The position numbers and the translations under genes were made by a program. DNA of 64,000 nucleotides from a bacterium. GTDB lineage: Bacteria; Auribacterota; UBA3054. The stretch is from contig JAFYXV010000004.1 of assembly GCA_017557885.1 (NCBI GenBank), forward strand, positions 62,001-126,000, read 5' to 3'. The notes beneath the pieces were generated by a model, which saw nothing but the letters and a program-made list of their open reading frames with translations, was not told the origin of the DNA and did not search any database. Each line of letters begins with the position of its first letter. Position 1 is the first letter of the stretch. Shown here one piece after another: positions 1-64,000 of the stretch.

Positions 1-1
1 T

Positions 2-472
2 CCCATGGAAAGGCCTTTCCTGATAGGCCGCACGGACAACTCGCTGACCTATGTGTTTTTCCAGAAAGCCTCCTTCAGCTTACGGGAAGCTTTCCAAATG
101 GCCGGATTCGACAAAGAGAAAAAGGCGAAGCTTTTGCGCTCGCTGGCTCAGCTAACCGCCAGAATGCACAATTCCGGTATGGTCCACGGCAACTTTAACT
201 GTGACAGCGTGTACTGCGCTGAGAACGGAGAGCTGTACGTCAGGGATCTTTCTTACTCCGGCTTTTCCTCCGGCGTGTCCTGGTTCGGGCGGGTGAAGGA
301 TCTGTCCAGCCTGCTGGCCTCCGCGGAAGGCAGCCTTTCCTTCAGCGAACAAAGGCTCTTTTTAAGAAAATACCTGGCCAATCTGGTGGACGAGGTGGAC
401 GTCAGGCTTCTTCTGAGCGACGTGAATTACAAAGCCTCCGTTATTTTGAGCGATGAAAAAGAAAGAAGATGA
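2..472 (+). CDS. LPS kinase-like protein (Kdo/InaA-type fold), 5' end outside the window
   Basis: The reading frame is open to the left edge, so this is the C-terminal part of a longer protein. The visible part contains RMHNSGMVHGNFN, followed about 20 residues later by LYVRDL. This resembles the catalytic loop and metal-binding DL of the lipopolysaccharide kinase / InaA group of the protein-kinase superfamily, which phosphorylate LPS core sugars at the inner membrane. The usual loop is HGD or HRD; here the presumed catalytic Asp is Asn (HGN), so the protein may be inactive or atypical. The last 20 bases overlap the start of the Nudix gene, which suggests one transcript. The fold is fairly likely; the substrate is unknown. 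Confidence 0.6.
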   Translation, partial: PMERPFLIGRTDNSLTYVFFQKASFSLREAFQMAGFDKEKKAKLLRSLAQLTARMHNSGMVHGNFNCDSVYCAENGELYVRDLSYSGFSSGVSWFGRVKDLSSLLASAEGSLSFSEQRLFLRKYLANLVDEVDVRLLLSDVNYKASVILSDEKERR

Positions 473-1034
473 ACTTTTAAGTACCGCGCTTAAAGGCGAA
501 CCGCCCTGGAAGCTTATAAAGAGGACTCCGCTTGTGGAGTGCCCCTGGCTCTCCCATTACGCCGACCAAATAATCTGCTCCGACAAAAAGGAAATAGAGT
601 TCCACGCCATAGAGTATCCCATGCCCGTCGTGGGCGTTCTGCTCCTGGACGACCGGAACAGGGTATTGTTGACCAAACAGTACCGCTATATGGTGAAAAG
701 CTACGATTGGGAGCTGCCCGCCGGCAACGCCGATCCCAATGAAGATCTCGAGTCAGCCTGCCGAAGGGAAACGCTGGAAGAGACCGGCTACGCCATGAAG
801 GAATGCAAACTCCTCAAGACCTTCTATCCCCAGATCGGCCGCAGCAACCACTGCTTCAATCTTTTCATCGGAAGAGGTCCGGAAAAAGTCAGCGACGATT
901 ACGACAGGGTAGAGACTTTCGGCCTCAAATGGTTCACCCTGGAAGAAGCCAAAGCCCTCTGCAAAAGCGACAACTGCCGCGACGGCTTCTGCCTTCTGGC
1001 CCTGAACATGTGGTTCGCAGGGCTGCCGATTTGA
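453..1034 (+). CDS. Nudix hydrolase, ADP-ribose pyrophosphatase-like
   Basis: A 193-residue protein with a complete Nudix box at about residues 91-113: G at 91, E at 97, then RETLEETGY, fitting GX5EX7REUXEEXGU. Preceding hydrophobic strands (VVGVLLLDD, VLLTKQYRY) and the ELPAG motif just before the box are typical of ADP-sugar pyrophosphatases, which hydrolyse ADP-ribose or similar nucleotide sugars using Mg2+ held by the box glutamates. The start ATG lies inside the end of the kinase-like gene (20-base overlap), indicating translational coupling. The exact substrate cannot be read from the sequence. A promoter-like sequence for the downstream tRNA overlaps its stop codon. Confidence 0.88.
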   Translation: MKKKEDELLSTALKGEPPWKLIKRTPLVECPWLSHYADQIICSDKKEIEFHAIEYPMPVVGVLLLDDRNRVLLTKQYRYMVKSYDWELPAGNADPNEDLESACRRETLEETGYAMKECKLLKTFYPQIGRSNHCFNLFIGRGPEKVSDDYDRVETFGLKWFTLEEAKALCKSDNCRDGFCLLALNMWFAGLPI

Positions 1035-1062
1035 CTTCCAGGGGCGATTATAGTACTATAAT
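1031..1062 (+). promoter_or_regulatory. putative sigma-70 promoter of tRNA-Leu
   Basis: TTGACT at 1031-1036 overlaps the Nudix stop codon. Two candidate -10 boxes follow: TACTAT at 1054 (17-base spacer) and a perfect TATAAT at 1057-1062 (20-base spacer). The tRNA starts 25 bases further on. Confidence 0.5.
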
Positions 1063-1086
1063 CTTCACCATTCTTTGAAAACCTAT

Positions 1087-1173
1087 GCGCGGGTGGTGGA
1101 ATTGGTAGACACGCTAGCTTGAGGGGCTAGTGGGATTAAACCCGTGCGAGTTCAAGTCTCGCCTCGCGCACCA
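1087..1173 (+). tRNA. tRNA-Leu (anticodon GAG)
   Basis: An 87-base class II tRNA with CCA encoded at 1171-1173. The acceptor stem pairs GCGCGGG (1087-1093) with CTCGCGC (1163-1169). The anticodon loop TTGAGGG gives GAG, which decodes CUC/CUU. There is a long variable arm, and the T-arm contains GTTCAAGTC. Confidence 0.96.
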
Positions 1174-1183
1174 TTTCAAAAGC

Positions 1184-1216
1184 AAAAAGGACCGCCTTCC
1201 CAAGGCGGTCCTTTTT
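1184..1216. terminator. bidirectional Rho-independent terminator
   Basis: A near-perfect hairpin with arms AAAAAGGACCGCCTT (from 1184) and AAGGCGGTCCTTTTT (from 1202) and a 3-base loop. Its A and T runs serve both strands: the tRNA-Leu transcript and the GH127 gene that ends at 1229 on the minus strand. Confidence 0.85.
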
Positions 1217-1228
1217 GTTTCTGTTTTT

Positions 1229-3205
1229 TTATTCTTCCCTGAGCCAGACGATCACGCTGCCGGGCTCCCGGTTGTCCCAGGCGTAGTAGGGGACGGCTTT
1301 GAAATCCACTTCCTTGCCTATGCGGCGCTTCGTGGTGTAGAGGGGAGAGTTTTCCTTGGGATCCTCTTCCAGGAAAGCTTTGCCGCTCAACGTCACGACT
1401 CCCTCCAGAAGTCCCGGCTCGAATTTCGCTTCGATCTTGCTGTCTCTTGGGAGCATGAGCTTGTCGAGGTCGTTGGTGGCGTTGTCGCAGGTCTCCAGGC
1501 AGTAAACCACGGGGCCTCTTTGCAGGGCGACTCTGCCCTTGAGCTCCTTGGAATTGTGGTTGGCGTAAACTCTTTCCACCGGCATATCCATGACGAATTT
1601 TATTTCGTCACCTTTCTTCCAGTTTCTCTTTATGACGAGATAACCTTTCACCATGGGGGCGTCGAATTTTTGTCCGTTCACGAAGAGATTGTATTGGCGG
1701 CACCAATAGGGGTGGCGCAGCGCCACTTCGAATTCGCCTTCCTTTTCGGGATCTACGCTGACTGTGACCTGGCCGTTCCAGGGGTAGTTGGTTTTCTGTT
1801 GGATCTTGACTGAGTTGTCTTTCAGAGGAACGGTCGTCTCGCTTCCGATGAAGAGGTTGAGGTAAACGGAATTTTCTTTCTTGGCGTAGATGTAGCCGCC
1901 TATCGAGGCGACGAAGCGCGCCTGGTTCGGGGGGCAGCAGGAGCAGCCGAACCATTCTCTTCTGTGAAGGTCGGGGTGCTCGTGCCCTTCGCGCATGTGG
2001 TCCCTGGGTTGGCCGGGCTCGGGGTCGAAGGTCAATAGCTGGTTGTTGTAGAAGAAAGATCTGCCGTCTAATGACACGCCTGAGAGGCCGTTGTTGTAGG
2101 CGATCTTTTCCAAGATGTCAGCGTATTTCGCTTCGCCGGTAAGAGTGAGCATGCGGTGGCAGAAGAAGGCGTTGGCGATGCCGGCGCAGGTCTCGTTGCA
2201 GATGTGGGAAGTGGGGAGTACGTAGTCGCCCTCGAAGCCCTCGTTGCCGAGGTACGGTCCGGCGCCGCCGGTTATGTACATCTTGCGTTCGCAAACGCTG
2301 CTCCAGAGCTTTTTGCAGGCTGCGAGTAGGCTCTCGTCGCCGGTCTCCCTGGCGACGTCGGCCATGCCGCTGTAAAGGTAGAGCGCCCTGACGGCGTGGC
2401 CCACGGCCTCGTCCTGCTCCCTCACGGGTTTGTGGACCTGGTGGTAATTTTTGTCGCGTTCCCAGAGGTTGGTGCTGCCGCCGCGTTTCCCTTCTTCCAG
2501 GGCGAACCAAAGGGGTTCCTTGCCTCTTTCATCAAGGAAGTAGAGAGCCTGGTCGAGATACTTTTTGTTGCCTGTGGCTTTGTAGAGTTTGACCAGCGCC
2601 AGCTCGATCTCCTCATGGCCGGGGTAGCCGTGCATTTGGTTTTCCTTTGGTCCGAAGGTCTCGCAGATGTGGTCGGCGTAGCGGCAGAGGCAGTCTAAGA
2701 AATCTCTTTTGCCGGTGGTGTAGTAGTGGGCGACGGCCGCCTCCATAAGGTGTCCGGCGCAGTACAGTTCGTGGTTGTGCCTTAAGTACTGCCAGCGGCC
2801 TTTGGGATCGGCGTAGTGGAAGAAGGAGTTGAGGTATCCGTTGGTCTCCTGCATGGCGATGATGTCCTTGACCACTTCGTCCAGGATCTTCCGCAGTTCC
2901 GGGTCTGGCGTTGTCTGCAGGGAATAGTAGCCGGCCTCCAGCCATTTGGCCACATCGGAATCCCAGAAGATATGGCGCCCGCCCTTGTATTCCGGCTTGA
3001 AAGCGTCCAATCGTCCCGTTTCCCTGCACATCTTGTAGTTGGCGGGAATGCAGCCTGTTCTGTTGGCTTCGATCCTGGGAGTCCAGAAGGGATCGTTGAT
3101 CTTGACGTCTTTGAAAAGCACGGGTTCTTCGGATTGCGGAAGAACGGCGGCCAAAAGCCCAAGGGGGGCGATTGCAAGGGAAAGCCAGAAATTTCTTGTA
3201 AGCAT
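1229..3205 (-). CDS. glycoside hydrolase family 127, beta-L-arabinofuranosidase-like, secreted
   Basis: A 658-residue protein of the GH127 (DUF1680) family, whose characterised members release beta-L-arabinofuranose from plant glycans by a retaining mechanism with a zinc-bound cysteine nucleophile. The N-terminus looks like a signal peptide (about residues 1-24). The key residues are recognisable: NETC gives Glu338 and Cys340, and the cysteine cluster CSCCPPN at 421-427 corresponds to the nucleophile and zinc ligands of Bifidobacterium HypBA1 (Glu338, Cys340, Cys417, Cys418). FKDVKINDPFW near the N-terminus is also typical. It has its own promoter region shared divergently with hisC and ends at a bidirectional terminator, so it is monocistronic. 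The export suggests action on plant polysaccharide or glycoprotein arabinans; the exact substrate is inferred. Confidence 0.88.
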   Translation of the reverse strand: MLTRNFWLSLAIAPLGLLAAVLPQSEEPVLFKDVKINDPFWTPRIEANRTGCIPANYKMCRETGRLDAFKPEYKGGRHIFWDSDVAKWLEAGYYSLQTTPDPELRKILDEVVKDIIAMQETNGYLNSFFHYADPKGRWQYLRHNHELYCAGHLMEAAVAHYYTTGKRDFLDCLCRYADHICETFGPKENQMHGYPGHEEIELALVKLYKATGNKKYLDQALYFLDERGKEPLWFALEEGKRGGSTNLWERDKNYHQVHKPVREQDEAVGHAVRALYLYSGMADVARETGDESLLAACKKLWSSVCERKMYITGGAGPYLGNEGFEGDYVLPTSHICNETCAGIANAFFCHRMLTLTGEAKYADILEKIAYNNGLSGVSLDGRSFFYNNQLLTFDPEPGQPRDHMREGHEHPDLHRREWFGCSCCPPNQARFVASIGGYIYAKKENSVYLNLFIGSETTVPLKDNSVKIQQKTNYPWNGQVTVSVDPEKEGEFEVALRHPYWCRQYNLFVNGQKFDAPMVKGYLVIKRNWKKGDEIKFVMDMPVERVYANHNSKELKGRVALQRGPVVYCLETCDNATNDLDKLMLPRDSKIEAKFEPGLLEGVVTLSGKAFLEEDPKENSPLYTTKRRIGKEVDFKAVPYYAWDNREPGSVIVWLREE

Positions 3206-3223
3206 GGGAGCCTTGAAGGTTGG

Positions 3224-3310
3224 ATTATAAGTGATGTTGCTTCAGTTCGATTATAACAAATTTTGCCAAGGGGCCTTGCCTTCAAGAATCCTGGGCGATT
3301 ATGGTATAAT
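3224..3310. promoter_or_regulatory. divergent promoter region between GH127 gene and hisC
   Basis: Three perfect -10 hexamers are visible. TATAAT at 3305-3310 on the plus strand is 26 bases before the hisC ATG. On the minus strand TATAAT occurs as ATTATA at 3250-3255 and at 3224-3229, upstream of the GH127 start. The matching -35 boxes are poor, so the exact promoters are uncertain. Confidence 0.42.
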
Positions 3311-3335
3311 CAATATTTAGTAAAGATTTAAGCGT

Positions 3336-4373
3336 ATGAGCAGAATAAGAAAAACGGTCGAGGCCATGCAAGGCTACGTTCCGGGCAGACAGCCCGAGGG
3401 TAGTTTTGTGAAATTGAACGCCAACGAGAACCCTTATCCTCCTTCGCCGAAGGCGCTGGAGGCCCTGGGAAATGTTGGCGCCAATAGCTTTCGCCTTTAT
3501 CCTTCCTCTACGGCTGTAAATTTGAGAAAGACGGCCGCGGAAATTTTCGGCGTTCCCTTTGACTGCATAGTGGCGGGAAACGGCAGCGACGACATCTTCA
3601 CGATGATCATCCGCTCCATCCTGGACGAGGGCGACACGCTGGCGGTCGTCGATCCGACTTACACGCTCTACGAAACTCTGGCGGAGATCCAGGGCGCCAG
3701 GACGGAAAGGCATCCCCTGAAGGAAGACTACGCGCTTCCCGAAAGTTTTTTCGAAAGCGACGCGAAGCTGAAGATCCTTCCCAACCCCAACGCCCAGACC
3801 GGCACGCTTTTCCCCGAGGCGGACATCATAAGGCTTTGCGAGAGCGCTCAGGGCGTCGTGGTCATAGACGAGGCTTACGCGCTTTTCGCCGGAACCAGTT
3901 CTCTTCCGCTTTTGAAGAGATTCAAAAATCTGGTGGTGACCAGGACGATGTCGAAATCGCATTCCCTGGCCGGCATGCGCGTAGGTTTCGGCATGTCTTC
4001 CCCGGATATAATAGACGCTTTCATGAAGGTCAAGGATTCCTACAACCTGAACGCCGCGAGCCAGCTGATTGCAGCCGCGGCGCTAAAGGACGAGGAATAC
4101 ACGGCGGGCATAGTTAAAGCGCTGAATGAAACGAGGGACTTTTTCGCCAGGGAACTCGCTTCCTTAGGCTGGCAGGTCGCGCCCTCCGCCGGCAATTTTC
4201 TTTTGGCCAGGCCGGAGAAGGGGAACGCGGCTGAAATAGTCGCTCGTCTGGAAAAAGCAGGGTACTTGGTGCGGCATTTCGACACGCCGCGCCTGAAGGA
4301 TAAAATCAGGTTTTCCATCGGCACTCCTGAGCAGATGGAAAGGCTAATCGAATTACTGAAAAACAACGAATAG
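3336..4373 (+). CDS. hisC: histidinol-phosphate aminotransferase
   Basis: A 345-residue fold-type I PLP aminotransferase. It converts imidazole-acetol phosphate to histidinol phosphate with glutamate as amino donor (histidine biosynthesis, cytosol). Family marks: KLNANENPYPPSP near residue 26, the PLP-contacting VVIDEAY with Asp178 and Tyr181, the Schiff-base lysine Lys207 in TRTMSKSHSLAG, and the phosphate-binding Arg215. HisC enzymes are often broad enough to act on aromatic amino acids, so a second role is possible. It heads a tightly spaced operon; the next start is 12 bases after its stop, and hisB follows two genes on. The other histidine genes are not in the window. Confidence 0.92.
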   Translation: MSRIRKTVEAMQGYVPGRQPEGSFVKLNANENPYPPSPKALEALGNVGANSFRLYPSSTAVNLRKTAAEIFGVPFDCIVAGNGSDDIFTMIIRSILDEGDTLAVVDPTYTLYETLAEIQGARTERHPLKEDYALPESFFESDAKLKILPNPNAQTGTLFPEADIIRLCESAQGVVVIDEAYALFAGTSSLPLLKRFKNLVVTRTMSKSHSLAGMRVGFGMSSPDIIDAFMKVKDSYNLNAASQLIAAAALKDEEYTAGIVKALNETRDFFARELASLGWQVAPSAGNFLLARPEKGNAAEIVARLEKAGYLVRHFDTPRLKDKIRFSIGTPEQMERLIELLKNNE

Positions 4374-4385
4374 CGAGGTGCGAGC

Positions 4386-5534
4386 ATGATCTTAACTGCA
4401 AAAGCTATCGGAATCGGTTTGGCTGCCCTTATCGGCGGCGGACTGCTTGTTACGGGCATCCCTCTAATGAACTCCAATTACGATGTGAGCGGCCGGGCCA
4501 CCAGCAACAACGTTCCGGTCCTGGGAGCCGAGGTCTGCCTCGTGAATTCCAACGCCTACATCAAGCTGGCCTCCAAGGCCGAGGAAAGGGAGAACCTTAA
4601 CGATTCGCTCTGCGATACGGCTTACCGCAGACTTCAGTCCGAATTCGCCCAGAAGGCTCAGACGGCGTTGGAGAAGTTCAAGGCCGAGCACAAGGAGGAG
4701 CCGGAGAAGGAGGTTAAGGAATCGGCCGACGCAAAGCTTCCTGACGAAAAAGAGCAGGCGGAGATCGCGAAGCGCGTCAAGAACTACAAAGAATATGCCC
4801 TCTACTGCCGCAAGAGAGCCCAGGAATCCCAGGCCGGCCGCGCCATGTACGAAAGAGGCGCGGAGTTTTGGGAAGCCAAGCTGGAGACTCTGAAGGAAAA
4901 GGGGCGCCTGGTCTTCGACGAAGTCAGCTACAACTACAACGTTGAGGAAAAACAGTACGCCGGCATCGGCGACGAGCCGGTGCAGATCATAAGCAAAGTC
5001 CAGAGAGTGACTCCGGAGGAGCTGGCGGTCATGAACGTCGTCGAGATCGCTCCGGAGAAGCAAAAGCCGGCGAAGACCGCCAAGGACAAGAACGCCGTCT
5101 TCAACGCGGAAAAATACATAAACTCCAACGCCGTGATGCAGGCGGCGGCCCAGGTCTGCGAACAGATAAAGGAAAGCGTGAAGAATCTCAGCGCCCAGGA
5201 GGACGAAGCGCTGGTCCAGGGCCAGATCGAGAAGGTCATGTCGGACGACAACGGCCAGTTCTCCTTCAAAAACCCCGCCATCAAGCCCGGCCTTTACGGA
5301 GTCTATCTTGAGCACAACATGCTGACTCCCTCCGGAGATCTTCTGCCGGTGCGCTGGGTGGTGCCGGTCTATATTGCGAACAAACCCTTCTCCTGGAACA
5401 AAGCTTCCGTCGTTACGCTGGACGAGAAGAACATGGATCCGGGAATCATCAAAGACGGCGTCGCTCCCCAGAAGAACGAGATCTACGCAAGGTTCATGAA
5501 GGATCTCAAGGAAGAGGCGGCCAAGATAAAGTAA
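4386..5534 (+). CDS. membrane-anchored protein with a split carboxypeptidase-regulatory-like domain and a charged helical insert
   Basis: 382 residues; no confident family. Residues 1-27 form one hydrophobic segment (signal anchor or uncleaved signal). YDVSGRATSNNVPVLGAEV at about 32-50 looks like the first strands of a carboxypeptidase-regulatory / Ig-like beta sandwich. DDNGQFSFKNPAIKPGLYGV at about 290-310 looks like its later strands. Between them lies a long stretch rich in K, E and A (about 55-280), probably coiled-coil. It may therefore be a small beta-sandwich split by a helical insert, exposed in the periplasm. It sits between hisC and hisB with 12- and 10-base gaps, so it is co-transcribed with histidine genes, but nothing in it suggests a role in histidine synthesis. 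Function unknown. Confidence 0.6.
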   Translation: MILTAKAIGIGLAALIGGGLLVTGIPLMNSNYDVSGRATSNNVPVLGAEVCLVNSNAYIKLASKAEERENLNDSLCDTAYRRLQSEFAQKAQTALEKFKAEHKEEPEKEVKESADAKLPDEKEQAEIAKRVKNYKEYALYCRKRAQESQAGRAMYERGAEFWEAKLETLKEKGRLVFDEVSYNYNVEEKQYAGIGDEPVQIISKVQRVTPEELAVMNVVEIAPEKQKPAKTAKDKNAVFNAEKYINSNAVMQAAAQVCEQIKESVKNLSAQEDEALVQGQIEKVMSDDNGQFSFKNPAIKPGLYGVYLEHNMLTPSGDLLPVRWVVPVYIANKPFSWNKASVVTLDEKNMDPGIIKDGVAPQKNEIYARFMKDLKEEAAKIK

Positions 5535-5544
5535 ACTTAGAATT

Positions 5545-6138
5545 ATGGACAAAGAAAGAATTTCCAATATAAGCCGAAAGACGGCGGAGACCGACATCCA
5601 GCTTTCCCTCAACATCGACGGAAGCGGCAGCTATGACATCTCCACCGGCGTGCCCTTCCTTGACCACATGCTGGAGCTTTTCGCCAAGCACGGCTGCTTC
5701 GATCTGACGATAAAGGCTACCGGCGACACCCAGGTTGACGACCACCACAGCGTGGAGGACGTGGGCATCTGCCTTGGCAAAGCCCTGAAAGAGGCTGTGG
5801 GCGACAAGGCCGGAATTTACCGTTACGGCTTCATGCTTCTGCCCATGGACGAAGCTCTGGCGGAAGTGGCGCTGGATTTCAGCGGCCGTCCCTTCCTGGC
5901 CTGGAACGTCAAGTTCCAGCAGGAGACCATCAAGACTTTCCAGACTTCCCTTGTGGAGGAGTTCTGGCGCGCCGTGGCCGTGGAATCCGGCCTTGATCTG
6001 CATGTGACCGTGAAAGCCGGCAAGGACGCGCACCATGTTTCCGAAGCGATCTTCAAGGCCGCGGCCAGAGCCATGCGCAGCGCCCTGACGCACGATCCCA
6101 GGAGCAAAGGCATTCCCAGCACCAAAGGATCCCTTTAA
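5545..6138 (+). CDS. hisB: imidazoleglycerol-phosphate dehydratase
   Basis: A 197-residue monofunctional HisB, the normal size for the dehydratase alone. It converts imidazole glycerol phosphate to imidazole acetol phosphate, the substrate of the HisC encoded upstream. The two metal-binding repeats are clear: DDHHSVEDVG (His67, His68, Glu71) and DAHHVSEAIF (His163, His164, Glu167), which bind the Mn2+ pair. GVPFLDHML near residue 35 is also diagnostic. There is no N-terminal histidinol-phosphatase domain. Its stop codon overlaps the start of the next gene by one base (TAATG), which implies coupling to the LptF/LptG-type permease. Confidence 0.95.
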   Translation: MDKERISNISRKTAETDIQLSLNIDGSGSYDISTGVPFLDHMLELFAKHGCFDLTIKATGDTQVDDHHSVEDVGICLGKALKEAVGDKAGIYRYGFMLLPMDEALAEVALDFSGRPFLAWNVKFQQETIKTFQTSLVEEFWRAVAVESGLDLHVTVKAGKDAHHVSEAIFKAAARAMRSALTHDPRSKGIPSTKGSL

Positions 6139-7667
6139 TGGCTGACAAAAAGCAACAACAGAAATGGTCCTTCCTCGGGCTGGTCTTCGGCAAGACCCTC
6201 AGCATGCGGGTCCTGAATTTTTATATTTTGAATTCCGTTCTGCTGACTTTCATCATGGCTTTGGTGGTACTGACCTTCATGATGGTCATGGGCAGTTTGC
6301 TGCAGGTCATCGAGCTGGTCTTCAAGAAATTCGACCCCATGACGATCCTGCAGTTCATTGTGATCGTCATGGCCCAGGTCTTGTGCTACGCCCTGCCTTT
6401 CTCAGTGGCGGGCGCCAGCCTTCTTGTTTACAGCCGCTTCTCCGCCGACGGCGAGATCACGGCCATGAAGGCCACCGGCGTTTCGATTTTCCGCATCGCT
6501 TTCCCCACTGTGGCTTTGGCGACGGTCATCGCGATACTTTCTTTTTACGCTCACAACAACGTTCTGCCCCTGGCCCAGCAGAAGCAGAGGGAGATCATCG
6601 CCAACTACGACATGGAAGACCCCATGGCGCTCATAGAGACCGGCTCCTACAAGCCCATCGGACCCTACCGCGTCATAATAGGGGAGAAGAACGGCGACGA
6701 ACTGAAGGACATCGAGCTCATCGAGGACCTTTCCACCCACTACCGCGTCATCAAAGCCAAGGAAGGCCGCCTGCACTACCAGCGCGCCCAGGCCAGGCTG
6801 CAGCTTGAGCTTGACAGGGTGACCTCCGAGGAAAGGGACACCCGCCGCACCAACTCCTTCCTCATTTCCAAAGCGGGCAAGGTCATCGTGCACTTCTATC
6901 TTGATCCCAAGAAACGCCAGATGAAGGAAGCGGCCGCCCAGGTCATCAGGAAAGATCCCAAAGGCCTGATCACGGAAGATATCAAGGCGATGATCGCGGA
7001 CCGCGAGAACCTCATGCTAAGGAACGCCTGCCGCCGGGAGCCGGGCTTCAAGCAGCTCTCTGACGAAGAGAAGGACAAATACGTAAAAGCTCTTCCGAAG
7101 GAAAAGAAGGAAGCGCTTCTGGCCCAGGCCAAAAAAGACATCAGGACCGGCAATCACCTTTGGACCAAATTGAAAGGCAAAAAAGCCTTCCGCCAGATGC
7201 TCTCAAAAGTCGGCATCAAGAAGATGAACGACGCCTGGGTGGCGGCTGTCAATGAAAAAAGCTACGATGAAATGCTGGCGGCCCTGAAGGAGATCGACGG
7301 GCAGAACGGCGACGTCACGAAACTTTTCGAAGAGTGGCACGACACCTGGCTGCAGTCCTTCCACAACAACATGGACTACCGCAGCCGTTATCTCACGGAG
7401 ATCAACAAGAGAGCCTCCTACGCCTTCGCGTCCATCGCTTTTGCCCTGCTCGGCATTCCTTTGGGAATCAGAGCGCACCGAAGCGAAAAGACTATAGGCT
7501 TCCTTATCTGCTTAGGCCTTATCGCGCTGCACTACTCGCTCATCATTCTGGTCGAGACCTTCAAGGAAAATTACGCCCTCTACCCGTATTTGTGCATTTG
7601 GTTCCCGGATATTCTATTCGTTATAGCCGGGCTCTTCTTCATGTGGCGCAACCATAAGTACTCCTAA
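6138..7667 (+). CDS. LptF/LptG-family permease (YjgP/YjgQ) with a large insert
   Basis: A 509-residue inner-membrane protein. LptF and LptG form the membrane part of the LptB2FG ABC exporter that extracts LPS from the inner membrane. There are three N-terminal membrane helices (about 27-55, 69-98, 118-140), a periplasmic beta-rich part (about 145-260), and three C-terminal helices in the last 84 residues. The family motif region FSADGEITAMKATGVS follows helix 2. Usual family members have about 350-400 residues. Here a lysine/glutamate-rich block of roughly 130 residues (about 270-410) is added just before the C-terminal helices. Only one such gene is in the window, so whether it plays LptF or LptG cannot be told. 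Confidence 0.85.
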   Translation: MADKKQQQKWSFLGLVFGKTLSMRVLNFYILNSVLLTFIMALVVLTFMMVMGSLLQVIELVFKKFDPMTILQFIVIVMAQVLCYALPFSVAGASLLVYSRFSADGEITAMKATGVSIFRIAFPTVALATVIAILSFYAHNNVLPLAQQKQREIIANYDMEDPMALIETGSYKPIGPYRVIIGEKNGDELKDIELIEDLSTHYRVIKAKEGRLHYQRAQARLQLELDRVTSEERDTRRTNSFLISKAGKVIVHFYLDPKKRQMKEAAAQVIRKDPKGLITEDIKAMIADRENLMLRNACRREPGFKQLSDEEKDKYVKALPKEKKEALLAQAKKDIRTGNHLWTKLKGKKAFRQMLSKVGIKKMNDAWVAAVNEKSYDEMLAALKEIDGQNGDVTKLFEEWHDTWLQSFHNNMDYRSRYLTEINKRASYAFASIAFALLGIPLGIRAHRSEKTIGFLICLGLIALHYSLIILVETFKENYALYPYLCIWFPDILFVIAGLFFMWRNHKYS

Positions 7668-7673
7668 AAAATT

Positions 7674-8810
7674 ATGCTTATTGCGCTGGATGAGAACATC
7701 AGGGAAGCGCAAGCTTCCTTTTCTACGCTTGGCACCGCCAGAACTTTCCAAGGGAGGCCCTTGGATCTTTCCGCTATCAGGGACGCCGACATCATCTGCG
7801 TCCGCTCGGTCACGAAAGTGAACGAGGAGTTCCTGAAGGCCGCGCCGAAAGTGAAGTTCATCGCCACCGCCACCAGCGGCAGCGAGCACATAGACAAGGA
7901 AGCTCTGAAAGCACACAACATCCCCTGGGCCGCCGCCAGAGGCTCCAACGCTACTTCCGTTACGGAGTGGGTGATGGCGGTTCTGCTTCTGCACGCCTGC
8001 CGCAACAAGCAAACGCTGTCCGGAAAATCCATCGGCATAATAGGCGTCGGCGAAGTGGGGAGCCGTGTCGCCAAGTATTCCGAGGCCCTGGGCCTGAAGC
8101 CTGTGCTCTGCGACCCTCCGCGAGCGGAGCGCGACAAAGATTTCACGAGCACCTCTTACGAAGAAGCGCTAGGCTGCGACATCGTGACGCTGCACACCGA
8201 CCTTACGACCGAGGGCCCGCACAAGACTTATCATCTCATCGACGAGGAGAAGCTTTCCCAAATCAAGGAAGGCGCGGTCCTCATCCAGGCCTCGAGAGGC
8301 GCGGTCATCGACAGCGCGCCCCTGAAAGTTAGGCTCATGAAAGTTAGAGACCTGGACTTCTATGCCGACGTCTGGGAAGGCGAGCCCTGCCCCGACAAGG
8401 ACATCCTCTGCTGCGCCCAGATCGCCACGCCTCATATCGCGGGCTATTCCTGGGACGGCAAGCTCCGCGGCACGGAAATGATCTACTCCGCCGTCTGCGA
8501 TTTCCTGGGAAAAGAAAAGACCTGGCGCGCGCCCTACAACGAGGGCGGTAAAGTTGAGATAGATCTCAGTGGGCTAACCGGCGAAAAGGCCCTCTACAAG
8601 GCCGTGAGCGCCCTTTACGACCCTGAGAGGGACGATTCCGAGATGTGCCTGACGCTGGACATGGGCGACCAAAGAAGATCAGAGCGTTTTGACGAACTGA
8701 GGAAAAAATATCCCAAGCGCTTGGAGTTCTCCCACGGGATAATTCAGAACGCCGCTCCTAAAGAAAAAGAGATCCTGAAAGCCTGGGGCTTCGAGGTAAA
8801 AAATGACTGA
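7674..8810 (+). CDS. pdxB: erythronate-4-phosphate dehydrogenase
   Basis: A 378-residue D-isomer 2-hydroxyacid dehydrogenase of the PdxB type. It oxidises 4-phospho-D-erythronate in the DXP-dependent pathway to pyridoxal 5'-phosphate. The start LIALDENIREA is typical of PdxB. The NAD-binding motif GIIGVGEVGSRVA lies near residues 120-132. The catalytic Arg is in QASRGAVID, the Glu in DVWEGEP and the His in ATPHIAGYS. The extra C-terminal segment (from about residue 285) corresponds to the PdxB dimerisation domain and separates it from plain phosphoglycerate dehydrogenases. PLP is the cofactor of the HisC encoded upstream. The last 8 bases overlap ribD. Confidence 0.9.
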   Translation: MLIALDENIREAQASFSTLGTARTFQGRPLDLSAIRDADIICVRSVTKVNEEFLKAAPKVKFIATATSGSEHIDKEALKAHNIPWAAARGSNATSVTEWVMAVLLLHACRNKQTLSGKSIGIIGVGEVGSRVAKYSEALGLKPVLCDPPRAERDKDFTSTSYEEALGCDIVTLHTDLTTEGPHKTYHLIDEEKLSQIKEGAVLIQASRGAVIDSAPLKVRLMKVRDLDFYADVWEGEPCPDKDILCCAQIATPHIAGYSWDGKLRGTEMIYSAVCDFLGKEKTWRAPYNEGGKVEIDLSGLTGEKALYKAVSALYDPERDDSEMCLTLDMGDQRRSERFDELRKKYPKRLEFSHGIIQNAAPKEKEILKAWGFEVKND

Positions 8811-9885
8811 AGAAGCCCTTTGGCAGCGAGCGATAGAATTGGCTAAAAAAGCCGAGTTGACCTGCGCCCCCAATCCCATGGTCGGCGCAGTCATCGTTAA
8901 AGGCGGCAAAATTATTGGCGAGGGCTACCATCAGGTCGCGGGCTGCGATCATGCGGAGATCCGCGCCATCAAGGACGCCAAAAAGAAAGGCCATGACCTT
9001 AAAGGCGCAACGATCTACGTCACATTGGAACCCTGCTCTACCTACGGCCGCACGCCCCCCTGCACGAAAGCTATCATTGAAAACAAATTCGCCGCGGTAA
9101 AGATAGGGACTATAGATCCCAATCCCAAGCACGCCGGCCGCGCTGTCAAGATCCTAACTGACGCCGGCATCAAAGTGACCGTGGCCGATAGATCTGACTG
9201 CAAGGAACTGAACGAAGTTTTCAACGCCAGGATGGATTGGGGCCGTCCCTTCATCCATCTGAAATGGGCCATGAGCCTGGACGGAAAACTGGCGGCGGAA
9301 AGCGGCGACGCAAAATGGATCTCCAATGAGAAAAGCCGGCATGAAGCTCACAAGCTTAGGGCGAAATACAACGCTGTTCTCGTCGGCTCCAAGACCGTAG
9401 AAGCAGACGACCCCTCGCTTAGCATCCGCCTTTCTAAAAAGGAACGTCAGCCCTATAAGATCGTGCTCGATTCGGAAGCGAAACTCAGCTACACGGGCAG
9501 GCTCACAAAAAACACTCCGAGCGAAAAAATAATCATAGCGGTCTCCCAAAAAGCCAAAGCCGAAAACATAAAAAAACTGAGGGACCGCGGCTTCACCGTC
9601 ATAAAAACGAAAGGGGAGCGAGTATCTCTGAAAGAACTGATGAAGGCGCTTGCCAAACTTGGCATTAGCGGCGTCCTCGTGGAAGGCGGAAGCGAAACAC
9701 TTTCATCTTTTCTCAAAGCAAAATTGGCGGACAAATTGACGGTCTTCATCGCGCCCAAGCTTCTGGGCGGAACGAGATCTCCCATAACGCAAGTCCTTTG
9801 CCAGACGCCGAAAAAATCTCCCAAGATCGTTTGGACAACCATCAAAAAGTTTGACGACGACTTTATGCTGGAGGGCGAGTTTTAA
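8803..9885 (+). CDS. ribD: bifunctional riboflavin biosynthesis deaminase/reductase RibD
   Basis: 360 residues, the usual length of the fused enzyme that carries out the second and third steps of riboflavin synthesis (pyrimidine deamination, then NADPH-dependent side-chain reduction). The N-terminal cytidine-deaminase-like domain (about 1-145) has the zinc site HAEIRA and PCSTYGRTPPC. The C-terminal RibD_C reductase domain starts at about RPFIHLKWAMSLDGKLA and ends with LLVEGG-type residues (GVLVEGGSETLSSFL). No other rib gene is nearby and no FMN riboswitch-like leader is visible. It overlaps pdxB by 8 bases and the next gene by 1 base. Confidence 0.95.
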   Translation: MTEEALWQRAIELAKKAELTCAPNPMVGAVIVKGGKIIGEGYHQVAGCDHAEIRAIKDAKKKGHDLKGATIYVTLEPCSTYGRTPPCTKAIIENKFAAVKIGTIDPNPKHAGRAVKILTDAGIKVTVADRSDCKELNEVFNARMDWGRPFIHLKWAMSLDGKLAAESGDAKWISNEKSRHEAHKLRAKYNAVLVGSKTVEADDPSLSIRLSKKERQPYKIVLDSEAKLSYTGRLTKNTPSEKIIIAVSQKAKAENIKKLRDRGFTVIKTKGERVSLKELMKALAKLGISGVLVEGGSETLSSFLKAKLADKLTVFIAPKLLGGTRSPITQVLCQTPKKSPKIVWTTIKKFDDDFMLEGEF

Positions 9886-11237
9886 TGGCTGAGAACAAAG
9901 CCTTCTACACCACCGGCTCCATCGGCATGATCATGCTGAAGACCAGTTCGGCCATGCTTATCGGTACGATAGCCATTTCTTTCTACAACGTTGTTGACAC
10001 TTACTTCGTCGGCAAACTCGGTACCGGTCCTCTGGCCGCCATGGGTTTCACGCTTCCTGTGGTCATGCTCTGCGGCTGCATCTTTAGAGGCATCTTCGCC
10101 GGCATCATGACGCTTTCCGGCCAGGCAATAGGCGCCCAGGATAAACAAAGAGCCCAGGAGACAATAAGAAGCGGCTTCTACCTCGCGGTCCTGCTCTCCT
10201 TCCTTCTGGCTGTCATTGGCAAGTGCTATTCGCACCTTGTCTTTGAAAAGCTAGGCGCCGCCGGCGATACGCTGGAAATGGTCTGCGGATATATGGACAT
10301 CTGGTTTCTTGGCTGCGTGACCGGCATGGTCGGACTTCTCGGCGGCGACATTTTGATCGTAGTAGGGGATACCAAGATGGCCAGCGCGGCGATCCTGACC
10401 GGCACAGGCCTGAACGTCATTCTTGACTACGGCCTTATCTTCGGCAACTTCGGCCTTCCCGAAATGGGCATCCGCGGCGCGGCCCTGGCGACCATCATCT
10501 CCCAGGCCTGCGGCGCCATTCTTCCCTGGGTTTTGATCAACAAGAAATACGAGCTGATGCGCTGGCTCCCTCTGCCGCTGAACGTCACCTTGAAATACTG
10601 GAAGCAGGAGATCACCTTCGGCATCCCAGTGATGCTCGGCTCCATCATTCTCCCTGTCGGCCAGACGGTCGTCACAAGAGTGGCGGCGCACTTTGGCGAC
10701 GTGGCGGTGGCGGCTATGGGCGCCGTCAACCGGCTGGAGACACTGGCCTTCATGATCCCGATGTCCGTGGGCTTTGGCCTTACCGCCATGGTGGCTCAGA
10801 ACTTCGGCGCCAAAGCCTACGACAGGCTTAAGCAGATCTACAAGGTCGCCAACCTTTTCGCCGGTCTTTACCTTCTCGTCATCGCGGTCGTCATAACCTT
10901 CATCGCCGACACCCTTGCGCACCAATTCTCCCAAGATCCGGCGGTCTGCGACCTCATGCGCCACGGCCTTTACATCATTTCCTGGGGCTTCGGACTCCTT
11001 GAGATCCACCGCTATTCCGGCTTCTTCCTGACGGGCTGCGGCAAGCCCTTGGGCGGCGCGCTTCTCAATATTTTCCGCATCGTCATATTGACCATTCCTC
11101 TGGCTTTTCTGGCCCTCTGGCTCGAATCCGTCCTCTGGCTCTTCTGGGGCAGGCTCATTTCCGACGTTCTGGCCGGCTCCGTCGGCCTCATCGCCAGCGG
11201 TATTATGATCTGGCGCCTGGCCAAAAACAAACAATAA
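9885..11237 (+). CDS. MATE-family multidrug/toxin efflux transporter
   Basis: A 450-residue polytopic membrane protein with about 12 hydrophobic segments in two homologous halves, as in MATE (NorM/DinF) cation-coupled antiporters. The first half carries the family-type FYNVVDTYFVGKLGTGPLAAMGF, and the second half GAVNRLETLAFMIPMSVGFGLTAMVAQNFGAK. Substrate and coupling ion (Na+ or H+) cannot be read. It is the last gene of the hisC operon, overlapping the ribD stop by one base. No Rho-independent terminator is evident directly after it. Confidence 0.9.
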   Translation: MAENKAFYTTGSIGMIMLKTSSAMLIGTIAISFYNVVDTYFVGKLGTGPLAAMGFTLPVVMLCGCIFRGIFAGIMTLSGQAIGAQDKQRAQETIRSGFYLAVLLSFLLAVIGKCYSHLVFEKLGAAGDTLEMVCGYMDIWFLGCVTGMVGLLGGDILIVVGDTKMASAAILTGTGLNVILDYGLIFGNFGLPEMGIRGAALATIISQACGAILPWVLINKKYELMRWLPLPLNVTLKYWKQEITFGIPVMLGSIILPVGQTVVTRVAAHFGDVAVAAMGAVNRLETLAFMIPMSVGFGLTAMVAQNFGAKAYDRLKQIYKVANLFAGLYLLVIAVVITFIADTLAHQFSQDPAVCDLMRHGLYIISWGFGLLEIHRYSGFFLTGCGKPLGGALLNIFRIVILTIPLAFLALWLESVLWLFWGRLISDVLAGSVGLIASGIMIWRLAKNKQ

Positions 11238-11289
11238 ATTATGTAAATCCAAACTTTGACTTGGGATTTTCATAAATAATTTGATATTC

Positions 11290-11333
11290 TAATGTATAAA
11301 CTTAGTATAAAAGTCGACCAAGTTTATACATTA
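11290..11333. repeat. perfect 14-bp inverted repeat upstream of the DUF4143 ATPase gene
   Basis: TAATGTATAAACTT at 11290-11303 is repeated as its exact complement AAGTTTATACATTA at 11320-11333, with 16 bases between. No T run follows, so it is not an ordinary terminator. It may be a protein-binding site or the end of a small inserted element. Confidence 0.6.
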
Positions 11334-11345
11334 ATCCGAAAGCTC

Positions 11346-11398
11346 AGGGCGCAAATCAAAAGTTCAACTTGCGATTTGCGCCCTAACTTTGATATAAT
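11346..11398 (+). promoter_or_regulatory. promoter overlapped by a 12-bp inverted repeat
   Basis: AGGGCGCAAATC (11346-11357) and GATTTGCGCCCT (11373-11384) are perfect complements. TTGCGA at 11369-11374 inside this structure and TATAAT at 11393-11398 (18-base spacer) form a plausible promoter for the ATPase gene starting at 11432. The repeat overlaps the -35 box, as an operator would. Confidence 0.5.
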
Positions 11399-11431
11399 GT
11401 CCTCAGATTTCATAAACTTGAGAGGATATTT

Positions 11432-12595
11432 ATGCTCATAGAACGGAAATTGGAACATACTTTCAAGCAGGCGCTTAAGGAATATCCTGTGGTCACGCTT
11501 TTCGGACCGCGCCAATCTGGTAAGACAACGCTTGCTAAAATGTGCTGCCCGAAGTTCAATTACGTGAATCTTGAAGATTCGGAAGCAAGAGATTTGGCTA
11601 GGCGTGATTACAAGGCGTTTTTTTCGCGTTTTCAGCCGCCGGTAGTCATTGACGAGATACAAAACGTTCCTGAACTAACCTCTGCCATTCAGGTTCTTGT
11701 GGACAGCGATCGACAGTCCAACGGTCGATTTGTTTTAACCGGAAGCCACCAGACTGCCCTCGCTGCTGCTGTGGATCAGTCTTTAGCCGGAAGGACCAGC
11801 GTTTTGGAACTTCTTCCGCTTTCCTTTGAAGAGATCAAGGGCGCGGATAAGCTTTCCTCTGATCGCCTGATGTTAAAAGGCTTTATGCCAGAATTGTATG
11901 CTTCAAAAAAGGATTCAGTAAATTACTATCGCAATTATTTGCGCACCTATGTGGAGCGCGATGTCAGGAGACTGGTAAACATTCGCGATCTTATTGTTTT
12001 TGAAAGATTTTTATCTCTTCTGGCCGGAAGAATTGGTCAGATCGTCAATTTTGCTTCTTTGGCAAACGAGACCGGAGTTTCAGCAACCACCATATCTTCT
12101 TGGGTTTCCATTCTTGAAGCTTCATTTATAATCTACCGTTTGCCTCCATTTTTTGCGAATATATCTAAACGCTTGGTCAAGTCGCCAAAAATCTATTTTA
12201 CGGAAACCGGATTGGCAACTTATCTTTTGGGCATAGAAGATGAATCACATTTAATGGCTCATCCTCTAAGGGGAAATATCTTTGAAAACATGGCGGTGAT
12301 GGAAGCCCGTAAATCTTTTTCAAACGAAGGGAGAGAGCCGAGGCTGGCCTTCTTGAGAACCGGGAAAGGATTTGAGATCGATCTTGTTGTTTCAAAAGGC
12401 ATTAAGGTCCAGCCTGTGGAAATTAAATCCGCCATGACTTTCAACGGTGATCTTGTTCGTAATCTCGAGACATTTTCGAAGGAATATCCTTCTGTTGTGG
12501 AGCCAACGCTGGTCTATGACGGAGACAATATTCCTTCCTTCGGACCTTGCTCTGTGAATGTGGTCAATATCCGAAAATGGGAGATTAATAGATAA
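11432..12595 (+). CDS. AAA-family ATPase with C-terminal DUF4143 domain
   Basis: 387 residues. The N-terminal AAA_14-type NTPase has Walker A GPRQSGKT (residues 25-32), a Walker B-like VVIDEIQNVPEL, and sensor-like LTGSHQTAL. The C-terminal DUF4143 domain contains YLRTYVERDVRRLVNIRDL and then a winged-helix-like stretch (ANETGVSATTISSWVSILE). These proteins are widespread and often on accessory DNA. Their role is not established; the C-terminal part has been compared to nuclease-like folds. The SD sequence AGAGG lies 8 bases before the ATG. A second, divergent member of the same family lies at 26871-28172. Composition is more AT-rich than the operon before it. Confidence 0.85.
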   Translation: MLIERKLEHTFKQALKEYPVVTLFGPRQSGKTTLAKMCCPKFNYVNLEDSEARDLARRDYKAFFSRFQPPVVIDEIQNVPELTSAIQVLVDSDRQSNGRFVLTGSHQTALAAAVDQSLAGRTSVLELLPLSFEEIKGADKLSSDRLMLKGFMPELYASKKDSVNYYRNYLRTYVERDVRRLVNIRDLIVFERFLSLLAGRIGQIVNFASLANETGVSATTISSWVSILEASFIIYRLPPFFANISKRLVKSPKIYFTETGLATYLLGIEDESHLMAHPLRGNIFENMAVMEARKSFSNEGREPRLAFLRTGKGFEIDLVVSKGIKVQPVEIKSAMTFNGDLVRNLETFSKEYPSVVEPTLVYDGDNIPSFGPCSVNVVNIRKWEINR

Positions 12596-12596
12596 T

Positions 12597-12893
12597 ATGA
12601 GTGTTTTTGAGAGTATCATGTTGATTTGTTTCGGCTTCGCCTGGCCTTTTCAGATCTATCATTCCTATGTCTCAAGGACAGCCAAGGGCAAGAGCGCGCT
12701 TTTTTCCTATGTCGTTATCATAGGCTACATTTCAGGCATCCTGCACAAGGTCATCTACAGCATGGACCTCGTCATCTACCTCTACATCGCTGATCTCACC
12801 ATGGTCATCATCGACCTTATCCTCTACTACCGCAACCGCGCTCTCGACAAAGCTTCCGACGCAGAACGCCAAAACGCCGCTTCTGACCGTTGA
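12597..12893 (+). CDS. small three-helix membrane protein, PQ-loop/SemiSWEET-like
   Basis: 98 residues when started at the ATG at 12597, right after the ATPase stop at 12595. Three hydrophobic segments are visible (about 3-18, 30-50, 56-78), with WPFQIYHSYVSRTAKGKS after the first. This resembles the PQ-loop repeat of half-size transporters such as SemiSWEETs, although the exact Pro-Gln pair is replaced by Pro-Phe-Gln. A start at 12558 would overlap the ATPase gene and lacks a ribosome-binding site. Its tail overlaps the tRNA promoter. Transport substrate unknown. Confidence 0.7.
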   Translation: MSVFESIMLICFGFAWPFQIYHSYVSRTAKGKSALFSYVVIIGYISGILHKVIYSMDLVIYLYIADLTMVIIDLILYYRNRALDKASDAERQNAASDR

Positions 12894-12918
12894 CAAAAAA
12901 GCCTCCTTTTGGTACATT
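12890..12918 (+). promoter_or_regulatory. sigma-70 promoter of the tRNA(CAU)-tRNA-Ser unit
   Basis: TTGACA at 12890-12895 (consensus -35), 17-base spacer, TACATT at 12913-12918. It overlaps the stop codon of the small membrane protein and lies 26 bases before the first tRNA. Confidence 0.7.
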
Positions 12919-12944
12919 ATACGCCACACCATTAGAAAGATCTT

Positions 12945-13021
12945 GGGCCCATAGCTCAGTCGGTTAGAGCAGCGGACTCATAATCCGCGTGTCGAAGGTT
13001 CAAGTCCTTCTGGGCCCACCA
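12945..13021 (+). tRNA. tRNA with anticodon CAU (elongator Met or Ile2)
   Basis: A 77-base tRNA with encoded CCA. The acceptor stem pairs GGGCCCA with TGGGCCC. The anticodon loop CTCATAA gives CAU. Elongator methionine and lysidine-modified isoleucine-2 tRNAs share this anticodon, and I cannot separate them from this sequence alone. It does not show the C1:A72 mismatch of an initiator tRNA. Confidence 0.95.
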
Positions 13022-13033
13022 ACGATAATAATT

Positions 13034-13123
13034 GGAGAGATGCCAGAGTGGTCGATCGGGCTGCCTTGGAAAGGCAGTATACGGGTAACCGTATCCAGGG
13101 TTCGAATCCCTGTCTCTCCGCCA
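13034..13123 (+). tRNA. tRNA-Ser (anticodon GGA)
   Basis: A 90-base class II tRNA with encoded CCA. The acceptor stem pairs GGAGAGA with TCTCTCC, discriminator G. The anticodon stem-loop CTGCC-TTGGAAA-GGCAG gives GGA, and a long variable arm is present. It lies 12 bases after the tRNA(CAU) on the same transcript, and the AT-rich island starts right after it. Confidence 0.96.
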
Positions 13124-13127
13124 CTTT

Positions 13128-13157
13128 AAACCGGCAAGACCACTGCCGGTTTTTTTA
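13128..13157 (+). terminator. Rho-independent terminator of the tRNA operon
   Basis: AAACCGGCA (13128-13136) pairs with TGCCGGTTT (13144-13152) and runs into a T tract. Confidence 0.85.
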
Positions 13158-13169
13158 TTTGGCTTTTGC

Positions 13170-13189
13170 TATACTTCTGTAGAAGTATA
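13170..13189. promoter_or_regulatory. 20-bp palindromic operator candidate of the XRE regulator
   Basis: TATACTTCT-GT-AGAAGTATA: perfect 9-bp arms with a 2-base centre, 37 bases upstream of the regulator's ATG. The position and symmetry fit autoregulation by the HTH protein encoded next. Confidence 0.6.
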
Positions 13190-13226
13190 TTTGCCAATTA
13201 GAAAAAAATTAAATAGGAATATAAGA

Positions 13227-13952
13227 ATGTTAGTTAGACACTACGATGAATTGTATCTTGAGGACGCCATGAACAATCTAGGCGAAGCGTTCGACTACGC
13301 TGTCAATTTATGCGGACTGGATATAGACAAATTTGCTGATGTTTTCATAACTGGAGAATATGCGAAACGGTTTGCCTGCGGTGAACCCCAGGTGGTCGCA
13401 GGCCTTTCCGGGACAGAACTGGCTATGGAAATAATAAGCTCTTCAGGCATGAAAATCTCTTTTCCTGAACCTTTAGCCAAGATCAAATACTCAAAGGAAT
13501 TCTGGGTTGGTTGGATCACAGCATATTATCAATGGAAAACCGGTATTTCCTTTAAAGAAATTTTCTCTTTCATCAGGGCCTCCAGAATAAGGGAAATGTA
13601 CAAGCCTTTTCACGAAGCGGGAGAAGACAATTTTGTGGCAGCTCTCGATGAGATGATTAGCAAGAAGCCAGGATATCAGAAACTAGCTTTTCAAAGAAAG
13701 GTAATTGGTTACTCCCAGCGACAGCTTGCCCAAAAGGCGGGAGTGAATCTGAGGACTCTTCAGCAGTACGAATCCGGAGCGAAGGATCTTAACAAAGCCT
13801 CCGTGGAGACTGTTCTCAATTTAGCCTGGGCACTGGGCTGCGATATAGAAGATATTCTGTACAGAAGGTTCAATAAAACAGAATCCTGCACCAACAACAT
13901 AGGTCATGCAATCATCAGAAAATATAAAGTGAGAAAAAATATTCTCATTTAA
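13227..13952 (+). CDS. XRE-family helix-turn-helix transcriptional regulator
   Basis: 241 residues from the ATG at 13227, which has AGGAA 7 bases upstream. A TTG at 13191 would give 12 more residues but has no ribosome-binding site. The C-terminal third carries a Cro/CI-type helix-turn-helix (about 155-215): YSQRQLAQKAGVNLRTLQQY is a clear helix-2/helix-3 pair, followed by a segment ending in GCDIEDIL. The N-terminal 150 residues (LVRHYDELYLEDAMNN...) match no domain I can name. It is the first gene of the AT-rich island and probably controls itself, and perhaps the helicase gene, through the upstream palindrome. Confidence 0.8.
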   Translation: MLVRHYDELYLEDAMNNLGEAFDYAVNLCGLDIDKFADVFITGEYAKRFACGEPQVVAGLSGTELAMEIISSSGMKISFPEPLAKIKYSKEFWVGWITAYYQWKTGISFKEIFSFIRASRIREMYKPFHEAGEDNFVAALDEMISKKPGYQKLAFQRKVIGYSQRQLAQKAGVNLRTLQQYESGAKDLNKASVETVLNLAWALGCDIEDILYRRFNKTESCTNNIGHAIIRKYKVRKNILI

Positions 13953-13954
13953 AT

Positions 13955-13983
13955 TTGACATAATAGTAACTTAAAAGTAAAAT
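13955..13983 (+). promoter_or_regulatory. strong sigma-70 promoter of the helicase gene
   Basis: TTGACA (13955-13960), exactly 17 bases, TAAAAT (13978-13983). A GGGGAG ribosome-binding site follows at about 14010, before the ATG at 14027. The promoter overlaps the palindrome-free tail of the regulator gene. Confidence 0.75.
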
Positions 13984-14026
13984 GAAAGAAGTAAAAATAA
14001 TAAACAATTGGGGAGCATGGTAGTTC

Positions 14027-17000
14027 ATGGCAGATTCAGCAGAACAGTCCAAAACGCAGTTAAGTTTAAAGGATAAAATTATTTCGCTATTTCATTTTAT
14101 TCAGGAACTGAATAAAATAAAGCAGAAGACGGTTTTGAATGTGAAGGATTATCCGTGGTTCCTTCCAGTTTTATCATTACATGATGATCCGGAAAATATC
14201 ACCATTAATTTTAGAGATAGAGTGGAAGATGAAGTAATAGGCACTTCTTCTACACTTCTTTCGGTTAGAAAAGCTGAATTTCAACTTTGCCCAACTCCCG
14301 ACCCTATACTCAAAGATTGGCTTGAGGACGGTTGGGATGATTTTAGACAGATAAATGCAAAAGTTAAAAAAGAGCGATATGTAGTTAATAGGGATGATGA
14401 GTCTGTATCTATTCCAAAAGACATTAATGGTTTAGATATAAAGGATAAGGAACAATTTGATGATGACGAAAAACGTGTTTCGACATTCGATGCTTGGAAA
14501 ACGAAACGTGAGATTTGGTTAAAGAAACAACAAATTATAGCCAAAACACGTGATTTGTTTTCAAAACTGTTTAGCATTTATTTTGAACTTAAAAAGGAAT
14601 CCGAAACAGAAGAAATTATTGTTGCAAATGGAATGCTATATGATAAATTAAATAATGAAATTAAACATCCAGTGCTTACTCATAGAGTAAGTATGGAGTT
14701 TGATTCAGATAAGAACATAATCTATATAGAAGATACAGACACACCTTCGGAATTATACACAGTTCTTTTCCAAAAAATGGATGGTGTAAAACTATCATCT
14801 ATTAATCAACTTAATGAAAATCTTCTGAAAAATGATTATCACCCTCTAGATAGAAATGATACTCCTCAATTCCTTAAAATATTGATGAATGAATTGTCTT
14901 CTGAAAGCAAATTTTGCGAAGAATATTCACCTGAGATATTAAAAGGAAATTGGAGATTGCTAATTGTTCTAGAGCCATGTTTTATTGTTAGAAAAAGGCT
15001 CGATGGGGCGGTAAAAACAATAGAAACAATAGTTGAAACAGTACAAAACGATGGAGAAATTCCTTCATCGCTTCGCGATATTGTCAGTGGAGGTATATTT
15101 GAAATTACTGAAGAGGATCACGAGGATACTATTGAAGAAAGGTTAGCATCTGTTGGTGGAGAAAGTATTGATATTTTTCTTTCTAAAGAAGCAAATCGCG
15201 AACAATTAGAAATTGCAAAGCGAATAGATAGGTACAATGCTGTTCTTGTTCAAGGCCCTCCGGGAACTGGAAAGACCCATACAATTGCTAATCTAATGGG
15301 TCATTTCTTTGCACAAGGGAAAAGCGTATTAGTAACAAGCTATACGAAAAAAGCCTTAAGAGTACTAAAAGAAAAGATTGCTGATGGATTACAAAACTTG
15401 TGTGTCTCTATTTTGGATGATTCCAATATTGATATGGAAAGATCAATTGATGGAATTACTGAATATTTATCTCGTACAACTTCTTTTGCCCTTCAGAGAG
15501 ATATTGAAGATTTGTCTGCTGAACGCAATAATATTATTAAAAAACTTTCAGGGGTGCGTCAAAACATATTTAAACTTATTCAGCAAGAAAGTAATAATAT
15601 AGAACTTAATGGCGAAGGAATTTCTCCTTCTAAAGCGGCAAAGTTCGTAGTGGAAAATGCAGAAACACTTTCATATATACCAGGTGATGTTAGTCTCTAT
15701 AAACCATTACCGTTAACTATTGAAAAACTAAAAGATCTTTACAAAAGCAATGAATTTTTAACACCTCAGGAAGAACTTGAATTAAAAAATGAACTTCCTG
15801 ATCCTTCGTCTCTAATTAATCCTTCAGATTTAAAAACGGCATTAGAAGAAATTAGAAAAAACACAGAATGTATTAATTCTATAGAGCAGAAAAAACATCT
15901 GAGTATTAATTTTGATAATAAAAATAATGTTAGCATTAAGAGTTCGTTTGGCGAACTTGTTTTTGCTCTTCCAAGTATAGAAAAAGCGGATAAATTAAAA
16001 GAGTTTTTTAATTCTTTCGATAGAATTGAAACATGGATGAGAAATATAATTATAGACGGAGACAAAGGAGGAAGTTATCGCCAGAATTGGATTAAACTTA
16101 TTGAAAAAATTGAGGAAACATGCGACTTGGCCAAGATCGTTGCTGGAGAGAAATTTGGTAAAAAAATAGTCCTTCCAACTGAAAACATAGAATCATTGCA
16201 TAATGTTTACAAACAAATCAGAGAAAAATTTAATAGTGACGGTAAGCTTTCTAAATTAACATTGTTTTTTTTAGGAAAAGATTATAAGCATGCGTTATCG
16301 TTAACTAGGATAAATGATCACGAAATTGAAAACGTAGAGGAATGTGATACTGTTATTCATTGTTTGAAATTACGTTTGCTGCGAAAGGAATGTTCAATAT
16401 ATTGGGATGAATTAATGGCATTCGATGATATTCCTGCGTTTTTCAAATTGGATGTAAAAGAACCGGAGAGCAAAGCTTTTAAATTCCTTCCAAAAATTAA
16501 AAAGTATCTTGACTGGTATAAAGAAGACTTTAGTCATTTGAATGACAGCTTAATTGATGCCGGTATTCCTACAAATTTATTCAATCAACAAAATGAACTG
16601 GATTCTGACCTGGATAATATTAATAGAATTTTAGATGTTGTTGATGAAGTAATTCGACCTTTATGTGAAGTGGTAACTCCTATTTACAATGTTTTAAATT
16701 TTAAAGATGCTATTAATGATACTGTCAATATACTAAAAGATAAAAAACTGGAAAATAGTGAAATTTGTCAAAAAGCTTTATCGGCAATTAGAGAAAATGA
16801 AGTATTAAATTATGAAAATGCTTTTATTGCTCTGGATTCACTTTATAATAAATATGCAATTCAAAAAGAGCGCAATAAACTTTTAGCAGAATTGGAACCA
16901 TATGCTCATCAATGGGCTATGGAGATTTCAAATAGGCAAGGAATTCATGGCAAGGCAACGCTTCCGGAAAACATAGAGCTAGCTTGGAAATGGAAACAAC

Positions 17001-19249
17001 TTTCTGGCATCATTAATGATTTAACGAAGCAATCTTTAACTGAATTACAAAATGAAAGTGTAGAGCTTAGCAAAAGTTACAGGAATACAACTGCCAAATT
17101 TGCTGAAAAATGTGGCTGGTATCATTTGTTAAAACGCATTGAGGCAGATATCAGCATGAAGCAAGCGCTTGTTGGCTGGAAACAAACTCAAAAGAAAATA
17201 GGAAAGGGAACTGGAAAATCAGCACCAAAATTTAAAGAAGAAGCACGAAAATTAATGGTAAAATGCCAAAAAGCTGTTCCTGGATGGATTATGCCAATTA
17301 ACCGAGCTTTGGAGGTCCTAAAAGCGGATAAAAATCAATTTGATGTTGTTATAGTTGATGAAGCAAGCCAAGCAGACATTTCTTCTCTTGCAATTCTTTA
17401 TATGGGGAAAAAGCTTATTATTGTTGGTGATGATAAACAAGTTAGCCCAATGGCCATTGGAGTCCCTGATGACAAGGTATCAGCCCTGGAGCAAATGTAT
17501 ATCAAGGATAAGATTCCTAATTCTCATTTATACAATGGTAAGACTTCTATATATGATATAGCTTCCACAACCTTTCAACCTTTAATGCTTAGAGAGCATT
17601 TTCGCTGTGTCCCAGAAATTATAGGTTTTAGCAATATGCTTTCTTATGACTGTAAAATTAAACCGTTACGTGATGCAAGTAGCAGTGTGCTTTTCCCCGC
17701 TGTTATAAATTATAGAGTTAAAAACGGTTTTCGCGAAGGAAAGACAAATGTTAATGAAGCTAAAACAATAATTGCTCTTATGCAAGCTTGTATCAGCCAA
17801 AAGGAATATGAAGGTAAGACTATGGGAGTAATTTCATTGCTAGGCGATGAACAGGCAAAACTTATACAACGACTAATTGAAATAAATATTTCACATAAGG
17901 AGATAGTTAATAGGAATATTATTAGTGGAAATTCTGCCAACTTTCAAGGTGATGAACGTGATGTTATTTTCTTAAGCATTGTTGATAGCCACGATGATAA
18001 TGGACCTCTTCCTTTACGTGATTATGGACCTGATGATACATATAGGAAACGTTATAATGTTGCTACTAGTCGTGCTAAAGATCAATTGTGGGTTATTCAT
18101 TCTTTAGATCCTGAAAACGACTTAAAGTCTGGAGACATTAGAAAAATATTAATTAATTATTCGATTGACCCAAACGCCATTGATAATAAGATTAAAAGTA
18201 TAGAGGACAAAGCTGAGTCGCCATTTGAAAAGGAGATTGCTACTGCTTTATCTAGTCGAGGTTTTAATCTTATACAGCAATATGAAGTTGGCGCTTATCG
18301 TTTGGATATTGTAGTGGTATGTGGAACGAAGAAAATTGCAATTGAGTGTGATGGAGAACGCTATCATAGTGGAGAATCAAAAATTAGGGAAGATTTAGAG
18401 CGCGAAACAATTTTAGCGAGATCTGGATGGCGTTTTATTCGTATTCGTGGAAGCGAATATTATCGTGATAAAGAAAACACAATTAAACGTGTTATTGCCC
18501 AACTAAAAGAAAAAGGAATCGAGCCAGAAGAATCAATAAGTTCTCAAAACGATGGTAGAGAAACTGAATTGCTTAAACGTTTGAAAGTATATGCGGATAA
18601 TTATCTAACGAAAATTATTGATAACAGTAACGAACCTATTGTTGAAACAATCGCTAGTGCACTTAATCCATCGTCTGTTGTTAAGAAAGCTTCCGGCTCG
18701 GATACTAAACTTAATAAAATTGCAAATAAAAATGCTGAATCTGACAATAGTGGTAATTTGACTGACGAAAAGTTTAATTTAACTATAAATCCTTCCGGTA
18801 CTATTCAGAGATTTGCTAATGTAGACATTTATAGGAATAAATCTAATTATGATAAATTCAAATCAAAATATAATGTTGAATCATCTGATGATAAAAATGA
18901 TTCAGTAGAAAAAATTACCCAAAAAGGTATAGATAGAAAAAACACAGATAAAAGCAATGATTTAATTGAAAACAATGCTACTAATACGAGCAAAAATACA
19001 ACTGGGCAGCAATTTTTATTCCCTGGTAAAGAAAAACCCAAAAAAGATATTAATGGTTTGATAAACTACCTTAACGCCAACAGAATTAAATTTATTGATA
19101 AAAGACATCTTAATGGTGCTCTTTGGATAGTTGGAGGGAAAGAACTTTATCCGATTATTGAAAGATGCAAAGATTTTGGATTCTATTTTTGGTTTAAGCA
19201 AGATGGCGGTAAGCAAACTGGATATAAACCAGGCTGGTGGACAAAATAA
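14027..19249 (+). CDS. giant SF1 helicase-nuclease, defence-type (AAA_11/AAA_12 plus PDDEXK/DUF559-like)
   Basis: 1740 residues. A superfamily 1 (Upf1/DNA2-like) helicase core: Walker A VQGPPGTGKTHT at about 407-418, Walker B VVIVDEASQAD at about 1106, QGDERDVIFLS at about 1305 and TSRAKDQLWV at about 1345. About 690 residues, mostly helical, separate Walker A and B. A PDDEXK nuclease of the Vsr/DUF559 kind follows (about 1398-1480): SPFEKEI, YRLDIVV, IECDGERYH, WRFIRIRGSEYY. A low-complexity N/K/S-rich linker (about 1530-1665) leads to a ~65-residue C-terminal module with IDKRHLNGALWIVGG and a final GWW, which I have seen at the ends of other large helicases but cannot name. The architecture fits anti-phage helicase-nucleases. 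Very AT-rich, unlike the host genes, indicating acquisition. Confidence 0.88.
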   Translation: MADSAEQSKTQLSLKDKIISLFHFIQELNKIKQKTVLNVKDYPWFLPVLSLHDDPENITINFRDRVEDEVIGTSSTLLSVRKAEFQLCPTPDPILKDWLEDGWDDFRQINAKVKKERYVVNRDDESVSIPKDINGLDIKDKEQFDDDEKRVSTFDAWKTKREIWLKKQQIIAKTRDLFSKLFSIYFELKKESETEEIIVANGMLYDKLNNEIKHPVLTHRVSMEFDSDKNIIYIEDTDTPSELYTVLFQKMDGVKLSSINQLNENLLKNDYHPLDRNDTPQFLKILMNELSSESKFCEEYSPEILKGNWRLLIVLEPCFIVRKRLDGAVKTIETIVETVQNDGEIPSSLRDIVSGGIFEITEEDHEDTIEERLASVGGESIDIFLSKEANREQLEIAKRIDRYNAVLVQGPPGTGKTHTIANLMGHFFAQGKSVLVTSYTKKALRVLKEKIADGLQNLCVSILDDSNIDMERSIDGITEYLSRTTSFALQRDIEDLSAERNNIIKKLSGVRQNIFKLIQQESNNIELNGEGISPSKAAKFVVENAETLSYIPGDVSLYKPLPLTIEKLKDLYKSNEFLTPQEELELKNELPDPSSLINPSDLKTALEEIRKNTECINSIEQKKHLSINFDNKNNVSIKSSFGELVFALPSIEKADKLKEFFNSFDRIETWMRNIIIDGDKGGSYRQNWIKLIEKIEETCDLAKIVAGEKFGKKIVLPTENIESLHNVYKQIREKFNSDGKLSKLTLFFLGKDYKHALSLTRINDHEIENVEECDTVIHCLKLRLLRKECSIYWDELMAFDDIPAFFKLDVKEPESKAFKFLPKIKKYLDWYKEDFSHLNDSLIDAGIPTNLFNQQNELDSDLDNINRILDVVDEVIRPLCEVVTPIYNVLNFKDAINDTVNILKDKKLENSEICQKALSAIRENEVLNYENAFIALDSLYNKYAIQKERNKLLAELEPYAHQWAMEISNRQGIHGKATLPENIELAWKWKQLSGIINDLTKQSLTELQNESVELSKSYRNTTAKFAEKCGWYHLLKRIEADISMKQALVGWKQTQKKIGKGTGKSAPKFKEEARKLMVKCQKAVPGWIMPINRALEVLKADKNQFDVVIVDEASQADISSLAILYMGKKLIIVGDDKQVSPMAIGVPDDKVSALEQMYIKDKIPNSHLYNGKTSIYDIASTTFQPLMLREHFRCVPEIIGFSNMLSYDCKIKPLRDASSSVLFPAVINYRVKNGFREGKTNVNEAKTIIALMQACISQKEYEGKTMGVISLLGDEQAKLIQRLIEINISHKEIVNRNIISGNSANFQGDERDVIFLSIVDSHDDNGPLPLRDYGPDDTYRKRYNVATSRAKDQLWVIHSLDPENDLKSGDIRKILINYSIDPNAIDNKIKSIEDKAESPFEKEIATALSSRGFNLIQQYEVGAYRLDIVVVCGTKKIAIECDGERYHSGESKIREDLERETILARSGWRFIRIRGSEYYRDKENTIKRVIAQLKEKGIEPEESISSQNDGRETELLKRLKVYADNYLTKIIDNSNEPIVETIASALNPSSVVKKASGSDTKLNKIANKNAESDNSGNLTDEKFNLTINPSGTIQRFANVDIYRNKSNYDKFKSKYNVESSDDKNDSVEKITQKGIDRKNTDKSNDLIENNATNTSKNTTGQQFLFPGKEKPKKDINGLINYLNANRIKFIDKRHLNGALWIVGGKELYPIIERCKDFGFYFWFKQDGGKQTGYKPGWWTK

Positions 19250-19281
19250 TCTGTTTATTTTCATACAGCTTTATTTATTTA

Positions 19282-19798
19282 ATGGATTCAGAACTCAAAA
19301 GAAAACTGACTGAAAAATACCAGGAAGGACTTTACGGAATCTGGCGGCCTAAAAAGAAACGATCAGAGTGGCCTGGATGTCTTCTATTGTTTATAGGAAC
19401 TCCTTATTGGTATTATTATGATCTATCTATCCCGAGAAAGTCTTATTATTTGTTCGGCAGTTTTGAGGGAAAAAAATCCAGGTATTGAGATACCATATGA
19501 GATGTCAGAAGGGGAGCGAGATTTTTATTTGAGGTGTAAAGCGTATGATAGGGCGCGCAAGATCGGTAAGATATACTTTCTCAGACCTTGGGAGGAACCG
19601 GAAACGCCTAGTGTTTTTCTAAAGGAAATAAGAAATAACTGGAAATTTGTCTGGTCAAACAACGCTTCCCGTTATACAAGGATGCTATATTTTCTTTTTT
19701 TAATGATTCGCGTCCTTTGGGTCACTTTGATATTAAGCGTTTTAATAGTGCTTGGCTATAGCATTCTTGACGTAACCTTACGATTGATTATCGAGTAG
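19282..19798 (+). pseudogene. small membrane protein gene split by a frameshift at an A7 run
   Basis: Frame 1 starts at the ATG at 19282 (MDSELKRKLTEKYQEGLYG) and stops at 19488. A second frame takes over near 19470 and runs to 19798, giving PGIEIPYEMSEGERDFYL and two C-terminal hydrophobic segments (LYFLFLMIRVLWVTLILSV...). The switch coincides with seven A's at 19470-19476. Removing one A would fuse the frames into one protein of about 170 residues with an N-terminal charged part, a hydrophobic patch and C-terminal membrane helices. The inner ATG of the second frame has no ribosome-binding site, which supports one original gene. It could be a real disruption, programmed slippage or a sequencing error. 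It sits between the helicase and DUF3800 genes. Function unknown. Confidence 0.6.
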
Positions 19799-19824
19799 TA
19801 TATCTCGAATTTATCATCCAATCG

Positions 19825-19854
19825 AACCGTGGCGTGCAGCCACGGTTTGCTTTT
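19825..19854 (+). terminator. hairpin terminator after the split membrane-protein gene
   Basis: AACCGTGGC (19825-19833), loop GTGCA, GCCACGGTT (19839-19847), then TGCTTTTGT. The stem is perfect and the T run imperfect. Confidence 0.65.
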
Positions 19855-19973
19855 GTATTACAGAGTATAGTTTCTTTGATAGAAACCGCTTAACTTGCTT
19901 GCTTTTTTGCTCTGATTGTAATAACGTGATTAAAAAATTACCTTGCCTAACATTATTACAAAGAAGGAGCACA

Positions 19974-20759
19974 ATGGATACATACATCGCTTATTTCGAT
20001 GAAACCGGTGACGACGGCATCACAACGAAGTCAAGTTCCGAATTCGTCTTGTCAAGCATCTATATGCCATCTGAAAAATGGCAGGAGAATTACGATGCCT
20101 TTAAAACTTTTAGGAAACAAATAAGGTCATCGCATGGATTGCATGTTAACGAGGAGATGCATACGATGGACTTTTTAAGAGATAGGGACCCTTACAGGAA
20201 CTATAGTTGGACATTTGAAGAAAAGCGTGAGATTTTAATCTGCTTTGCCAAAGCTATTTCTTCTTTGGATTTGAAAGTTGTCAATGTGATAATAGATAAA
20301 ACTCGGATTCAAAACAAAGATTATCCGATATTGGAAAAGGCCTTAACTTACAACATTCTTAATATTGAAAGCTGCAGTAAGGGCAATTGGAAATACATTA
20401 TTATTTCTGACAAAGGGAAAATTCATTCAATGCAAATAATTGCAAGAAAAATCCGCTCAGTTCATTTTATCCCATCTGATTTCGATTTTTCTTCAGATAT
20501 ACCTGTAAGAAATTTACTTGAAGATATTCTTGAAAAAGATTCAAGAGAAAGTTATTTCATACAAATAAGCGACTTCATATCGTGTTTTGTTTATTTATAC
20601 TACAGATATGTCATGAAAAAAGAGATATTGCCGAAAAGATTAAGCTATACGATTAATGAAACGCTTATAACCAACGTAATGGAAATATTCAAAGCGGGCG
20701 GAATACTTAATACCAAAGCGGCAAAGGACAATGCATACGGCCTTGCGATATACCCATAA
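19974..20759 (+). CDS. DUF3800 domain protein (RNase H-like fold)
   Basis: 261 residues from the ATG at 19974, which has an AAGGAG site 6 bases upstream; an upstream in-frame start at 19899 lacks one. The N-terminus TYIAYFDETGDD is the hallmark of DUF3800, where an acidic pair (here Asp9/Glu10) on the first strand is thought to be part of an RNase H-like active site. Further family marks are the central NVIIDKTRI strand and the late acidic, helical SYFIQISDFISCFVY. DUF3800 proteins are common near phage, restriction and other defence genes; a biochemical role is not settled. It is the last gene of the AT-rich island and may be expressed separately, as a terminator precedes it. Confidence 0.82.
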   Translation: MDTYIAYFDETGDDGITTKSSSEFVLSSIYMPSEKWQENYDAFKTFRKQIRSSHGLHVNEEMHTMDFLRDRDPYRNYSWTFEEKREILICFAKAISSLDLKVVNVIIDKTRIQNKDYPILEKALTYNILNIESCSKGNWKYIIISDKGKIHSMQIIARKIRSVHFIPSDFDFSSDIPVRNLLEDILEKDSRESYFIQISDFISCFVYLYYRYVMKKEILPKRLSYTINETLITNVMEIFKAGGILNTKAAKDNAYGLAIYP

Positions 20760-20849
20760 AAAAAACCACCACCTACGAGGCATCCGCCATTTCAGTGGTT
20801 CGGTAATATGATATTACATTCCCTTAAAAAAAAGCAAGGGGGGTGTTCG
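20757..20849 (-). terminator. repeat copy A: hairpin terminator, distal of two downstream of gltB
   Basis: Outer stem AACCAC (20764-20769) with GTGGTT (20795-20800), inner stem GGC-ATCC-GCC (20779-20788), and an A run at 20758-20765 that becomes a T run on the minus strand. The following ~45 bases also match copy B (20879-20968), so the repeated unit is about 90 bases. It serves gltB, or convergent transcription from the DUF3800 gene. Confidence 0.6.
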
Positions 20850-20878
20850 AGGTCGGAGAAGCTTTTAGTGATGGCCTG

Positions 20879-20968
20879 ATAAAAAAACACCACATCCAAA
20901 GCATTCGCTCCTTCAGTGGTTCGGTTAAATGGTATTAAATTTTGGTTAGAAAAGCAAGGTGCTGTTCA
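20879..20968 (-). terminator. repeat copy B: hairpin terminator directly after gltB
   Basis: Outer stem ACCAC (20889-20893) with GTGGT (20916-20920), inner stem AGC-ATTC-GCT (20900-20909), A run at 20881-20887 (T run on the minus strand). The inner stem differs from copy A by a compensatory pair (G-C to A-T). The unit extends to the gltB stop codon. Confidence 0.6.
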
Positions 20969-23900
20969 GGCCACTGGTTCGATCTTGACGAATTTGGGGC
21001 GGTAGCTGGGCCATCCTTTTATGATCTTTTCCGCGAAGGTGGAGCCTGTTCTTTTGAAATGCTCCCAGAGGATGGAGAGCAGCTCTTTTTCGTCGGGGCT
21101 GTCTTTTTTTACGGTGGAGAGCTCGATGGTCGCTAAGTTGCACTTGAGATCCAGGTCGCCTTTGTTGTCAAGGACGTAGGCGGTGCCGCCGGTCATGCCG
21201 GCGCCGAAATTAGAGCCTGTGGGGCCCAATACGACGACTTTACCGCCCGTCATATATTCGCAGCCGTGGTCGCCCACGCCCTCCGCTACAAGGAGAGCTC
21301 CGGAGTTCCTGATGGCGAAGCGTTCGCCGACCTGGCCTCTTATGAAGATCTTGCCGCTGGTGGCGCCGTAGCCGATGACGTTGCCGGCAATGAAGTTTTC
21401 CTCGGCGCTGTAATTGGCGGCGCCGGGGGAGAGGGTGATTATGCCGCCGGAAAGGCCCTTGCCGAGGAAGTCGTTGGCGGCGCCTTTTAGGTCGAGCGTC
21501 AAGCCGGAAAGGAGGAAGGCTCCGAAGGATTGCCCGGCGCTGCCTTGGAATTCTATGGTCAAAAGATCGTCCGGGAGATTCTGGTCGCCATAGCGCTCGC
21601 AGAGTTCGCCGGAAAGGCCTGCGCCGATGGCGCGGTCACTGTTGGTGACTTTCCTTACGGCCTTCCTTTGGCTTTTGCCGGAGAAGACGGAATCAAGTAG
21701 GGGCAGGAGTTTTTCCCGATCAAAGCTTTTGAAGACGTAAGGCGCGGCTTTTGTTTCCGGCGCTTTTTCAACGAAGAGGATCCTGGAGAGGTCGAGTTTG
21801 TTTTCTTTGGTGAGCGCTTCGTCCGCTATGAGAAGGTCTGTTCTGCCGATAGCTTCTTTTAGGCTTCTGAGGCCTAGGCTTGCGAGGAGCTCTCTTGTTT
21901 CCTTAGCCAGGAGTTCCAGGTAGTTGACGAGGTATTCCGCTTTGCCGCTGAATTTCTGTCTTAAGCATTCGTTTTGGGTGGCTATGCCCACGGGGCAGCT
22001 GCCGCAGTGGCACTGGCGGTCGTAAACGCAGCCTAGGACTATGAGAAGCGCGGTGCCGAAACAGAATTCCTCGGCGCCAAGGATAGCGCCTATAACGATG
22101 TCCTTGGCGGTCCTGATCTGTCCGTCCACCTGCAGTGTGACGTTGCCCCTCAAGCCGTTCTTAAGAAGCGTTTGCTGGACTTCTGAAAGGCCCAGTTCCC
22201 AAGGGATGCCGGCATGCCTTATGGAGGAGGTGGAGGCGGCGCCTGTGCCGCCGTCGAAACCGGAGACGAGGATCTTGTTGGCTTTGGCTTTGGCGGCGCC
22301 GGCGGCTATCGTGCCGATGCCGGCTTCCGAGACGAGCTTCACAGAGATCGTCGTCTTGGGATCGACGTTCCTTAAGTCATAGATAAGTTCCGCCAGGTCC
22401 TCGATGGAATAGATGTCGTGGTGGGGAGGCGGGGAGATGAGCGTCATACCTTGCTTGGCGTAGCGCAGCCTTGCTATGAGATCGTTGACTTTTTCGCCCG
22501 GGAGCTGTCCGCCTTCGCCGGGCTTCGCGCCCTGGGCAAGTTTTATCTGGAGTTCCTTGGCGCTTTTGATGTAGCTTGTGGTTACGCCGAAGCGGCCGGA
22601 GGCGATCTGCTTGATGCCGCAGTCCGTGTCTTTGCCGATCCTTACGGGATCAAGGCCGCCCTCTCCACAGTTCGACATTGAGCCGATGAAGTTGAAGGCT
22701 TTGGCGATAGCTTCATGGGCTTCCGGAGAAATGGAGCCAAGCGACATGGCTGCGCCGTAGAAGCTTTTCAGGATCTCTTCAACCGGCGTCACTTCCTCTA
22801 CGGGGATGGCTTTCGTTTTCTTGAATTTCAGAAGATCCCTTAAGGTGTGGCAGCCTTCCGAGGTGTCGTTTACTATATTCGAGAATTCCTGGAATTTCGC
22901 GTAGTCGTTTCCTTTCGCCGCGTCCCTCAAAGCGATCTGGGCTTTGGCGGTCCAGCACGGGCGTTCTTTTATTTCGCATTTGGCCGCGTGGAGTTCTTTG
23001 ATCTTCTTTTCCAGTTCGGCTAAGCCTATGCCGCCTATCCTTGAGGGCGTGCCGGCGAAGTAGGAGTTCACCAGTTCAGGGGAAAGCCCCATGATCTCGA
23101 AGAGCTTGGCGAAGCGGTAGCTTCTCAAAGTTGAGATGCCGACCTTCGCCATGATCTTGAGAAGGCCGTTCTTTATTGCCTTGACGTAATTGGAGGAAGC
23201 TTTGACAGGATCATCCGGAAAGATGTCGGAAATAGTCTCGAAGGCTAAGTACGGCGCGATGGCTGTGGCGCCGTAGCTTAAGAGCACCGCGAAGTGGTGG
23301 ACGTCCCAGCACTCGGCGGTCTGGAGGATGATGCCCACAGGCGGCCTTTTGCCAGCCTCGTTCAAGATTTTGTCAACTGTGGCCGCGGCCAGAAGCGAGG
23401 GGATGGGCAGTTCGCCGTCTTTTTTGTTTTCCAGCCGGTCGGAAAGGATAAGGATCTTCACGCCTTCCTTTACGGCCGAAAGAGCGTCGTTTGCCAGTTT
23501 TGTGAGGGCGGCGGAAAGATCGTCCTTGAAGAAGAGGGGGAAGGTCTGGGCTTTGTAACCAGAGAGCCGCTTCAGTTCGTCTTCTGTCAGGATCGGTCTT
23601 TTAAGTTTTATCAGTTTGGCGCATTCCGGCGTTTCCTCGAGGATATTTCCGCTGTTGCCGATGTAGGTCATGATCGACATGACCTGCTCTTCCCTGATGG
23701 AGTCGATGGGAGGATTGGTGACCTGGGCGAAGCTTTGGTGGAAATAGTCGAAGAGGGGATGGTATTTTTTGGAGAGGGCGGTAAGAGGGCTGGTGCAGCC
23801 CATTGCGCCAACCTGTTCCTTGCCGTTTTCGCCCATGAACTTCAGGGCTTTGATGACGTTCGCCTTGTCGTAATTGAAGAATTCCTGCTTGGCGGCGAGG

Positions 23901-25219
23901 TCCTTGGGAACAGAGGAGGGAGCGACTTCCGTGAAGAGGCCCTGGATCTGGACATGATTAGTTTCCACCCAGCGGCGGTAGGGTTTGCTCCTGGCGCACC
24001 TGGTTTTCACTTCCTCATTTTCCAGAATGCGGTGTTCATTGAGGTCGAGGCAGATGATGGCGCCGGGGTTCAAGTGTCCGCGGCGGGCTACGTCTTTGGG
24101 AGCGATGTTAAGCACTCCGGTCTCGGAAGCCAGCACGAAAAGTCCGTCTTTTCTCAATGTCCAGCGGGCGGGTCTGAGTCCGTTCCTGTCGAGGGCCGCG
24201 CCGGCCATAACGCCGTCGGTGAAAGCCAGTGCGGAGGGGCCGTCCCAGGGCTCCATCAAGGCGGAATGGTATTCGTAGAAGGCTCTGATGTCATGGCCCA
24301 TATGGTATTTAGCGCCCCAGGCCTGGGGCATGAGCATAAGAATGGCGTGGGCCGGGTCAAAGCCGGAATTGATAAGCAGCTCGAAAATGTTGTCAAGGCA
24401 GAAAGAGTCCGAAGCGCCTTCCGTAAAGAGCGGCAGGATCTTCTCCATGTCGTCTTTAAGTAGGGGAGAATGCAGAGAAGGCAGACGGGAACGCATGGCG
24501 TTCAGGTTGCCTTTTATGGTGTTTATTTCTCCGTTGTGGGCCAGAAGGCGGAAAGGATGAGCCAGTTCCCAGCTCGGGAAAGTGTTGGTGGAGAAACGCT
24601 GGTGGACCAATACCAAAGCGGAGGTCAGATCTTTTTCCGTAAGGTCGGGATAGAATTTCTCCAACTGCGCCGCGATGAAAAGGCCTTTGTAAACGATTGT
24701 ACGTGAGGAGAGGGAGCATATGAAAGTGCTTTTGCATTTCTTCTCCAAAACTCTTCTCAAAACGAAAAGTTTTCTCTCCAGTTCGCTGCCGTCGCCTACG
24801 GGATCGAAAGTTAAGAAAAGCTGCTTAATCACCGGCATTCCGGACCTGGCCACCTGGCCTATGGCTTCGGGCTTTACGGGGACTTCGCGCCAGCAGACTA
24901 CGCGGTAGCCGTTCTCCGCAAGCGTCTCTTCAATAAGCGCGGTCTCGTTGGCATGCTCGAAGACCATGGCGACAGCGTACTGCCCCAGGGGCGGAAGGTT
25001 CGGTACGACTCTCCTGAAGAAGGCGTCAGGGATCTGAAACAGAAGCCCGGCGCCGTCGCCGGTCAGAGGATCGTTGCCGGTGGCGCCGCGGTGAGTGAGG
25101 TTCTTGAGAACGCTGAGACCTGAAACGATGACCTCGTGCGAGGAAGCGTTGTTAAGGTCGGCGACTAATCCTACGCCGCAGGCGTCGTGCTCGAAACTTT
25201 GATCGTAAAGTCCTTTCAT
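20966..25219 (-). CDS. gltB: glutamate synthase large subunit
   Basis: 1417 residues. It makes two glutamates from glutamine and 2-oxoglutarate, completing the GS-GOGAT cycle with glnN. Domain order: class II glutamine amidotransferase with nucleophile Cys14 in HDACGVG (the first 13 residues would be a cleaved propeptide), central domain, FMN-binding (beta/alpha)8 barrel, and C-terminal beta-helix. The 3Fe-4S motif C-x5-C-x4-C is seen as CVYDRQCHCGSC near residue 1065. The protein is slightly shorter than the usual 1480-1530. No gltD small subunit is in the window, so the electron donor (NADPH via a distant GltD, or ferredoxin) is open. It starts 9 bases after the asparagine-synthetase-like gene, in one operon under a sigma-54 promoter. 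Confidence 0.94.
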   Translation of the reverse strand: MKGLYDQSFEHDACGVGLVADLNNASSHEVIVSGLSVLKNLTHRGATGNDPLTGDGAGLLFQIPDAFFRRVVPNLPPLGQYAVAMVFEHANETALIEETLAENGYRVVCWREVPVKPEAIGQVARSGMPVIKQLFLTFDPVGDGSELERKLFVLRRVLEKKCKSTFICSLSSRTIVYKGLFIAAQLEKFYPDLTEKDLTSALVLVHQRFSTNTFPSWELAHPFRLLAHNGEINTIKGNLNAMRSRLPSLHSPLLKDDMEKILPLFTEGASDSFCLDNIFELLINSGFDPAHAILMLMPQAWGAKYHMGHDIRAFYEYHSALMEPWDGPSALAFTDGVMAGAALDRNGLRPARWTLRKDGLFVLASETGVLNIAPKDVARRGHLNPGAIICLDLNEHRILENEEVKTRCARSKPYRRWVETNHVQIQGLFTEVAPSSVPKDLAAKQEFFNYDKANVIKALKFMGENGKEQVGAMGCTSPLTALSKKYHPLFDYFHQSFAQVTNPPIDSIREEQVMSIMTYIGNSGNILEETPECAKLIKLKRPILTEDELKRLSGYKAQTFPLFFKDDLSAALTKLANDALSAVKEGVKILILSDRLENKKDGELPIPSLLAAATVDKILNEAGKRPPVGIILQTAECWDVHHFAVLLSYGATAIAPYLAFETISDIFPDDPVKASSNYVKAIKNGLLKIMAKVGISTLRSYRFAKLFEIMGLSPELVNSYFAGTPSRIGGIGLAELEKKIKELHAAKCEIKERPCWTAKAQIALRDAAKGNDYAKFQEFSNIVNDTSEGCHTLRDLLKFKKTKAIPVEEVTPVEEILKSFYGAAMSLGSISPEAHEAIAKAFNFIGSMSNCGEGGLDPVRIGKDTDCGIKQIASGRFGVTTSYIKSAKELQIKLAQGAKPGEGGQLPGEKVNDLIARLRYAKQGMTLISPPPHHDIYSIEDLAELIYDLRNVDPKTTISVKLVSEAGIGTIAAGAAKAKANKILVSGFDGGTGAASTSSIRHAGIPWELGLSEVQQTLLKNGLRGNVTLQVDGQIRTAKDIVIGAILGAEEFCFGTALLIVLGCVYDRQCHCGSCPVGIATQNECLRQKFSGKAEYLVNYLELLAKETRELLASLGLRSLKEAIGRTDLLIADEALTKENKLDLSRILFVEKAPETKAAPYVFKSFDREKLLPLLDSVFSGKSQRKAVRKVTNSDRAIGAGLSGELCERYGDQNLPDDLLTIEFQGSAGQSFGAFLLSGLTLDLKGAANDFLGKGLSGGIITLSPGAANYSAEENFIAGNVIGYGATSGKIFIRGQVGERFAIRNSGALLVAEGVGDHGCEYMTGGKVVVLGPTGSNFGAGMTGGTAYVLDNKGDLDLKCNLATIELSTVKKDSPDEKELLSILWEHFKRTGSTFAEKIIKGWPSYRPKFVKIEPVA

Positions 25220-25228
25220 TTTTTTTGC

Positions 25229-26461
25229 TTAGAAAATATAAACAGGGTAGGAGTCAGGGTTCTTGCCGAAGAGCGTCACGTCGTCGATTTTTTTGATGAC
25301 CGGGCCCTTCAAAAGGGCGTACAGAAGCCTTTCCACGCCGATGCCGCCGCCGAAGGTCGAAGGGAAGAGGGGAGCGCCGTCAGGCCCTTTCATGCTTGCT
25401 ACGGAAAGGAAGGGCGCGTACCCGCTCAGTTTCTCAATGTTGGTGATTTCGCCGCTGCGGTCAAACTTAGGCTCTTCCGGAATGATCTTGTTGTCTATCA
25501 ATCTCGCGATGATCGGTTCGTAGAGCCATTCCCTGATGGCGCCTGATAGCACTTCCAAGGCGCCGCCCATTCCGCCCTCCAGAAGCGCGCTCTGGGCGCA
25601 GAGGTCGTAGTTGTAGATATCTTCCGAGGGAATGTCGTCCTGGTTTCTCTTGCTGCCGTCGGCTTTAAGGTAGGGGTAAACGAGGTCGTAGTTTTCGCGC
25701 AGGATGCCCTTGATCCAGAAGAACTGGCTGCCGCACTCCTCGCCTAAAACTTTTTCCACAGAAGCGCCCGCGGCTTTTTTCTTTGCTTCGTCAAGGAAAT
25801 AGGAAGGGAAGGGTTTGGCGGGAACTTCAAGCTTTACGCCCAGGGCGGCGAGATCCGCTTCGTTCTTTTCTTTGAGGGCCTTCACGGTGTAGATGATGAG
25901 ATCCTCGAAGAAACCAAGCGCTTTGCCGAGGTCTTCCTTGAGGAGCTTTTTGGTCTTTTCCACTTCGCCGTAATACTCTTCCAGCGGGACGAAATGTTCC
26001 CTCCTGACTTCCATATCCATTTGCGAAAAGTCAATAAGATAGCGGCCTCTCTGCTCGCCAACGGGGCTTTCCAGTTCCAGCCTGATGTTGGGGGAGTCGA
26101 TGTAAACGCCCTTTAAATAAGGGTTAGTGCAGGCCAGGAATTTGGAGTAGATCATGGAATGGGTGGTCTTGTAGGGCTGGCCCTTGTAGCTTAAGGTGGG
26201 GGAGTACTCTATGTCGTGCGCCAGAGGATCGGTGACAGGGGAAAGCGAAACTCTTTCCAGATTCAGTATGCCGTTATTGACCAAAAATTCCTGCATCGCG
26301 TTGACAAGAGTTGTGCGGATCTTCAAAACGTGAAAGATGGTCTCGCTTTGCCATTTGTCCATGTACTGGCTTTTGGCGAAGGCGGTCAGTCCGCTGCCGG
26401 ACTGCTTAAGGGCGGCGTGAAATCTGGCTAGGCTTGCGCCGATGTCGTCTCGTTCCTGCAT
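25229..26461 (-). CDS. class II aminoacyl-tRNA synthetase-like asparagine synthetase (AsnA/AsnRS-related)
   Basis: 410 residues from the ATG at 26461, which has AAGGAG 8 bases upstream. The upstream in-frame start at 26527 lies before the sigma-54 promoter and is ruled out. It has the catalytic core of Asp/Asn-tRNA synthetases: IRLELESPVGEQRGRYLIDFSQ in the motif 2 area, and motif 3 FGGGIGVERLLYALL near residue 374. It lacks the N-terminal anticodon-binding OB domain, as do AsnA and the archaeal AsnRS-related asparagine synthetase. It therefore probably makes asparagine from aspartate and ammonia with ATP, although another amide-forming role is possible. Co-transcription with gltB and the nitrogen-type promoter support an ammonia-assimilation role. 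Confidence 0.72.
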   Translation of the reverse strand: MQERDDIGASLARFHAALKQSGSGLTAFAKSQYMDKWQSETIFHVLKIRTTLVNAMQEFLVNNGILNLERVSLSPVTDPLAHDIEYSPTLSYKGQPYKTTHSMIYSKFLACTNPYLKGVYIDSPNIRLELESPVGEQRGRYLIDFSQMDMEVRREHFVPLEEYYGEVEKTKKLLKEDLGKALGFFEDLIIYTVKALKEKNEADLAALGVKLEVPAKPFPSYFLDEAKKKAAGASVEKVLGEECGSQFFWIKGILRENYDLVYPYLKADGSKRNQDDIPSEDIYNYDLCAQSALLEGGMGGALEVLSGAIREWLYEPIIARLIDNKIIPEEPKFDRSGEITNIEKLSGYAPFLSVASMKGPDGAPLFPSTFGGGIGVERLLYALLKGPVIKKIDDVTLFGKNPDSYPVYIF

Positions 26462-26510
26462 GGTTTTCTCCTTTTTGCTGCAGTTAATAGTTACAGAGCA
26501 GTAGTAAATA

Positions 26511-26526
26511 AGCAAAAGCCGTGCCA
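26511..26526 (-). promoter_or_regulatory. sigma-54 (RpoN) promoter of the asparagine synthetase-like gene and gltB
   Basis: On the minus strand TGGCACGGCTTTTGCT: -24 TGGCACG and -12 TTGCT at the exact required spacing. Predicted start of transcription near 26500, giving a ~39-base leader before the ATG at 26461. This promoter excludes the longer in-frame start. Confidence 0.87.
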
Positions 26527-26569
26527 AAGGCGAAAAATAGTCTTTTTAGGCAGAAATTCAGCACTTACG

Positions 26570-26616
26570 TTACAGATTATGTACCGTGGTGCGGATATTG
26601 CATACAGAAAATGTAA
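26570..26616 (-). promoter_or_regulatory. paired TTACA-N5-TGTAA sites, proximal activator element of the asn-gltB operon
   Basis: TTACA-GATTA-TGTAC at 26570-26584 and ATACA-GAAAA-TGTAA at 26602-26616, starts 32 bases apart (three helical turns). Centres lie about 77 and 109 bases upstream of the predicted sigma-54 start, a standard enhancer distance. The same module occurs at 26760-26805 and 29180-29226. Confidence 0.62.
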
Positions 26617-26664
26617 TATAAGGACCTGCTTGGCGCTTTTTGCAGCCGGTCGTTTTACTTTTGG

Positions 26665-26736
26665 TGTCCCGCTTTAATATGAGTTGACACTTGTTTTCTA
26701 AAAAACAATGTGTCAACTTTTAACCATAAAGGGACA
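26665..26736. repeat. 72-base imperfect palindrome
   Basis: TGTCCC (26665) and GGGACA (ending 26736) close an imperfect stem. A perfect inner part pairs AGTTGACAC (26682-26690) with GTGTCAACT (26710-26718), extended by TTGTTTT/AAAACAA. There is no strong T run. It may be the fused terminal repeats of a decayed insertion element or a regulatory hairpin between the two activator modules. Confidence 0.5.
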
Positions 26737-26759
26737 GATTATATCGGGAAATTTTTTGT

Positions 26760-26805
26760 TTACATTTAATGTGCGAGGGGGATGGCTTTATTATAAAAAG
26801 TGTAA
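26760..26805 (-). promoter_or_regulatory. paired TTACA-N5-TGTAA sites, distal element
   Basis: TTACA-TTTAA-TGTGC at 26760-26774 and TTATA-AAAAG-TGTAA at 26791-26805, starts 31 bases apart. It is about 270-300 bases upstream of the predicted asn-gltB start. It is more degenerate than the other modules. Within the 409 bases 26462-26870 without a gene I see this, the proximal module, the palindrome and the sigma-54 promoter. Confidence 0.5.
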
Positions 26806-26870
26806 TGAGTTGCTAAAACGCCGTAATTATTCCGCGGACGATCGCTTTTTTCAGCGTGGGAAAAGCTTGT

Positions 26871-28172
26871 TCAATAGTCGAGACTGTCTGGGTCGAGCAG
26901 GAAATTCCTGAGGCCGATGGTGACTATTCCTTGCGAATTTCGCGAGGGGGCGACATTTTCCCTGACGATGACGATTTTTTTGAAAGAGTCGTTGACGTTC
27001 AAAAGCGGCCTCAGCTCTTTTTCAGTCTTGTCGCCGGTGGGCATGGCGAAGGCGGATTGGACATAGTAGCGTTGGTCGCCGCGGTTTATCACGAAATCTA
27101 TCTCGGTCTGCTTTTTCAAATAGGAGCCGTTTTTCATTTCCCTTATCTCAACGATGCCAACGTCGACGGAATAGCCGCGATAGTTCAGCTCGTTGAAGAT
27201 GATGTTCTCCATGATGTGGTTTTCCTCGGTCTGCCGGAAGTTAAGCCTGGCGTTCCTTAAGCCGAGATCCTCGAAATAAAATTTCGAGATGGAGTTGAGG
27301 TGCTTCTTTCCTTTGATGTCATATCTTTTCGCCTCTTCTATTATAAAAGCGTCTTTGAGATAGTCAAGGTAGTTTTTTATGGTTGCCCCCGCCGGGATGG
27401 AAGCGCGTTCTTTGCTGAAGGAATTGGCGATTTTGTAGGCGTTGGTCAGTGACCCTATGTCGGAAGCGACGACGTCTATCACGCCGTCCAGAGCCGACAC
27501 GTCCCTAATGTCGTACCTTTCTATGAGGTCCAGCAGATAGGTCTCCTTGAAGAGATCCTTCAGGTATTTTTCCTTTTCTTCTTTGGTCTCCAATTTCAGA
27601 ACGTATGGGAGACCTCCGTAGGTATAATATTCAGTCCAGGCCAGGTCGAGGCTCTTTGCCAAAAAAGTCAGATCCTCTCCATTCCAGCGCGATTTCCTTG
27701 CGTCCAGGTAAGCCGTTAGGAATTCTAAAAAGCAAAGAGGATACATCCTTATCTCGTCGCCTCTGCCCCTGAATTCGGTAACAACGTCTTTTGAGAGGAA
27801 GCGGGAATTGCTTCCGGTGACGAAGACGTCGGCGTTGCTGAAATGCATGAGACCGTTAAGGACATCCGGGAATTCTTCCAATTTCTGCACTTCGTCAAGA
27901 AGGATGTAGTGCATCTTGCTGTCTTTTTTGATCGCTTTGCTTAAATATTTGTAGCATTCCTCCGGATCTCTGAGAGACTTGTTCTTGATGTCCTCGAAGT
28001 CGATCTGAACGATATGATCTTCCCGGACGCCTTCATTCAAAAGCGACTCTTTAAAAAAATTAGCCAGCAAAAAGGATTTTCCGCAGCGGCGGATGCCGGT
28101 TATTATTTTGATCATTCCGTTGTGCTTGTGCCTGATCAGAAGATCCAAATATTTATCTCTTTTAATTATCAT
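26871..28172 (-). CDS. AAA-family ATPase with C-terminal DUF4143 domain (second, divergent copy)
   Basis: 433 residues. N-terminal NTPase with Walker A TGIRRCGKS (Gly26 to Ser33), Walker B-like YILLDEVQKLEEFPD and sensor VFVTGSNSRFLS. A DUF4143-type C-terminal half begins around YLKDLFKETYLLDLIERYDIRD and ends with IDFVINRGDQRYYVQ, which has the D-(hydrophobic)-x-Q spacing of a nuclease-like fold. It belongs to a different branch from the protein at 11432-12595. It lies between two nitrogen operons together with a truncated DUF1016 gene and is a probable insertion. A 14-bp palindrome sits directly upstream of its start. Biological role unknown. Confidence 0.85.
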   Translation of the reverse strand: MIIKRDKYLDLLIRHKHNGMIKIITGIRRCGKSFLLANFFKESLLNEGVREDHIVQIDFEDIKNKSLRDPEECYKYLSKAIKKDSKMHYILLDEVQKLEEFPDVLNGLMHFSNADVFVTGSNSRFLSKDVVTEFRGRGDEIRMYPLCFLEFLTAYLDARKSRWNGEDLTFLAKSLDLAWTEYYTYGGLPYVLKLETKEEKEKYLKDLFKETYLLDLIERYDIRDVSALDGVIDVVASDIGSLTNAYKIANSFSKERASIPAGATIKNYLDYLKDAFIIEEAKRYDIKGKKHLNSISKFYFEDLGLRNARLNFRQTEENHIMENIIFNELNYRGYSVDVGIVEIREMKNGSYLKKQTEIDFVINRGDQRYYVQSAFAMPTGDKTEKELRPLLNVNDSFKKIVIVRENVAPSRNSQGIVTIGLRNFLLDPDSLDY

Positions 28173-28180
28173 AACGTTTC

Positions 28181-28213
28181 TATTTTCATTTTAGGGTCAT
28201 TTGACCCGTTTTT
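28181..28213 (-). promoter_or_regulatory. GGGTCA-TT-TGACCC palindrome with repeat arm, upstream of the ATPase gene
   Basis: The perfect palindrome GGGTCATTTGACCC at 28194-28207 is 22 bases before the ATPase start. A minus-strand TATAAT lies just upstream, at about 28225-28230. The location suits an operator. A 23-base stretch here (28181-28203) recurs exactly at 28335-28357. Confidence 0.5.
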
Positions 28214-28334
28214 AAAAGTTACATTATAATATTACCATAATTGCCTGAGCGTAACAATATGCCGTTTGCAAACTAGCATTTTTCGTAGCGCGAGTTTTAC
28301 GCAAAGGCGTGGGAACTCCATTTTGAAACAGCTA

Positions 28335-28367
28335 TATTTTCATTTTAGGGTCATTTGCCCCTTTTTT
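28335..28367 (-). repeat. second copy of the 23-base repeat, inside the DUF1016 gene end
   Basis: Identical to 28181-28203 for 23 bases, then GGGTCATTTGCCCC (one palindrome mismatch). It forms the last codons (MTLK) and stop region of the truncated DUF1016 gene, so it marks a recombination joint. The copies are 154 bases apart. Confidence 0.6.
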
Positions 28368-29008
28368 GGAAATGTTGATTTTCTATTCTTAATTTCCAAA
28401 CTGGATTCTCTTAAGGCTGGATAATCTTTTAAATCCAGGAAATCCAAGACATACGGATCTTTTATGAAATCTTTCGGAGCAACGGGCTTTAACAACTCAA
28501 CGGCTTCTTTTTTGACAGAATTCTTGTCCCGGCTGGCCAGCAGACGTTCATAATATAAAGTGGCGATTTGACGTTCGAGCTGCCGGCTAGACCAAGCTGA
28601 GCGTATGCATTCTTCCATATACCAGTTTCTGGCATTGGCATTTTCAATTCTCAAAAGGATGCGATAATGTGTCCAGCTCAATTCGGAACGCACTGCGTTC
28701 CGTTTTTGGAATGAAATGTAAAACAATCTCATATTTCTCAGATTTCTTATGTCAAATCCTTGCCCGAACTCTTTTTTAAGTCGAGCGGAAAGATTTTGCA
28801 ATGTCTTTTTTCCGTAATCTGCGCGATAATTCCCTTTCTGCTCATGCTCGACGATCAATCTTCCAATGTTCCAATAGGCTTGCACCATTGCTGAATTAAC
28901 CGAAGCGTAAGCTTGATTGCGGTATGAAAGAAGCGTTTCTCGAATCGCAGAATAGAGAGTTTGAACCTCCTCAGGGGGATTTTTGTTCAAATTATTGTTG
29001 CTTTTCAT
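28340..29008 (-). pseudogene. DUF1016 (YhcG-type) nuclease gene, C-terminal domain missing
   Basis: 222 residues. The N-terminal DUF1016 domain is well preserved: AYWNIGRLIVEHEQKG, ADYGKKTLQNLSARLKKEFG, LSWTHYRILLRIEN and ARNWYMEECIRSAWSSRQLERQ. Family members are about 340-370 residues and carry a C-terminal PDDEXK nuclease after a segment like YVLDFLDLKDYPALRESSLE. Here the protein departs right after that segment and ends IKNRKSTFPKKGQMTLK, encoded by a repeat that also precedes the neighbouring ATPase gene. The nuclease active site is therefore absent. It is probably a remnant, though the truncated product could still bind partners. Confidence 0.78.
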
Positions 29009-29113
29009 GCTAAGTTCTTTTTTGAAGTTGACGAGTTTTCACTAACCTCAGTGTACGCCATGATAGACAAAAACGTAAATAAACACAAGGAGATTTGCTT
29101 TTGCTAATAGTTT

Positions 29114-29226
29114 TTATAGCAGATGTAATCTAAATGAATTTAATTGTTCTAGGTCTTGTAAAAAATCTTTGGGCATCGGTTACATTTGATGTATAAGGTG
29201 GCAACTGCTTATTACAAAAAATGTAA
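29114..29226 (+). promoter_or_regulatory. array of four phased TTACA-N5-TGTAA sites upstream of glnN
   Basis: Sites start at 29114 (TTATA-GCAGA-TGTAA), 29147 (TTCTA-GGTCT-TGTAA), 29180 (TTACA-TTTGA-TGTAT) and 29212 (TTACA-AAAAA-TGTAA). The intervals are 33, 33 and 32 bases, about three helical turns each. Centres lie about 186, 153, 120 and 88 bases upstream of the predicted glnN start. The last two form the same module seen upstream of the asn-gltB operon. The 333 bases 29009-29341 otherwise hold only the sigma-54 promoter and the glnN leader. Confidence 0.62.
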
Positions 29227-29280
29227 TGGCGGAATGGGCGCGTAGGGCGGAAAGGCGGAAAAATGGGGACTTTTGGAGTT

Positions 29281-29296
29281 TGGCACACCTTTTGCT
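29281..29296 (+). promoter_or_regulatory. sigma-54 (RpoN) promoter of glnN
   Basis: TGGCAC (29281-29286), ACCTT, TTGCT (29292-29296): -24/-12 elements at exact spacing. Predicted transcription start near 29307. It fixes the glnN start at 29342, since an in-frame TTG at 29273 would lie upstream of the promoter. Confidence 0.88.
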
Positions 29297-29341
29297 TTAT
29301 ATGTGGCGACAACTATTTTCATCAACCATCAGGAGAAAAAA

Positions 29342-31507
<2,166 letters not shown>

Positions 31508-31516
31508 GCGAAATAA

Positions 31517-33166
31517 ATGTCAGAACAAATCAAACACGAATGCGCTGTGGCGCTCTTATGCAAGAGGGCGCCACAGTTTGACACAAAAAGCGCCCTCAAT
31601 AAACTCGTCCTGCTCCTGGAAAAACAGCACAACCGGGGGCAGGACGGAGCGGGGGTAGCTTTGATCGATCCGAAGCCTACGATAGGGAAAGCCGCGTATC
31701 TTCTTAAAAAATCGGCTTCTGTTAATCCCCTGGGAGAATTGGTCAGCTACTGCCACCAGTTCAAAGGAGACCTGAAGCCCGGCGTTCTCTTGGGACATTT
31801 GCGTTACGCGACCTACGGACGGCATGAAGAAAACTTCTGCCATCCGTTTTTGCATAAAGAGGCGGAGCTGAAAAGAACGCTTTTTTTGGCCGGCAACTTC
31901 AACCTCACCAACACCAAGTCGCTCTTCAGTTCCTATGCGAAACTGGGCAAGCATCCCGATTCCATGGCGGACGGGTATCTTATGTGCGAGTGGCTTTCTT
32001 TTGAGATGGAGAAGGCGGCCGCGGCCGGAAAGAAGGGCGAGAAAGAGATCCTCGTTTCCGCTCTCAAGGATCTTCTGCCGAGGCTGGATGGCGCTTACAC
32101 GCTCTGCGGAGCCTTGGGCAGCGGCTGGAGCTTCGCCGTCAGGGACGCCAACGGCATCCGCCCCTGCTTCTATTACCTCAACAAGGAATACGCGGTGGTC
32201 GCCTCCGAGCGCCCGGCCATACAGGCGGCCTTCAACATACCTAGCGGCGACGTGAAAGAACTGCCGCCCGGCAAACTGATGCTGGTCTCCCCGAAGGGAA
32301 CGGTGACCTTCGTTCAGATATTGGAGCCAAAGGAAAAGAAGAGCTGCGTTTTTGAAAGGATCTATTTCTCCCGCTCCAACGACGCCCTTATCCATCATGA
32401 GAGGAAGGCCCTGGGCGCCGCGCTGGCGAAACCTATTTTGGAAGCCGTCGGCTACGACCTTGAGCACACTTTCTTCAGCTACATTCCCAATTCCGCCCAG
32501 GTCGCTTTCCACGGGCTTTTGGAAGCGCTTTTCAACGAAGGCTTGGCGGAGGGGCGCCCGGTCAGGTTCGGGCAGATCGCCGTCAAGGACGCCAAGTTCA
32601 GGACCTTCATCGCGGACGCGGCCAGCAGGGCAGAATTCTACCAGCACGTTTACGACGTGACCTACGGGCTAATAGAGCATGACACGGACACCCTGGTGGT
32701 GCTGGACGACTCCATCGTCCGCGGCAACACTATGAAGAACGCTATACTTCCCATGCTGGACAGGCTCAGGCCGAAGAAGGTCATAATCGCGTCAAGCGCG
32801 CCGCCCATCGCTTTCCCGGACTGCTACGGCATCGACATGAGTTCCTTAGAGGAGCTCATCGCTTTCCGGGCGCTGGTGAAACTCCTGAAGGGCAAAGTGC
32901 CGACGACTCCGGAAACTTTGAGAAAAGCTTATAATAGTATTCCGCTTGCTAAGCTTTCCAAAGCTATCGCGGATCTCTTGAAGCCGGAGGGCATGCGCGC
33001 CGAGGTGGAAGTCATCTTCCAGACTTTGCCCGCCCTGAAAAAAGCCTGTCCGGATGCCGCAGGGGACTGGTATTTCACCGGAAATTATCCCACTCCCGGC
33101 GGAGAGAAAGTTTTAAAGCAGGCTATTAAGAATTATCTTGAAAAAAAGCATGAACGCTCCTACTGA
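31517..33166 (+). CDS. purF: amidophosphoribosyltransferase, Bacteroidetes-like branch
   Basis: 549 residues. It makes 5-phosphoribosylamine from PRPP and glutamine, the first step of purine synthesis. An N-terminal class II (Ntn) glutaminase has presumed nucleophile Cys9 in KHECAVAL, followed by KQHNRGQDGAG and GHLRYATYG. The C-terminal phosphoribosyltransferase domain has the PRPP motif VVLDDSIVRGNTM at about 394-406. Standard PurF has CGVF or CGIFG at the start; this one belongs to the longer branch with HEC-x-VAL, and an 8-residue leader would have to be removed to free Cys9. I infer the standard reaction, but a paralogous amidotransferase role cannot be excluded. It overlaps carA by 17 bases. 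Confidence 0.82.
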   Translation: MSEQIKHECAVALLCKRAPQFDTKSALNKLVLLLEKQHNRGQDGAGVALIDPKPTIGKAAYLLKKSASVNPLGELVSYCHQFKGDLKPGVLLGHLRYATYGRHEENFCHPFLHKEAELKRTLFLAGNFNLTNTKSLFSSYAKLGKHPDSMADGYLMCEWLSFEMEKAAAAGKKGEKEILVSALKDLLPRLDGAYTLCGALGSGWSFAVRDANGIRPCFYYLNKEYAVVASERPAIQAAFNIPSGDVKELPPGKLMLVSPKGTVTFVQILEPKEKKSCVFERIYFSRSNDALIHHERKALGAALAKPILEAVGYDLEHTFFSYIPNSAQVAFHGLLEALFNEGLAEGRPVRFGQIAVKDAKFRTFIADAASRAEFYQHVYDVTYGLIEHDTDTLVVLDDSIVRGNTMKNAILPMLDRLRPKKVIIASSAPPIAFPDCYGIDMSSLEELIAFRALVKLLKGKVPTTPETLRKAYNSIPLAKLSKAIADLLKPEGMRAEVEVIFQTLPALKKACPDAAGDWYFTGNYPTPGGEKVLKQAIKNYLEKKHERSY

Positions 33167-34277
33167 ATTCATAGAGAAATGGCGCTCAATGAGAGAGCGC
33201 AAAGCCTTCCTTGCCCTGGAGGACGGCACGGTCTTCCACGGCGTTTCCTTCGGTTCTCCGAATGATCGGGTAGGGGAGGTCGTCTTCAACACCGGCATGT
33301 GCGGATACCAGGAGATCCTGACGGATCCAAGTTACGCCGGACAATTCGTGACGCTTACCACGGCGGAAGTCGGCAACTACGGCGTCAACCGGGAGGATAG
33401 GGAATCGCGCTCGCTGTTTTTGAACGGTCTTGTGATAGGCGATTTGACTGCGCCTTCCAACTACCGCTCCACCTCTTCTTTGATCGATTATCTGAAGAAG
33501 AACAAGATCCCGGGGATCTGGGGCGTGGACACCAGAAGCCTCACCTTGCACTTGAGGGAATACGGCAACAAGAAAGCCTACCTCCACGTCGAGGATAAGC
33601 CCCTGAAGGTCGAGGAAGCGATAATGAAAGCTAAGGCCTGGGAAGGCTTGGACGGCCAGGACTACGCCGCCAAAGTCACCTCCAAGGACTCCTACAACTT
33701 CAGCGACGCCGGGCATGACGCGCCCTTGGTCGTCTGCTACGACTTCGGCGTGAAAACGAACATCCTGCGCCAGCTCTCAGCGTTCGCGAACGTCACGGTG
33801 GTCCCGGCCAAGACAAGCGCCGACGAGATCATCGCCATGAAGCCGGACGGCATCTTCCTTTCCAACGGACCGGCTGACCCTGCCGCGCTGCCTTACGCCG
33901 TAAAAAACATCAAGCTTTTGCTTGGCCTCGCGCCGATCATGGGCATCTGCTTGGGCCATCAATTGCTGGCCCTTTCCCTGGGCGCGGAGACCGGAAGACT
34001 GAAATTCGGCCACCACGGCTGCAATCATCCTGTCAAGAACCTTAAGACCGGGAAAGTCGAGATTACATCCCAGAACCACAACTTCGCGGTGAAACTGGAG
34101 AGCGTTCCCAAAATTATGGAAGTCACCCACATCAACCTGAACGACCAGACCATTGAGGGATTAAGGCACAAGAAGCTTCCGGCTTTCTCCGTGCAGTACC
34201 ATCCCGAGTCCTGCCCCGGCCCCCACGATTCCAGATATCTTTTCGCGGAATTCAAAAAAATGATCATGGGAAAATGA
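33150..34277 (+). CDS. carA: carbamoyl-phosphate synthase small (glutaminase) subunit
   Basis: 375 residues from the ATG at 33150. An alternative ATG at 33189 ([13 protein letters not shown]) matches the usual CarA N-terminus more closely; neither has a good ribosome-binding site. It hydrolyses glutamine and passes ammonia to CarB for carbamoyl phosphate (arginine and pyrimidine synthesis). N-terminal CPSase_sm domain: [20 protein letters not shown]. Class I glutaminase triad: Cys267 in [14 protein letters not shown], His351 and Glu353 in [11 protein letters not shown]. It overlaps purF by 17 bases and ends one base before carB, so the two subunits are co-translated. Confidence 0.94.
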
Positions 34278-34278
34278 G

Positions 34279-37200
34279 ATGAAGAGAAAAGACATAAAGA
34301 AGATCCTGCTTTTGGGCGCCGGCCCCATCGTAATAGGCCAAGGCTGTGAATTCGACTATTCCGGAGTGCAGGCCGTCAAAGTCCTGAAGAGGGAAGGATA
34401 CCAAGTCATCCTTGTGAACTCCAATCCCGCCACGGTCATGACGGACGCTTTCAAGCGCAATAAAGAAGAAGCCGACAAAGTTTACATAGAGCCCCTGCTT
34501 CCCGAGTACGTCGAGAAGATCATAGAAAAGGAAAGACCGGACGCCCTGCTTCCCACGCTCGGCGGACAGACTGCTTTGAACCTGGCCATGGAACTGGCCA
34601 GATCCGGCGTCTTGGAAAAATATAAAGTCGAAATGATCGGCGCCGATGACAAGGCCATCGACCGCGCCGAGGACAGGGATCTCTTCAAGAAAGCCATGCA
34701 GGAACTCGATCTGGACATGCCGAAAAGCGGCTGCGCCCACGATCTGGAAGAGGTGAAAGCGGTCGCCAAAGAGATCGGCACCTGGCCTCTTATCATAAGG
34801 CCGGCCTTCACCCTGGGCGGAACCGGCGGAGGCATCGCCCACGACGAAAAGGAGCTTTTGGAAATTGCCGGAGCCGGGCTGGACGCCTCCCTTAAAAGCG
34901 AAGTGCTGATAGAGGAATCCCTGATCGGCTGGAAAGAATATGAGATGGAAGTCATGCGCGACAAGGCCGGCAACGCCGTCATCGTCTGCTCCATCGAGAA
35001 CTTAGACCCCATGGGCGTGCACACCGGCGACTCCATTACCGTAGCGCCGGCTATCACTCTGACCGATAGGGAATACCAGGCAATGCGCGACGATTCCATC
35101 AGGGTCTTGGAAAAGATCGGCATCGCCACCGGCGGTTCGAACGTCCAGTGGGCTGTTGATCCCAGGAACGGAAGGAGAGTCATCATCGAGATGAACCCCA
35201 GGGTGAGCCGCAGCTCCGCCCTGGCCTCCAAAGCCACCGGTTTCCCCATCGCCAAGATCGCCGCGCTCTTAGCCGTCGGCTATACTCTTGACGAATTAAG
35301 GAACGACATTACGGAGAAAACCCCCGCCTGCTTCGAGCCGGCCCTGGACTACTGCGTCGTCAAGATCCCGCGCTTCACCTTCGAAAAATTCCCCGGCGCC
35401 GAAACGAAGCTCGGCACCCAGATGCACTCGGTGGGCGAAGTCATGGCCATCGGCAAAACTTTCAAGCAGGCCTACCTCAAGGCCGTGCGTTCCCTGGAAG
35501 CGCCTCTTGCCTACCACGACGAGGAAACCTTTGACCCTTGGTTCAAAAACGAACTTAAGGAACTTAAAGCCTTCCGGGAATTTCTTTCAACTTTTACCCT
35601 CGACACCATTCCCACCGACGTTCTATTGCAGGCGAAAGTCATGGGCTTTTCCGACAAAGAGATCGCCCATGAATTAAAGGCGGAAGAAGCGGATATCAGA
35701 GCGAAAAGAAAAGCGCTCACCATTCATCCTGTCTTCGGCGCCGTGGACACCTGCGCGGGCGAATTCGAAGCCAAGACGCCCTACTACTACTCCTACTATT
35801 CCTTTGAAAAGCAGCAGGAACAGCCCATAAAAAAGACCAAGAAACGCATCATGGTCCTGGGCGGCGGTCCGAACCGCATCGGCCAGGGGATAGAGTTCGA
35901 CTGGTGCTGCTGCCACGCGGCCTTCGCCCTAAAAGAAAAGGGCTTCGAAGTCATCATGCAGAACTCCAACCCGGAGACCGTCTCCACCGACTACGACACT
36001 TCCGACAAGCTCTACTTCGAGCCTCTGACCTTCGAGGACGTCATGGAGGTCTATGAGAAGGAGAATTGCGACGGCATCATCGTCCAGTACGGCGGACAGA
36101 CGCCCCTTAACCTCGCCGCCAGACTGAAAGCTGCCGGCGCAACGATCGTCGGCACCACGCCGGAAGACATCGCCTTGGCGGAGGACAGAGATTTCTTCAA
36201 GCAACTCGTTTCCGACGTCGGCATGAAGCAGCCTGTGAGCGGCATCGCCCACAGCGTAAAGGATGCCGCCAAGATAGCCGAGGAGATCGGCTATCCCGTT
36301 CTTGTCCGCCCCAGCTTCGTCTTAGGCGGCCGCGGCATGGCCATCGTCTCCAATGCCAAGGAACTCGACCGCTACGTAGGGGAGGCGGTCGCCGCCTCCG
36401 AAGGCAACTCCATCCTTATCGACAAATTCCTTGAGAACGCCGTGGAATTGGACGTGGACTGCATCTCCGACGGAGAGGCCGTCGTCATCGGCGCCATCCT
36501 CGAGCATGTGGAAGCCGCCGGCTGCCACTCCGGCGACGCCGCGGCCATCACGCCGCCCGTCTCCTTAAAACCGCAGGTCATCAGCGAAATCAGGCGCTAC
36601 GCCGAGATCTTCGCCAAGCGCTTGAGAGTCGTAGGGCTGATGAACCTTCAGCTGGCCGTGAAAAACGACGAGCTCTGGATGATCGAGGTGAACCCCAGAG
36701 CCTCCCGCACCGTGCCCTTCGTCAGCAAGGCCATAGGCGTACCCTTAGCCGGCTACGCCGCGCTCTGCATGGTAGGCTACAAACTCAAAGACCTCGGCTT
36801 CACGGAAGAAAAAGCTCCCAAATGCTACTGCGTAAAAGAAGCCGTCTTCCCCTTCATAAAATTCAAAGGCGCCGCTATCGACCTCACTCCCGAGATGCGT
36901 TCCACCGGCGAAGTGATGGCCATCGGCTCCGACCCCATGGAAGCCTACTACAAAAGCCAGCAGGCCGCCGGCAGCCCGCTTCCCAAAAGCGGCAAGATAT
37001 TCGTCTCCTTAAAAGACGAGGACAAATTGGACGCTATCCCCCTGGTGCAAAAATTAGTCGACATGGGTTTCTTCATCTACGCCACTCTTGGCACCTCCAC
37101 CTGCTTATGGAACCACGGCATCAAGAGTACCGGCGTTTACCGCGTCTCCAAAGGCCGCCCCAACGCCATCGACTACATCAGGGAAAGAGAGATAGGCTGG

Positions 37201-37374
37201 GTGGTCAACACCTCCGAATCCGGCATGGAACCCGCTGACGACCACTTCAGGATCAGAGCCGAAGCCGTAGCCGCGGGCGTCCCTGTCACCACCACAATAG
37301 ACGGCCTCCGCTACGCCGTCTCCGCCCTGGAACGAGAACTCGGCGAAGCCGACATCCCCGTCCGCAACCTGTAA
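34279..37374 (+). CDS. carB: carbamoyl-phosphate synthase large subunit
   Basis: 1031 residues, slightly shorter than the usual ~1070. It has two homologous synthetase halves, each with a biotin-carboxylase-like pre-ATP-grasp and ATP-grasp domain. The first half begins [23 protein letters not shown], the second [22 protein letters not shown] near residue 517. Both carry the metal-binding [12 protein letters not shown] / [12 protein letters not shown] segments. An MGS-like allosteric domain closes the protein (about 900-1031), normally the site of UMP/ornithine control. It assembles carbamoyl phosphate from bicarbonate, two ATP and ammonia channelled from CarA. It is the last gene of the glnN operon. 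Confidence 0.95.
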
Positions 37375-37398
37375 ATTCAGCCCAAAAAAACAATCGCA

Positions 37399-37433
37399 AG
37401 AAAAAGGGAGCCCCCATGCGGAGGGCTCCCCTT
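37399..37433 (-). terminator. terminator of cassette A, also downstream of carB
   Basis: GGGAGCCC (37406-37413) pairs with GGGCTCCC (37423-37430). The A run at 37401-37405 gives a T run on the minus strand. The flanking bases match, in inverted orientation, the terminator after cassette C at 54624. It may also stop carB transcription. Confidence 0.8.
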
Positions 37434-37455
37434 ATTCATTCGGTGCTAAATCAGC

Positions 37456-39831
37456 TCACCGCTTTCTCATCGCCGCCAAAGCAAGCAAAAGCAAAGCAAG
37501 CATCCCAACCGGCTCGGGCACAGCGTATCTGAAATACGGCGTTCCGACGCCTTCTTCAATATCCCAGATCTCATCGAAATCCCAGCCGACATAGGTTTCC
37601 TGCTGCTTCATCTCTTCAGGGCTGACGAAGCCGGTCACGCCCTCAACTCGTTCTACGCTGTTTGAATTGAAATACGAGTTTTTATACTGCCCTTTGCCAA
37701 GATAACTGGTTTCGGTTTCCACATCGGCGTAGCAATTGGAAATCACCGGTAAACTATCATTGAGGTCGTTAGCCACCAAAGCGTATCTGAAAGATCCTTT
37801 CGCGTAGCAATTTACCAAAAGAGAATTATAACTGTAATAAGCCAAACCGGCAATCATCAATTCAGGATGATCCGAAGTGTTATACATCTCAACGCATGAT
37901 TCGCTAATAACGCTTTCGTCCATATAACCAACCAATCCTGCATAATTATACGTAAGATCAGTTGGAATGTTTCCGTTAAAGCTACATTTGTCCATTGTGG
38001 AATTTATTAGCTCATAACATAAGCCTCCGGAGTGATCACAATATGACATATAACAATCAGACCTCACGTGACAATTGTATATGGAAGAATAACAGGTCAT
38101 ACCCGAAAGAAAACCAAGTTTAACACTTATTTTAAGATCAATTTCAGCATCTTCCAAGGATAAATTGCAAATTGTTCCCCCGTCAACATACCCGAACAAA
38201 CTGGAATGAATAAAAACATAATTATTAGTCGAACGCCAGCCAAGATACAGATTTTTAATAGTGTAATTTTGCCCGTCATAAACTCCGGAGAAAGGATGCT
38301 GAAGGTAGGAGGGATCTATTCTGTAGCGGTTGCTGAAGAAACCTATAGGATTCTTCATGGGCGTTTCGCTCATATCAAAGTCGCAAGTCTGAAGATAATG
38401 TCCGTTCAAAGGATATTCGGAATCAAATCCGATGTTGTCCAACTCATCGGGCTCGGACAAGAATTTAGCAAAATCGCCTTCAATAACGAGATCTTTTGTT
38501 ACCGCTACTGAGACTTCTTCCGCTGTATCCGTCAGGTCTCTCTTAAAACTAACGAAGGTGGTTTTCTGCGGTTCGTCAGGCGTTGCTTTGACAAGCAAAT
38601 TTTCGCCATAAAGATAATTTGTTTTGTTGGGTTCAAGCGTGATTTCGCCAAAGGCACAGGCGGGAACATACACTTTATAAGTGTTTTCGCCTAGGAATTT
38701 CCAATATGGTGTTGTTTCGCCTTCCTGAATTGACCAAACAGTGTCAAAATCCCAGTTCCTAAAAGTTGCTTGCTTTTTGATATCCTCAGACGATACGCCC
38801 GCTCCAAATTCGGTTCCTTTCATGAGATCAAAATCATAATAAGAACTGAAACAAACACAAGTGTTAGTTGTCAAAGCGCAAATACCGCCGACAGTTGGAT
38901 TCAATGTCATATCAGCGCTGGAAGTGGAATAACATTGCATTATGCCATAGTCGTTTGTTGTTGCCTGGCCGTATTCTTTGTAGATGTTTTCAATGGCGTT
39001 TGCGCAAATGCCACCAATATAGCCGTCTGATTTAACTTTCATATCAGCGTGGCAGTACCGAATATAAGTTTTGCCATAATTACGTCCACAGATTCCGCCG
39101 ATATAAGTTTCAGAATTTTTAAAGTACAATTTTTTCTCTATGTAGCCCGAGGCTTTGCAGTTGATTATGTAGTTATGATCGTTCTGTTCGCTATCATAAA
39201 TGCACAGTCCAACTATTCCGCCACCACTGTGAGATGCTTTGATTATCCCAACGAAAGAGCAATTTATGATTTTTGTTTTTCTAGCTTCGGCGACTATACC
39301 GCCGACATCACTGTATCCATGTATGATTCCGCTTACTTGGATATTAGTTATCACACTGGCGGAAGCATATGCTGCCAACGCTCCTCCTACCATAGTACTG
39401 CCGTTGTAGTAAGACAAATCATTCCCCATGGAAATATCTTCCAAGAAGACATTTTTGATCTCAGCGCCTGATAGTTTTTCAAATAGAGCGCAGCCTCTCT
39501 GAGAATGCAAACTTTTTATGGAAAAATTCTGCCCGTCCAGCACGCCGCAAAAACTGTGTTCTTTTCCATCAGAAGAACGTCCGGAATTGCCAATAGCAAG
39601 GAATTCTGGTTCCCAAGTTTTTGTTTCGCTTGCGTCAATGTCATTCTCCAAACGGAAAACACTTGATTGGCATTCAGCAATATTTTCCCCCATCCAAACC
39701 AAGTTTTCAACCTTGGTCAAAAGGTAAGGAGACTCTGCGGTGCCGTCGCCTTCCGGCTTTATAGCCTCGTTGGCGGCAAAAAGACAATTGGCAGCAAAAG
39801 CTAACAAGCAGGTTAAAAGAAGGTTTTTCAT
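37456..39831 (-). CDS. cassette A gene 3: GLUG beta-solenoid / InlB-like repeat protein with PEP-CTERM tail
   Basis: 791 residues from the ATG at 39831, which has AAGGAT upstream overlapping the previous stop. Order: signal peptide (about 1-19, MKNLLLTCLLAFAANCLFA); a first GLUG-type beta-solenoid opened by GTAESPYLLTKVENLVWM and FCGVLDGQNFSIKSL; a ~75-residue divergent InlB B-repeat-like domain (from about 380, ITLEPNKTNYLYGENLLVKA); a second solenoid opened by GFDSEYPLNGHYLQTCDFDM; and a PEP-CTERM sorting signal AVPEPVGMLALLLLALAAM followed by RKR. Such proteins are exported and anchored or released by an exosortase system. Paralogues are encoded at 47634-49934 and 52336-54600. Adhesion or matrix roles are inferred only. 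No exosortase gene is in the window. Confidence 0.85.
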   Translation of the reverse strand: MKNLLLTCLLAFAANCLFAANEAIKPEGDGTAESPYLLTKVENLVWMGENIAECQSSVFRLENDIDASETKTWEPEFLAIGNSGRSSDGKEHSFCGVLDGQNFSIKSLHSQRGCALFEKLSGAEIKNVFLEDISMGNDLSYYNGSTMVGGALAAYASASVITNIQVSGIIHGYSDVGGIVAEARKTKIINCSFVGIIKASHSGGGIVGLCIYDSEQNDHNYIINCKASGYIEKKLYFKNSETYIGGICGRNYGKTYIRYCHADMKVKSDGYIGGICANAIENIYKEYGQATTNDYGIMQCYSTSSADMTLNPTVGGICALTTNTCVCFSSYYDFDLMKGTEFGAGVSSEDIKKQATFRNWDFDTVWSIQEGETTPYWKFLGENTYKVYVPACAFGEITLEPNKTNYLYGENLLVKATPDEPQKTTFVSFKRDLTDTAEEVSVAVTKDLVIEGDFAKFLSEPDELDNIGFDSEYPLNGHYLQTCDFDMSETPMKNPIGFFSNRYRIDPSYLQHPFSGVYDGQNYTIKNLYLGWRSTNNYVFIHSSLFGYVDGGTICNLSLEDAEIDLKISVKLGFLSGMTCYSSIYNCHVRSDCYMSYCDHSGGLCYELINSTMDKCSFNGNIPTDLTYNYAGLVGYMDESVISESCVEMYNTSDHPELMIAGLAYYSYNSLLVNCYAKGSFRYALVANDLNDSLPVISNCYADVETETSYLGKGQYKNSYFNSNSVERVEGVTGFVSPEEMKQQETYVGWDFDEIWDIEEGVGTPYFRYAVPEPVGMLALLLLALAAMRKR

Positions 39832-39835
39832 ATCC

Positions 39836-40774
39836 TTATTCTCCATATTTAGCCTGGAAAATATCCTCTTCTGTGATATCATCCTTGGCGTTAAGTTTAT
39901 AGTACCAAAAATTAGAGTTTTTGGTGTTTTCGGCATAGTAACGTTTCGCGTTGCTTTGCCATTTGTTCATCAACTCTATCACTGATTCTTGAATTGGCAA
40001 AACATTAATATCGAATCTTTTCTTTGCGGTATCTAGTGTCTCGCATTCCGGCAAGGAGAATTTCTCTCCGTTCTCGGAATACCATTTGTTAAAATCGCTG
40101 AATCTCCAGTTCCCGCGTCCGGGAGTTTTGTAAACTTCCACGAGTTTTTCAAGCGTTTTATCGTTTTCCAGCGCCGAAGCCAGATATGGGAAAACGTGAT
40201 ATCCCAGCCCAGTTATTTCGCTGGCGAGCTGATTCAAAACCAATACGCGTGGTGTATCTCTTTCGTTTTCTTCCTGCCAGCAAGCATACCATTCTGTCCA
40301 TATGTTTGACATGTACTTCCTGCCTTCGTACCACCAGTAATAATGAAACAGCGTGGAAGGAATGGTCAAATCGTTTCCTTTGCCGCTAAGCCAAGGGAAG
40401 GCTATCGTTCCCAGAGAATCGAATCCGAAGCAAAGCTGCGTCAGCAAAAAAGCTCTGCGGTCGGCAAATGAAAGGGCCTTGTTTTCAAAGGTCTGCCCGT
40501 CGCCTAAACTTTCCACGCGATTGGTTATCTCGCCTCTTTCCAGCAGAGTCATGATCAACGGAAGCGCTTCAGAAACCGGAATGGCTTTGAAAGTTTTGCT
40601 TTCGCTATTCCAAATATCGATTTTTTCCTTAGGAATCTCCAGTTCTTTGTTTTGCTTGGCAAAATAAAGAGCGGAGGAATCGTAGAGCAAGTTTAGATAT
40701 TCTTCGCTGCTAACTGCCGCTAAAATATCCCCTACGCAAATCAGACAAAAACAAGCAAATAATATTTTTTTCAT
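39836..40774 (-). CDS. cassette A gene 2: secreted ~310-residue helical protein, new family
   Basis: 312 residues; no family recognised. It has a signal peptide (about 1-19) and a probably all-helical body. Paralogues lie at 46700-47629 and 51409-52329. Shared marks: VSEALPLIMTLLERGEITNR, FGFDSLGTIAFPWLSGKG, YYWWYEGRKYMSNIWTEWYA, CWQEEN, GLGYHVFPYLA, NKWYSENGEKFSLPECETL and the C-terminal EEDIFQAKYG. The high Trp/Tyr content and near-fixed cysteines suggest an extracytoplasmic fold. It lies 12 bases after gene 1, and its stop overlaps the ribosome-binding site of gene 3, so the three are made together. Function unknown. Confidence 0.75.
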   Translation of the reverse strand: MKKILFACFCLICVGDILAAVSSEEYLNLLYDSSALYFAKQNKELEIPKEKIDIWNSESKTFKAIPVSEALPLIMTLLERGEITNRVESLGDGQTFENKALSFADRRAFLLTQLCFGFDSLGTIAFPWLSGKGNDLTIPSTLFHYYWWYEGRKYMSNIWTEWYACWQEENERDTPRVLVLNQLASEITGLGYHVFPYLASALENDKTLEKLVEVYKTPGRGNWRFSDFNKWYSENGEKFSLPECETLDTAKKRFDINVLPIQESVIELMNKWQSNAKRYYAENTKNSNFWYYKLNAKDDITEEDIFQAKYGE

Positions 40775-40786
40775 TTTCGTTCTCCT

Positions 40787-42175
40787 TTATTCCTCTTCTA
40801 ATATTGGGGCGTATTTAACAGGGGTATAAGAATTAATAGGATGTTCAGTGTAGTAATCCAAAAAGTCTTTCCCGTTATGATTTAAGAAAAAACTATTCTC
40901 TAATTTCATTATGAACATATTCCCTATATTACCGTTGCAAGAATCAGATCTTCTTGCAGCCAATAATCCGCCGTAGAACAAAACGATACTGTCACCTATA
41001 TTACCAGTTGGATATAAATTTATTGGCCATCTCACATCAGTGTAAAAATCCGAAGCTCCGCCAAAAGTATAATATGAAGTGTAATATTTCCCGTTAGGAT
41101 CTAATGCAATAGGACAATTGCTGTCTCCGTATATTACACAATCATCTCTAACAATAAAAGGATGTCCAAAGGTATTGCCATAAGGATCTACCGCATATGC
41201 AGGAGCGTTATAACTGCCGTCTTGTTCTTCCATATACTCATCCGCCCAATCGTCGACAACAGAATATTCGCAGTCGATGAGCGCTTGATAACCACTGTTT
41301 AACGAGCTTCTCTCGTTATAATTAGGTTGCCTTCCGTGTATATCGGCACAGGATCGATAGCGAAAGTTAGCAATTTCAACATCGCCGGAAGAAGATTGGC
41401 GTCTATAGGTTATCTTTATATTGCCGTTGCCTATTGCCGTTCCCTCCAAGTATATGAACTTGTCAAAAATTTTACCCTTTAAATCACCAATCCCACAATA
41501 GAGATTTGTCGTTGTCCCGGGATTTGCCATAGGCTTATATAATTGATAAGCGTTTTTTGTATATAAACGCAAATGACTCGGCATTTCCACTTTTAATCTA
41601 ATATAATCAACATTCATCCAGCTAGGAGAATGGGATATTTTCAAAGGCAACAAATCGTCATCATCAAATCCGTTCTTTTCTCCGAAAAGATAGTCAGGTG
41701 TTTCATGCCCTGTATTATCGCTATCGATATTAAAGTGAATATGTCTTGTTATGCCGTTGCCATTAGAATAATCATAATCACCGTTATGAATTGTATTTGT
41801 TGTTGTCAAAGAAAACGCCGGTTCTCCGACGTTCACCACATAAGAAGCATAGATATATTTCACCTCGTGAGTTCCATGTTCCTCGTAATGAAGTCTGGCG
41901 TTTAGTATGAAAGGTTGGTCTCCAATGTCTAAGAAGACTTCGTAATCCCAAATGCTGCTTTTAATATAATCCAATGGATTGCCGTTTAAGTCTGTACAAG
42001 TCCAATAATGTCCTTTGGGATTGCCATTCAGATTTCCGCTTACCGCCATATAATAGCGAACATTGTAACTGTACTCAGCTATATAGCTCGCCCCGAAAAT
42101 GTGAAGCACCTTTTCCTCGTTTGACGCCAAAGCGCTCAAAGCTAACAAAAGAAAAAAGAGTAAGATTTTTTTCAT
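40787..42175 (-). CDS. cassette A gene 1: secreted ~460-residue protein with DDD-LP motif
   Basis: 462 residues from the ATG at 42175 with an AAGGAG site 6 bases upstream; a longer in-frame start at 42274 has none. The signal peptide is MKKILLFFLLLALSALASN. Shared with 45241-46677 and 49963-51399: HFNIDSD, then DDDDLLPLKISHSPSWMNV, FIYLEGTAIGNGNIKI, YRSCADIHGRQP, YNAPAYAVD, YYTFGG, and a C-terminal MKLENSFFLNHNGKDFLDYY. The acidic DSD...DDD-LP segment resembles a calcium-loop type region seen in large surface proteins of Planctomycetes and others. Four cysteines recur. Function unknown; probably outside the cytoplasmic membrane. Confidence 0.75.
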   Translation of the reverse strand: MKKILLFFLLLALSALASNEEKVLHIFGASYIAEYSYNVRYYMAVSGNLNGNPKGHYWTCTDLNGNPLDYIKSSIWDYEVFLDIGDQPFILNARLHYEEHGTHEVKYIYASYVVNVGEPAFSLTTTNTIHNGDYDYSNGNGITRHIHFNIDSDNTGHETPDYLFGEKNGFDDDDLLPLKISHSPSWMNVDYIRLKVEMPSHLRLYTKNAYQLYKPMANPGTTTNLYCGIGDLKGKIFDKFIYLEGTAIGNGNIKITYRRQSSSGDVEIANFRYRSCADIHGRQPNYNERSSLNSGYQALIDCEYSVVDDWADEYMEEQDGSYNAPAYAVDPYGNTFGHPFIVRDDCVIYGDSNCPIALDPNGKYYTSYYTFGGASDFYTDVRWPINLYPTGNIGDSIVLFYGGLLAARRSDSCNGNIGNMFIMKLENSFFLNHNGKDFLDYYTEHPINSYTPVKYAPILEEE

Positions 42176-42227
42176 AAATCTCCTTTGATGTTTTGGACAA
42201 TGGGAAACCATTATTACACAAATAATT

Positions 42228-42256
42228 ATTTTACAATAATTCTTATTCTTATGCAA
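42228..42256 (-). promoter_or_regulatory. promoter of cassette A
   Basis: On the minus strand TTGCAT (as ATGCAA at 42251-42256), 17 bases, TAAAAT (as ATTTTA at 42228-42233). It lies about 50 bases before the gene 1 start. A mirror-image candidate for the plus-strand operon is TTGTTT at 42375, 17 bases, TAAAAT at 42398-42403. Confidence 0.55.
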
Positions 42257-42337
42257 TAAACAGATTTCCGCCATCCTCTGTTTTTAGTAAGAGCTTCTTT
42301 GGATAAAGCGCTTAATATAAGAAGCTTATATAAAAAC

Positions 42338-42346
42338 GGGGGGGGG
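42338..42346. repeat. homopolymer of nine G in the divergent control region
   Basis: A run of 9 G's between the two divergent operons of surface-protein genes, 28 bases upstream of the plus-strand -35 candidate. In an otherwise AT-rich 234-base region it stands out as a possible slippage (phase-variation) tract. Confidence 0.9.
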
Positions 42347-42409
42347 TAACGTTTCCGTTCGTCGCAACCAATTATTGTTTTAAAAACGTGAATATTGTAA
42401 AATAGACAT

Positions 42410-44356
42410 ATGAAATATATGCGTATGTTATTATTATTCTTGGTGTTCTTGTCCGCCTCGAATGTCTCCGCAATCATTGACATACAAGGCGGCGTTTGGT
42501 TGCTATCCACCCTCGGCGGCACGAATACTACTGTGGCCGAGACATTAATGCGCATAGAAAATGATGCCAAGAACGGGAATTTTAAAGAAGCGATAAACAA
42601 ATCAAAAGAATTCCGCGCCGAAAACGACATCAGCGATTGTTATCTTACGAATGGAGAACTTCTTCCCCTGACTCTGGAAGTGATGGAGTTCTATTACAAA
42701 TACGGCAAGGACATCAAAAATCCGCAAGTCGAAAAAGAATTGCCGCCCATAATCAAGAAATACGCCAAAGAAGCCAAAGGCAAGCAATGGTACGCCTACA
42801 GATACGCCCTTCAGTATCTGGAATTCCATTACAGGAGAGCAGGCGACACCAACAACATGATCGGGGCGATGAAAGACATCGTAAGCTATGACGTTTACGA
42901 CAAATATCAGCTGGAAAGGCTTCTTCGCTACGCCGGCACATATCCCAATAAAGCGGAAGAGATACGCAAATACTGGAACGAGCTTTCAAACTCTGACGTA
43001 AAAAACAACGTCGAGACGGAGCTAGTTTACATATTTGATACCGGACTTCCAAAAGAAGAAAAATTCAAGCTCATAAACGAATGGTTCGCTAAAAACACTT
43101 TGGCCATATACCGGGTAATGCAAACCGCGATCGAAAGATCCGGTGAATTTGTCATAAAGGAATACCCTGAAAAGAAGATAGCGTTCGTTGAAACCTTGAA
43201 ATTGCTGGCTTTGCGTCAGCCTCCCGTCTCCGAACGCCTTCCCGTTCTCGCGCTTATCAAGAACGCCCTCTCCGATAAGGAATTAGCTGCGGGCGCTACG
43301 TCCAAGCCGCGGGACGAGGAGCTTAGCGCCGCCAGTTTAGAAAAGACGCTGTCAGGCAACGGGTCTGATTGGGAAAACATGTGTGAGAGCGTCGCCTTCA
43401 TTTGGAGCGAGCACTCCAACCAGCGCTACAAAGGCAACCTTTCCCTTGAGCAGACCATTTCCGCCTTGAACAAAGCCGGCAAGCTTAAGGAAAAACTCCA
43501 GGATCCCAACGACGACCTAAGCGACATAGAGGACTATAGAGACCTCATAAAGATCCCAGACATCGCCGGACAAATATACCACCTGGCGGAGAAGCTGTTC
43601 TGGACAGGCCAGTACGGCAAAGCGAAGACTTGCTTCGAATTCCTTATCTCGGAAGACAACAAGGACGAGTTCGGCGTAGGCGCCTCCCACTTCTTCCTGG
43701 GCAGGATGGCCAAAGACCTTCCTCCCGACTTAATGCCCTTCTCCAACAGGGAGGAAAGAAGCTATTACGCGCTTGAACACCTGCTTAAGGTCAACACTTA
43801 CGCCACCTGTCTGACATATATTTCCTATTCGTACATTATGGCGGCTGAAATATTTCACGAAATGGGCCTGAACCACCCCGCCCTGGCGCTTCTTTTGATA
43901 GACGTCCCGAGCATAGACTGGAACTCCGTTAAAGCCATGCGGCATACCGCCGCCGCCCGTTATTGCTTCCTTACAGAAGATTCCACGAACCTTACCAGGC
44001 ACGTTCAGGAAGCGCTCCGCTACTGCAAGGAAAGCGATCACGAATATCAGGTCCTGGAGGAATACCACAACGGGATCTCTCCGGAACTGTGGAAATACTG
44101 CGCCGACAAGCTTTTCACCAGCGAAGACCGCAACAATGCCATAGTCTCCGCCTTGGACGACGAAAAAGCCCAAGCTTGGCGCGAGGAACTCTTCAACGCG
44201 CTTTTGCACATTTGGCCGAAGCCTCCGGAAATGCCGGAAGGCATGGCCACCAACCGAGTATTGAACAACAACATCTTCCCCTTCAGTATAGACGAGGAAC
44301 TATCCTCCCTTATCCGGAAGCAGAAAGAAGCAAGCGAAGGCAAAGATGAAGAATAG
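42410..44356 (+). CDS. secreted alpha-helical (TPR-like) protein, first gene of the plus-strand cassette operon
   Basis: 648 residues with a signal peptide (about 1-21, ending NVSA). The body is helical, with TPR-like pairs such as ENDAKNGNFKEAINKSKEFR, LFWTGQYGKAKTCFEFLI and AAEIFHEMGLNHPALALLLI. No exact family recognised. Its N-terminal ~230 residues are paralogous to the next gene: GGVWLLSTLGG / GDVWHMSGL, then YAKEAKGKQWYAYRY / YADMAKGKRYWAYKM. The start is uncertain: the ATG at 42410 almost coincides with the transcription start predicted from the TAAAAT at 42398, so Met at 42419 or 42425 is possible. It overlaps the next gene by 11 bases. Its GC content is higher than that of the cassettes that follow. 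A scaffold or assembly role for the cassette proteins is inference. Confidence 0.7.
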   Translation: MKYMRMLLLFLVFLSASNVSAIIDIQGGVWLLSTLGGTNTTVAETLMRIENDAKNGNFKEAINKSKEFRAENDISDCYLTNGELLPLTLEVMEFYYKYGKDIKNPQVEKELPPIIKKYAKEAKGKQWYAYRYALQYLEFHYRRAGDTNNMIGAMKDIVSYDVYDKYQLERLLRYAGTYPNKAEEIRKYWNELSNSDVKNNVETELVYIFDTGLPKEEKFKLINEWFAKNTLAIYRVMQTAIERSGEFVIKEYPEKKIAFVETLKLLALRQPPVSERLPVLALIKNALSDKELAAGATSKPRDEELSAASLEKTLSGNGSDWENMCESVAFIWSEHSNQRYKGNLSLEQTISALNKAGKLKEKLQDPNDDLSDIEDYRDLIKIPDIAGQIYHLAEKLFWTGQYGKAKTCFEFLISEDNKDEFGVGASHFFLGRMAKDLPPDLMPFSNREERSYYALEHLLKVNTYATCLTYISYSYIMAAEIFHEMGLNHPALALLLIDVPSIDWNSVKAMRHTAAARYCFLTEDSTNLTRHVQEALRYCKESDHEYQVLEEYHNGISPELWKYCADKLFTSEDRNNAIVSALDDEKAQAWREELFNALLHIWPKPPEMPEGMATNRVLNNNIFPFSIDEELSSLIRKQKEASEGKDEE

Positions 44357-45230
44357 ACTGTTATTATTGATTGCTCTGCTTTCTTTCTGTGCGCCAGTAT
44401 ATGCCGACGTTCCCGTTAACGGCGACGTCTGGCATATGTCCGGCCTTGCGCCGGACAATCACCAGGAATGGAACAAACTCTTCCTGGAAGCCGAGGATTT
44501 GTCCGCCCAAAGAGCATACACCGAAGCCAGAATGATCGTCGACGACCTTATCAAGGATATCGGCACGAACAAGTTCAAACTAAAGAACGGCGACGACGCG
44601 GAGCTAACTCTGGCCGCCTGGAGATTAAGACTGTTTGTCCGCGAACCTAAGAACGCTCCCATAGCGTACCAAGAGATCGACGACACCCTAAAGCGCTACG
44701 CTGATATGGCCAAAGGCAAACGTTACTGGGCCTATAAGATGATGTACGTCATAAGCGAAGACTTCCACTATCACCGCCAAGAGATACAAAAGCACGACGA
44801 GGCCATGGCCGATTGCTTCTTATACGATCCCCAAGACAGCATCCTATATCTAATAGACTGCTACTACCATCACCCCTGGAATTTTGAACATATGACCAAT
44901 TTCTGGGCCATTTACGACAAGAACGGCGGAAGAAAAGATCCGGAAGTTGAAATGGCAAGGATCTTCACCACCGGCGACAGGGAAAGCAAAATCAGCAAAG
45001 GCATCCAGTGGCTCGACAAGAACGCCGACGCTGATCAAACTGTTATAGGCCTTTGCTTAAAAGGGATCGATCTGAATCTAAGCGGAGACGAAAAAGAAGA
45101 GAAACTTTATCGCGCCGCGCTTCGCAAACTAGCTTTATCGAACACCAACGACACAAAACGCCTTCCGATTTCCTCAATGGCTCTGCAAGAACTTGAGAAA
45201 CTGGACGCGATAAATAAATGGAATAAATAA
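44346..45230 (+). CDS. secreted alpha-helical protein, shorter paralogue of the preceding gene
   Basis: 294 residues with a signal peptide ending at about residue 20 (PVYA). It matches the N-terminal part of the preceding 648-residue protein in order and motif (VNGDVWHMSGL; YADMAKGKRYWAYKMMYV; later NFWAIYDKNGG against KYWNELSNSD) and lacks that protein's C-terminal TPR-like half. Its ATG lies inside the end of the previous gene (11-base overlap). The first gene of cassette B begins 10 bases after its stop, so it is in the same operon. Family and function unknown. Confidence 0.7.
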   Translation: MKNRLLLLIALLSFCAPVYADVPVNGDVWHMSGLAPDNHQEWNKLFLEAEDLSAQRAYTEARMIVDDLIKDIGTNKFKLKNGDDAELTLAAWRLRLFVREPKNAPIAYQEIDDTLKRYADMAKGKRYWAYKMMYVISEDFHYHRQEIQKHDEAMADCFLYDPQDSILYLIDCYYHHPWNFEHMTNFWAIYDKNGGRKDPEVEMARIFTTGDRESKISKGIQWLDKNADADQTVIGLCLKGIDLNLSGDEKEEKLYRAALRKLALSNTNDTKRLPISSMALQELEKLDAINKWNK

Positions 45231-45240
45231 AAGGAGAAAT

Positions 45241-46677
45241 ATGAAAAAACTTTTAACTTTCTTTGTGCTTTTAAGCGCAATTGCTCTGGCATCTAACGAT
45301 CCGCCAGTGCTAGTAATCCATGGCCCAAATTATGTTGCCGCTTCAAGTTATGGCGTAGATTACCATATGGGAATTGGCGGACATTTAAACGGAGATCCTG
45401 TTGGACGATTATGGTGGGTTATTGATGAGAACGGAGTTCAACAAGATGATTGGATTGTGAGTGGAGGAACAAGCATAGATGCAAAGATTAATATTTTGTC
45501 TGATTGCACAATATATGCGAGGTTTCATTATAAGGAATGGCGTACGGAAATAGATAAATATATATACGATTCATATGAAGTAAAAACTGGGACGCCGACA
45601 TTTACGGTGGAAGATGCCGGAAGTATTCACAATGGCCAGTATGATACCACGATCACAGGGATTACAACTAGGGTAATTCACTTTAATATTGACAGAGACG
45701 AAGAAGGAGATCTGTCTGATAGTTATAAGCCGGATTATCAAATCAATGGAGAAAAACATCTAAGTCAAGACGACGATATTTTGCCACTGTTTATAAGCCA
45801 TTCTCCTTCTAGAATGAATGTTAAGTATATTAAACTGGTTGTTGAATCTCCGCATATACGCTTATGCAGAATCAATCCAGGACTTCCGAATGTTTGTATT
45901 CCAATAACAACAACAGGTTCAAGTACGGTTTATTGCGGGGATGGCAATAATTTAGGTAGGATATTTGATCGGAATTTATACTTGGAGGGCATGAGAATAA
46001 GGGTAGGCAATTTAAAAATTAAATATGTGTTGGATAATGGATATTCAACCACGATTGCTGACCTGAGGTATAGAACGTGTGCGGATATAGCTGGACGCCA
46101 AGAAATGGCGATCGATAACAGTAGTACTTTTCCATACGCTCAATCGTTATCGCTTACTGGCTGTGAGTTTTCTTTGTATGATACATATAATATAACGAAC
46201 GCTCCTCCGTTTTTAACCGATAGCAATGATTACAACGCTCCCGCCTTAGCGGTTGATTACTTTTGGGATGTGCTTAGAACCCCATTTAAAGTTAAGGTAG
46301 ATGAATGCGGGACGCCAGGCAATCCTTTTGTATATAGTAACAGTTGTTGGTACACGTCTTACGAAGCCTTTGGAGGATCTGTGGCTTTTTATGAATCGTC
46401 GTTATGGGAGCCAAAATTGTTTAACGGTGTTTCTCTAAATAATGCTCGCGTTATAAATTACGAGGATTTATCCACAGCGATTAGATCATCTTATGAACCT
46501 GGCATTTGCCCGGATTGGAAAATGTTTTATATGAAGTTAACTGGGCTTTATGGTTGGTATAGCGATGCCGTTTTGCATCACAGAGGCGAGGTGTTGTATC
46601 AATATTATTATGATTTGCATTCATCCAACAATCAATCAAATTGGCTTCCGAAAACATACGGGTTACAATTGGAATAA
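45241..46677 (+). CDS. cassette B gene 1: secreted ~478-residue protein with DDD-LP motif
   Basis: 478 residues; signal peptide MKKLLTFFVLLSAIALAS; AAGGAG ribosome-binding site 6 bases before the ATG. It is the paralogue of 40787-42175 and especially of 49963-51399, with the same N-terminal NDPPVL, DKYIYDSYEV and GTPTFTV. Shared motifs: HFNIDRDEEG, DDDILPLFISHSPSRMNV, YLEGMRIRVGNLKI, CADIAGRQ, YNAPALAVD, YTSYEAFGG and MFYMKL with a late HHRGEVLYQYYYD. Probably an exported beta-rich protein. Function unknown. Confidence 0.75.
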   Translation: MKKLLTFFVLLSAIALASNDPPVLVIHGPNYVAASSYGVDYHMGIGGHLNGDPVGRLWWVIDENGVQQDDWIVSGGTSIDAKINILSDCTIYARFHYKEWRTEIDKYIYDSYEVKTGTPTFTVEDAGSIHNGQYDTTITGITTRVIHFNIDRDEEGDLSDSYKPDYQINGEKHLSQDDDILPLFISHSPSRMNVKYIKLVVESPHIRLCRINPGLPNVCIPITTTGSSTVYCGDGNNLGRIFDRNLYLEGMRIRVGNLKIKYVLDNGYSTTIADLRYRTCADIAGRQEMAIDNSSTFPYAQSLSLTGCEFSLYDTYNITNAPPFLTDSNDYNAPALAVDYFWDVLRTPFKVKVDECGTPGNPFVYSNSCWYTSYEAFGGSVAFYESSLWEPKLFNGVSLNNARVINYEDLSTAIRSSYEPGICPDWKMFYMKLTGLYGWYSDAVLHHRGEVLYQYYYDLHSSNNQSNWLPKTYGLQLE

Positions 46678-46699
46678 CTATAAGATAGGAGATAAAATC

Positions 46700-47629
46700 A
46701 TGAAAAATATATTAATATTATTTTTGGGCTTGACAATTTCAATTAATCTCTTTGCTCTGGAAGAAACGGAGTATTTGCGTTTGCTTTATAATGCGTCAAA
46801 AATAACTCCGATCTTAAGGGCTAATATTGACAAGGAGAAAGCCAAAGATTATCTATCCGTATCGGATGTAGCGCAATTTAATTCACTGCCTCCTTCTGAA
46901 GCGCTTCCTGTATTGATCGCTTCTTTGGAAAAAGGCGCGATCACCAATCGCATCGAGACTTTTGACAACATCCAGGCAACTAATATGGTAGTGGAATTCG
47001 CTAATTACAAGGCTTATTACCTGATGGGCTTGTCGTTTGGGTTCGATTCTGTAGGAACGGTTGCTTTCCCTTGGCTGACAGGCATCGGCCAAGATCTAAC
47101 TATACCAGTCACGCAGTATCATTACTTCTGGTGGTATGAAGGAAGAAAATATATGCCCAATATCTGGGAGAACTGGTATGCTTGCTGGCAGGAAGAAAAC
47201 GGCAGAGAAAAACCCAGAGAATTAGTCTTGAATCAACTGTCCAATGAGATAGCGGGATTCGGATATCATATCTTCCCTTATTTGGCTGATACGATAACAA
47301 CGGATAACACATTAACTAATGTGTTGCTCTCCTTGAGAGGCCCGCAACACGGTGGATGGATCTTCGAGGATTTTTCCAAGTGGTACAGGGAAAACAAAGC
47401 TAGGTTTACTCTGCCTGAATGCGAAACTCTGAAAAAGACAATGGAACGCACATCGCTCGATAAAATGCCCATTAGCAAATCCAATAAGGATGACATGCTA
47501 AGGTGGCAGAAAAACGAGGAACAATTCTATACCACCAATAGTTTCAACAATTACTATTGGTATTACAAAATCAACAGCAAGGAAGATGTTTCGGAAGAAG
47601 ACATTTTCCAAGCAAAATATGGGGATTAA
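46700..47629 (+). CDS. cassette B gene 2: secreted ~310-residue helical protein
   Basis: 309 residues from the ATG at 46700 (TAGGAG upstream). A longer in-frame start at 46550 lies inside gene 1 and is rejected. Signal peptide about 1-20. It matches 39836-40774 throughout: SEALPVLIASLEKGAITNRIE, FGFDSVGTVAFPWLTGIGQD, WWYEGRKYMPNIWENWYACW, FGYHIFPYLADT, FSKWYRENKARFTLPECETL and EEDIFQAKYGD. It sits 4 bases before gene 3. Function unknown. Confidence 0.75.
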   Translation: MKNILILFLGLTISINLFALEETEYLRLLYNASKITPILRANIDKEKAKDYLSVSDVAQFNSLPPSEALPVLIASLEKGAITNRIETFDNIQATNMVVEFANYKAYYLMGLSFGFDSVGTVAFPWLTGIGQDLTIPVTQYHYFWWYEGRKYMPNIWENWYACWQEENGREKPRELVLNQLSNEIAGFGYHIFPYLADTITTDNTLTNVLLSLRGPQHGGWIFEDFSKWYRENKARFTLPECETLKKTMERTSLDKMPISKSNKDDMLRWQKNEEQFYTTNSFNNYYWYYKINSKEDVSEEDIFQAKYGD

Positions 47630-47633
47630 TCTC

Positions 47634-49934
47634 ATGAAAAATATTATAGCCTTAATAATACTGATTGCGGCGACGTTTGCGTTCGCTGTCAACGAAGCTG
47701 TCAAGCCGGAAGGTGAAGGAACCGCTGAGTCTCCATACGTACTGACAAAAATTGAAAATCTTGTTTGGATGAACAACAACATGAGAACTTGCCAATCAAG
47801 TTTTTTCTGTCTGGGTAACGATATTGACGCCAGCGAAACGGCGGGATGGGAAACACAATTCGTACCAATAGGAACAGCAAAGACCAGCACCGGCAAGTCC
47901 TACAATTTTCAAGGAGTATTAGACGGAAAAAATTTTGCTATAAAAAATTTGCATAGCAGAAACAGCGGTTTAATACTTCATTTGGATGGAGCTGTAATCA
48001 AGAATCTGCATCTTGAAAATGTAAACTTGGGCAGACGTTATGCGGGAATAAACAAATCCGGTGGACTGACTCCAGAGTGTAGTAATAGCGTAATAACAAA
48101 TGTTCATGTTTCTGGGAAGATCAAAGGGACATATGAAGTGGGAGGCATTTGCGGTGAAGTTGAAGGATCACAGATTGTTAATTGTTCTTTCGTGGGATTT
48201 ATAAACGTATTTGGCGACGCTTCCGGCGAATATAGTTATGGCGGGATAGCCGGTTATGCAAGCTATAGCGATCTTAGCTATTGTAAAGCTTCCGGCTATA
48301 TAAACTGTGTTGACGGTTTTGCTCGCGTAGGCGGCATATGCGGATTTGTTTACGGAATGGATAATTATGATAAATACATTCCCCGCGTTCGTTATTGCAT
48401 CGCTGACATGAAAATTACGGCAGAAGGAAACATTGGCGGGATAGTGGGGCAGAATTTTATAGAAAATATTGTGAGATATCCAGGGTCACCTTCTTATGTT
48501 GCAACCGAAATGGGCCTCCTTGATAATTATTCCCTAAGCGTAGCCTATACGTCCCCAGAAAACACCGTTGGAGGTATTTGCGCGACTTTCAGCGAAAACA
48601 CCACTACCTCTTCGGAAAATTACTATGACAAGACAGGTATCAACGGCACTGTCGTTGGAAAAGGTTTGTCTCCAGAGAATATGAAAAAGCGGTCTTCTTA
48701 TACCAAGTGGGATTTCAACAAAGTTTGGACGATCAATGAAGGAGAATCAACCCCTTATTGGAAGCTGAGCAATGACAAACCTTATAGAATTGCTTATGTG
48801 TCAAATTTCTTAGGAACGCTTGGCGTTGAGCCGGAGGAAAAAAGCTATGCGTTTAAAGAGAATATAACCATAAACGTTACGACTCCTAAAAACGTCACTT
48901 TTTTCGGCATCCAAGGCGATATTGAAACTACAGAGACCAGTATTTCAGTCACTTTGCAAAAAGATCTAGCCATTGAAGGTGAGTTTGCCAGATACATTAA
49001 GACCGCAGGTGAATTCTTAAAAATCGGCAAAGATAAGGATTATCCCGCAGGCGGGCATTATATTCAATCCGTCAACATAAATATGCCCGAAATTGATGAT
49101 CCAACGCTGGGATCTTTTTGGGGCGTCTATGACGGGAACAATCGTGTGATCCGGGATGTTAAATTCAATACGAAGTCTTCGACTGCCATAGGTTTGTTTG
49201 GCAGCGTTTCTGAAGCCAAGATAAGCAACCTGGGAATATTGGAAGCCGAGAATAACAGCGGAAGCCGCTATTTTGGTTTTTTGGGAGGAGACGTTAACTA
49301 TTCGGAAATAAGCAATTGTTATGTCTATACTGATATGAATTTGGCAGGCGCCAACAATGCCGGAGGCTTATTCAATATTTTTGAGAAATCAAGGATGATA
49401 AGATGCGAATTCAAAGGCAACATTTATTCTGCGGACGTTTGGTTCGGCGGGCTGGTTTCTCAGGCGAAAAAAAGCTCGTTTGAAGAGTGCTCGGTGGAAA
49501 TGTTTACACAGTCCGGTGTAATAAAAAGCAAAATTGCTGGGCTAGTATTTTCAGCCTATGAAACTGATTTTGTAAATTGTTACGCGAAAGGAGACTGCTT
49601 CAATTATGCTTTAGTAGCGCCTTCGCCAAATCAAGAATTGTCTTTCTCTAATTGTTATGTGTTTGCTGAAAACAACTGCTCTTTGCCCAACTCGACTTTT
49701 TTAAACTGCTATTTCAATTCCAACTGCGTTGCTGCCGTTGAAGGCGTAACTGGTTTCGTCAGCGAAGAGGAAATGAAGAAACAGGAAACTTACGTCGGCT
49801 GGGACTTTGACGAGATCTGGGATATCGAAGAGGGAGTTGGAACGCCGTATTTCAGATACGCAGTGCCGGAGCCGGTTGGAACATTCCTGCTTCTCTTGTT
49901 GCCCTGGCTATTGGTTAAAAGACATTCAAATTGA
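47634..49934 (+). CDS. cassette B gene 3: GLUG beta-solenoid / InlB-like repeat protein with PEP-CTERM-like tail
   Basis: 766 residues from the ATG at 47634. The layout is the same as the paralogue at 37456-39831: signal peptide (about 1-20), first GLUG solenoid (GTAESPYVLTKIENLVWM ... FQGVLDGKNFAIKNL), InlB B-repeat-like domain from about residue 385 (LGVEPEEKSYAFKENITINV), second solenoid (IGKDKDYPAGGHYIQSVNIN), then AVPEPVGTFLLLLLPWLLV with a basic end KRHSN. The tail differs from the RKR ends of the A and C copies. The last ~45 residues before it (VEGVTGFVSEEEMKKQETYVG, then FDEIWDIEEGVGTPYFRY) are nearly identical in all three. No terminator follows; cassette C begins 28 bases later. Confidence 0.83.
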   Translation: MKNIIALIILIAATFAFAVNEAVKPEGEGTAESPYVLTKIENLVWMNNNMRTCQSSFFCLGNDIDASETAGWETQFVPIGTAKTSTGKSYNFQGVLDGKNFAIKNLHSRNSGLILHLDGAVIKNLHLENVNLGRRYAGINKSGGLTPECSNSVITNVHVSGKIKGTYEVGGICGEVEGSQIVNCSFVGFINVFGDASGEYSYGGIAGYASYSDLSYCKASGYINCVDGFARVGGICGFVYGMDNYDKYIPRVRYCIADMKITAEGNIGGIVGQNFIENIVRYPGSPSYVATEMGLLDNYSLSVAYTSPENTVGGICATFSENTTTSSENYYDKTGINGTVVGKGLSPENMKKRSSYTKWDFNKVWTINEGESTPYWKLSNDKPYRIAYVSNFLGTLGVEPEEKSYAFKENITINVTTPKNVTFFGIQGDIETTETSISVTLQKDLAIEGEFARYIKTAGEFLKIGKDKDYPAGGHYIQSVNINMPEIDDPTLGSFWGVYDGNNRVIRDVKFNTKSSTAIGLFGSVSEAKISNLGILEAENNSGSRYFGFLGGDVNYSEISNCYVYTDMNLAGANNAGGLFNIFEKSRMIRCEFKGNIYSADVWFGGLVSQAKKSSFEECSVEMFTQSGVIKSKIAGLVFSAYETDFVNCYAKGDCFNYALVAPSPNQELSFSNCYVFAENNCSLPNSTFLNCYFNSNCVAAVEGVTGFVSEEEMKKQETYVGWDFDEIWDIEEGVGTPYFRYAVPEPVGTFLLLLLPWLLVKRHSN

Positions 49935-49962
49935 TAAACAACTATCATAATTGAGGAACAGT

Positions 49963-51399
49963 ATGAAAAAACTTTTAATCTTCATTGCACTTTTAAGCGC
50001 AATTGCCTTAGCGTCAAACGATCCGCCGGTATTGCGTATTTCTGGGCAAAGTTATGTAGCCAAATATAGCTATGGCGTAAAATATCACATGGGAGTTGGA
50101 GGCAATTTAAACGGTATTCCTAAGGGACGCACTTGGGAGGTTAGAGACGAGGATAATATTCCTCAAAACTGGATAATAAGTGGGCAAAACAACATAGATG
50201 CCAAGATAAACATTCTCGGCAATTGTACTATATATGCCACATTACATTATGAGGAAGAAGGAACACATTTAGATAAATATATATGCGACTCGTATGAGGT
50301 AACGACTGGAACCCCGACATTCACAGTAGATTATGCCGGAAGTATATACGACGGACAATTTGATACTACGGTCACTGGAGTCGCAACCAGAGTAATCCAT
50401 TTTAATATTGATTCTGATTATTATCGAGCTGGTGTAACTACAGTGCCTGTAAATCTGGGCATAATAACGCCAGATTTTTTATTACAGCACAAAACGTCAG
50501 GAGAAGATGACGATATCTTGCCTTTCTTTATAAAGCATTTCCCTTCCCAAATGTATGTTAAATGTCTTAGGATAGGAATAGAAATTCCAAATCATTTGGC
50601 TTTGTATAGAAAGGGCAGTGCGTTAGAAGATTATTTTATGCCGTTGGGAACAACAGGAACATCATCAGTTGTCAATTGTGGCGATGACGAAACCTTGGGA
50701 CGAATATTTGATGGTTATTTATATTTAGAAGGAACGGCTTTGGGTGTTGGACATTTGAAGATTAATTATTTAAATTTGGACGGAGGCATTGTTTCGCAAA
50801 TTGCTGATTTAAAGTATAAAACTTGTGCCGATGTCAGTGGCAGACAACCTCTATCAAACGGCGCAACGTTGGAAGATATGGAGTTTAACAATCAATTAGA
50901 CGGATGCGAATGGTCTTTGTTTGACGAATCAAATTCAAGTTTTAGCAGTTCATATGATTATAACGCTCCTGCTTTTGCGGTAGATCATAATTGGAATGTT
51001 GTAAACAATCCTTTTAAGGTTTGGTGGGAAGACGTAGGAACTCCTGACAATCCGATAATAGTGGATCCGGATTCGGGTAAATATTTTACATCGTATGAGG
51101 CTTTTGGAGGAGTTAGAGAGTTTTTTGAAAGCGCATTGTGGACACCGCAATTAAGCTTGGGCGGTAGTCTTAATGATAGCGTGGTTTTGTATTATTTTAC
51201 CCAGGTCGCAGGGTATTATTCTTGGGCGGCTCTTCGTTCTTGGTCTACAACAGGAACGTTGCCGGCTTGGAATATGTTTTATATGAAACTCGACAGCGGT
51301 CCCATTCTTAATCACAGAGGAGAAGTGTTGTTCGATTATTCTTCCGAATTAAATTATTCCCCCGGTCCTATGAAATTTATGCTAAATTCTAATAATTAA
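49963..51399 (+). CDS. cassette C gene 1: secreted ~478-residue protein with DDD-LP motif
   Basis: 478 residues from the ATG at 49963 (GAGGAA upstream). Signal peptide MKKLLIFIALLSAIALAS, nearly the same as in the cassette B protein, and the following 120 residues are also close (ASNDPPVLRISGQSYVAKYSY, DKYICDSYEVTTGTPTFTVD), so B and C are the most recent duplicates. Core motifs: HFNIDSDYY, DDDILPFFIKHFPSQMYV, YLYLEGTALGVGHLKI, CADVSGRQP, YNAPAFAVD, FTSYEAFGG and LNHRGEVLFDY. Function unknown. Confidence 0.75.
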   Translation: MKKLLIFIALLSAIALASNDPPVLRISGQSYVAKYSYGVKYHMGVGGNLNGIPKGRTWEVRDEDNIPQNWIISGQNNIDAKINILGNCTIYATLHYEEEGTHLDKYICDSYEVTTGTPTFTVDYAGSIYDGQFDTTVTGVATRVIHFNIDSDYYRAGVTTVPVNLGIITPDFLLQHKTSGEDDDILPFFIKHFPSQMYVKCLRIGIEIPNHLALYRKGSALEDYFMPLGTTGTSSVVNCGDDETLGRIFDGYLYLEGTALGVGHLKINYLNLDGGIVSQIADLKYKTCADVSGRQPLSNGATLEDMEFNNQLDGCEWSLFDESNSSFSSSYDYNAPAFAVDHNWNVVNNPFKVWWEDVGTPDNPIIVDPDSGKYFTSYEAFGGVREFFESALWTPQLSLGGSLNDSVVLYYFTQVAGYYSWAALRSWSTTGTLPAWNMFYMKLDSGPILNHRGEVLFDYSSELNYSPGPMKFMLNSNN

Positions 51400-51408
51400 G
51401 GTAAGAAA

Positions 51409-52329
51409 ATGAAAAATATAATTCTTTTGGTTTTATTGTCAATTACCTTGGCGGTCAAAGCTGCTTATGCCGATTACGCGTCATTGCTTTACAAAGCTTC
51501 GGCTTTTGAAAGCATAATAGCTCTAGACAAGGATAATGCAGACAAATACGACGAATTGAAAGCCGCCAGCGTTCAATTGTCGTCTGTTCCAGTTTCAGAA
51601 GCATTGCCGGAACTGATGTCTTTGTTTGAAAGAAAAGTTATCACCAATCGTTTGGAGCGCATTGGCGACATAACGATAACCAATTATGCTGTGGGTTATG
51701 CCTATAAAAAAGCATTTTTGTTAACAGGTCTCACATTTGGTTTTAATTCCTATGGTCATATAGCTTTTCCTTGGCTAACCGGAAAAGGACAGCTAATGAC
51801 GATTCCCTCAACAATGTATTCTTTCTTCTGGTGGTATGAAGGAAGGCGCTATGTTGAGCAAATTTGGAACGCTTGGTATGCTTGCTGGCAAACCGAGTGT
51901 GGAAGAGAAAATCCCAGATCTCTTGTCAAGAAAACGCTTGCTGATGAAATTTGCGGATTAGGGTATTACGTTTTTCCGTTCCTTTATCAAAACTTGGAAA
52001 ACGACAAGAGCCTTAACGAGATCGTCTCAATGTTCAATGAACCAAGCCATGGCAACTGGGGTTTTAAGAATTTTTCCGAATGGTATAGCATAAATTCCAA
52101 TAGGTTTGTTTTGCCGACCGTTGAAACCATTTCGGTTGCAGGCAAAAGATTTGAGATATCCAATCTTCCTGTAAGCAAAATGACCCTCGATAGTATGCAA
52201 GCGTGGGAAAAGGCTGCTTCAGATTTTTATAGATCCAATAATATATCATCAAATTATTGGTACAATAAAATTCAAAATAAAAATATTATCAGCGAGGAAG
52301 ATATATTCCAAGCTAAATTTGCGAGGTAA
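51409..52329 (+). CDS. cassette C gene 2: secreted ~306-residue helical protein
   Basis: 306 residues; signal peptide about 1-21 (ending AYA). It is the paralogue of 39836-40774 and 46700-47629: VSEALPELMSLFERKVITNRLE, FGFNSYGHIAFPWLTGKGQL, FFWWYEGRRYVEQIWNAWYA, GLGYYVFPFLYQNLENDKSL, NFSEWYSINSNRFVLPTVETI and EEDIFQAKFAR. The conserved PECETL cysteine is missing here (PTVETI). Gaps of 9 and 6 bases to its neighbours place it in the operon. Function unknown. Confidence 0.75.
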   Translation: MKNIILLVLLSITLAVKAAYADYASLLYKASAFESIIALDKDNADKYDELKAASVQLSSVPVSEALPELMSLFERKVITNRLERIGDITITNYAVGYAYKKAFLLTGLTFGFNSYGHIAFPWLTGKGQLMTIPSTMYSFFWWYEGRRYVEQIWNAWYACWQTECGRENPRSLVKKTLADEICGLGYYVFPFLYQNLENDKSLNEIVSMFNEPSHGNWGFKNFSEWYSINSNRFVLPTVETISVAGKRFEISNLPVSKMTLDSMQAWEKAASDFYRSNNISSNYWYNKIQNKNIISEEDIFQAKFAR

Positions 52330-52335
52330 AGTACT

Positions 52336-54600
52336 ATGAAAAAAGCATTGCTGTTTTTGCTGCCTTTTATTTTGACATCATCTATTTTCGCTGCAAATGA
52401 AGCAATCAAGCCGGACGGCGAAGGAACGGCAGAGTCCCCCTATGTTCTGACAAGAATCGAGAATCTTGTCTGGATGGGGGATAATATGAAAGATTGCAGA
52501 TCAAGCGTTTTCTGTTTAGGAAACGATATTGACTGCAGCGAAACGAAGTATTGGGAATCCCCTTTTGTATCAATAGGCTGGCCAAAAGAAATGTATGGAC
52601 AAGCCTATAATTTTTTAGGCGTATTAGATGGTAAAAATTATACTATCAAAAATTTATATTCTAAAAGTGCTGATGGTTTAATACATGGATTATGGGGGGC
52701 GGAGATAAAAAATTTATATCTTGATAACATGAATTTAGGAAGTTTTTCTAGCGGCGCTAGAGGCGGTTTGACTCAAACTTGTAATGATAGTGTTGTATCA
52801 AATGTTCATGTTTCAGGACAGATTTCTGGTTCAGGAGATTGCGGAGGAATTTTCAGTCATGTTTATAGTTCGAAGATCGATAATTGTTCCTTTATCGGAA
52901 TTATAAACGGATTTGGCGATAGCACACTAGGGGGGATTGCTAGTTTCGCTGATTATAGCACCTTAATTTTTTGCAAAGCTTCTGGCTTTATAAATAACAT
53001 AAACGGAGCTTCAGATATTGGCGGCATCTGCGGTTTGGCAGTGGGAGCCCCCGATTTTAATGATTATTGTATTCGTTATTGCATTGCTGACATGAAAATT
53101 AGTGCAAAAGGAAATATTGGTGGGATAGTGGCGCAGAACTATATGTACAATGTTAAACATTATCCAGACGGAGATGTCTTATACGAAAATTGTGGACTCA
53201 TAAACAATTATTCCTTATGTGTTGGAGATGTTTCTTCTGCTGACAATGCCGGTGGAATTTGCGCTGTGTGCAGCACAAACTGCATTGACATAGGTAATTT
53301 TTATGACAAAACGGGAATTAGCGGCACGCAATTTGGAATAGGTTTGTCTTCGGACAAAATGAAAAGGAGATCTTCCTTTTCTAATTGGGATTTTGATAAT
53401 GTTTGGGCTATCCATGAATTTGAATCCACACCATATTGGATGATTGGAGGAGAAAAACCATATAGAGTATTCTATTCAACAAAATTCCCTGGAACATTAA
53501 ATATTACTCCAGAGAAAAGAAGCTACGCTTTTAATGAGAATATATCTATAAACGTTACGATTCCTGAAAACAGTGTTTTTATTGGATTTCAAGGTGATCT
53601 TGAAGGGACCGAAACAAATATTTCCCTTGTTCTGAAGAAAGATTTGGCAATAATCGGTAAATTCGCAAAATATATTAGTTCGGCAGACGATTTTATTAAG
53701 ATTGGTAGAGATCAAGATTATCCACAAGATGGATACTATATTCAAACCACAGATTTGAATATGTCAACAACAGATTATCCTGTTCCAGTCTCTTTTTGTG
53801 GAGTTTATGACGGTGGTAATCATGTTATCAGCAATGTTATGTTCAATAATCCTTCCAGGTATATGGGACTGTTTTCTTCGGTTTCAGAAGCTAAGATATA
53901 CAATCTTGGAATTAGAGATGTTAAAAACAATACAAGAGTTTCATATTTTGGCCTTATGGGAGGAGGGGCTATAGCTTCAGAAATAAGTAATTGTTATATT
54001 AGCACGAGCGTAGAGTTAAATGGGTCAAATTATTCAGGAGGTTTTTTCAGTTCTTTTGAAAAGTCACAAATGATTAATTGTGAGTTCCGAGGAGAATTAT
54101 ATAGTTCTGTTTATTTCGGAGGTTTGACATACTTTGCGGCCCATAGCTCGTTTGAAGGATGTTCCGCTGAGATCTTTGGTTCGTCCAATATCAGCAAGGA
54201 TAAAATAAGCGGGTTGATGTTTTTAGGGACGCCCAACCTTTTTTTGAATTGTTATGTTAAGGGCGATTGCTTTAATTATGCTTTCACAGCGCCTACCAGT
54301 AACTCAGAATTAACTTTTTCCAATTGCTATGCTTTTGCTGAAAGCGAATGCGTTTTAGAAAAGGCAAATTACATTAACTGTTATTTCAATTCCAACTGTG
54401 TTGAGCAAGTTGAAGGCGTAACAGGCTTCGTCAGCGAAGAGGAAATGAAAAAGCAGGAAACTTACGCTGGCTGGGACTTCGACGAGATCTGGGATATCGA
54501 CGATGGCGTTGGTACGCCGTATTTCAGATACGCTGTGCCGGAGCCGGTTGGGATGCTTGCTTTGCTTTTGCTTGCTTTGGCGGCGGTGCGAAAGCGGTGA
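52336..54600 (+). CDS. cassette C gene 3: GLUG beta-solenoid / InlB-like repeat protein with PEP-CTERM tail
   Basis: 754 residues; signal peptide about 1-20 (ending SIFA). Layout as in the two paralogues: first GLUG solenoid (GTAESPYVLTRIENLVWM, FLGVLDGKNYTIKNL), InlB-like domain from about residue 378 (LNITPEKRSYAFNENISINV), second solenoid (IGRDQDYPQDGYYIQTTDLN), then AVPEPVGMLALLLLALAAV and RKR. The final ~60 codons and the terminator are nearly the same at the DNA level as in the cassette A copy on the opposite strand and are GC-richer than the body of the gene. It is the last gene of the eight-gene plus-strand operon. Confidence 0.85.
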   Translation: MKKALLFLLPFILTSSIFAANEAIKPDGEGTAESPYVLTRIENLVWMGDNMKDCRSSVFCLGNDIDCSETKYWESPFVSIGWPKEMYGQAYNFLGVLDGKNYTIKNLYSKSADGLIHGLWGAEIKNLYLDNMNLGSFSSGARGGLTQTCNDSVVSNVHVSGQISGSGDCGGIFSHVYSSKIDNCSFIGIINGFGDSTLGGIASFADYSTLIFCKASGFINNINGASDIGGICGLAVGAPDFNDYCIRYCIADMKISAKGNIGGIVAQNYMYNVKHYPDGDVLYENCGLINNYSLCVGDVSSADNAGGICAVCSTNCIDIGNFYDKTGISGTQFGIGLSSDKMKRRSSFSNWDFDNVWAIHEFESTPYWMIGGEKPYRVFYSTKFPGTLNITPEKRSYAFNENISINVTIPENSVFIGFQGDLEGTETNISLVLKKDLAIIGKFAKYISSADDFIKIGRDQDYPQDGYYIQTTDLNMSTTDYPVPVSFCGVYDGGNHVISNVMFNNPSRYMGLFSSVSEAKIYNLGIRDVKNNTRVSYFGLMGGGAIASEISNCYISTSVELNGSNYSGGFFSSFEKSQMINCEFRGELYSSVYFGGLTYFAAHSSFEGCSAEIFGSSNISKDKISGLMFLGTPNLFLNCYVKGDCFNYAFTAPTSNSELTFSNCYAFAESECVLEKANYINCYFNSNCVEQVEGVTGFVSEEEMKKQETYAGWDFDEIWDIDDGVGTPYFRYAVPEPVGMLALLLLALAAVRKR

Positions 54601-54623
54601 TCTTATTTAGCGCCTGATGAATA

Positions 54624-54653
54624 AGGGAGCCCCCGTGCGGGGGCTCCTTTTTT
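54624..54653 (+). terminator. terminator of the plus-strand cassette operon
   Basis: GGAGCCCCC (54626-54634), loop GTGC, GGGGGCTCC (54639-54647), then six T's. Together with its upstream flank it matches the cassette A terminator at 37399-37433 in inverted orientation. Confidence 0.9.
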
Positions 54654-54725
54654 CTATTCCCCAAAATCAATATTTTTTCAAAATTGGGGAATAGAGAGCC
54701 GAAGCCTGATCACAGTTTTTGTCGT

Positions 54726-54755
54726 TTGAAATTCAGATGTTAGTTTTGATATAAT
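54726..54755 (+). promoter_or_regulatory. sigma-70 promoter of the small PEP-CTERM gene
   Basis: TTGAAA (54726-54731), 18 bases, TATAAT (54750-54755). The ATG at 54808 follows after a leader of about 45 bases carrying AAGGAGG. Confidence 0.7.
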
Positions 54756-54807
54756 CCTCACAATTACGCATTTAATAATCACGAATTCCATTTTGGAAGG
54801 AGGGGAT

Positions 54808-55296
54808 ATGAACAAAACGATTTATTTATGCGGCCTGGCGGCGATGGTTTTGGCTTTCGCTTCCTGGGCAGTGGCGGATCCTGTGGAGATCCCGTACGAC
54901 GGCTGGTCGAACGAATTCTCCATCGACACTCAGAACACTGTCGATGGCGGCAGCCTGATCCTTTACAACACGGACGCTATACGTTATGACGCTAAGTGGG
55001 CGGAAGGAACCGACAGGTATGTGAAGATCTTCGCCACGCCGAAAACTACGGGCGTTCCTTACCTTGTTTACACGAGCGGTTTGGAAGAAGAGGGCAATTA
55101 TGTTTTCGATTACGCTGAGATAGACGATCCGGAATATCTGCCTTGGTACACCGATTACACATTCTCTTACGTTATCTACAGCGGCGATGAGGTCATAGAC
55201 ACCTATGAAGCGCCGGCGAACGTTAAGATCATGCCGGAACCTTGTTTTGCTTTGATTGCTGTTTTGGCTTTTAGCTTAGTCTGGAGGAGGAGATAA
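54808..55296 (+). CDS. small secreted PEP-CTERM protein
   Basis: 162 residues from the ATG at 54808, which has AAGGAGGGG just upstream. Signal peptide about 1-21 (ending AVA). The middle is a probable beta sandwich rich in Tyr and Asp, with no family I recognise. The C-terminus MPEPCFALIAVLAFSLVW plus RRR is a PEP-CTERM-type sorting signal with a Met before the PEP. It ends one base before the SUMF1-like gene, so the two are co-transcribed and both products are exported. Function unknown. Confidence 0.75.
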   Translation: MNKTIYLCGLAAMVLAFASWAVADPVEIPYDGWSNEFSIDTQNTVDGGSLILYNTDAIRYDAKWAEGTDRYVKIFATPKTTGVPYLVYTSGLEEEGNYVFDYAEIDDPEYLPWYTDYTFSYVIYSGDEVIDTYEAPANVKIMPEPCFALIAVLAFSLVWRRR

Positions 55297-55297
55297 T

Positions 55298-56584
55298 ATG
55301 AAATCTTTATTGCTGACTGTTATGGCAGTTTTGACGGCCTCCTTTGTTTTTGCCGAGGCTGTCAACGTTACGGCTTACCAGCGCTGGCCCTGGAACGGCA
55401 AAGTGGACATCACATTTACGATCCCGGAACCCGATACGGACGAGACCAGGATCTATTCTGTTGAATACTTCGTCTCCATCGACGGCGGCGAACCGATTGC
55501 TCTCACTGCCATTGAAGGCGACGGCGCGGGCGGCGAGGCGGTTATTACGCCCGGTTTGAAAAAGGCCGTGTGGGACGCTTATCAGGATATGCCCAATCTT
55601 TCCGGATGCAAGGCGAAGATCGGCGTCGTCGCTGAGGATATCACCGAAGAGTCTTTCTTTATGAAGATGGATCTGGCCACCGGCAAGATGGTGATCTCCA
55701 AAACCGGGCCGAGCGTTGCTCCAGGCGCTTCCAGCAAAAGGACTGAGCTCTGGTTCAAGAACGTTAAGCCCGGAACTTTCACTATGGGTTCCGGCACGGG
55801 TGAAGTTGGCAGAAACGCCAACGAAACTCAGCATGAAGTGACCATCACGAAGCCTTTCATGATCGGCGTTTTCGAACTGACGCAGGCGCAGTGTCTGCTT
55901 TTGACCGGCGAAAATCCCTCTTACCACAGCGGCGAAGGTTATATATTTGTCGGCGGCGATTGTTTGCCCGTGGATAGCACCAATTACAACAAGCTGCGCG
56001 GCACCGGAGACGGAGCCACCTGGCCGACTTACACCGACCACCGCGTCGATGCCACCAGCCTGATCGGCAAGATCAGAGCGCATTTCGACAACAAGTATCT
56101 CTTCGACCTGCCGACGGAAGCCCAGTGGGAATACGCCTGCAGAGCGATCGAAAAAGAAGACGGCACCTATGATTTCCATGGCGACAACGTCTGGAACAAC
56201 GGACTGCCTTACGATCGGGTTAACAATTATGTGGATAACAACCTTGATAAAGTGGGCTGGAATACTCATAACGCCATTACTAACAGTGTTCAGACGACTC
56301 GTGAAGTCGGGCTTCTGGAACCCAACGGCCTCGGCCTTTACGATATGCACGGGAATGTTTCGGAAATGTGTCTGGATTGGCAGGCCGCGGACATTACTTC
56401 CTACACCACCGACCCGGTCGGGCCGGCTACCGGGTCAAACAGGATCAGACGCGGCGGAAACGTTTATCAGAATAGTTTTGCCACAAAACAATACAGACAA
56501 GCTTACCGCAGCGGGGTCACTCCCAATCTCAGCGGCTACGCCCTGCCTTATATAGGCTGTCGCCTGGTTTTGATCCTTCCGTAA
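55298..56584 (+). CDS. secreted SUMF1/FGE-fold protein with N-terminal beta domain
   Basis: 428 residues; signal peptide about 1-19. Residues ~20-115 form a beta-rich domain (AYQRWPWNGKVDITFTI). Residues ~145-428 are a formylglycine-generating-enzyme (SUMF1) fold: GTFTMGSG, TKPFMIGVFELTQAQC, LPTEAQWEYACRA, GLYDMHGNVSEMC, RIRRGGNVY and a final GCRLVL. True FGEs need two active-site cysteines five residues apart near the end; only the second (GCRLVL) is visible, so it is probably not a sulfatase activator. Many SUMF1-fold proteins are surface, C-type-lectin-like or regulatory proteins. It pairs with the PEP-CTERM gene one base upstream. Confidence 0.85.
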   Translation: MKSLLLTVMAVLTASFVFAEAVNVTAYQRWPWNGKVDITFTIPEPDTDETRIYSVEYFVSIDGGEPIALTAIEGDGAGGEAVITPGLKKAVWDAYQDMPNLSGCKAKIGVVAEDITEESFFMKMDLATGKMVISKTGPSVAPGASSKRTELWFKNVKPGTFTMGSGTGEVGRNANETQHEVTITKPFMIGVFELTQAQCLLLTGENPSYHSGEGYIFVGGDCLPVDSTNYNKLRGTGDGATWPTYTDHRVDATSLIGKIRAHFDNKYLFDLPTEAQWEYACRAIEKEDGTYDFHGDNVWNNGLPYDRVNNYVDNNLDKVGWNTHNAITNSVQTTREVGLLEPNGLGLYDMHGNVSEMCLDWQAADITSYTTDPVGPATGSNRIRRGGNVYQNSFATKQYRQAYRSGVTPNLSGYALPYIGCRLVLILP

Positions 56585-56604
56585 GAAAAAACGATCGGCT
56601 GAAT

Positions 56605-56636
56605 AAAAAAAGCGCTTCAAATGAAGCGCTTTTTTT
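56605..56636. terminator. bidirectional Rho-independent terminator
   Basis: AGCGCTTCA (56611-56619), loop AA, TGAAGCGCT (56622-56630), with an A run before and a T run after. It serves the SUMF1-like gene and the convergent DUF3298-like gene. Confidence 0.9.
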
Positions 56637-56659
56637 ATGATGCCGAAGGTGAAGAAGGC

Positions 56660-57247
56660 CTATTTTTCCACGACGACTTCTATGATGCCGTCGGCGTAGC
56701 AGGCCACTTCGTATTGGTTGAAGACAAAATGCCAGCCGTCTGAGGAAAGGTAAAAATTTTCCGTGAGAGTGGGCTCCGCCAGAAGATGCTCTTCGCCCTG
56801 CAATTCCTTGACGACCAATTCTCTTATTTTGGTCAGGAGAGCCTTCTGCTCTTCCTTTTTCCAGACGTCGTCGATCCTCAATATTTTTCCGCTTTTCCTG
56901 TCGATGGTGCCGACGTCTATGGCGGTGATGCCGTGGGCGCCTCCGGTGTAATAGAAGCCTTTTGACATATAGCTGACATGATCTTCGTCGGCGTATATCG
57001 GCTTTAGTTCCTTGCTGGCCTCCCAGTTGAGCATAAAGCTGTTCGTGATCTCTTGCGTGGCGATATTGCATTGCCCGGTCAGGCAGCAATCTCTCAGCGC
57101 GGCAAGGTAAACCACGAGATTGTTGGAAAAGCCGAAGCCTTGTTCGTCGTCGAACAATTCTTCTTCATGAGAGTTTGAAAGCCTTCCCGCGAAGAAAGCG
57201 CCGGCAGCCAGTAAAATGACAAGCAGGGCAAAAAATATTTTTTTCAT
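56660..57247 (-). CDS. membrane-anchored DUF3298/RsiV-like protein
   Basis: 195 residues. A single N-terminal hydrophobic segment (about 3-22) could be a signal peptide or an anchor. The body has FYYTGGAHGITAIDVGTID, typical of the DUF3298 / RsiV C-terminal fold, followed by a helical stretch and FVFNQYEVACYADG. In Bacillus, RsiV is an anti-sigma factor whose DUF3298-type domain binds lysozyme; many Gram-negative members are periplasmic or lipoprotein-like with unknown function. No partner sigma factor lies beside it here. It is monocistronic, between two terminators. Confidence 0.72.
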   Translation of the reverse strand: MKKIFFALLVILLAAGAFFAGRLSNSHEEELFDDEQGFGFSNNLVVYLAALRDCCLTGQCNIATQEITNSFMLNWEASKELKPIYADEDHVSYMSKGFYYTGGAHGITAIDVGTIDRKSGKILRIDDVWKKEEQKALLTKIRELVVKELQGEEHLLAEPTLTENFYLSSDGWHFVFNQYEVACYADGIIEVVVEK

Positions 57248-57279
57248 GCTTTATATTATAGCGGAAAAAGGCGCACGCC

Positions 57280-57304
57280 AAAAAAAGAAGCCCTTCCGGG
57301 CTTC
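57280..57304 (-). terminator. terminator of the lpx operon
   Basis: GAAGCCC (57287-57293) pairs with GGGCTTC (57298-57304), loop TTCC. The A run at 57280-57286 is a T run on the minus strand, 30-odd bases after the lpxA stop. Confidence 0.85.
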
Positions 57305-57336
57305 CTTTGAAGTGTTAGAAAATAATGGGCATAACT

Positions 57337-58107
57337 TTACCTTGTCAGGCCGCGCTCGCATTTGGTGAGAAATTCCGCGAGTTCCATTATTTCCGGAACG
57401 TCGGCGTAATCCTGTTTGAGTTTCTCCACGGCGTCCTTGAGTTTCATCTCCTGGCGGAAGACGATCTTGTAGGCCTGGTTCATCTTCTGGATGGTCTCGT
57501 CGGGGATGCCGAGCCTGCTCATCCTGACGCGGTTGATGGTGGCGCAGCGGGGCGGAACGCCGTCCACCAGCGTGAAGGGCGCGACGTCCATGGTGACTTT
57601 CGTGCAGCCGCCGATCATGGCCATTTTGCCGATGCGGCAGAACTGGTGCACGCCCGCCATGCCGCTTAAAACGGCGTAGTCGCCGACCTGGACGTGCCCG
57701 GCCAAAGTGGCGGCGTTGGACATGATGATGTTGTTGCCCAGGATGCACTCGTGGGCGATGTGGCAGTAGGCCATGATGAGGTTGTTGTTGCCGACGATCG
57801 TCTTGCTGCCGTCCAAGGTGGCGCAGTGAATGGTGGCGAATTCCCTCACGACGTTGTCGTTGCCTATTTCAAGGTAGCATTTGTTGCCTTCCTTGTATTT
57901 CAGGTCCTGCGTTTTGTGGCCGATGGCGGCCATGGGGAAGAAGGTGTTCCTTTCGCCGATGGTCGTAAGGCCGTCAATGACAACGTGGCTCATCAGTTTC
58001 GAGCCGGCGCCTATTCTGACGTTTGGGCCGATGACGCAGTAAGGTCCTATTTCAACGTCCGGGGCGATCTGGGCGCCCGGGCTGATGACTGCGGTTGGAT
58101 GGATCAT
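57337..58107 (-). CDS. lpxA: UDP-N-acetylglucosamine acyltransferase
   Basis: 256 residues, normal length. It adds a 3-hydroxyacyl chain to UDP-GlcNAc, the first step of lipid A synthesis (cytosol, homotrimer). The N-terminal two thirds is a left-handed parallel beta-helix of hexapeptide repeats starting IHPTAVISPGAQIAPDVEIG. The catalytic His is His119 in AYCHIAHEC (His125 in E. coli). The C-terminal helical part begins around ETIQKMNQAYK. It starts 7 bases after the fabZ stop and is the last gene of the operon. Confidence 0.95.
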   Translation of the reverse strand: MIHPTAVISPGAQIAPDVEIGPYCVIGPNVRIGAGSKLMSHVVIDGLTTIGERNTFFPMAAIGHKTQDLKYKEGNKCYLEIGNDNVVREFATIHCATLDGSKTIVGNNNLIMAYCHIAHECILGNNIIMSNAATLAGHVQVGDYAVLSGMAGVHQFCRIGKMAMIGGCTKVTMDVAPFTLVDGVPPRCATINRVRMSRLGIPDETIQKMNQAYKIVFRQEMKLKDAVEKLKQDYADVPEIMELAEFLTKCERGLTR

Positions 58108-58114
58108 AGGGGAT

Positions 58115-58591
58115 TTATTCCTTAGTGTCTTTTTCTTCTTTGTTTATCACGACGGCGAAGGCCAGTTCGCCTTCGGCGACTTTCTGGCCGTCCACGGAAG
58201 CGACGGCTTTGCATTTGCCCATGGTGGAGCGCATGGAGATGATGTCGATCCTTAAGTGAAGCTGATCGCCCGGCTGGACGGGTTTTCTAAACTTCACTTT
58301 GTCCATGGTCAAAAAGTAGGGGATGAGGCCCTTGAACCTCGGGTTGGACAAAACGACGATGGCCGCGGCCTGGGCCAGGGATTCCATGATAAGGACGCCA
58401 GGCATGACAGGCTGACCGGGGAAGTGGCCGACGAAGAAAGGCTCGTTCATGGTGACGTTCTTTATTGCGTCAACGTAGGTCTCGCAGTCGGTGGCCACGA
58501 CTTTGTCAACTAAAAGGAAAGGAGGACGGTGGGGCAGAAGCGCCATGATGTCCTGAATGTTTAAGCTTATCGGAGCTTTGGTTTCTTCCAT
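58115..58591 (-). CDS. fabZ: 3-hydroxyacyl-ACP dehydratase
   Basis: 158 residues, the single-domain form (not fused to LpxC as in Bacteroidetes). It dehydrates 3-hydroxyacyl-ACP in fatty-acid elongation and so competes with LpxA/LpxD for hydroxyacyl-ACP. The hot-dog fold shows LLPHRPPFLLVDKV, the catalytic His56 in GHFPGQPVMPG, and Glu70 in LIMESLAQA. It lies 18 bases after lpxC and 7 before lpxA. Confidence 0.95.
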   Translation of the reverse strand: MEETKAPISLNIQDIMALLPHRPPFLLVDKVVATDCETYVDAIKNVTMNEPFFVGHFPGQPVMPGVLIMESLAQAAAIVVLSNPRFKGLIPYFLTMDKVKFRKPVQPGDQLHLRIDIISMRSTMGKCKAVASVDGQKVAEGELAFAVVINKEEKDTKE

Positions 58592-58609
58592 GATCTTTTA
58601 TACGGTTGA

Positions 58610-59488
58610 TTAATTTTTGTTAGCCAGGGCGAAGAGCGCCGCTGCGGCTTTGTTGTTCAGGGTGTGTCCGGAGCGGGAGGAGATCACGTGGGCTTTCAGT
58701 CTTCTTCCCGTGAGGGCCAGGTCGCCTATAAGGTCCATCACTTTGTGACGGACGAACTCGTCTTCATAGCGGAGGCCGTCTTTGCTAAGGATGGCGCTGT
58801 CGGTGATGACGATGGCGTTGTTTAGGGAGCCGCCCTTGATGAGGCCTCTGGAAAGCAGGGCCGACAGTTCGCTGTAAAGGGCGAAGGTCCTGCTTGGCGC
58901 GATGTTCGTAATGAAGTTTTCCTCATTGACGACTGTTTCGAAGAACTGCGTGCCGATGAGGGGATGGGGATAGCTCATGGTGTAGCTGATCTTGTATTCC
59001 TCAGAAGGCAGGATCTCGATGGTCGCGTCGCCGTGCTCGACTTTGATGGGCTCGGTCACCGTAAGCTCGGGAAGTCTTTCCTCATCGAGCTCGACAATGC
59101 CGGCTTCTTTTAAGGTGTTGGCGAAATCTATGCCGCTGCCGTCCATAAGGGGCGTTTCCATAGCGGTCGCTTCCACGAAGAGGTTGTCGATGCCGAGGCA
59201 GTAGACGGAGGCCATCAGGTGCTCCACGGTCAGGACCACGATGGGAACCGGCTTGGGAGACTGGGGAATGTTTATAAGCTTTCCTATAGTGGTGCTGCGG
59301 TCGGTGTTGAGTACGGAAGGCACCCTTGCCGGGAAGGCCACGCCGCCAGGGATTGGCACGTCGGTCCTTTTGAAGACGACGCCGGTATTGGCGGGGGCCG
59401 GCAGGAACCTCAGGGAGGTGATCTCTCCGGAATGAAGCCCGATGCCGCTTATCTTGGTCTCTTTGGCGATCGTTGTCTGTTTAGTCAT
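58610..59488 (-). CDS. lpxC: UDP-3-O-acyl-N-acetylglucosamine deacetylase
   Basis: 292 residues. A zinc hydrolase and the committed step of lipid A synthesis. Zinc ligands by comparison with E. coli: His90 in LTVEHLMAS, His248 and Asp252 in RHKVMDLIGD. The general base is Glu89 and the catalytic histidine is His275 in RSGHTLNN. The N-terminus IKETKISGIGLHSGE-like (residues 8-22) is standard. Its start overlaps the lpxD stop by four bases (ATGA), so the two are translationally coupled. Confidence 0.96.
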   Translation of the reverse strand: MTKQTTIAKETKISGIGLHSGEITSLRFLPAPANTGVVFKRTDVPIPGGVAFPARVPSVLNTDRSTTIGKLINIPQSPKPVPIVVLTVEHLMASVYCLGIDNLFVEATAMETPLMDGSGIDFANTLKEAGIVELDEERLPELTVTEPIKVEHGDATIEILPSEEYKISYTMSYPHPLIGTQFFETVVNEENFITNIAPSRTFALYSELSALLSRGLIKGGSLNNAIVITDSAILSKDGLRYEDEFVRHKVMDLIGDLALTGRRLKAHVISSRSGHTLNNKAAAALFALANKN

Positions 59489-60543
59489 TTTTTCTCTTTT
59501 TCTTTAGCTAGTTCTTCTTTGAGAGCCGCCACTTCCTTTTCCAGGTCGTGAAGCTCTTTTAAGATCTGGGGCAGCTTAACGACGACGCTCTCGCGCTTCT
59601 TGTAGGTGATGTGCGGGGTGGCGGGGGAGCCGATGTAGAATCCGGGGTTGTTGATGTCCTTGGTGACGCCGCATTGTCCGCCGATTATGACGTCGTCGCA
59701 GATCGAGATGTGGCCGTTCAGGCCGGCCTGTCCGGCCAGGATGACGCGGTTGCCGATCTTGGTGGAGCCGCTCATGGCGGAGCAGCCGCAAAGCACGGAG
59801 TCTTCGCCGATCTCGCAGTTGTGGGCGACCTGGACGAGGTTGTCTATTTTGGCGCCGCGCTTCACGATCGTGGTGTCCAATCTGGCGCGGTCGATGCAGG
59901 TGTTGGCGCCGATCTCCACGTCGTCGCCGATGCTGACGTTGCCGATCTGGGGGACTTTCTCGCGCCTGCCGTTTATTTCAAGATATCCGAAGCCGTCGGC
60001 GCCGATGACCGTCCCGGGATGGATGGTGACGCGCTCGCCTATTTTGATGCGTTCCCTGATGGTCACGTGCGGGTAAAGGAAACTGTCGTTGCCGATCTCG
60101 GTGAAGTGGCCGACGTAGCAGAAGGCGCCGATCACGCAGTTGTCGCCGATGGTCGCGCCTTCCTCGATGACGGCGTAGGGCTGGACGGAGACGTTCTTGC
60201 CCAGAACAGCGGAGGGGGCTACGATGGCGGTGGGATGGACGCCGGGCGCGAATTCCACTTTGGGAGGCGCGATCTGGCTCAGAAGCTCCTGGAGCGCCAG
60301 CTGGGGATCGGGCACGATAATGAGGGCGGGAGGACAGTTTTCCGGGATCTTAAGGCTGGCCCTGACCAAAACGGCCGCGGCTTTCGTGGTCATGAGGGAG
60401 GGGACGTACTTCTCAACGTTGAGGAAAGTGATGTCTCCGGGCTTGGCTTCGTTGATGCCGCCGAAGCCGGAAACTATGGTGTTGGGATCGCCTTTGACTT
60501 CGGCTTTCAAAAGACCGGCTATGACTGATACGGGAATTTCCAT
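59485..60543 (-). CDS. lpxD: UDP-3-O-(3-hydroxyacyl)glucosamine N-acyltransferase
   Basis: 352 residues. It adds the second hydroxyacyl chain in lipid A synthesis. N-terminal uridine-binding domain (about 1-100), left-handed beta-helix from about GVHPTAIVAPSAVLG, catalytic His241 in VQVAHNCEIGED (His239 in E. coli). The C-terminus is a lysine/glutamate-rich helix (LHDLEKEVAALKEELAKEKE) of the trimer-forming type. It lies 18 bases after the ompH-like gene and overlaps lpxC by four bases. Confidence 0.96.
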   Translation of the reverse strand: MEIPVSVIAGLLKAEVKGDPNTIVSGFGGINEAKPGDITFLNVEKYVPSLMTTKAAAVLVRASLKIPENCPPALIIVPDPQLALQELLSQIAPPKVEFAPGVHPTAIVAPSAVLGKNVSVQPYAVIEEGATIGDNCVIGAFCYVGHFTEIGNDSFLYPHVTIRERIKIGERVTIHPGTVIGADGFGYLEINGRREKVPQIGNVSIGDDVEIGANTCIDRARLDTTIVKRGAKIDNLVQVAHNCEIGEDSVLCGCSAMSGSTKIGNRVILAGQAGLNGHISICDDVIIGGQCGVTKDINNPGFYIGSPATPHITYKKRESVVVKLPQILKELHDLEKEVAALKEELAKEKEKK

Positions 60544-60561
60544 TGATTGTGTTATTTGTCG

Positions 60562-64000: not shown

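What the first reader, a model, noticed from the sequence alone, without database searches (positions are those of the whole stretch)
37456..54600. A three-gene secreted-protein cassette present three times, possibly an undescribed surface system
Three families always occur in the order 1-2-3: a DDD-LP secreted protein, a Trp/Tyr-rich secreted helical protein ending EEDIFQAK, and a GLUG/InlB-like/PEP-CTERM protein. One copy is on the minus strand (42175 to 37456) and two are in tandem on the plus strand (45241-49934, 49963-54600). Gaps between genes are 4-28 bases, so each set is co-expressed. Families 1 and 2 match nothing I can name. Conserved order despite strong divergence argues that the three products work together, for instance as a secreted pair plus a surface-anchored receptor or scaffold, with copies diversifying under selection. 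Cellular role is inference.
Basis: partly seen in the sequence, partly recalled or inferred. Interest (0 to 1): 0.78.

Follow-up and report, generated by a model that had tools for sequence, protein, structure and literature searches.

The report
Paired secreted-protein cassettes in rumen bacteria
Bacteria of an unnamed genus from the stomachs of ruminants carry many copies of a pair of exported proteins that are almost always encoded together; shared companion genes tie the pair to the loci of Rhs-type exported, toxin-like proteins, and the copies in this window look like surface-linked versions that have lost the likely catalytic cysteine.

Summary
The three copies are real and at the stated coordinates. 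The unit is drawn wrongly, though. The tight unit is F1-F2: 31 of 32 F1 genes found in one genus have F2 immediately downstream, and the two trees agree. F3 (GLUG, PEP-CTERM-like) is optional (19 of 31 pairs) and in one cassette does not track its F1-F2 type. Outside the genus, F4 genes sit directly upstream of RHS/YD-repeat proteins (three loci), or of an Ig protein with a transglutaminase-like motif. F1 is Ig-like + a beta domain resembling the PAD middle domain in structure only + a C-terminal DUF7689 domain (over cut-off in two paralogues). F3-linked F1 proteins, window copies included, all lack the NCxA cysteine; 9 of 10 unsplit F3-less ones keep it. Cassettes are AT-rich, change position between sister species, and carry mosaic alleles. 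Best reading: an effector-like secreted pair from Rhs-type loci, here turned into a Cys-less, surface-linked form. Function is untested. The organism is known only as ruminant-gut MAGs.

The parts
40787..42175 (-). F1, cassette a: signal peptide, Ig-like domain, PAD_M-like beta domain with DDDDLLP, degenerate DUF7689-like domain (NAPA for NCxA)
39836..40774 (-). F2, cassette a: secreted helical partner
37456..39846 (-). F3, cassette a: GLUG / M26_N-like repeats, PEP-CTERM-like tail
42410..44356 (+).
44346..45230 (+). F4N-only paralogue (294 aa)
45241..46677 (+). F1, cassette b
46700..47629 (+). F2, cassette b
47634..49934 (+). F3, cassette b
49963..51399 (+). F1, cassette c
51409..52329 (+). 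F2, cassette c
52336..54600 (+). F3, cassette c
54623..54650 (.). strong terminator-like hairpin (12 pairs plus T run) closing the plus-strand gene run

Best explanation
F1-F2 is a tightly linked pair of exported proteins that stands, behind the companion genes F4N/F4C, where related bacteria of the same order have RHS/YD-repeat proteins. F1 is effector-like: an Ig-like and a beta domain carry a C-terminal DUF7689 domain with a Cys/His motif. F2 is its matched helical partner, either an inhibitor (immunity) or a binding scaffold. The window copies belong to a subfamily in which the cysteine of that motif is lost and a GLUG protein with a PEP-CTERM-like tail (F3) is added. These copies most likely act without catalysis, by binding at the cell surface. 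They diversify by allele replacement and by cassettes changing places. Shown: gene order, linkage, tree congruence, motif loss, mosaicism, RHS context of F4. Inferred: physical binding of F1 to F2, surface anchoring, descent from an effector locus, loss of enzymatic activity.
For: 31 of 32 F1 have F2 next downstream; distance correlation 0.83 against at most 0.29 in 2000 permutations. Full-length F1 matches in 44 genomes of the phylum lie at these F1-F2 loci, all in one genus. F1 C-terminus: DUF7689 at E 1.6e-5 and 1.1e-4, both over the curated cut-off. NC, HAAR and IH motifs in most F3-less F1; no Cys in any of 20 F3-linked rows. F4N-F4C directly upstream of RHS-repeat proteins in L117, L118, L119, and of an Ig protein in L116. 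Ig-like segment fused to F2 in L053 and L085. AT-rich: F1 37% GC against 55% for other genes in the fetched loci. Mosaic F1a: synonymous difference 0.74-0.90 across residues 120-360 against 0-0.14 at its 3' end and 0.11-0.35 in neighbouring genes. Order a-, b+, c+ in the window, b-, c+, a+ in G007. One exosortase in the genome.
Against: Tree congruence and fixed order also follow if the two genes merely duplicate and move together. The C-terminal domain is the best conserved part of F1 (mean identity 0.28 against 0.21 for the Ig part), unlike the variable toxin tips of polymorphic toxins. F2 is also fused to a GH27 alpha-galactosidase in several genomes, which does not suit a dedicated inhibitor. 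F3 link and Cys loss map to one branch of the F1 tree, so they count as a single event. The PAD_M-like resemblance is not seen by sequence, and the C-terminal third of F1 was not modelled with confidence. No function was tested.
Confidence: 0.42

Rival explanations
1. Effector-immunity pair: Cys-bearing F1 is an antibacterial papain-like toxin and F2 the periplasmic immunity protein; the window copies are decayed or decoy versions, and stand-alone F2 genes are orphan immunity genes.
For: F2 directly downstream and co-inherited; F2 arrays without F1 (L077) and F1-F2-F2 (L062); F4 next to RHS-repeat proteins; papain-like toxins, HEAT-type immunity and tandem immunity genes are described for polymorphic toxin systems (PMC3482391).
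Against: Most copies lack the Cys; the C-terminal domain does not vary more than the rest; F2 fused to GH27; no convincing PADLOC match.
Confidence: 0.22
2. Surface complex for binding or degrading plant or host polymers in the rumen: F1 and F2 bind, F3 anchors, enzymes such as GH27 or subtilases join in some species.
For: GH27 fusion to F2; subtilases with PEP-CTERM-like tails within the G007 cassettes; all products with signal-peptide-like starts; exosortase present.
Against: No carbohydrate-binding family in F1, F2 or F4; no transporter or sugar-use genes recur beside the loci; the F4 link is to RHS proteins, not to polymer use.
Confidence: 0.2
3. Order is only duplication inertia: an AT-rich gene group that duplicates and moves together, without the products working together.
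For: Congruent trees and fixed order are expected from duplication as a block; F3 and F4 come and go.
Against: F1-F2 linkage persists at about 20-25% identity and among different neighbours, while F3 and F4 are lost or gained around it; Ig-like segment fused to F2.
Confidence: 0.12

Closest known systems
Polymorphic toxin systems with RHS repeats (PMC3482391)
   Same: Export signal, Ig-like parts, papain-like domain at the C-terminus, cognate downstream gene, tandem partner genes; F4 genes directly precede RHS proteins in sister families
   Different: F1 has no RHS repeats; its C-terminal domain is conserved rather than exchangeable; many copies lack the likely catalytic Cys; the partner is also found fused to GH27
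Inactive transglutaminase / bacterial Ig segments of polymorphic toxins (PMC3482391)
   Same: Papain-like module next to Ig domains with lost catalytic residues, proposed there to anchor the toxin at the surface by binding peptides
   Different: There N-terminal to RHS repeats in one chain; here a separate protein with DUF7689, C-terminal
DUF7689 (PF24738)
   Same: Two F1 paralogues score over the curated cut-off
   Different: Window copies lack the NCxA Cys and show no match themselves; the family has no known function
PEP-CTERM / exosortase surface sorting
   Same: F3 ends PEP + hydrophobic stretch + basic tail; exosortase gene present
   Different: F1, F2 and F4 carry no such tail
Peptidylarginine deiminase middle domain (PAD_M)
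   Same: Structure comparison Z about 10 over 164 residues, rmsd 4.1
   Different: No sequence support; no PAD_C catalytic domain found

Membership tests
Polymorphic toxin-immunity system | Exported protein with adjacent cognate partner gene downstream | tested here: met
   31 of 32 F1 with F2 next downstream, congruent trees
Polymorphic toxin-immunity system | Conserved N-terminus with exchangeable C-terminal toxin domain | tested here: not met
   C-terminal domain is the best conserved part of F1
Polymorphic toxin-immunity system | Intact catalytic toxin domain | tested here: not met
   For the window copies: Cys absent in all F3-linked F1; present in 9 of 10 unsplit F3-less F1 elsewhere
Polymorphic toxin-immunity system | Toxicity neutralised by partner | not testable with these tools
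   needs expression experiments
DUF7689 (PF24738) | Profile match over curated cut-off | tested here: inconclusive
   met by L075 (26.1 bits) and L079 (23.3 bits), cut-off 22.6; not by window copies, which are homologous to them along the whole length
RHS/YD-repeat proteins | RHS repeats in the protein | tested here: not met
   no PF05593 match in F1; repeats present in the F4-linked proteins of L117-L119
PEP-CTERM surface proteins (F3) | C-terminal PEP + hydrophobic stretch + basic residues, with an exosortase in the genome | tested here: met
   tail read by eye, exosortase over cut-off
PAD_M domain | Sequence profile match and Ca2+ ligands | tested here: inconclusive
   fold similarity Z about 10; profile comparison no better than column shuffles
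Anti-phage defence systems | PADLOC profile match | tested here: not met
   only one weak row, E 0.005, for F4N
HEAT-repeat proteins (F2) | Helical solenoid with HEAT similarity | tested here: inconclusive
   helical model pLDDT 82; best Z 6 to importins, within the range expected for helical models

The most novel reading that the evidence does not exclude
An undescribed family of exported two-protein systems (F1 with a DUF7689 domain, F2 helical partner, F4 helper pair) that takes the place of the RHS protein in an Rhs-type export locus, with a derived branch that gave up catalysis and became a recombining, surface-linked binding system.
Probability: 0.35. Interest if true: 0.72.

Novelty: new variant of a known kind. 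Interest (0 to 1): 0.55.

Why it matters
If right, it shows an effector-like module losing its likely catalytic residue while gaining a surface-linked companion, names a helper pair (F4N/F4C) that marks RHS-type export loci in this order of bacteria, and gives a gene context and a partner for the uncharacterised DUF7689 domain.

Tried and rejected
Known-family matches for F2 and F4: none in Pfam, and none for F2 in NCBIfam or PDB sequences. PAD_M membership of F1: suggested by structure comparison, not supported by profile comparison. Positive selection on F1: rejected, dN/dS 0.1-0.25; the divergence is near saturation at silent sites, so replacement by old alleles fits better. Simple inversion across the long inverted repeats at the ends of F3a and F3c: does not by itself give the G007 order, since F4 keeps its orientation. 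Mobile-element origin: no plasmid or phage match for F1, no viral-contig relative of F4. Other recurring neighbours: the recurring groups found are orthologous flanks of shared sites or common families; FGE-sulfatase genes recur but the genome has 39 matches. PDB matches for F2: no convincing fold. Scan for a DUF7689 profile in the own genome: nothing, but nothing rang in the controls either. A literature search for DUF7689 found no paper.

Full report
Observation. Within each family the three copies share 42-58% identity to the first copy aligned. Between carB (34279-37374) and a gene with an FGE-sulfatase domain (55298-56584) the cassettes are AT-rich: 41.0, 40.8 and 38.4% GC against 57.3% for carB. 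The strongest terminator-like hairpin closes cassette c at 54623-54650. The plus-strand run 42410-54600 has gaps of at most 28 bases and could be one operon.

A missed family. Between the divergent cassettes lie 42410-44356 and 44346-45230. The first is F4N+F4C fused; the second is homologous to F4N alone. In other loci F4N and F4C are separate neighbouring genes. F4 has a signal-peptide-like start, looks TPR-like (weak TPR_2 matches only), and its C-terminal part usually ends near TNRxLNNN. F4 lies near 18 of 31 F1-F2 pairs.

Survey. Profiles of F1, F2 and F3 were run on ORFs of 39 fetched loci from eight genomes of one genus. Loci were first chosen by F2 hits, but an independent search with an F1 profile over 44 genomes of the phylum gave full-length matches only at the same sites. 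After removal of duplicate loci, 32 F1 genes remain; 31 have F2 immediately downstream, and the other (L059) has a split F2 upstream. F1 and F2 distance matrices correlate at 0.83, permutations at most 0.29. F3 is near 19 of 31 pairs. F2 also occurs without F1: fused to GH27 alpha-galactosidase (L052 and orthologues), fused to an Ig-like segment (L053, L085), and alone or in arrays (L076, L077). F1 and F2 were seen only in this genus, apart from one weak Ig-only match (G008), whose locus turned out to be L116. The named records are MAGs from rumen or reticulum of buffalo and yak.

RHS context. F4C was found in two other families of the same order. In L117, L118 and L119 F4N-F4C stand directly upstream, same strand, within 37 bases or overlapping by 4, of proteins of 1764, 1438 and 1533 aa with RHS repeats (E 7e-55 to 5e-18). 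In L116 they precede a 451-aa protein whose N-terminal Ig part matches F1 (E 1e-5) and whose C-terminal part has, by eye, a transglutaminase-like Cys motif; a 203-aa secreted protein follows. So the same helper pair precedes different exported proteins. A published survey of polymorphic toxins describes papain-like toxin domains, HEAT-type immunity proteins, tandem immunity genes, and catalytically dead transglutaminase domains next to bacterial Ig domains, proposed to anchor toxins (PMC3482391).

F1 anatomy. The AlphaFold model gives a confident Ig-like domain (about 20-125) and a second beta domain; the C-terminal third is below confidence. The second domain resembles the PAD middle domain in structure (Z 10.2, rmsd 4.1 over 164 residues of 1wd9), but profile comparison with the PAD4 segment is no better than column shuffles. 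The C-terminal domain is DUF7689 by Pfam in L075 and L079. Aligned rows show NC, HAAR and IH in most F3-less copies. All 20 F3-linked rows lack the Cys; of ten unsplit F3-less F1, nine keep it and L067 does not. L066 and L084 are split; L066 keeps the NC motif on its first half. On the unrooted tree this is one split, so one event. That Cys and His are catalytic is inference from the motif.

F2 anatomy. The model is helical, pLDDT 82, with no clear PDB match. Invariant Trp, Arg, Glu and Pro residues cluster in WWYEGR...IW...CW..E...PR.

Evolution. Sister species G007 has the same three F1-F2 types between the same flanking genes, but in the order b-, c+, a+, with subtilase genes and an extra F3 gene added. 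F4 and flanking genes differ at 0.11-0.35 of silent sites, F2a at 0.17. F1a differs at 0.74-0.90 over residues 120-360 yet 0-0.14 at its end. Sharp boundaries of this kind point to replacement by divergent alleles rather than rapid substitution. In cassette c the F3 does not follow its F1-F2 type.

Reading. The simplest account is an exported pair belonging to Rhs-type loci, of which the window holds the Cys-less, F3-linked branch. The effector-immunity rival applies best to the Cys-bearing branch. Binding, toxicity and location are untested, and co-inheritance alone does not prove that F1 and F2 touch.

Noticed in passing
L052:8568-10841 and orthologues in L068, L074, L078, L081, L086: F2 domain fused to a GH27 alpha-galactosidase with its C-terminal beta domain; apparently one conserved locus in several species of the genus (Pfam run on L052 only).
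   Followed up: partly
L053:9630-10952, L085:264-1628: Single proteins that join an F1-like Ig segment to an F2 domain.
   Followed up: partly
G000:C4:40500-59500 and G000:C6:30500-49500 (L049, L050): The same stretch appears on two contigs with the same gene predictions, probably a redundancy of the assembly, so one F1-F2 pair is counted twice in the raw searches.
   Followed up: partly
window 55298-56584 and genome G000: FGE-sulfatase (SUMF1-like) domain: 39 matches in a 2.2 Mb genome, an unusually large family.
   Followed up: partly
L041:6440-8566, L041:10973-13087: Two subtilase genes with PEP-CTERM-like tails inside the G007 cassettes, absent from the window region.
   Followed up: partly
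L041:15619-16925: A helix-turn-helix plus DUF3990 gene and a small neighbour inserted between F3 genes of G007.
   Followed up: no
L116:1826-3804: Ig plus transglutaminase-like protein followed by a 203-aa secreted protein, behind F4N/F4C.
   Followed up: partly
L118:2514-6830: RHS protein with a distinct C-terminal region that holds a HEQRH motif, possibly a metallopeptidase tip.
   Followed up: no
window 37429-37680 and 54376-54627: 252-base inverted repeat, 85% complementary, at the ends of F3a and F3c; could serve recombination between cassettes.
   Followed up: no
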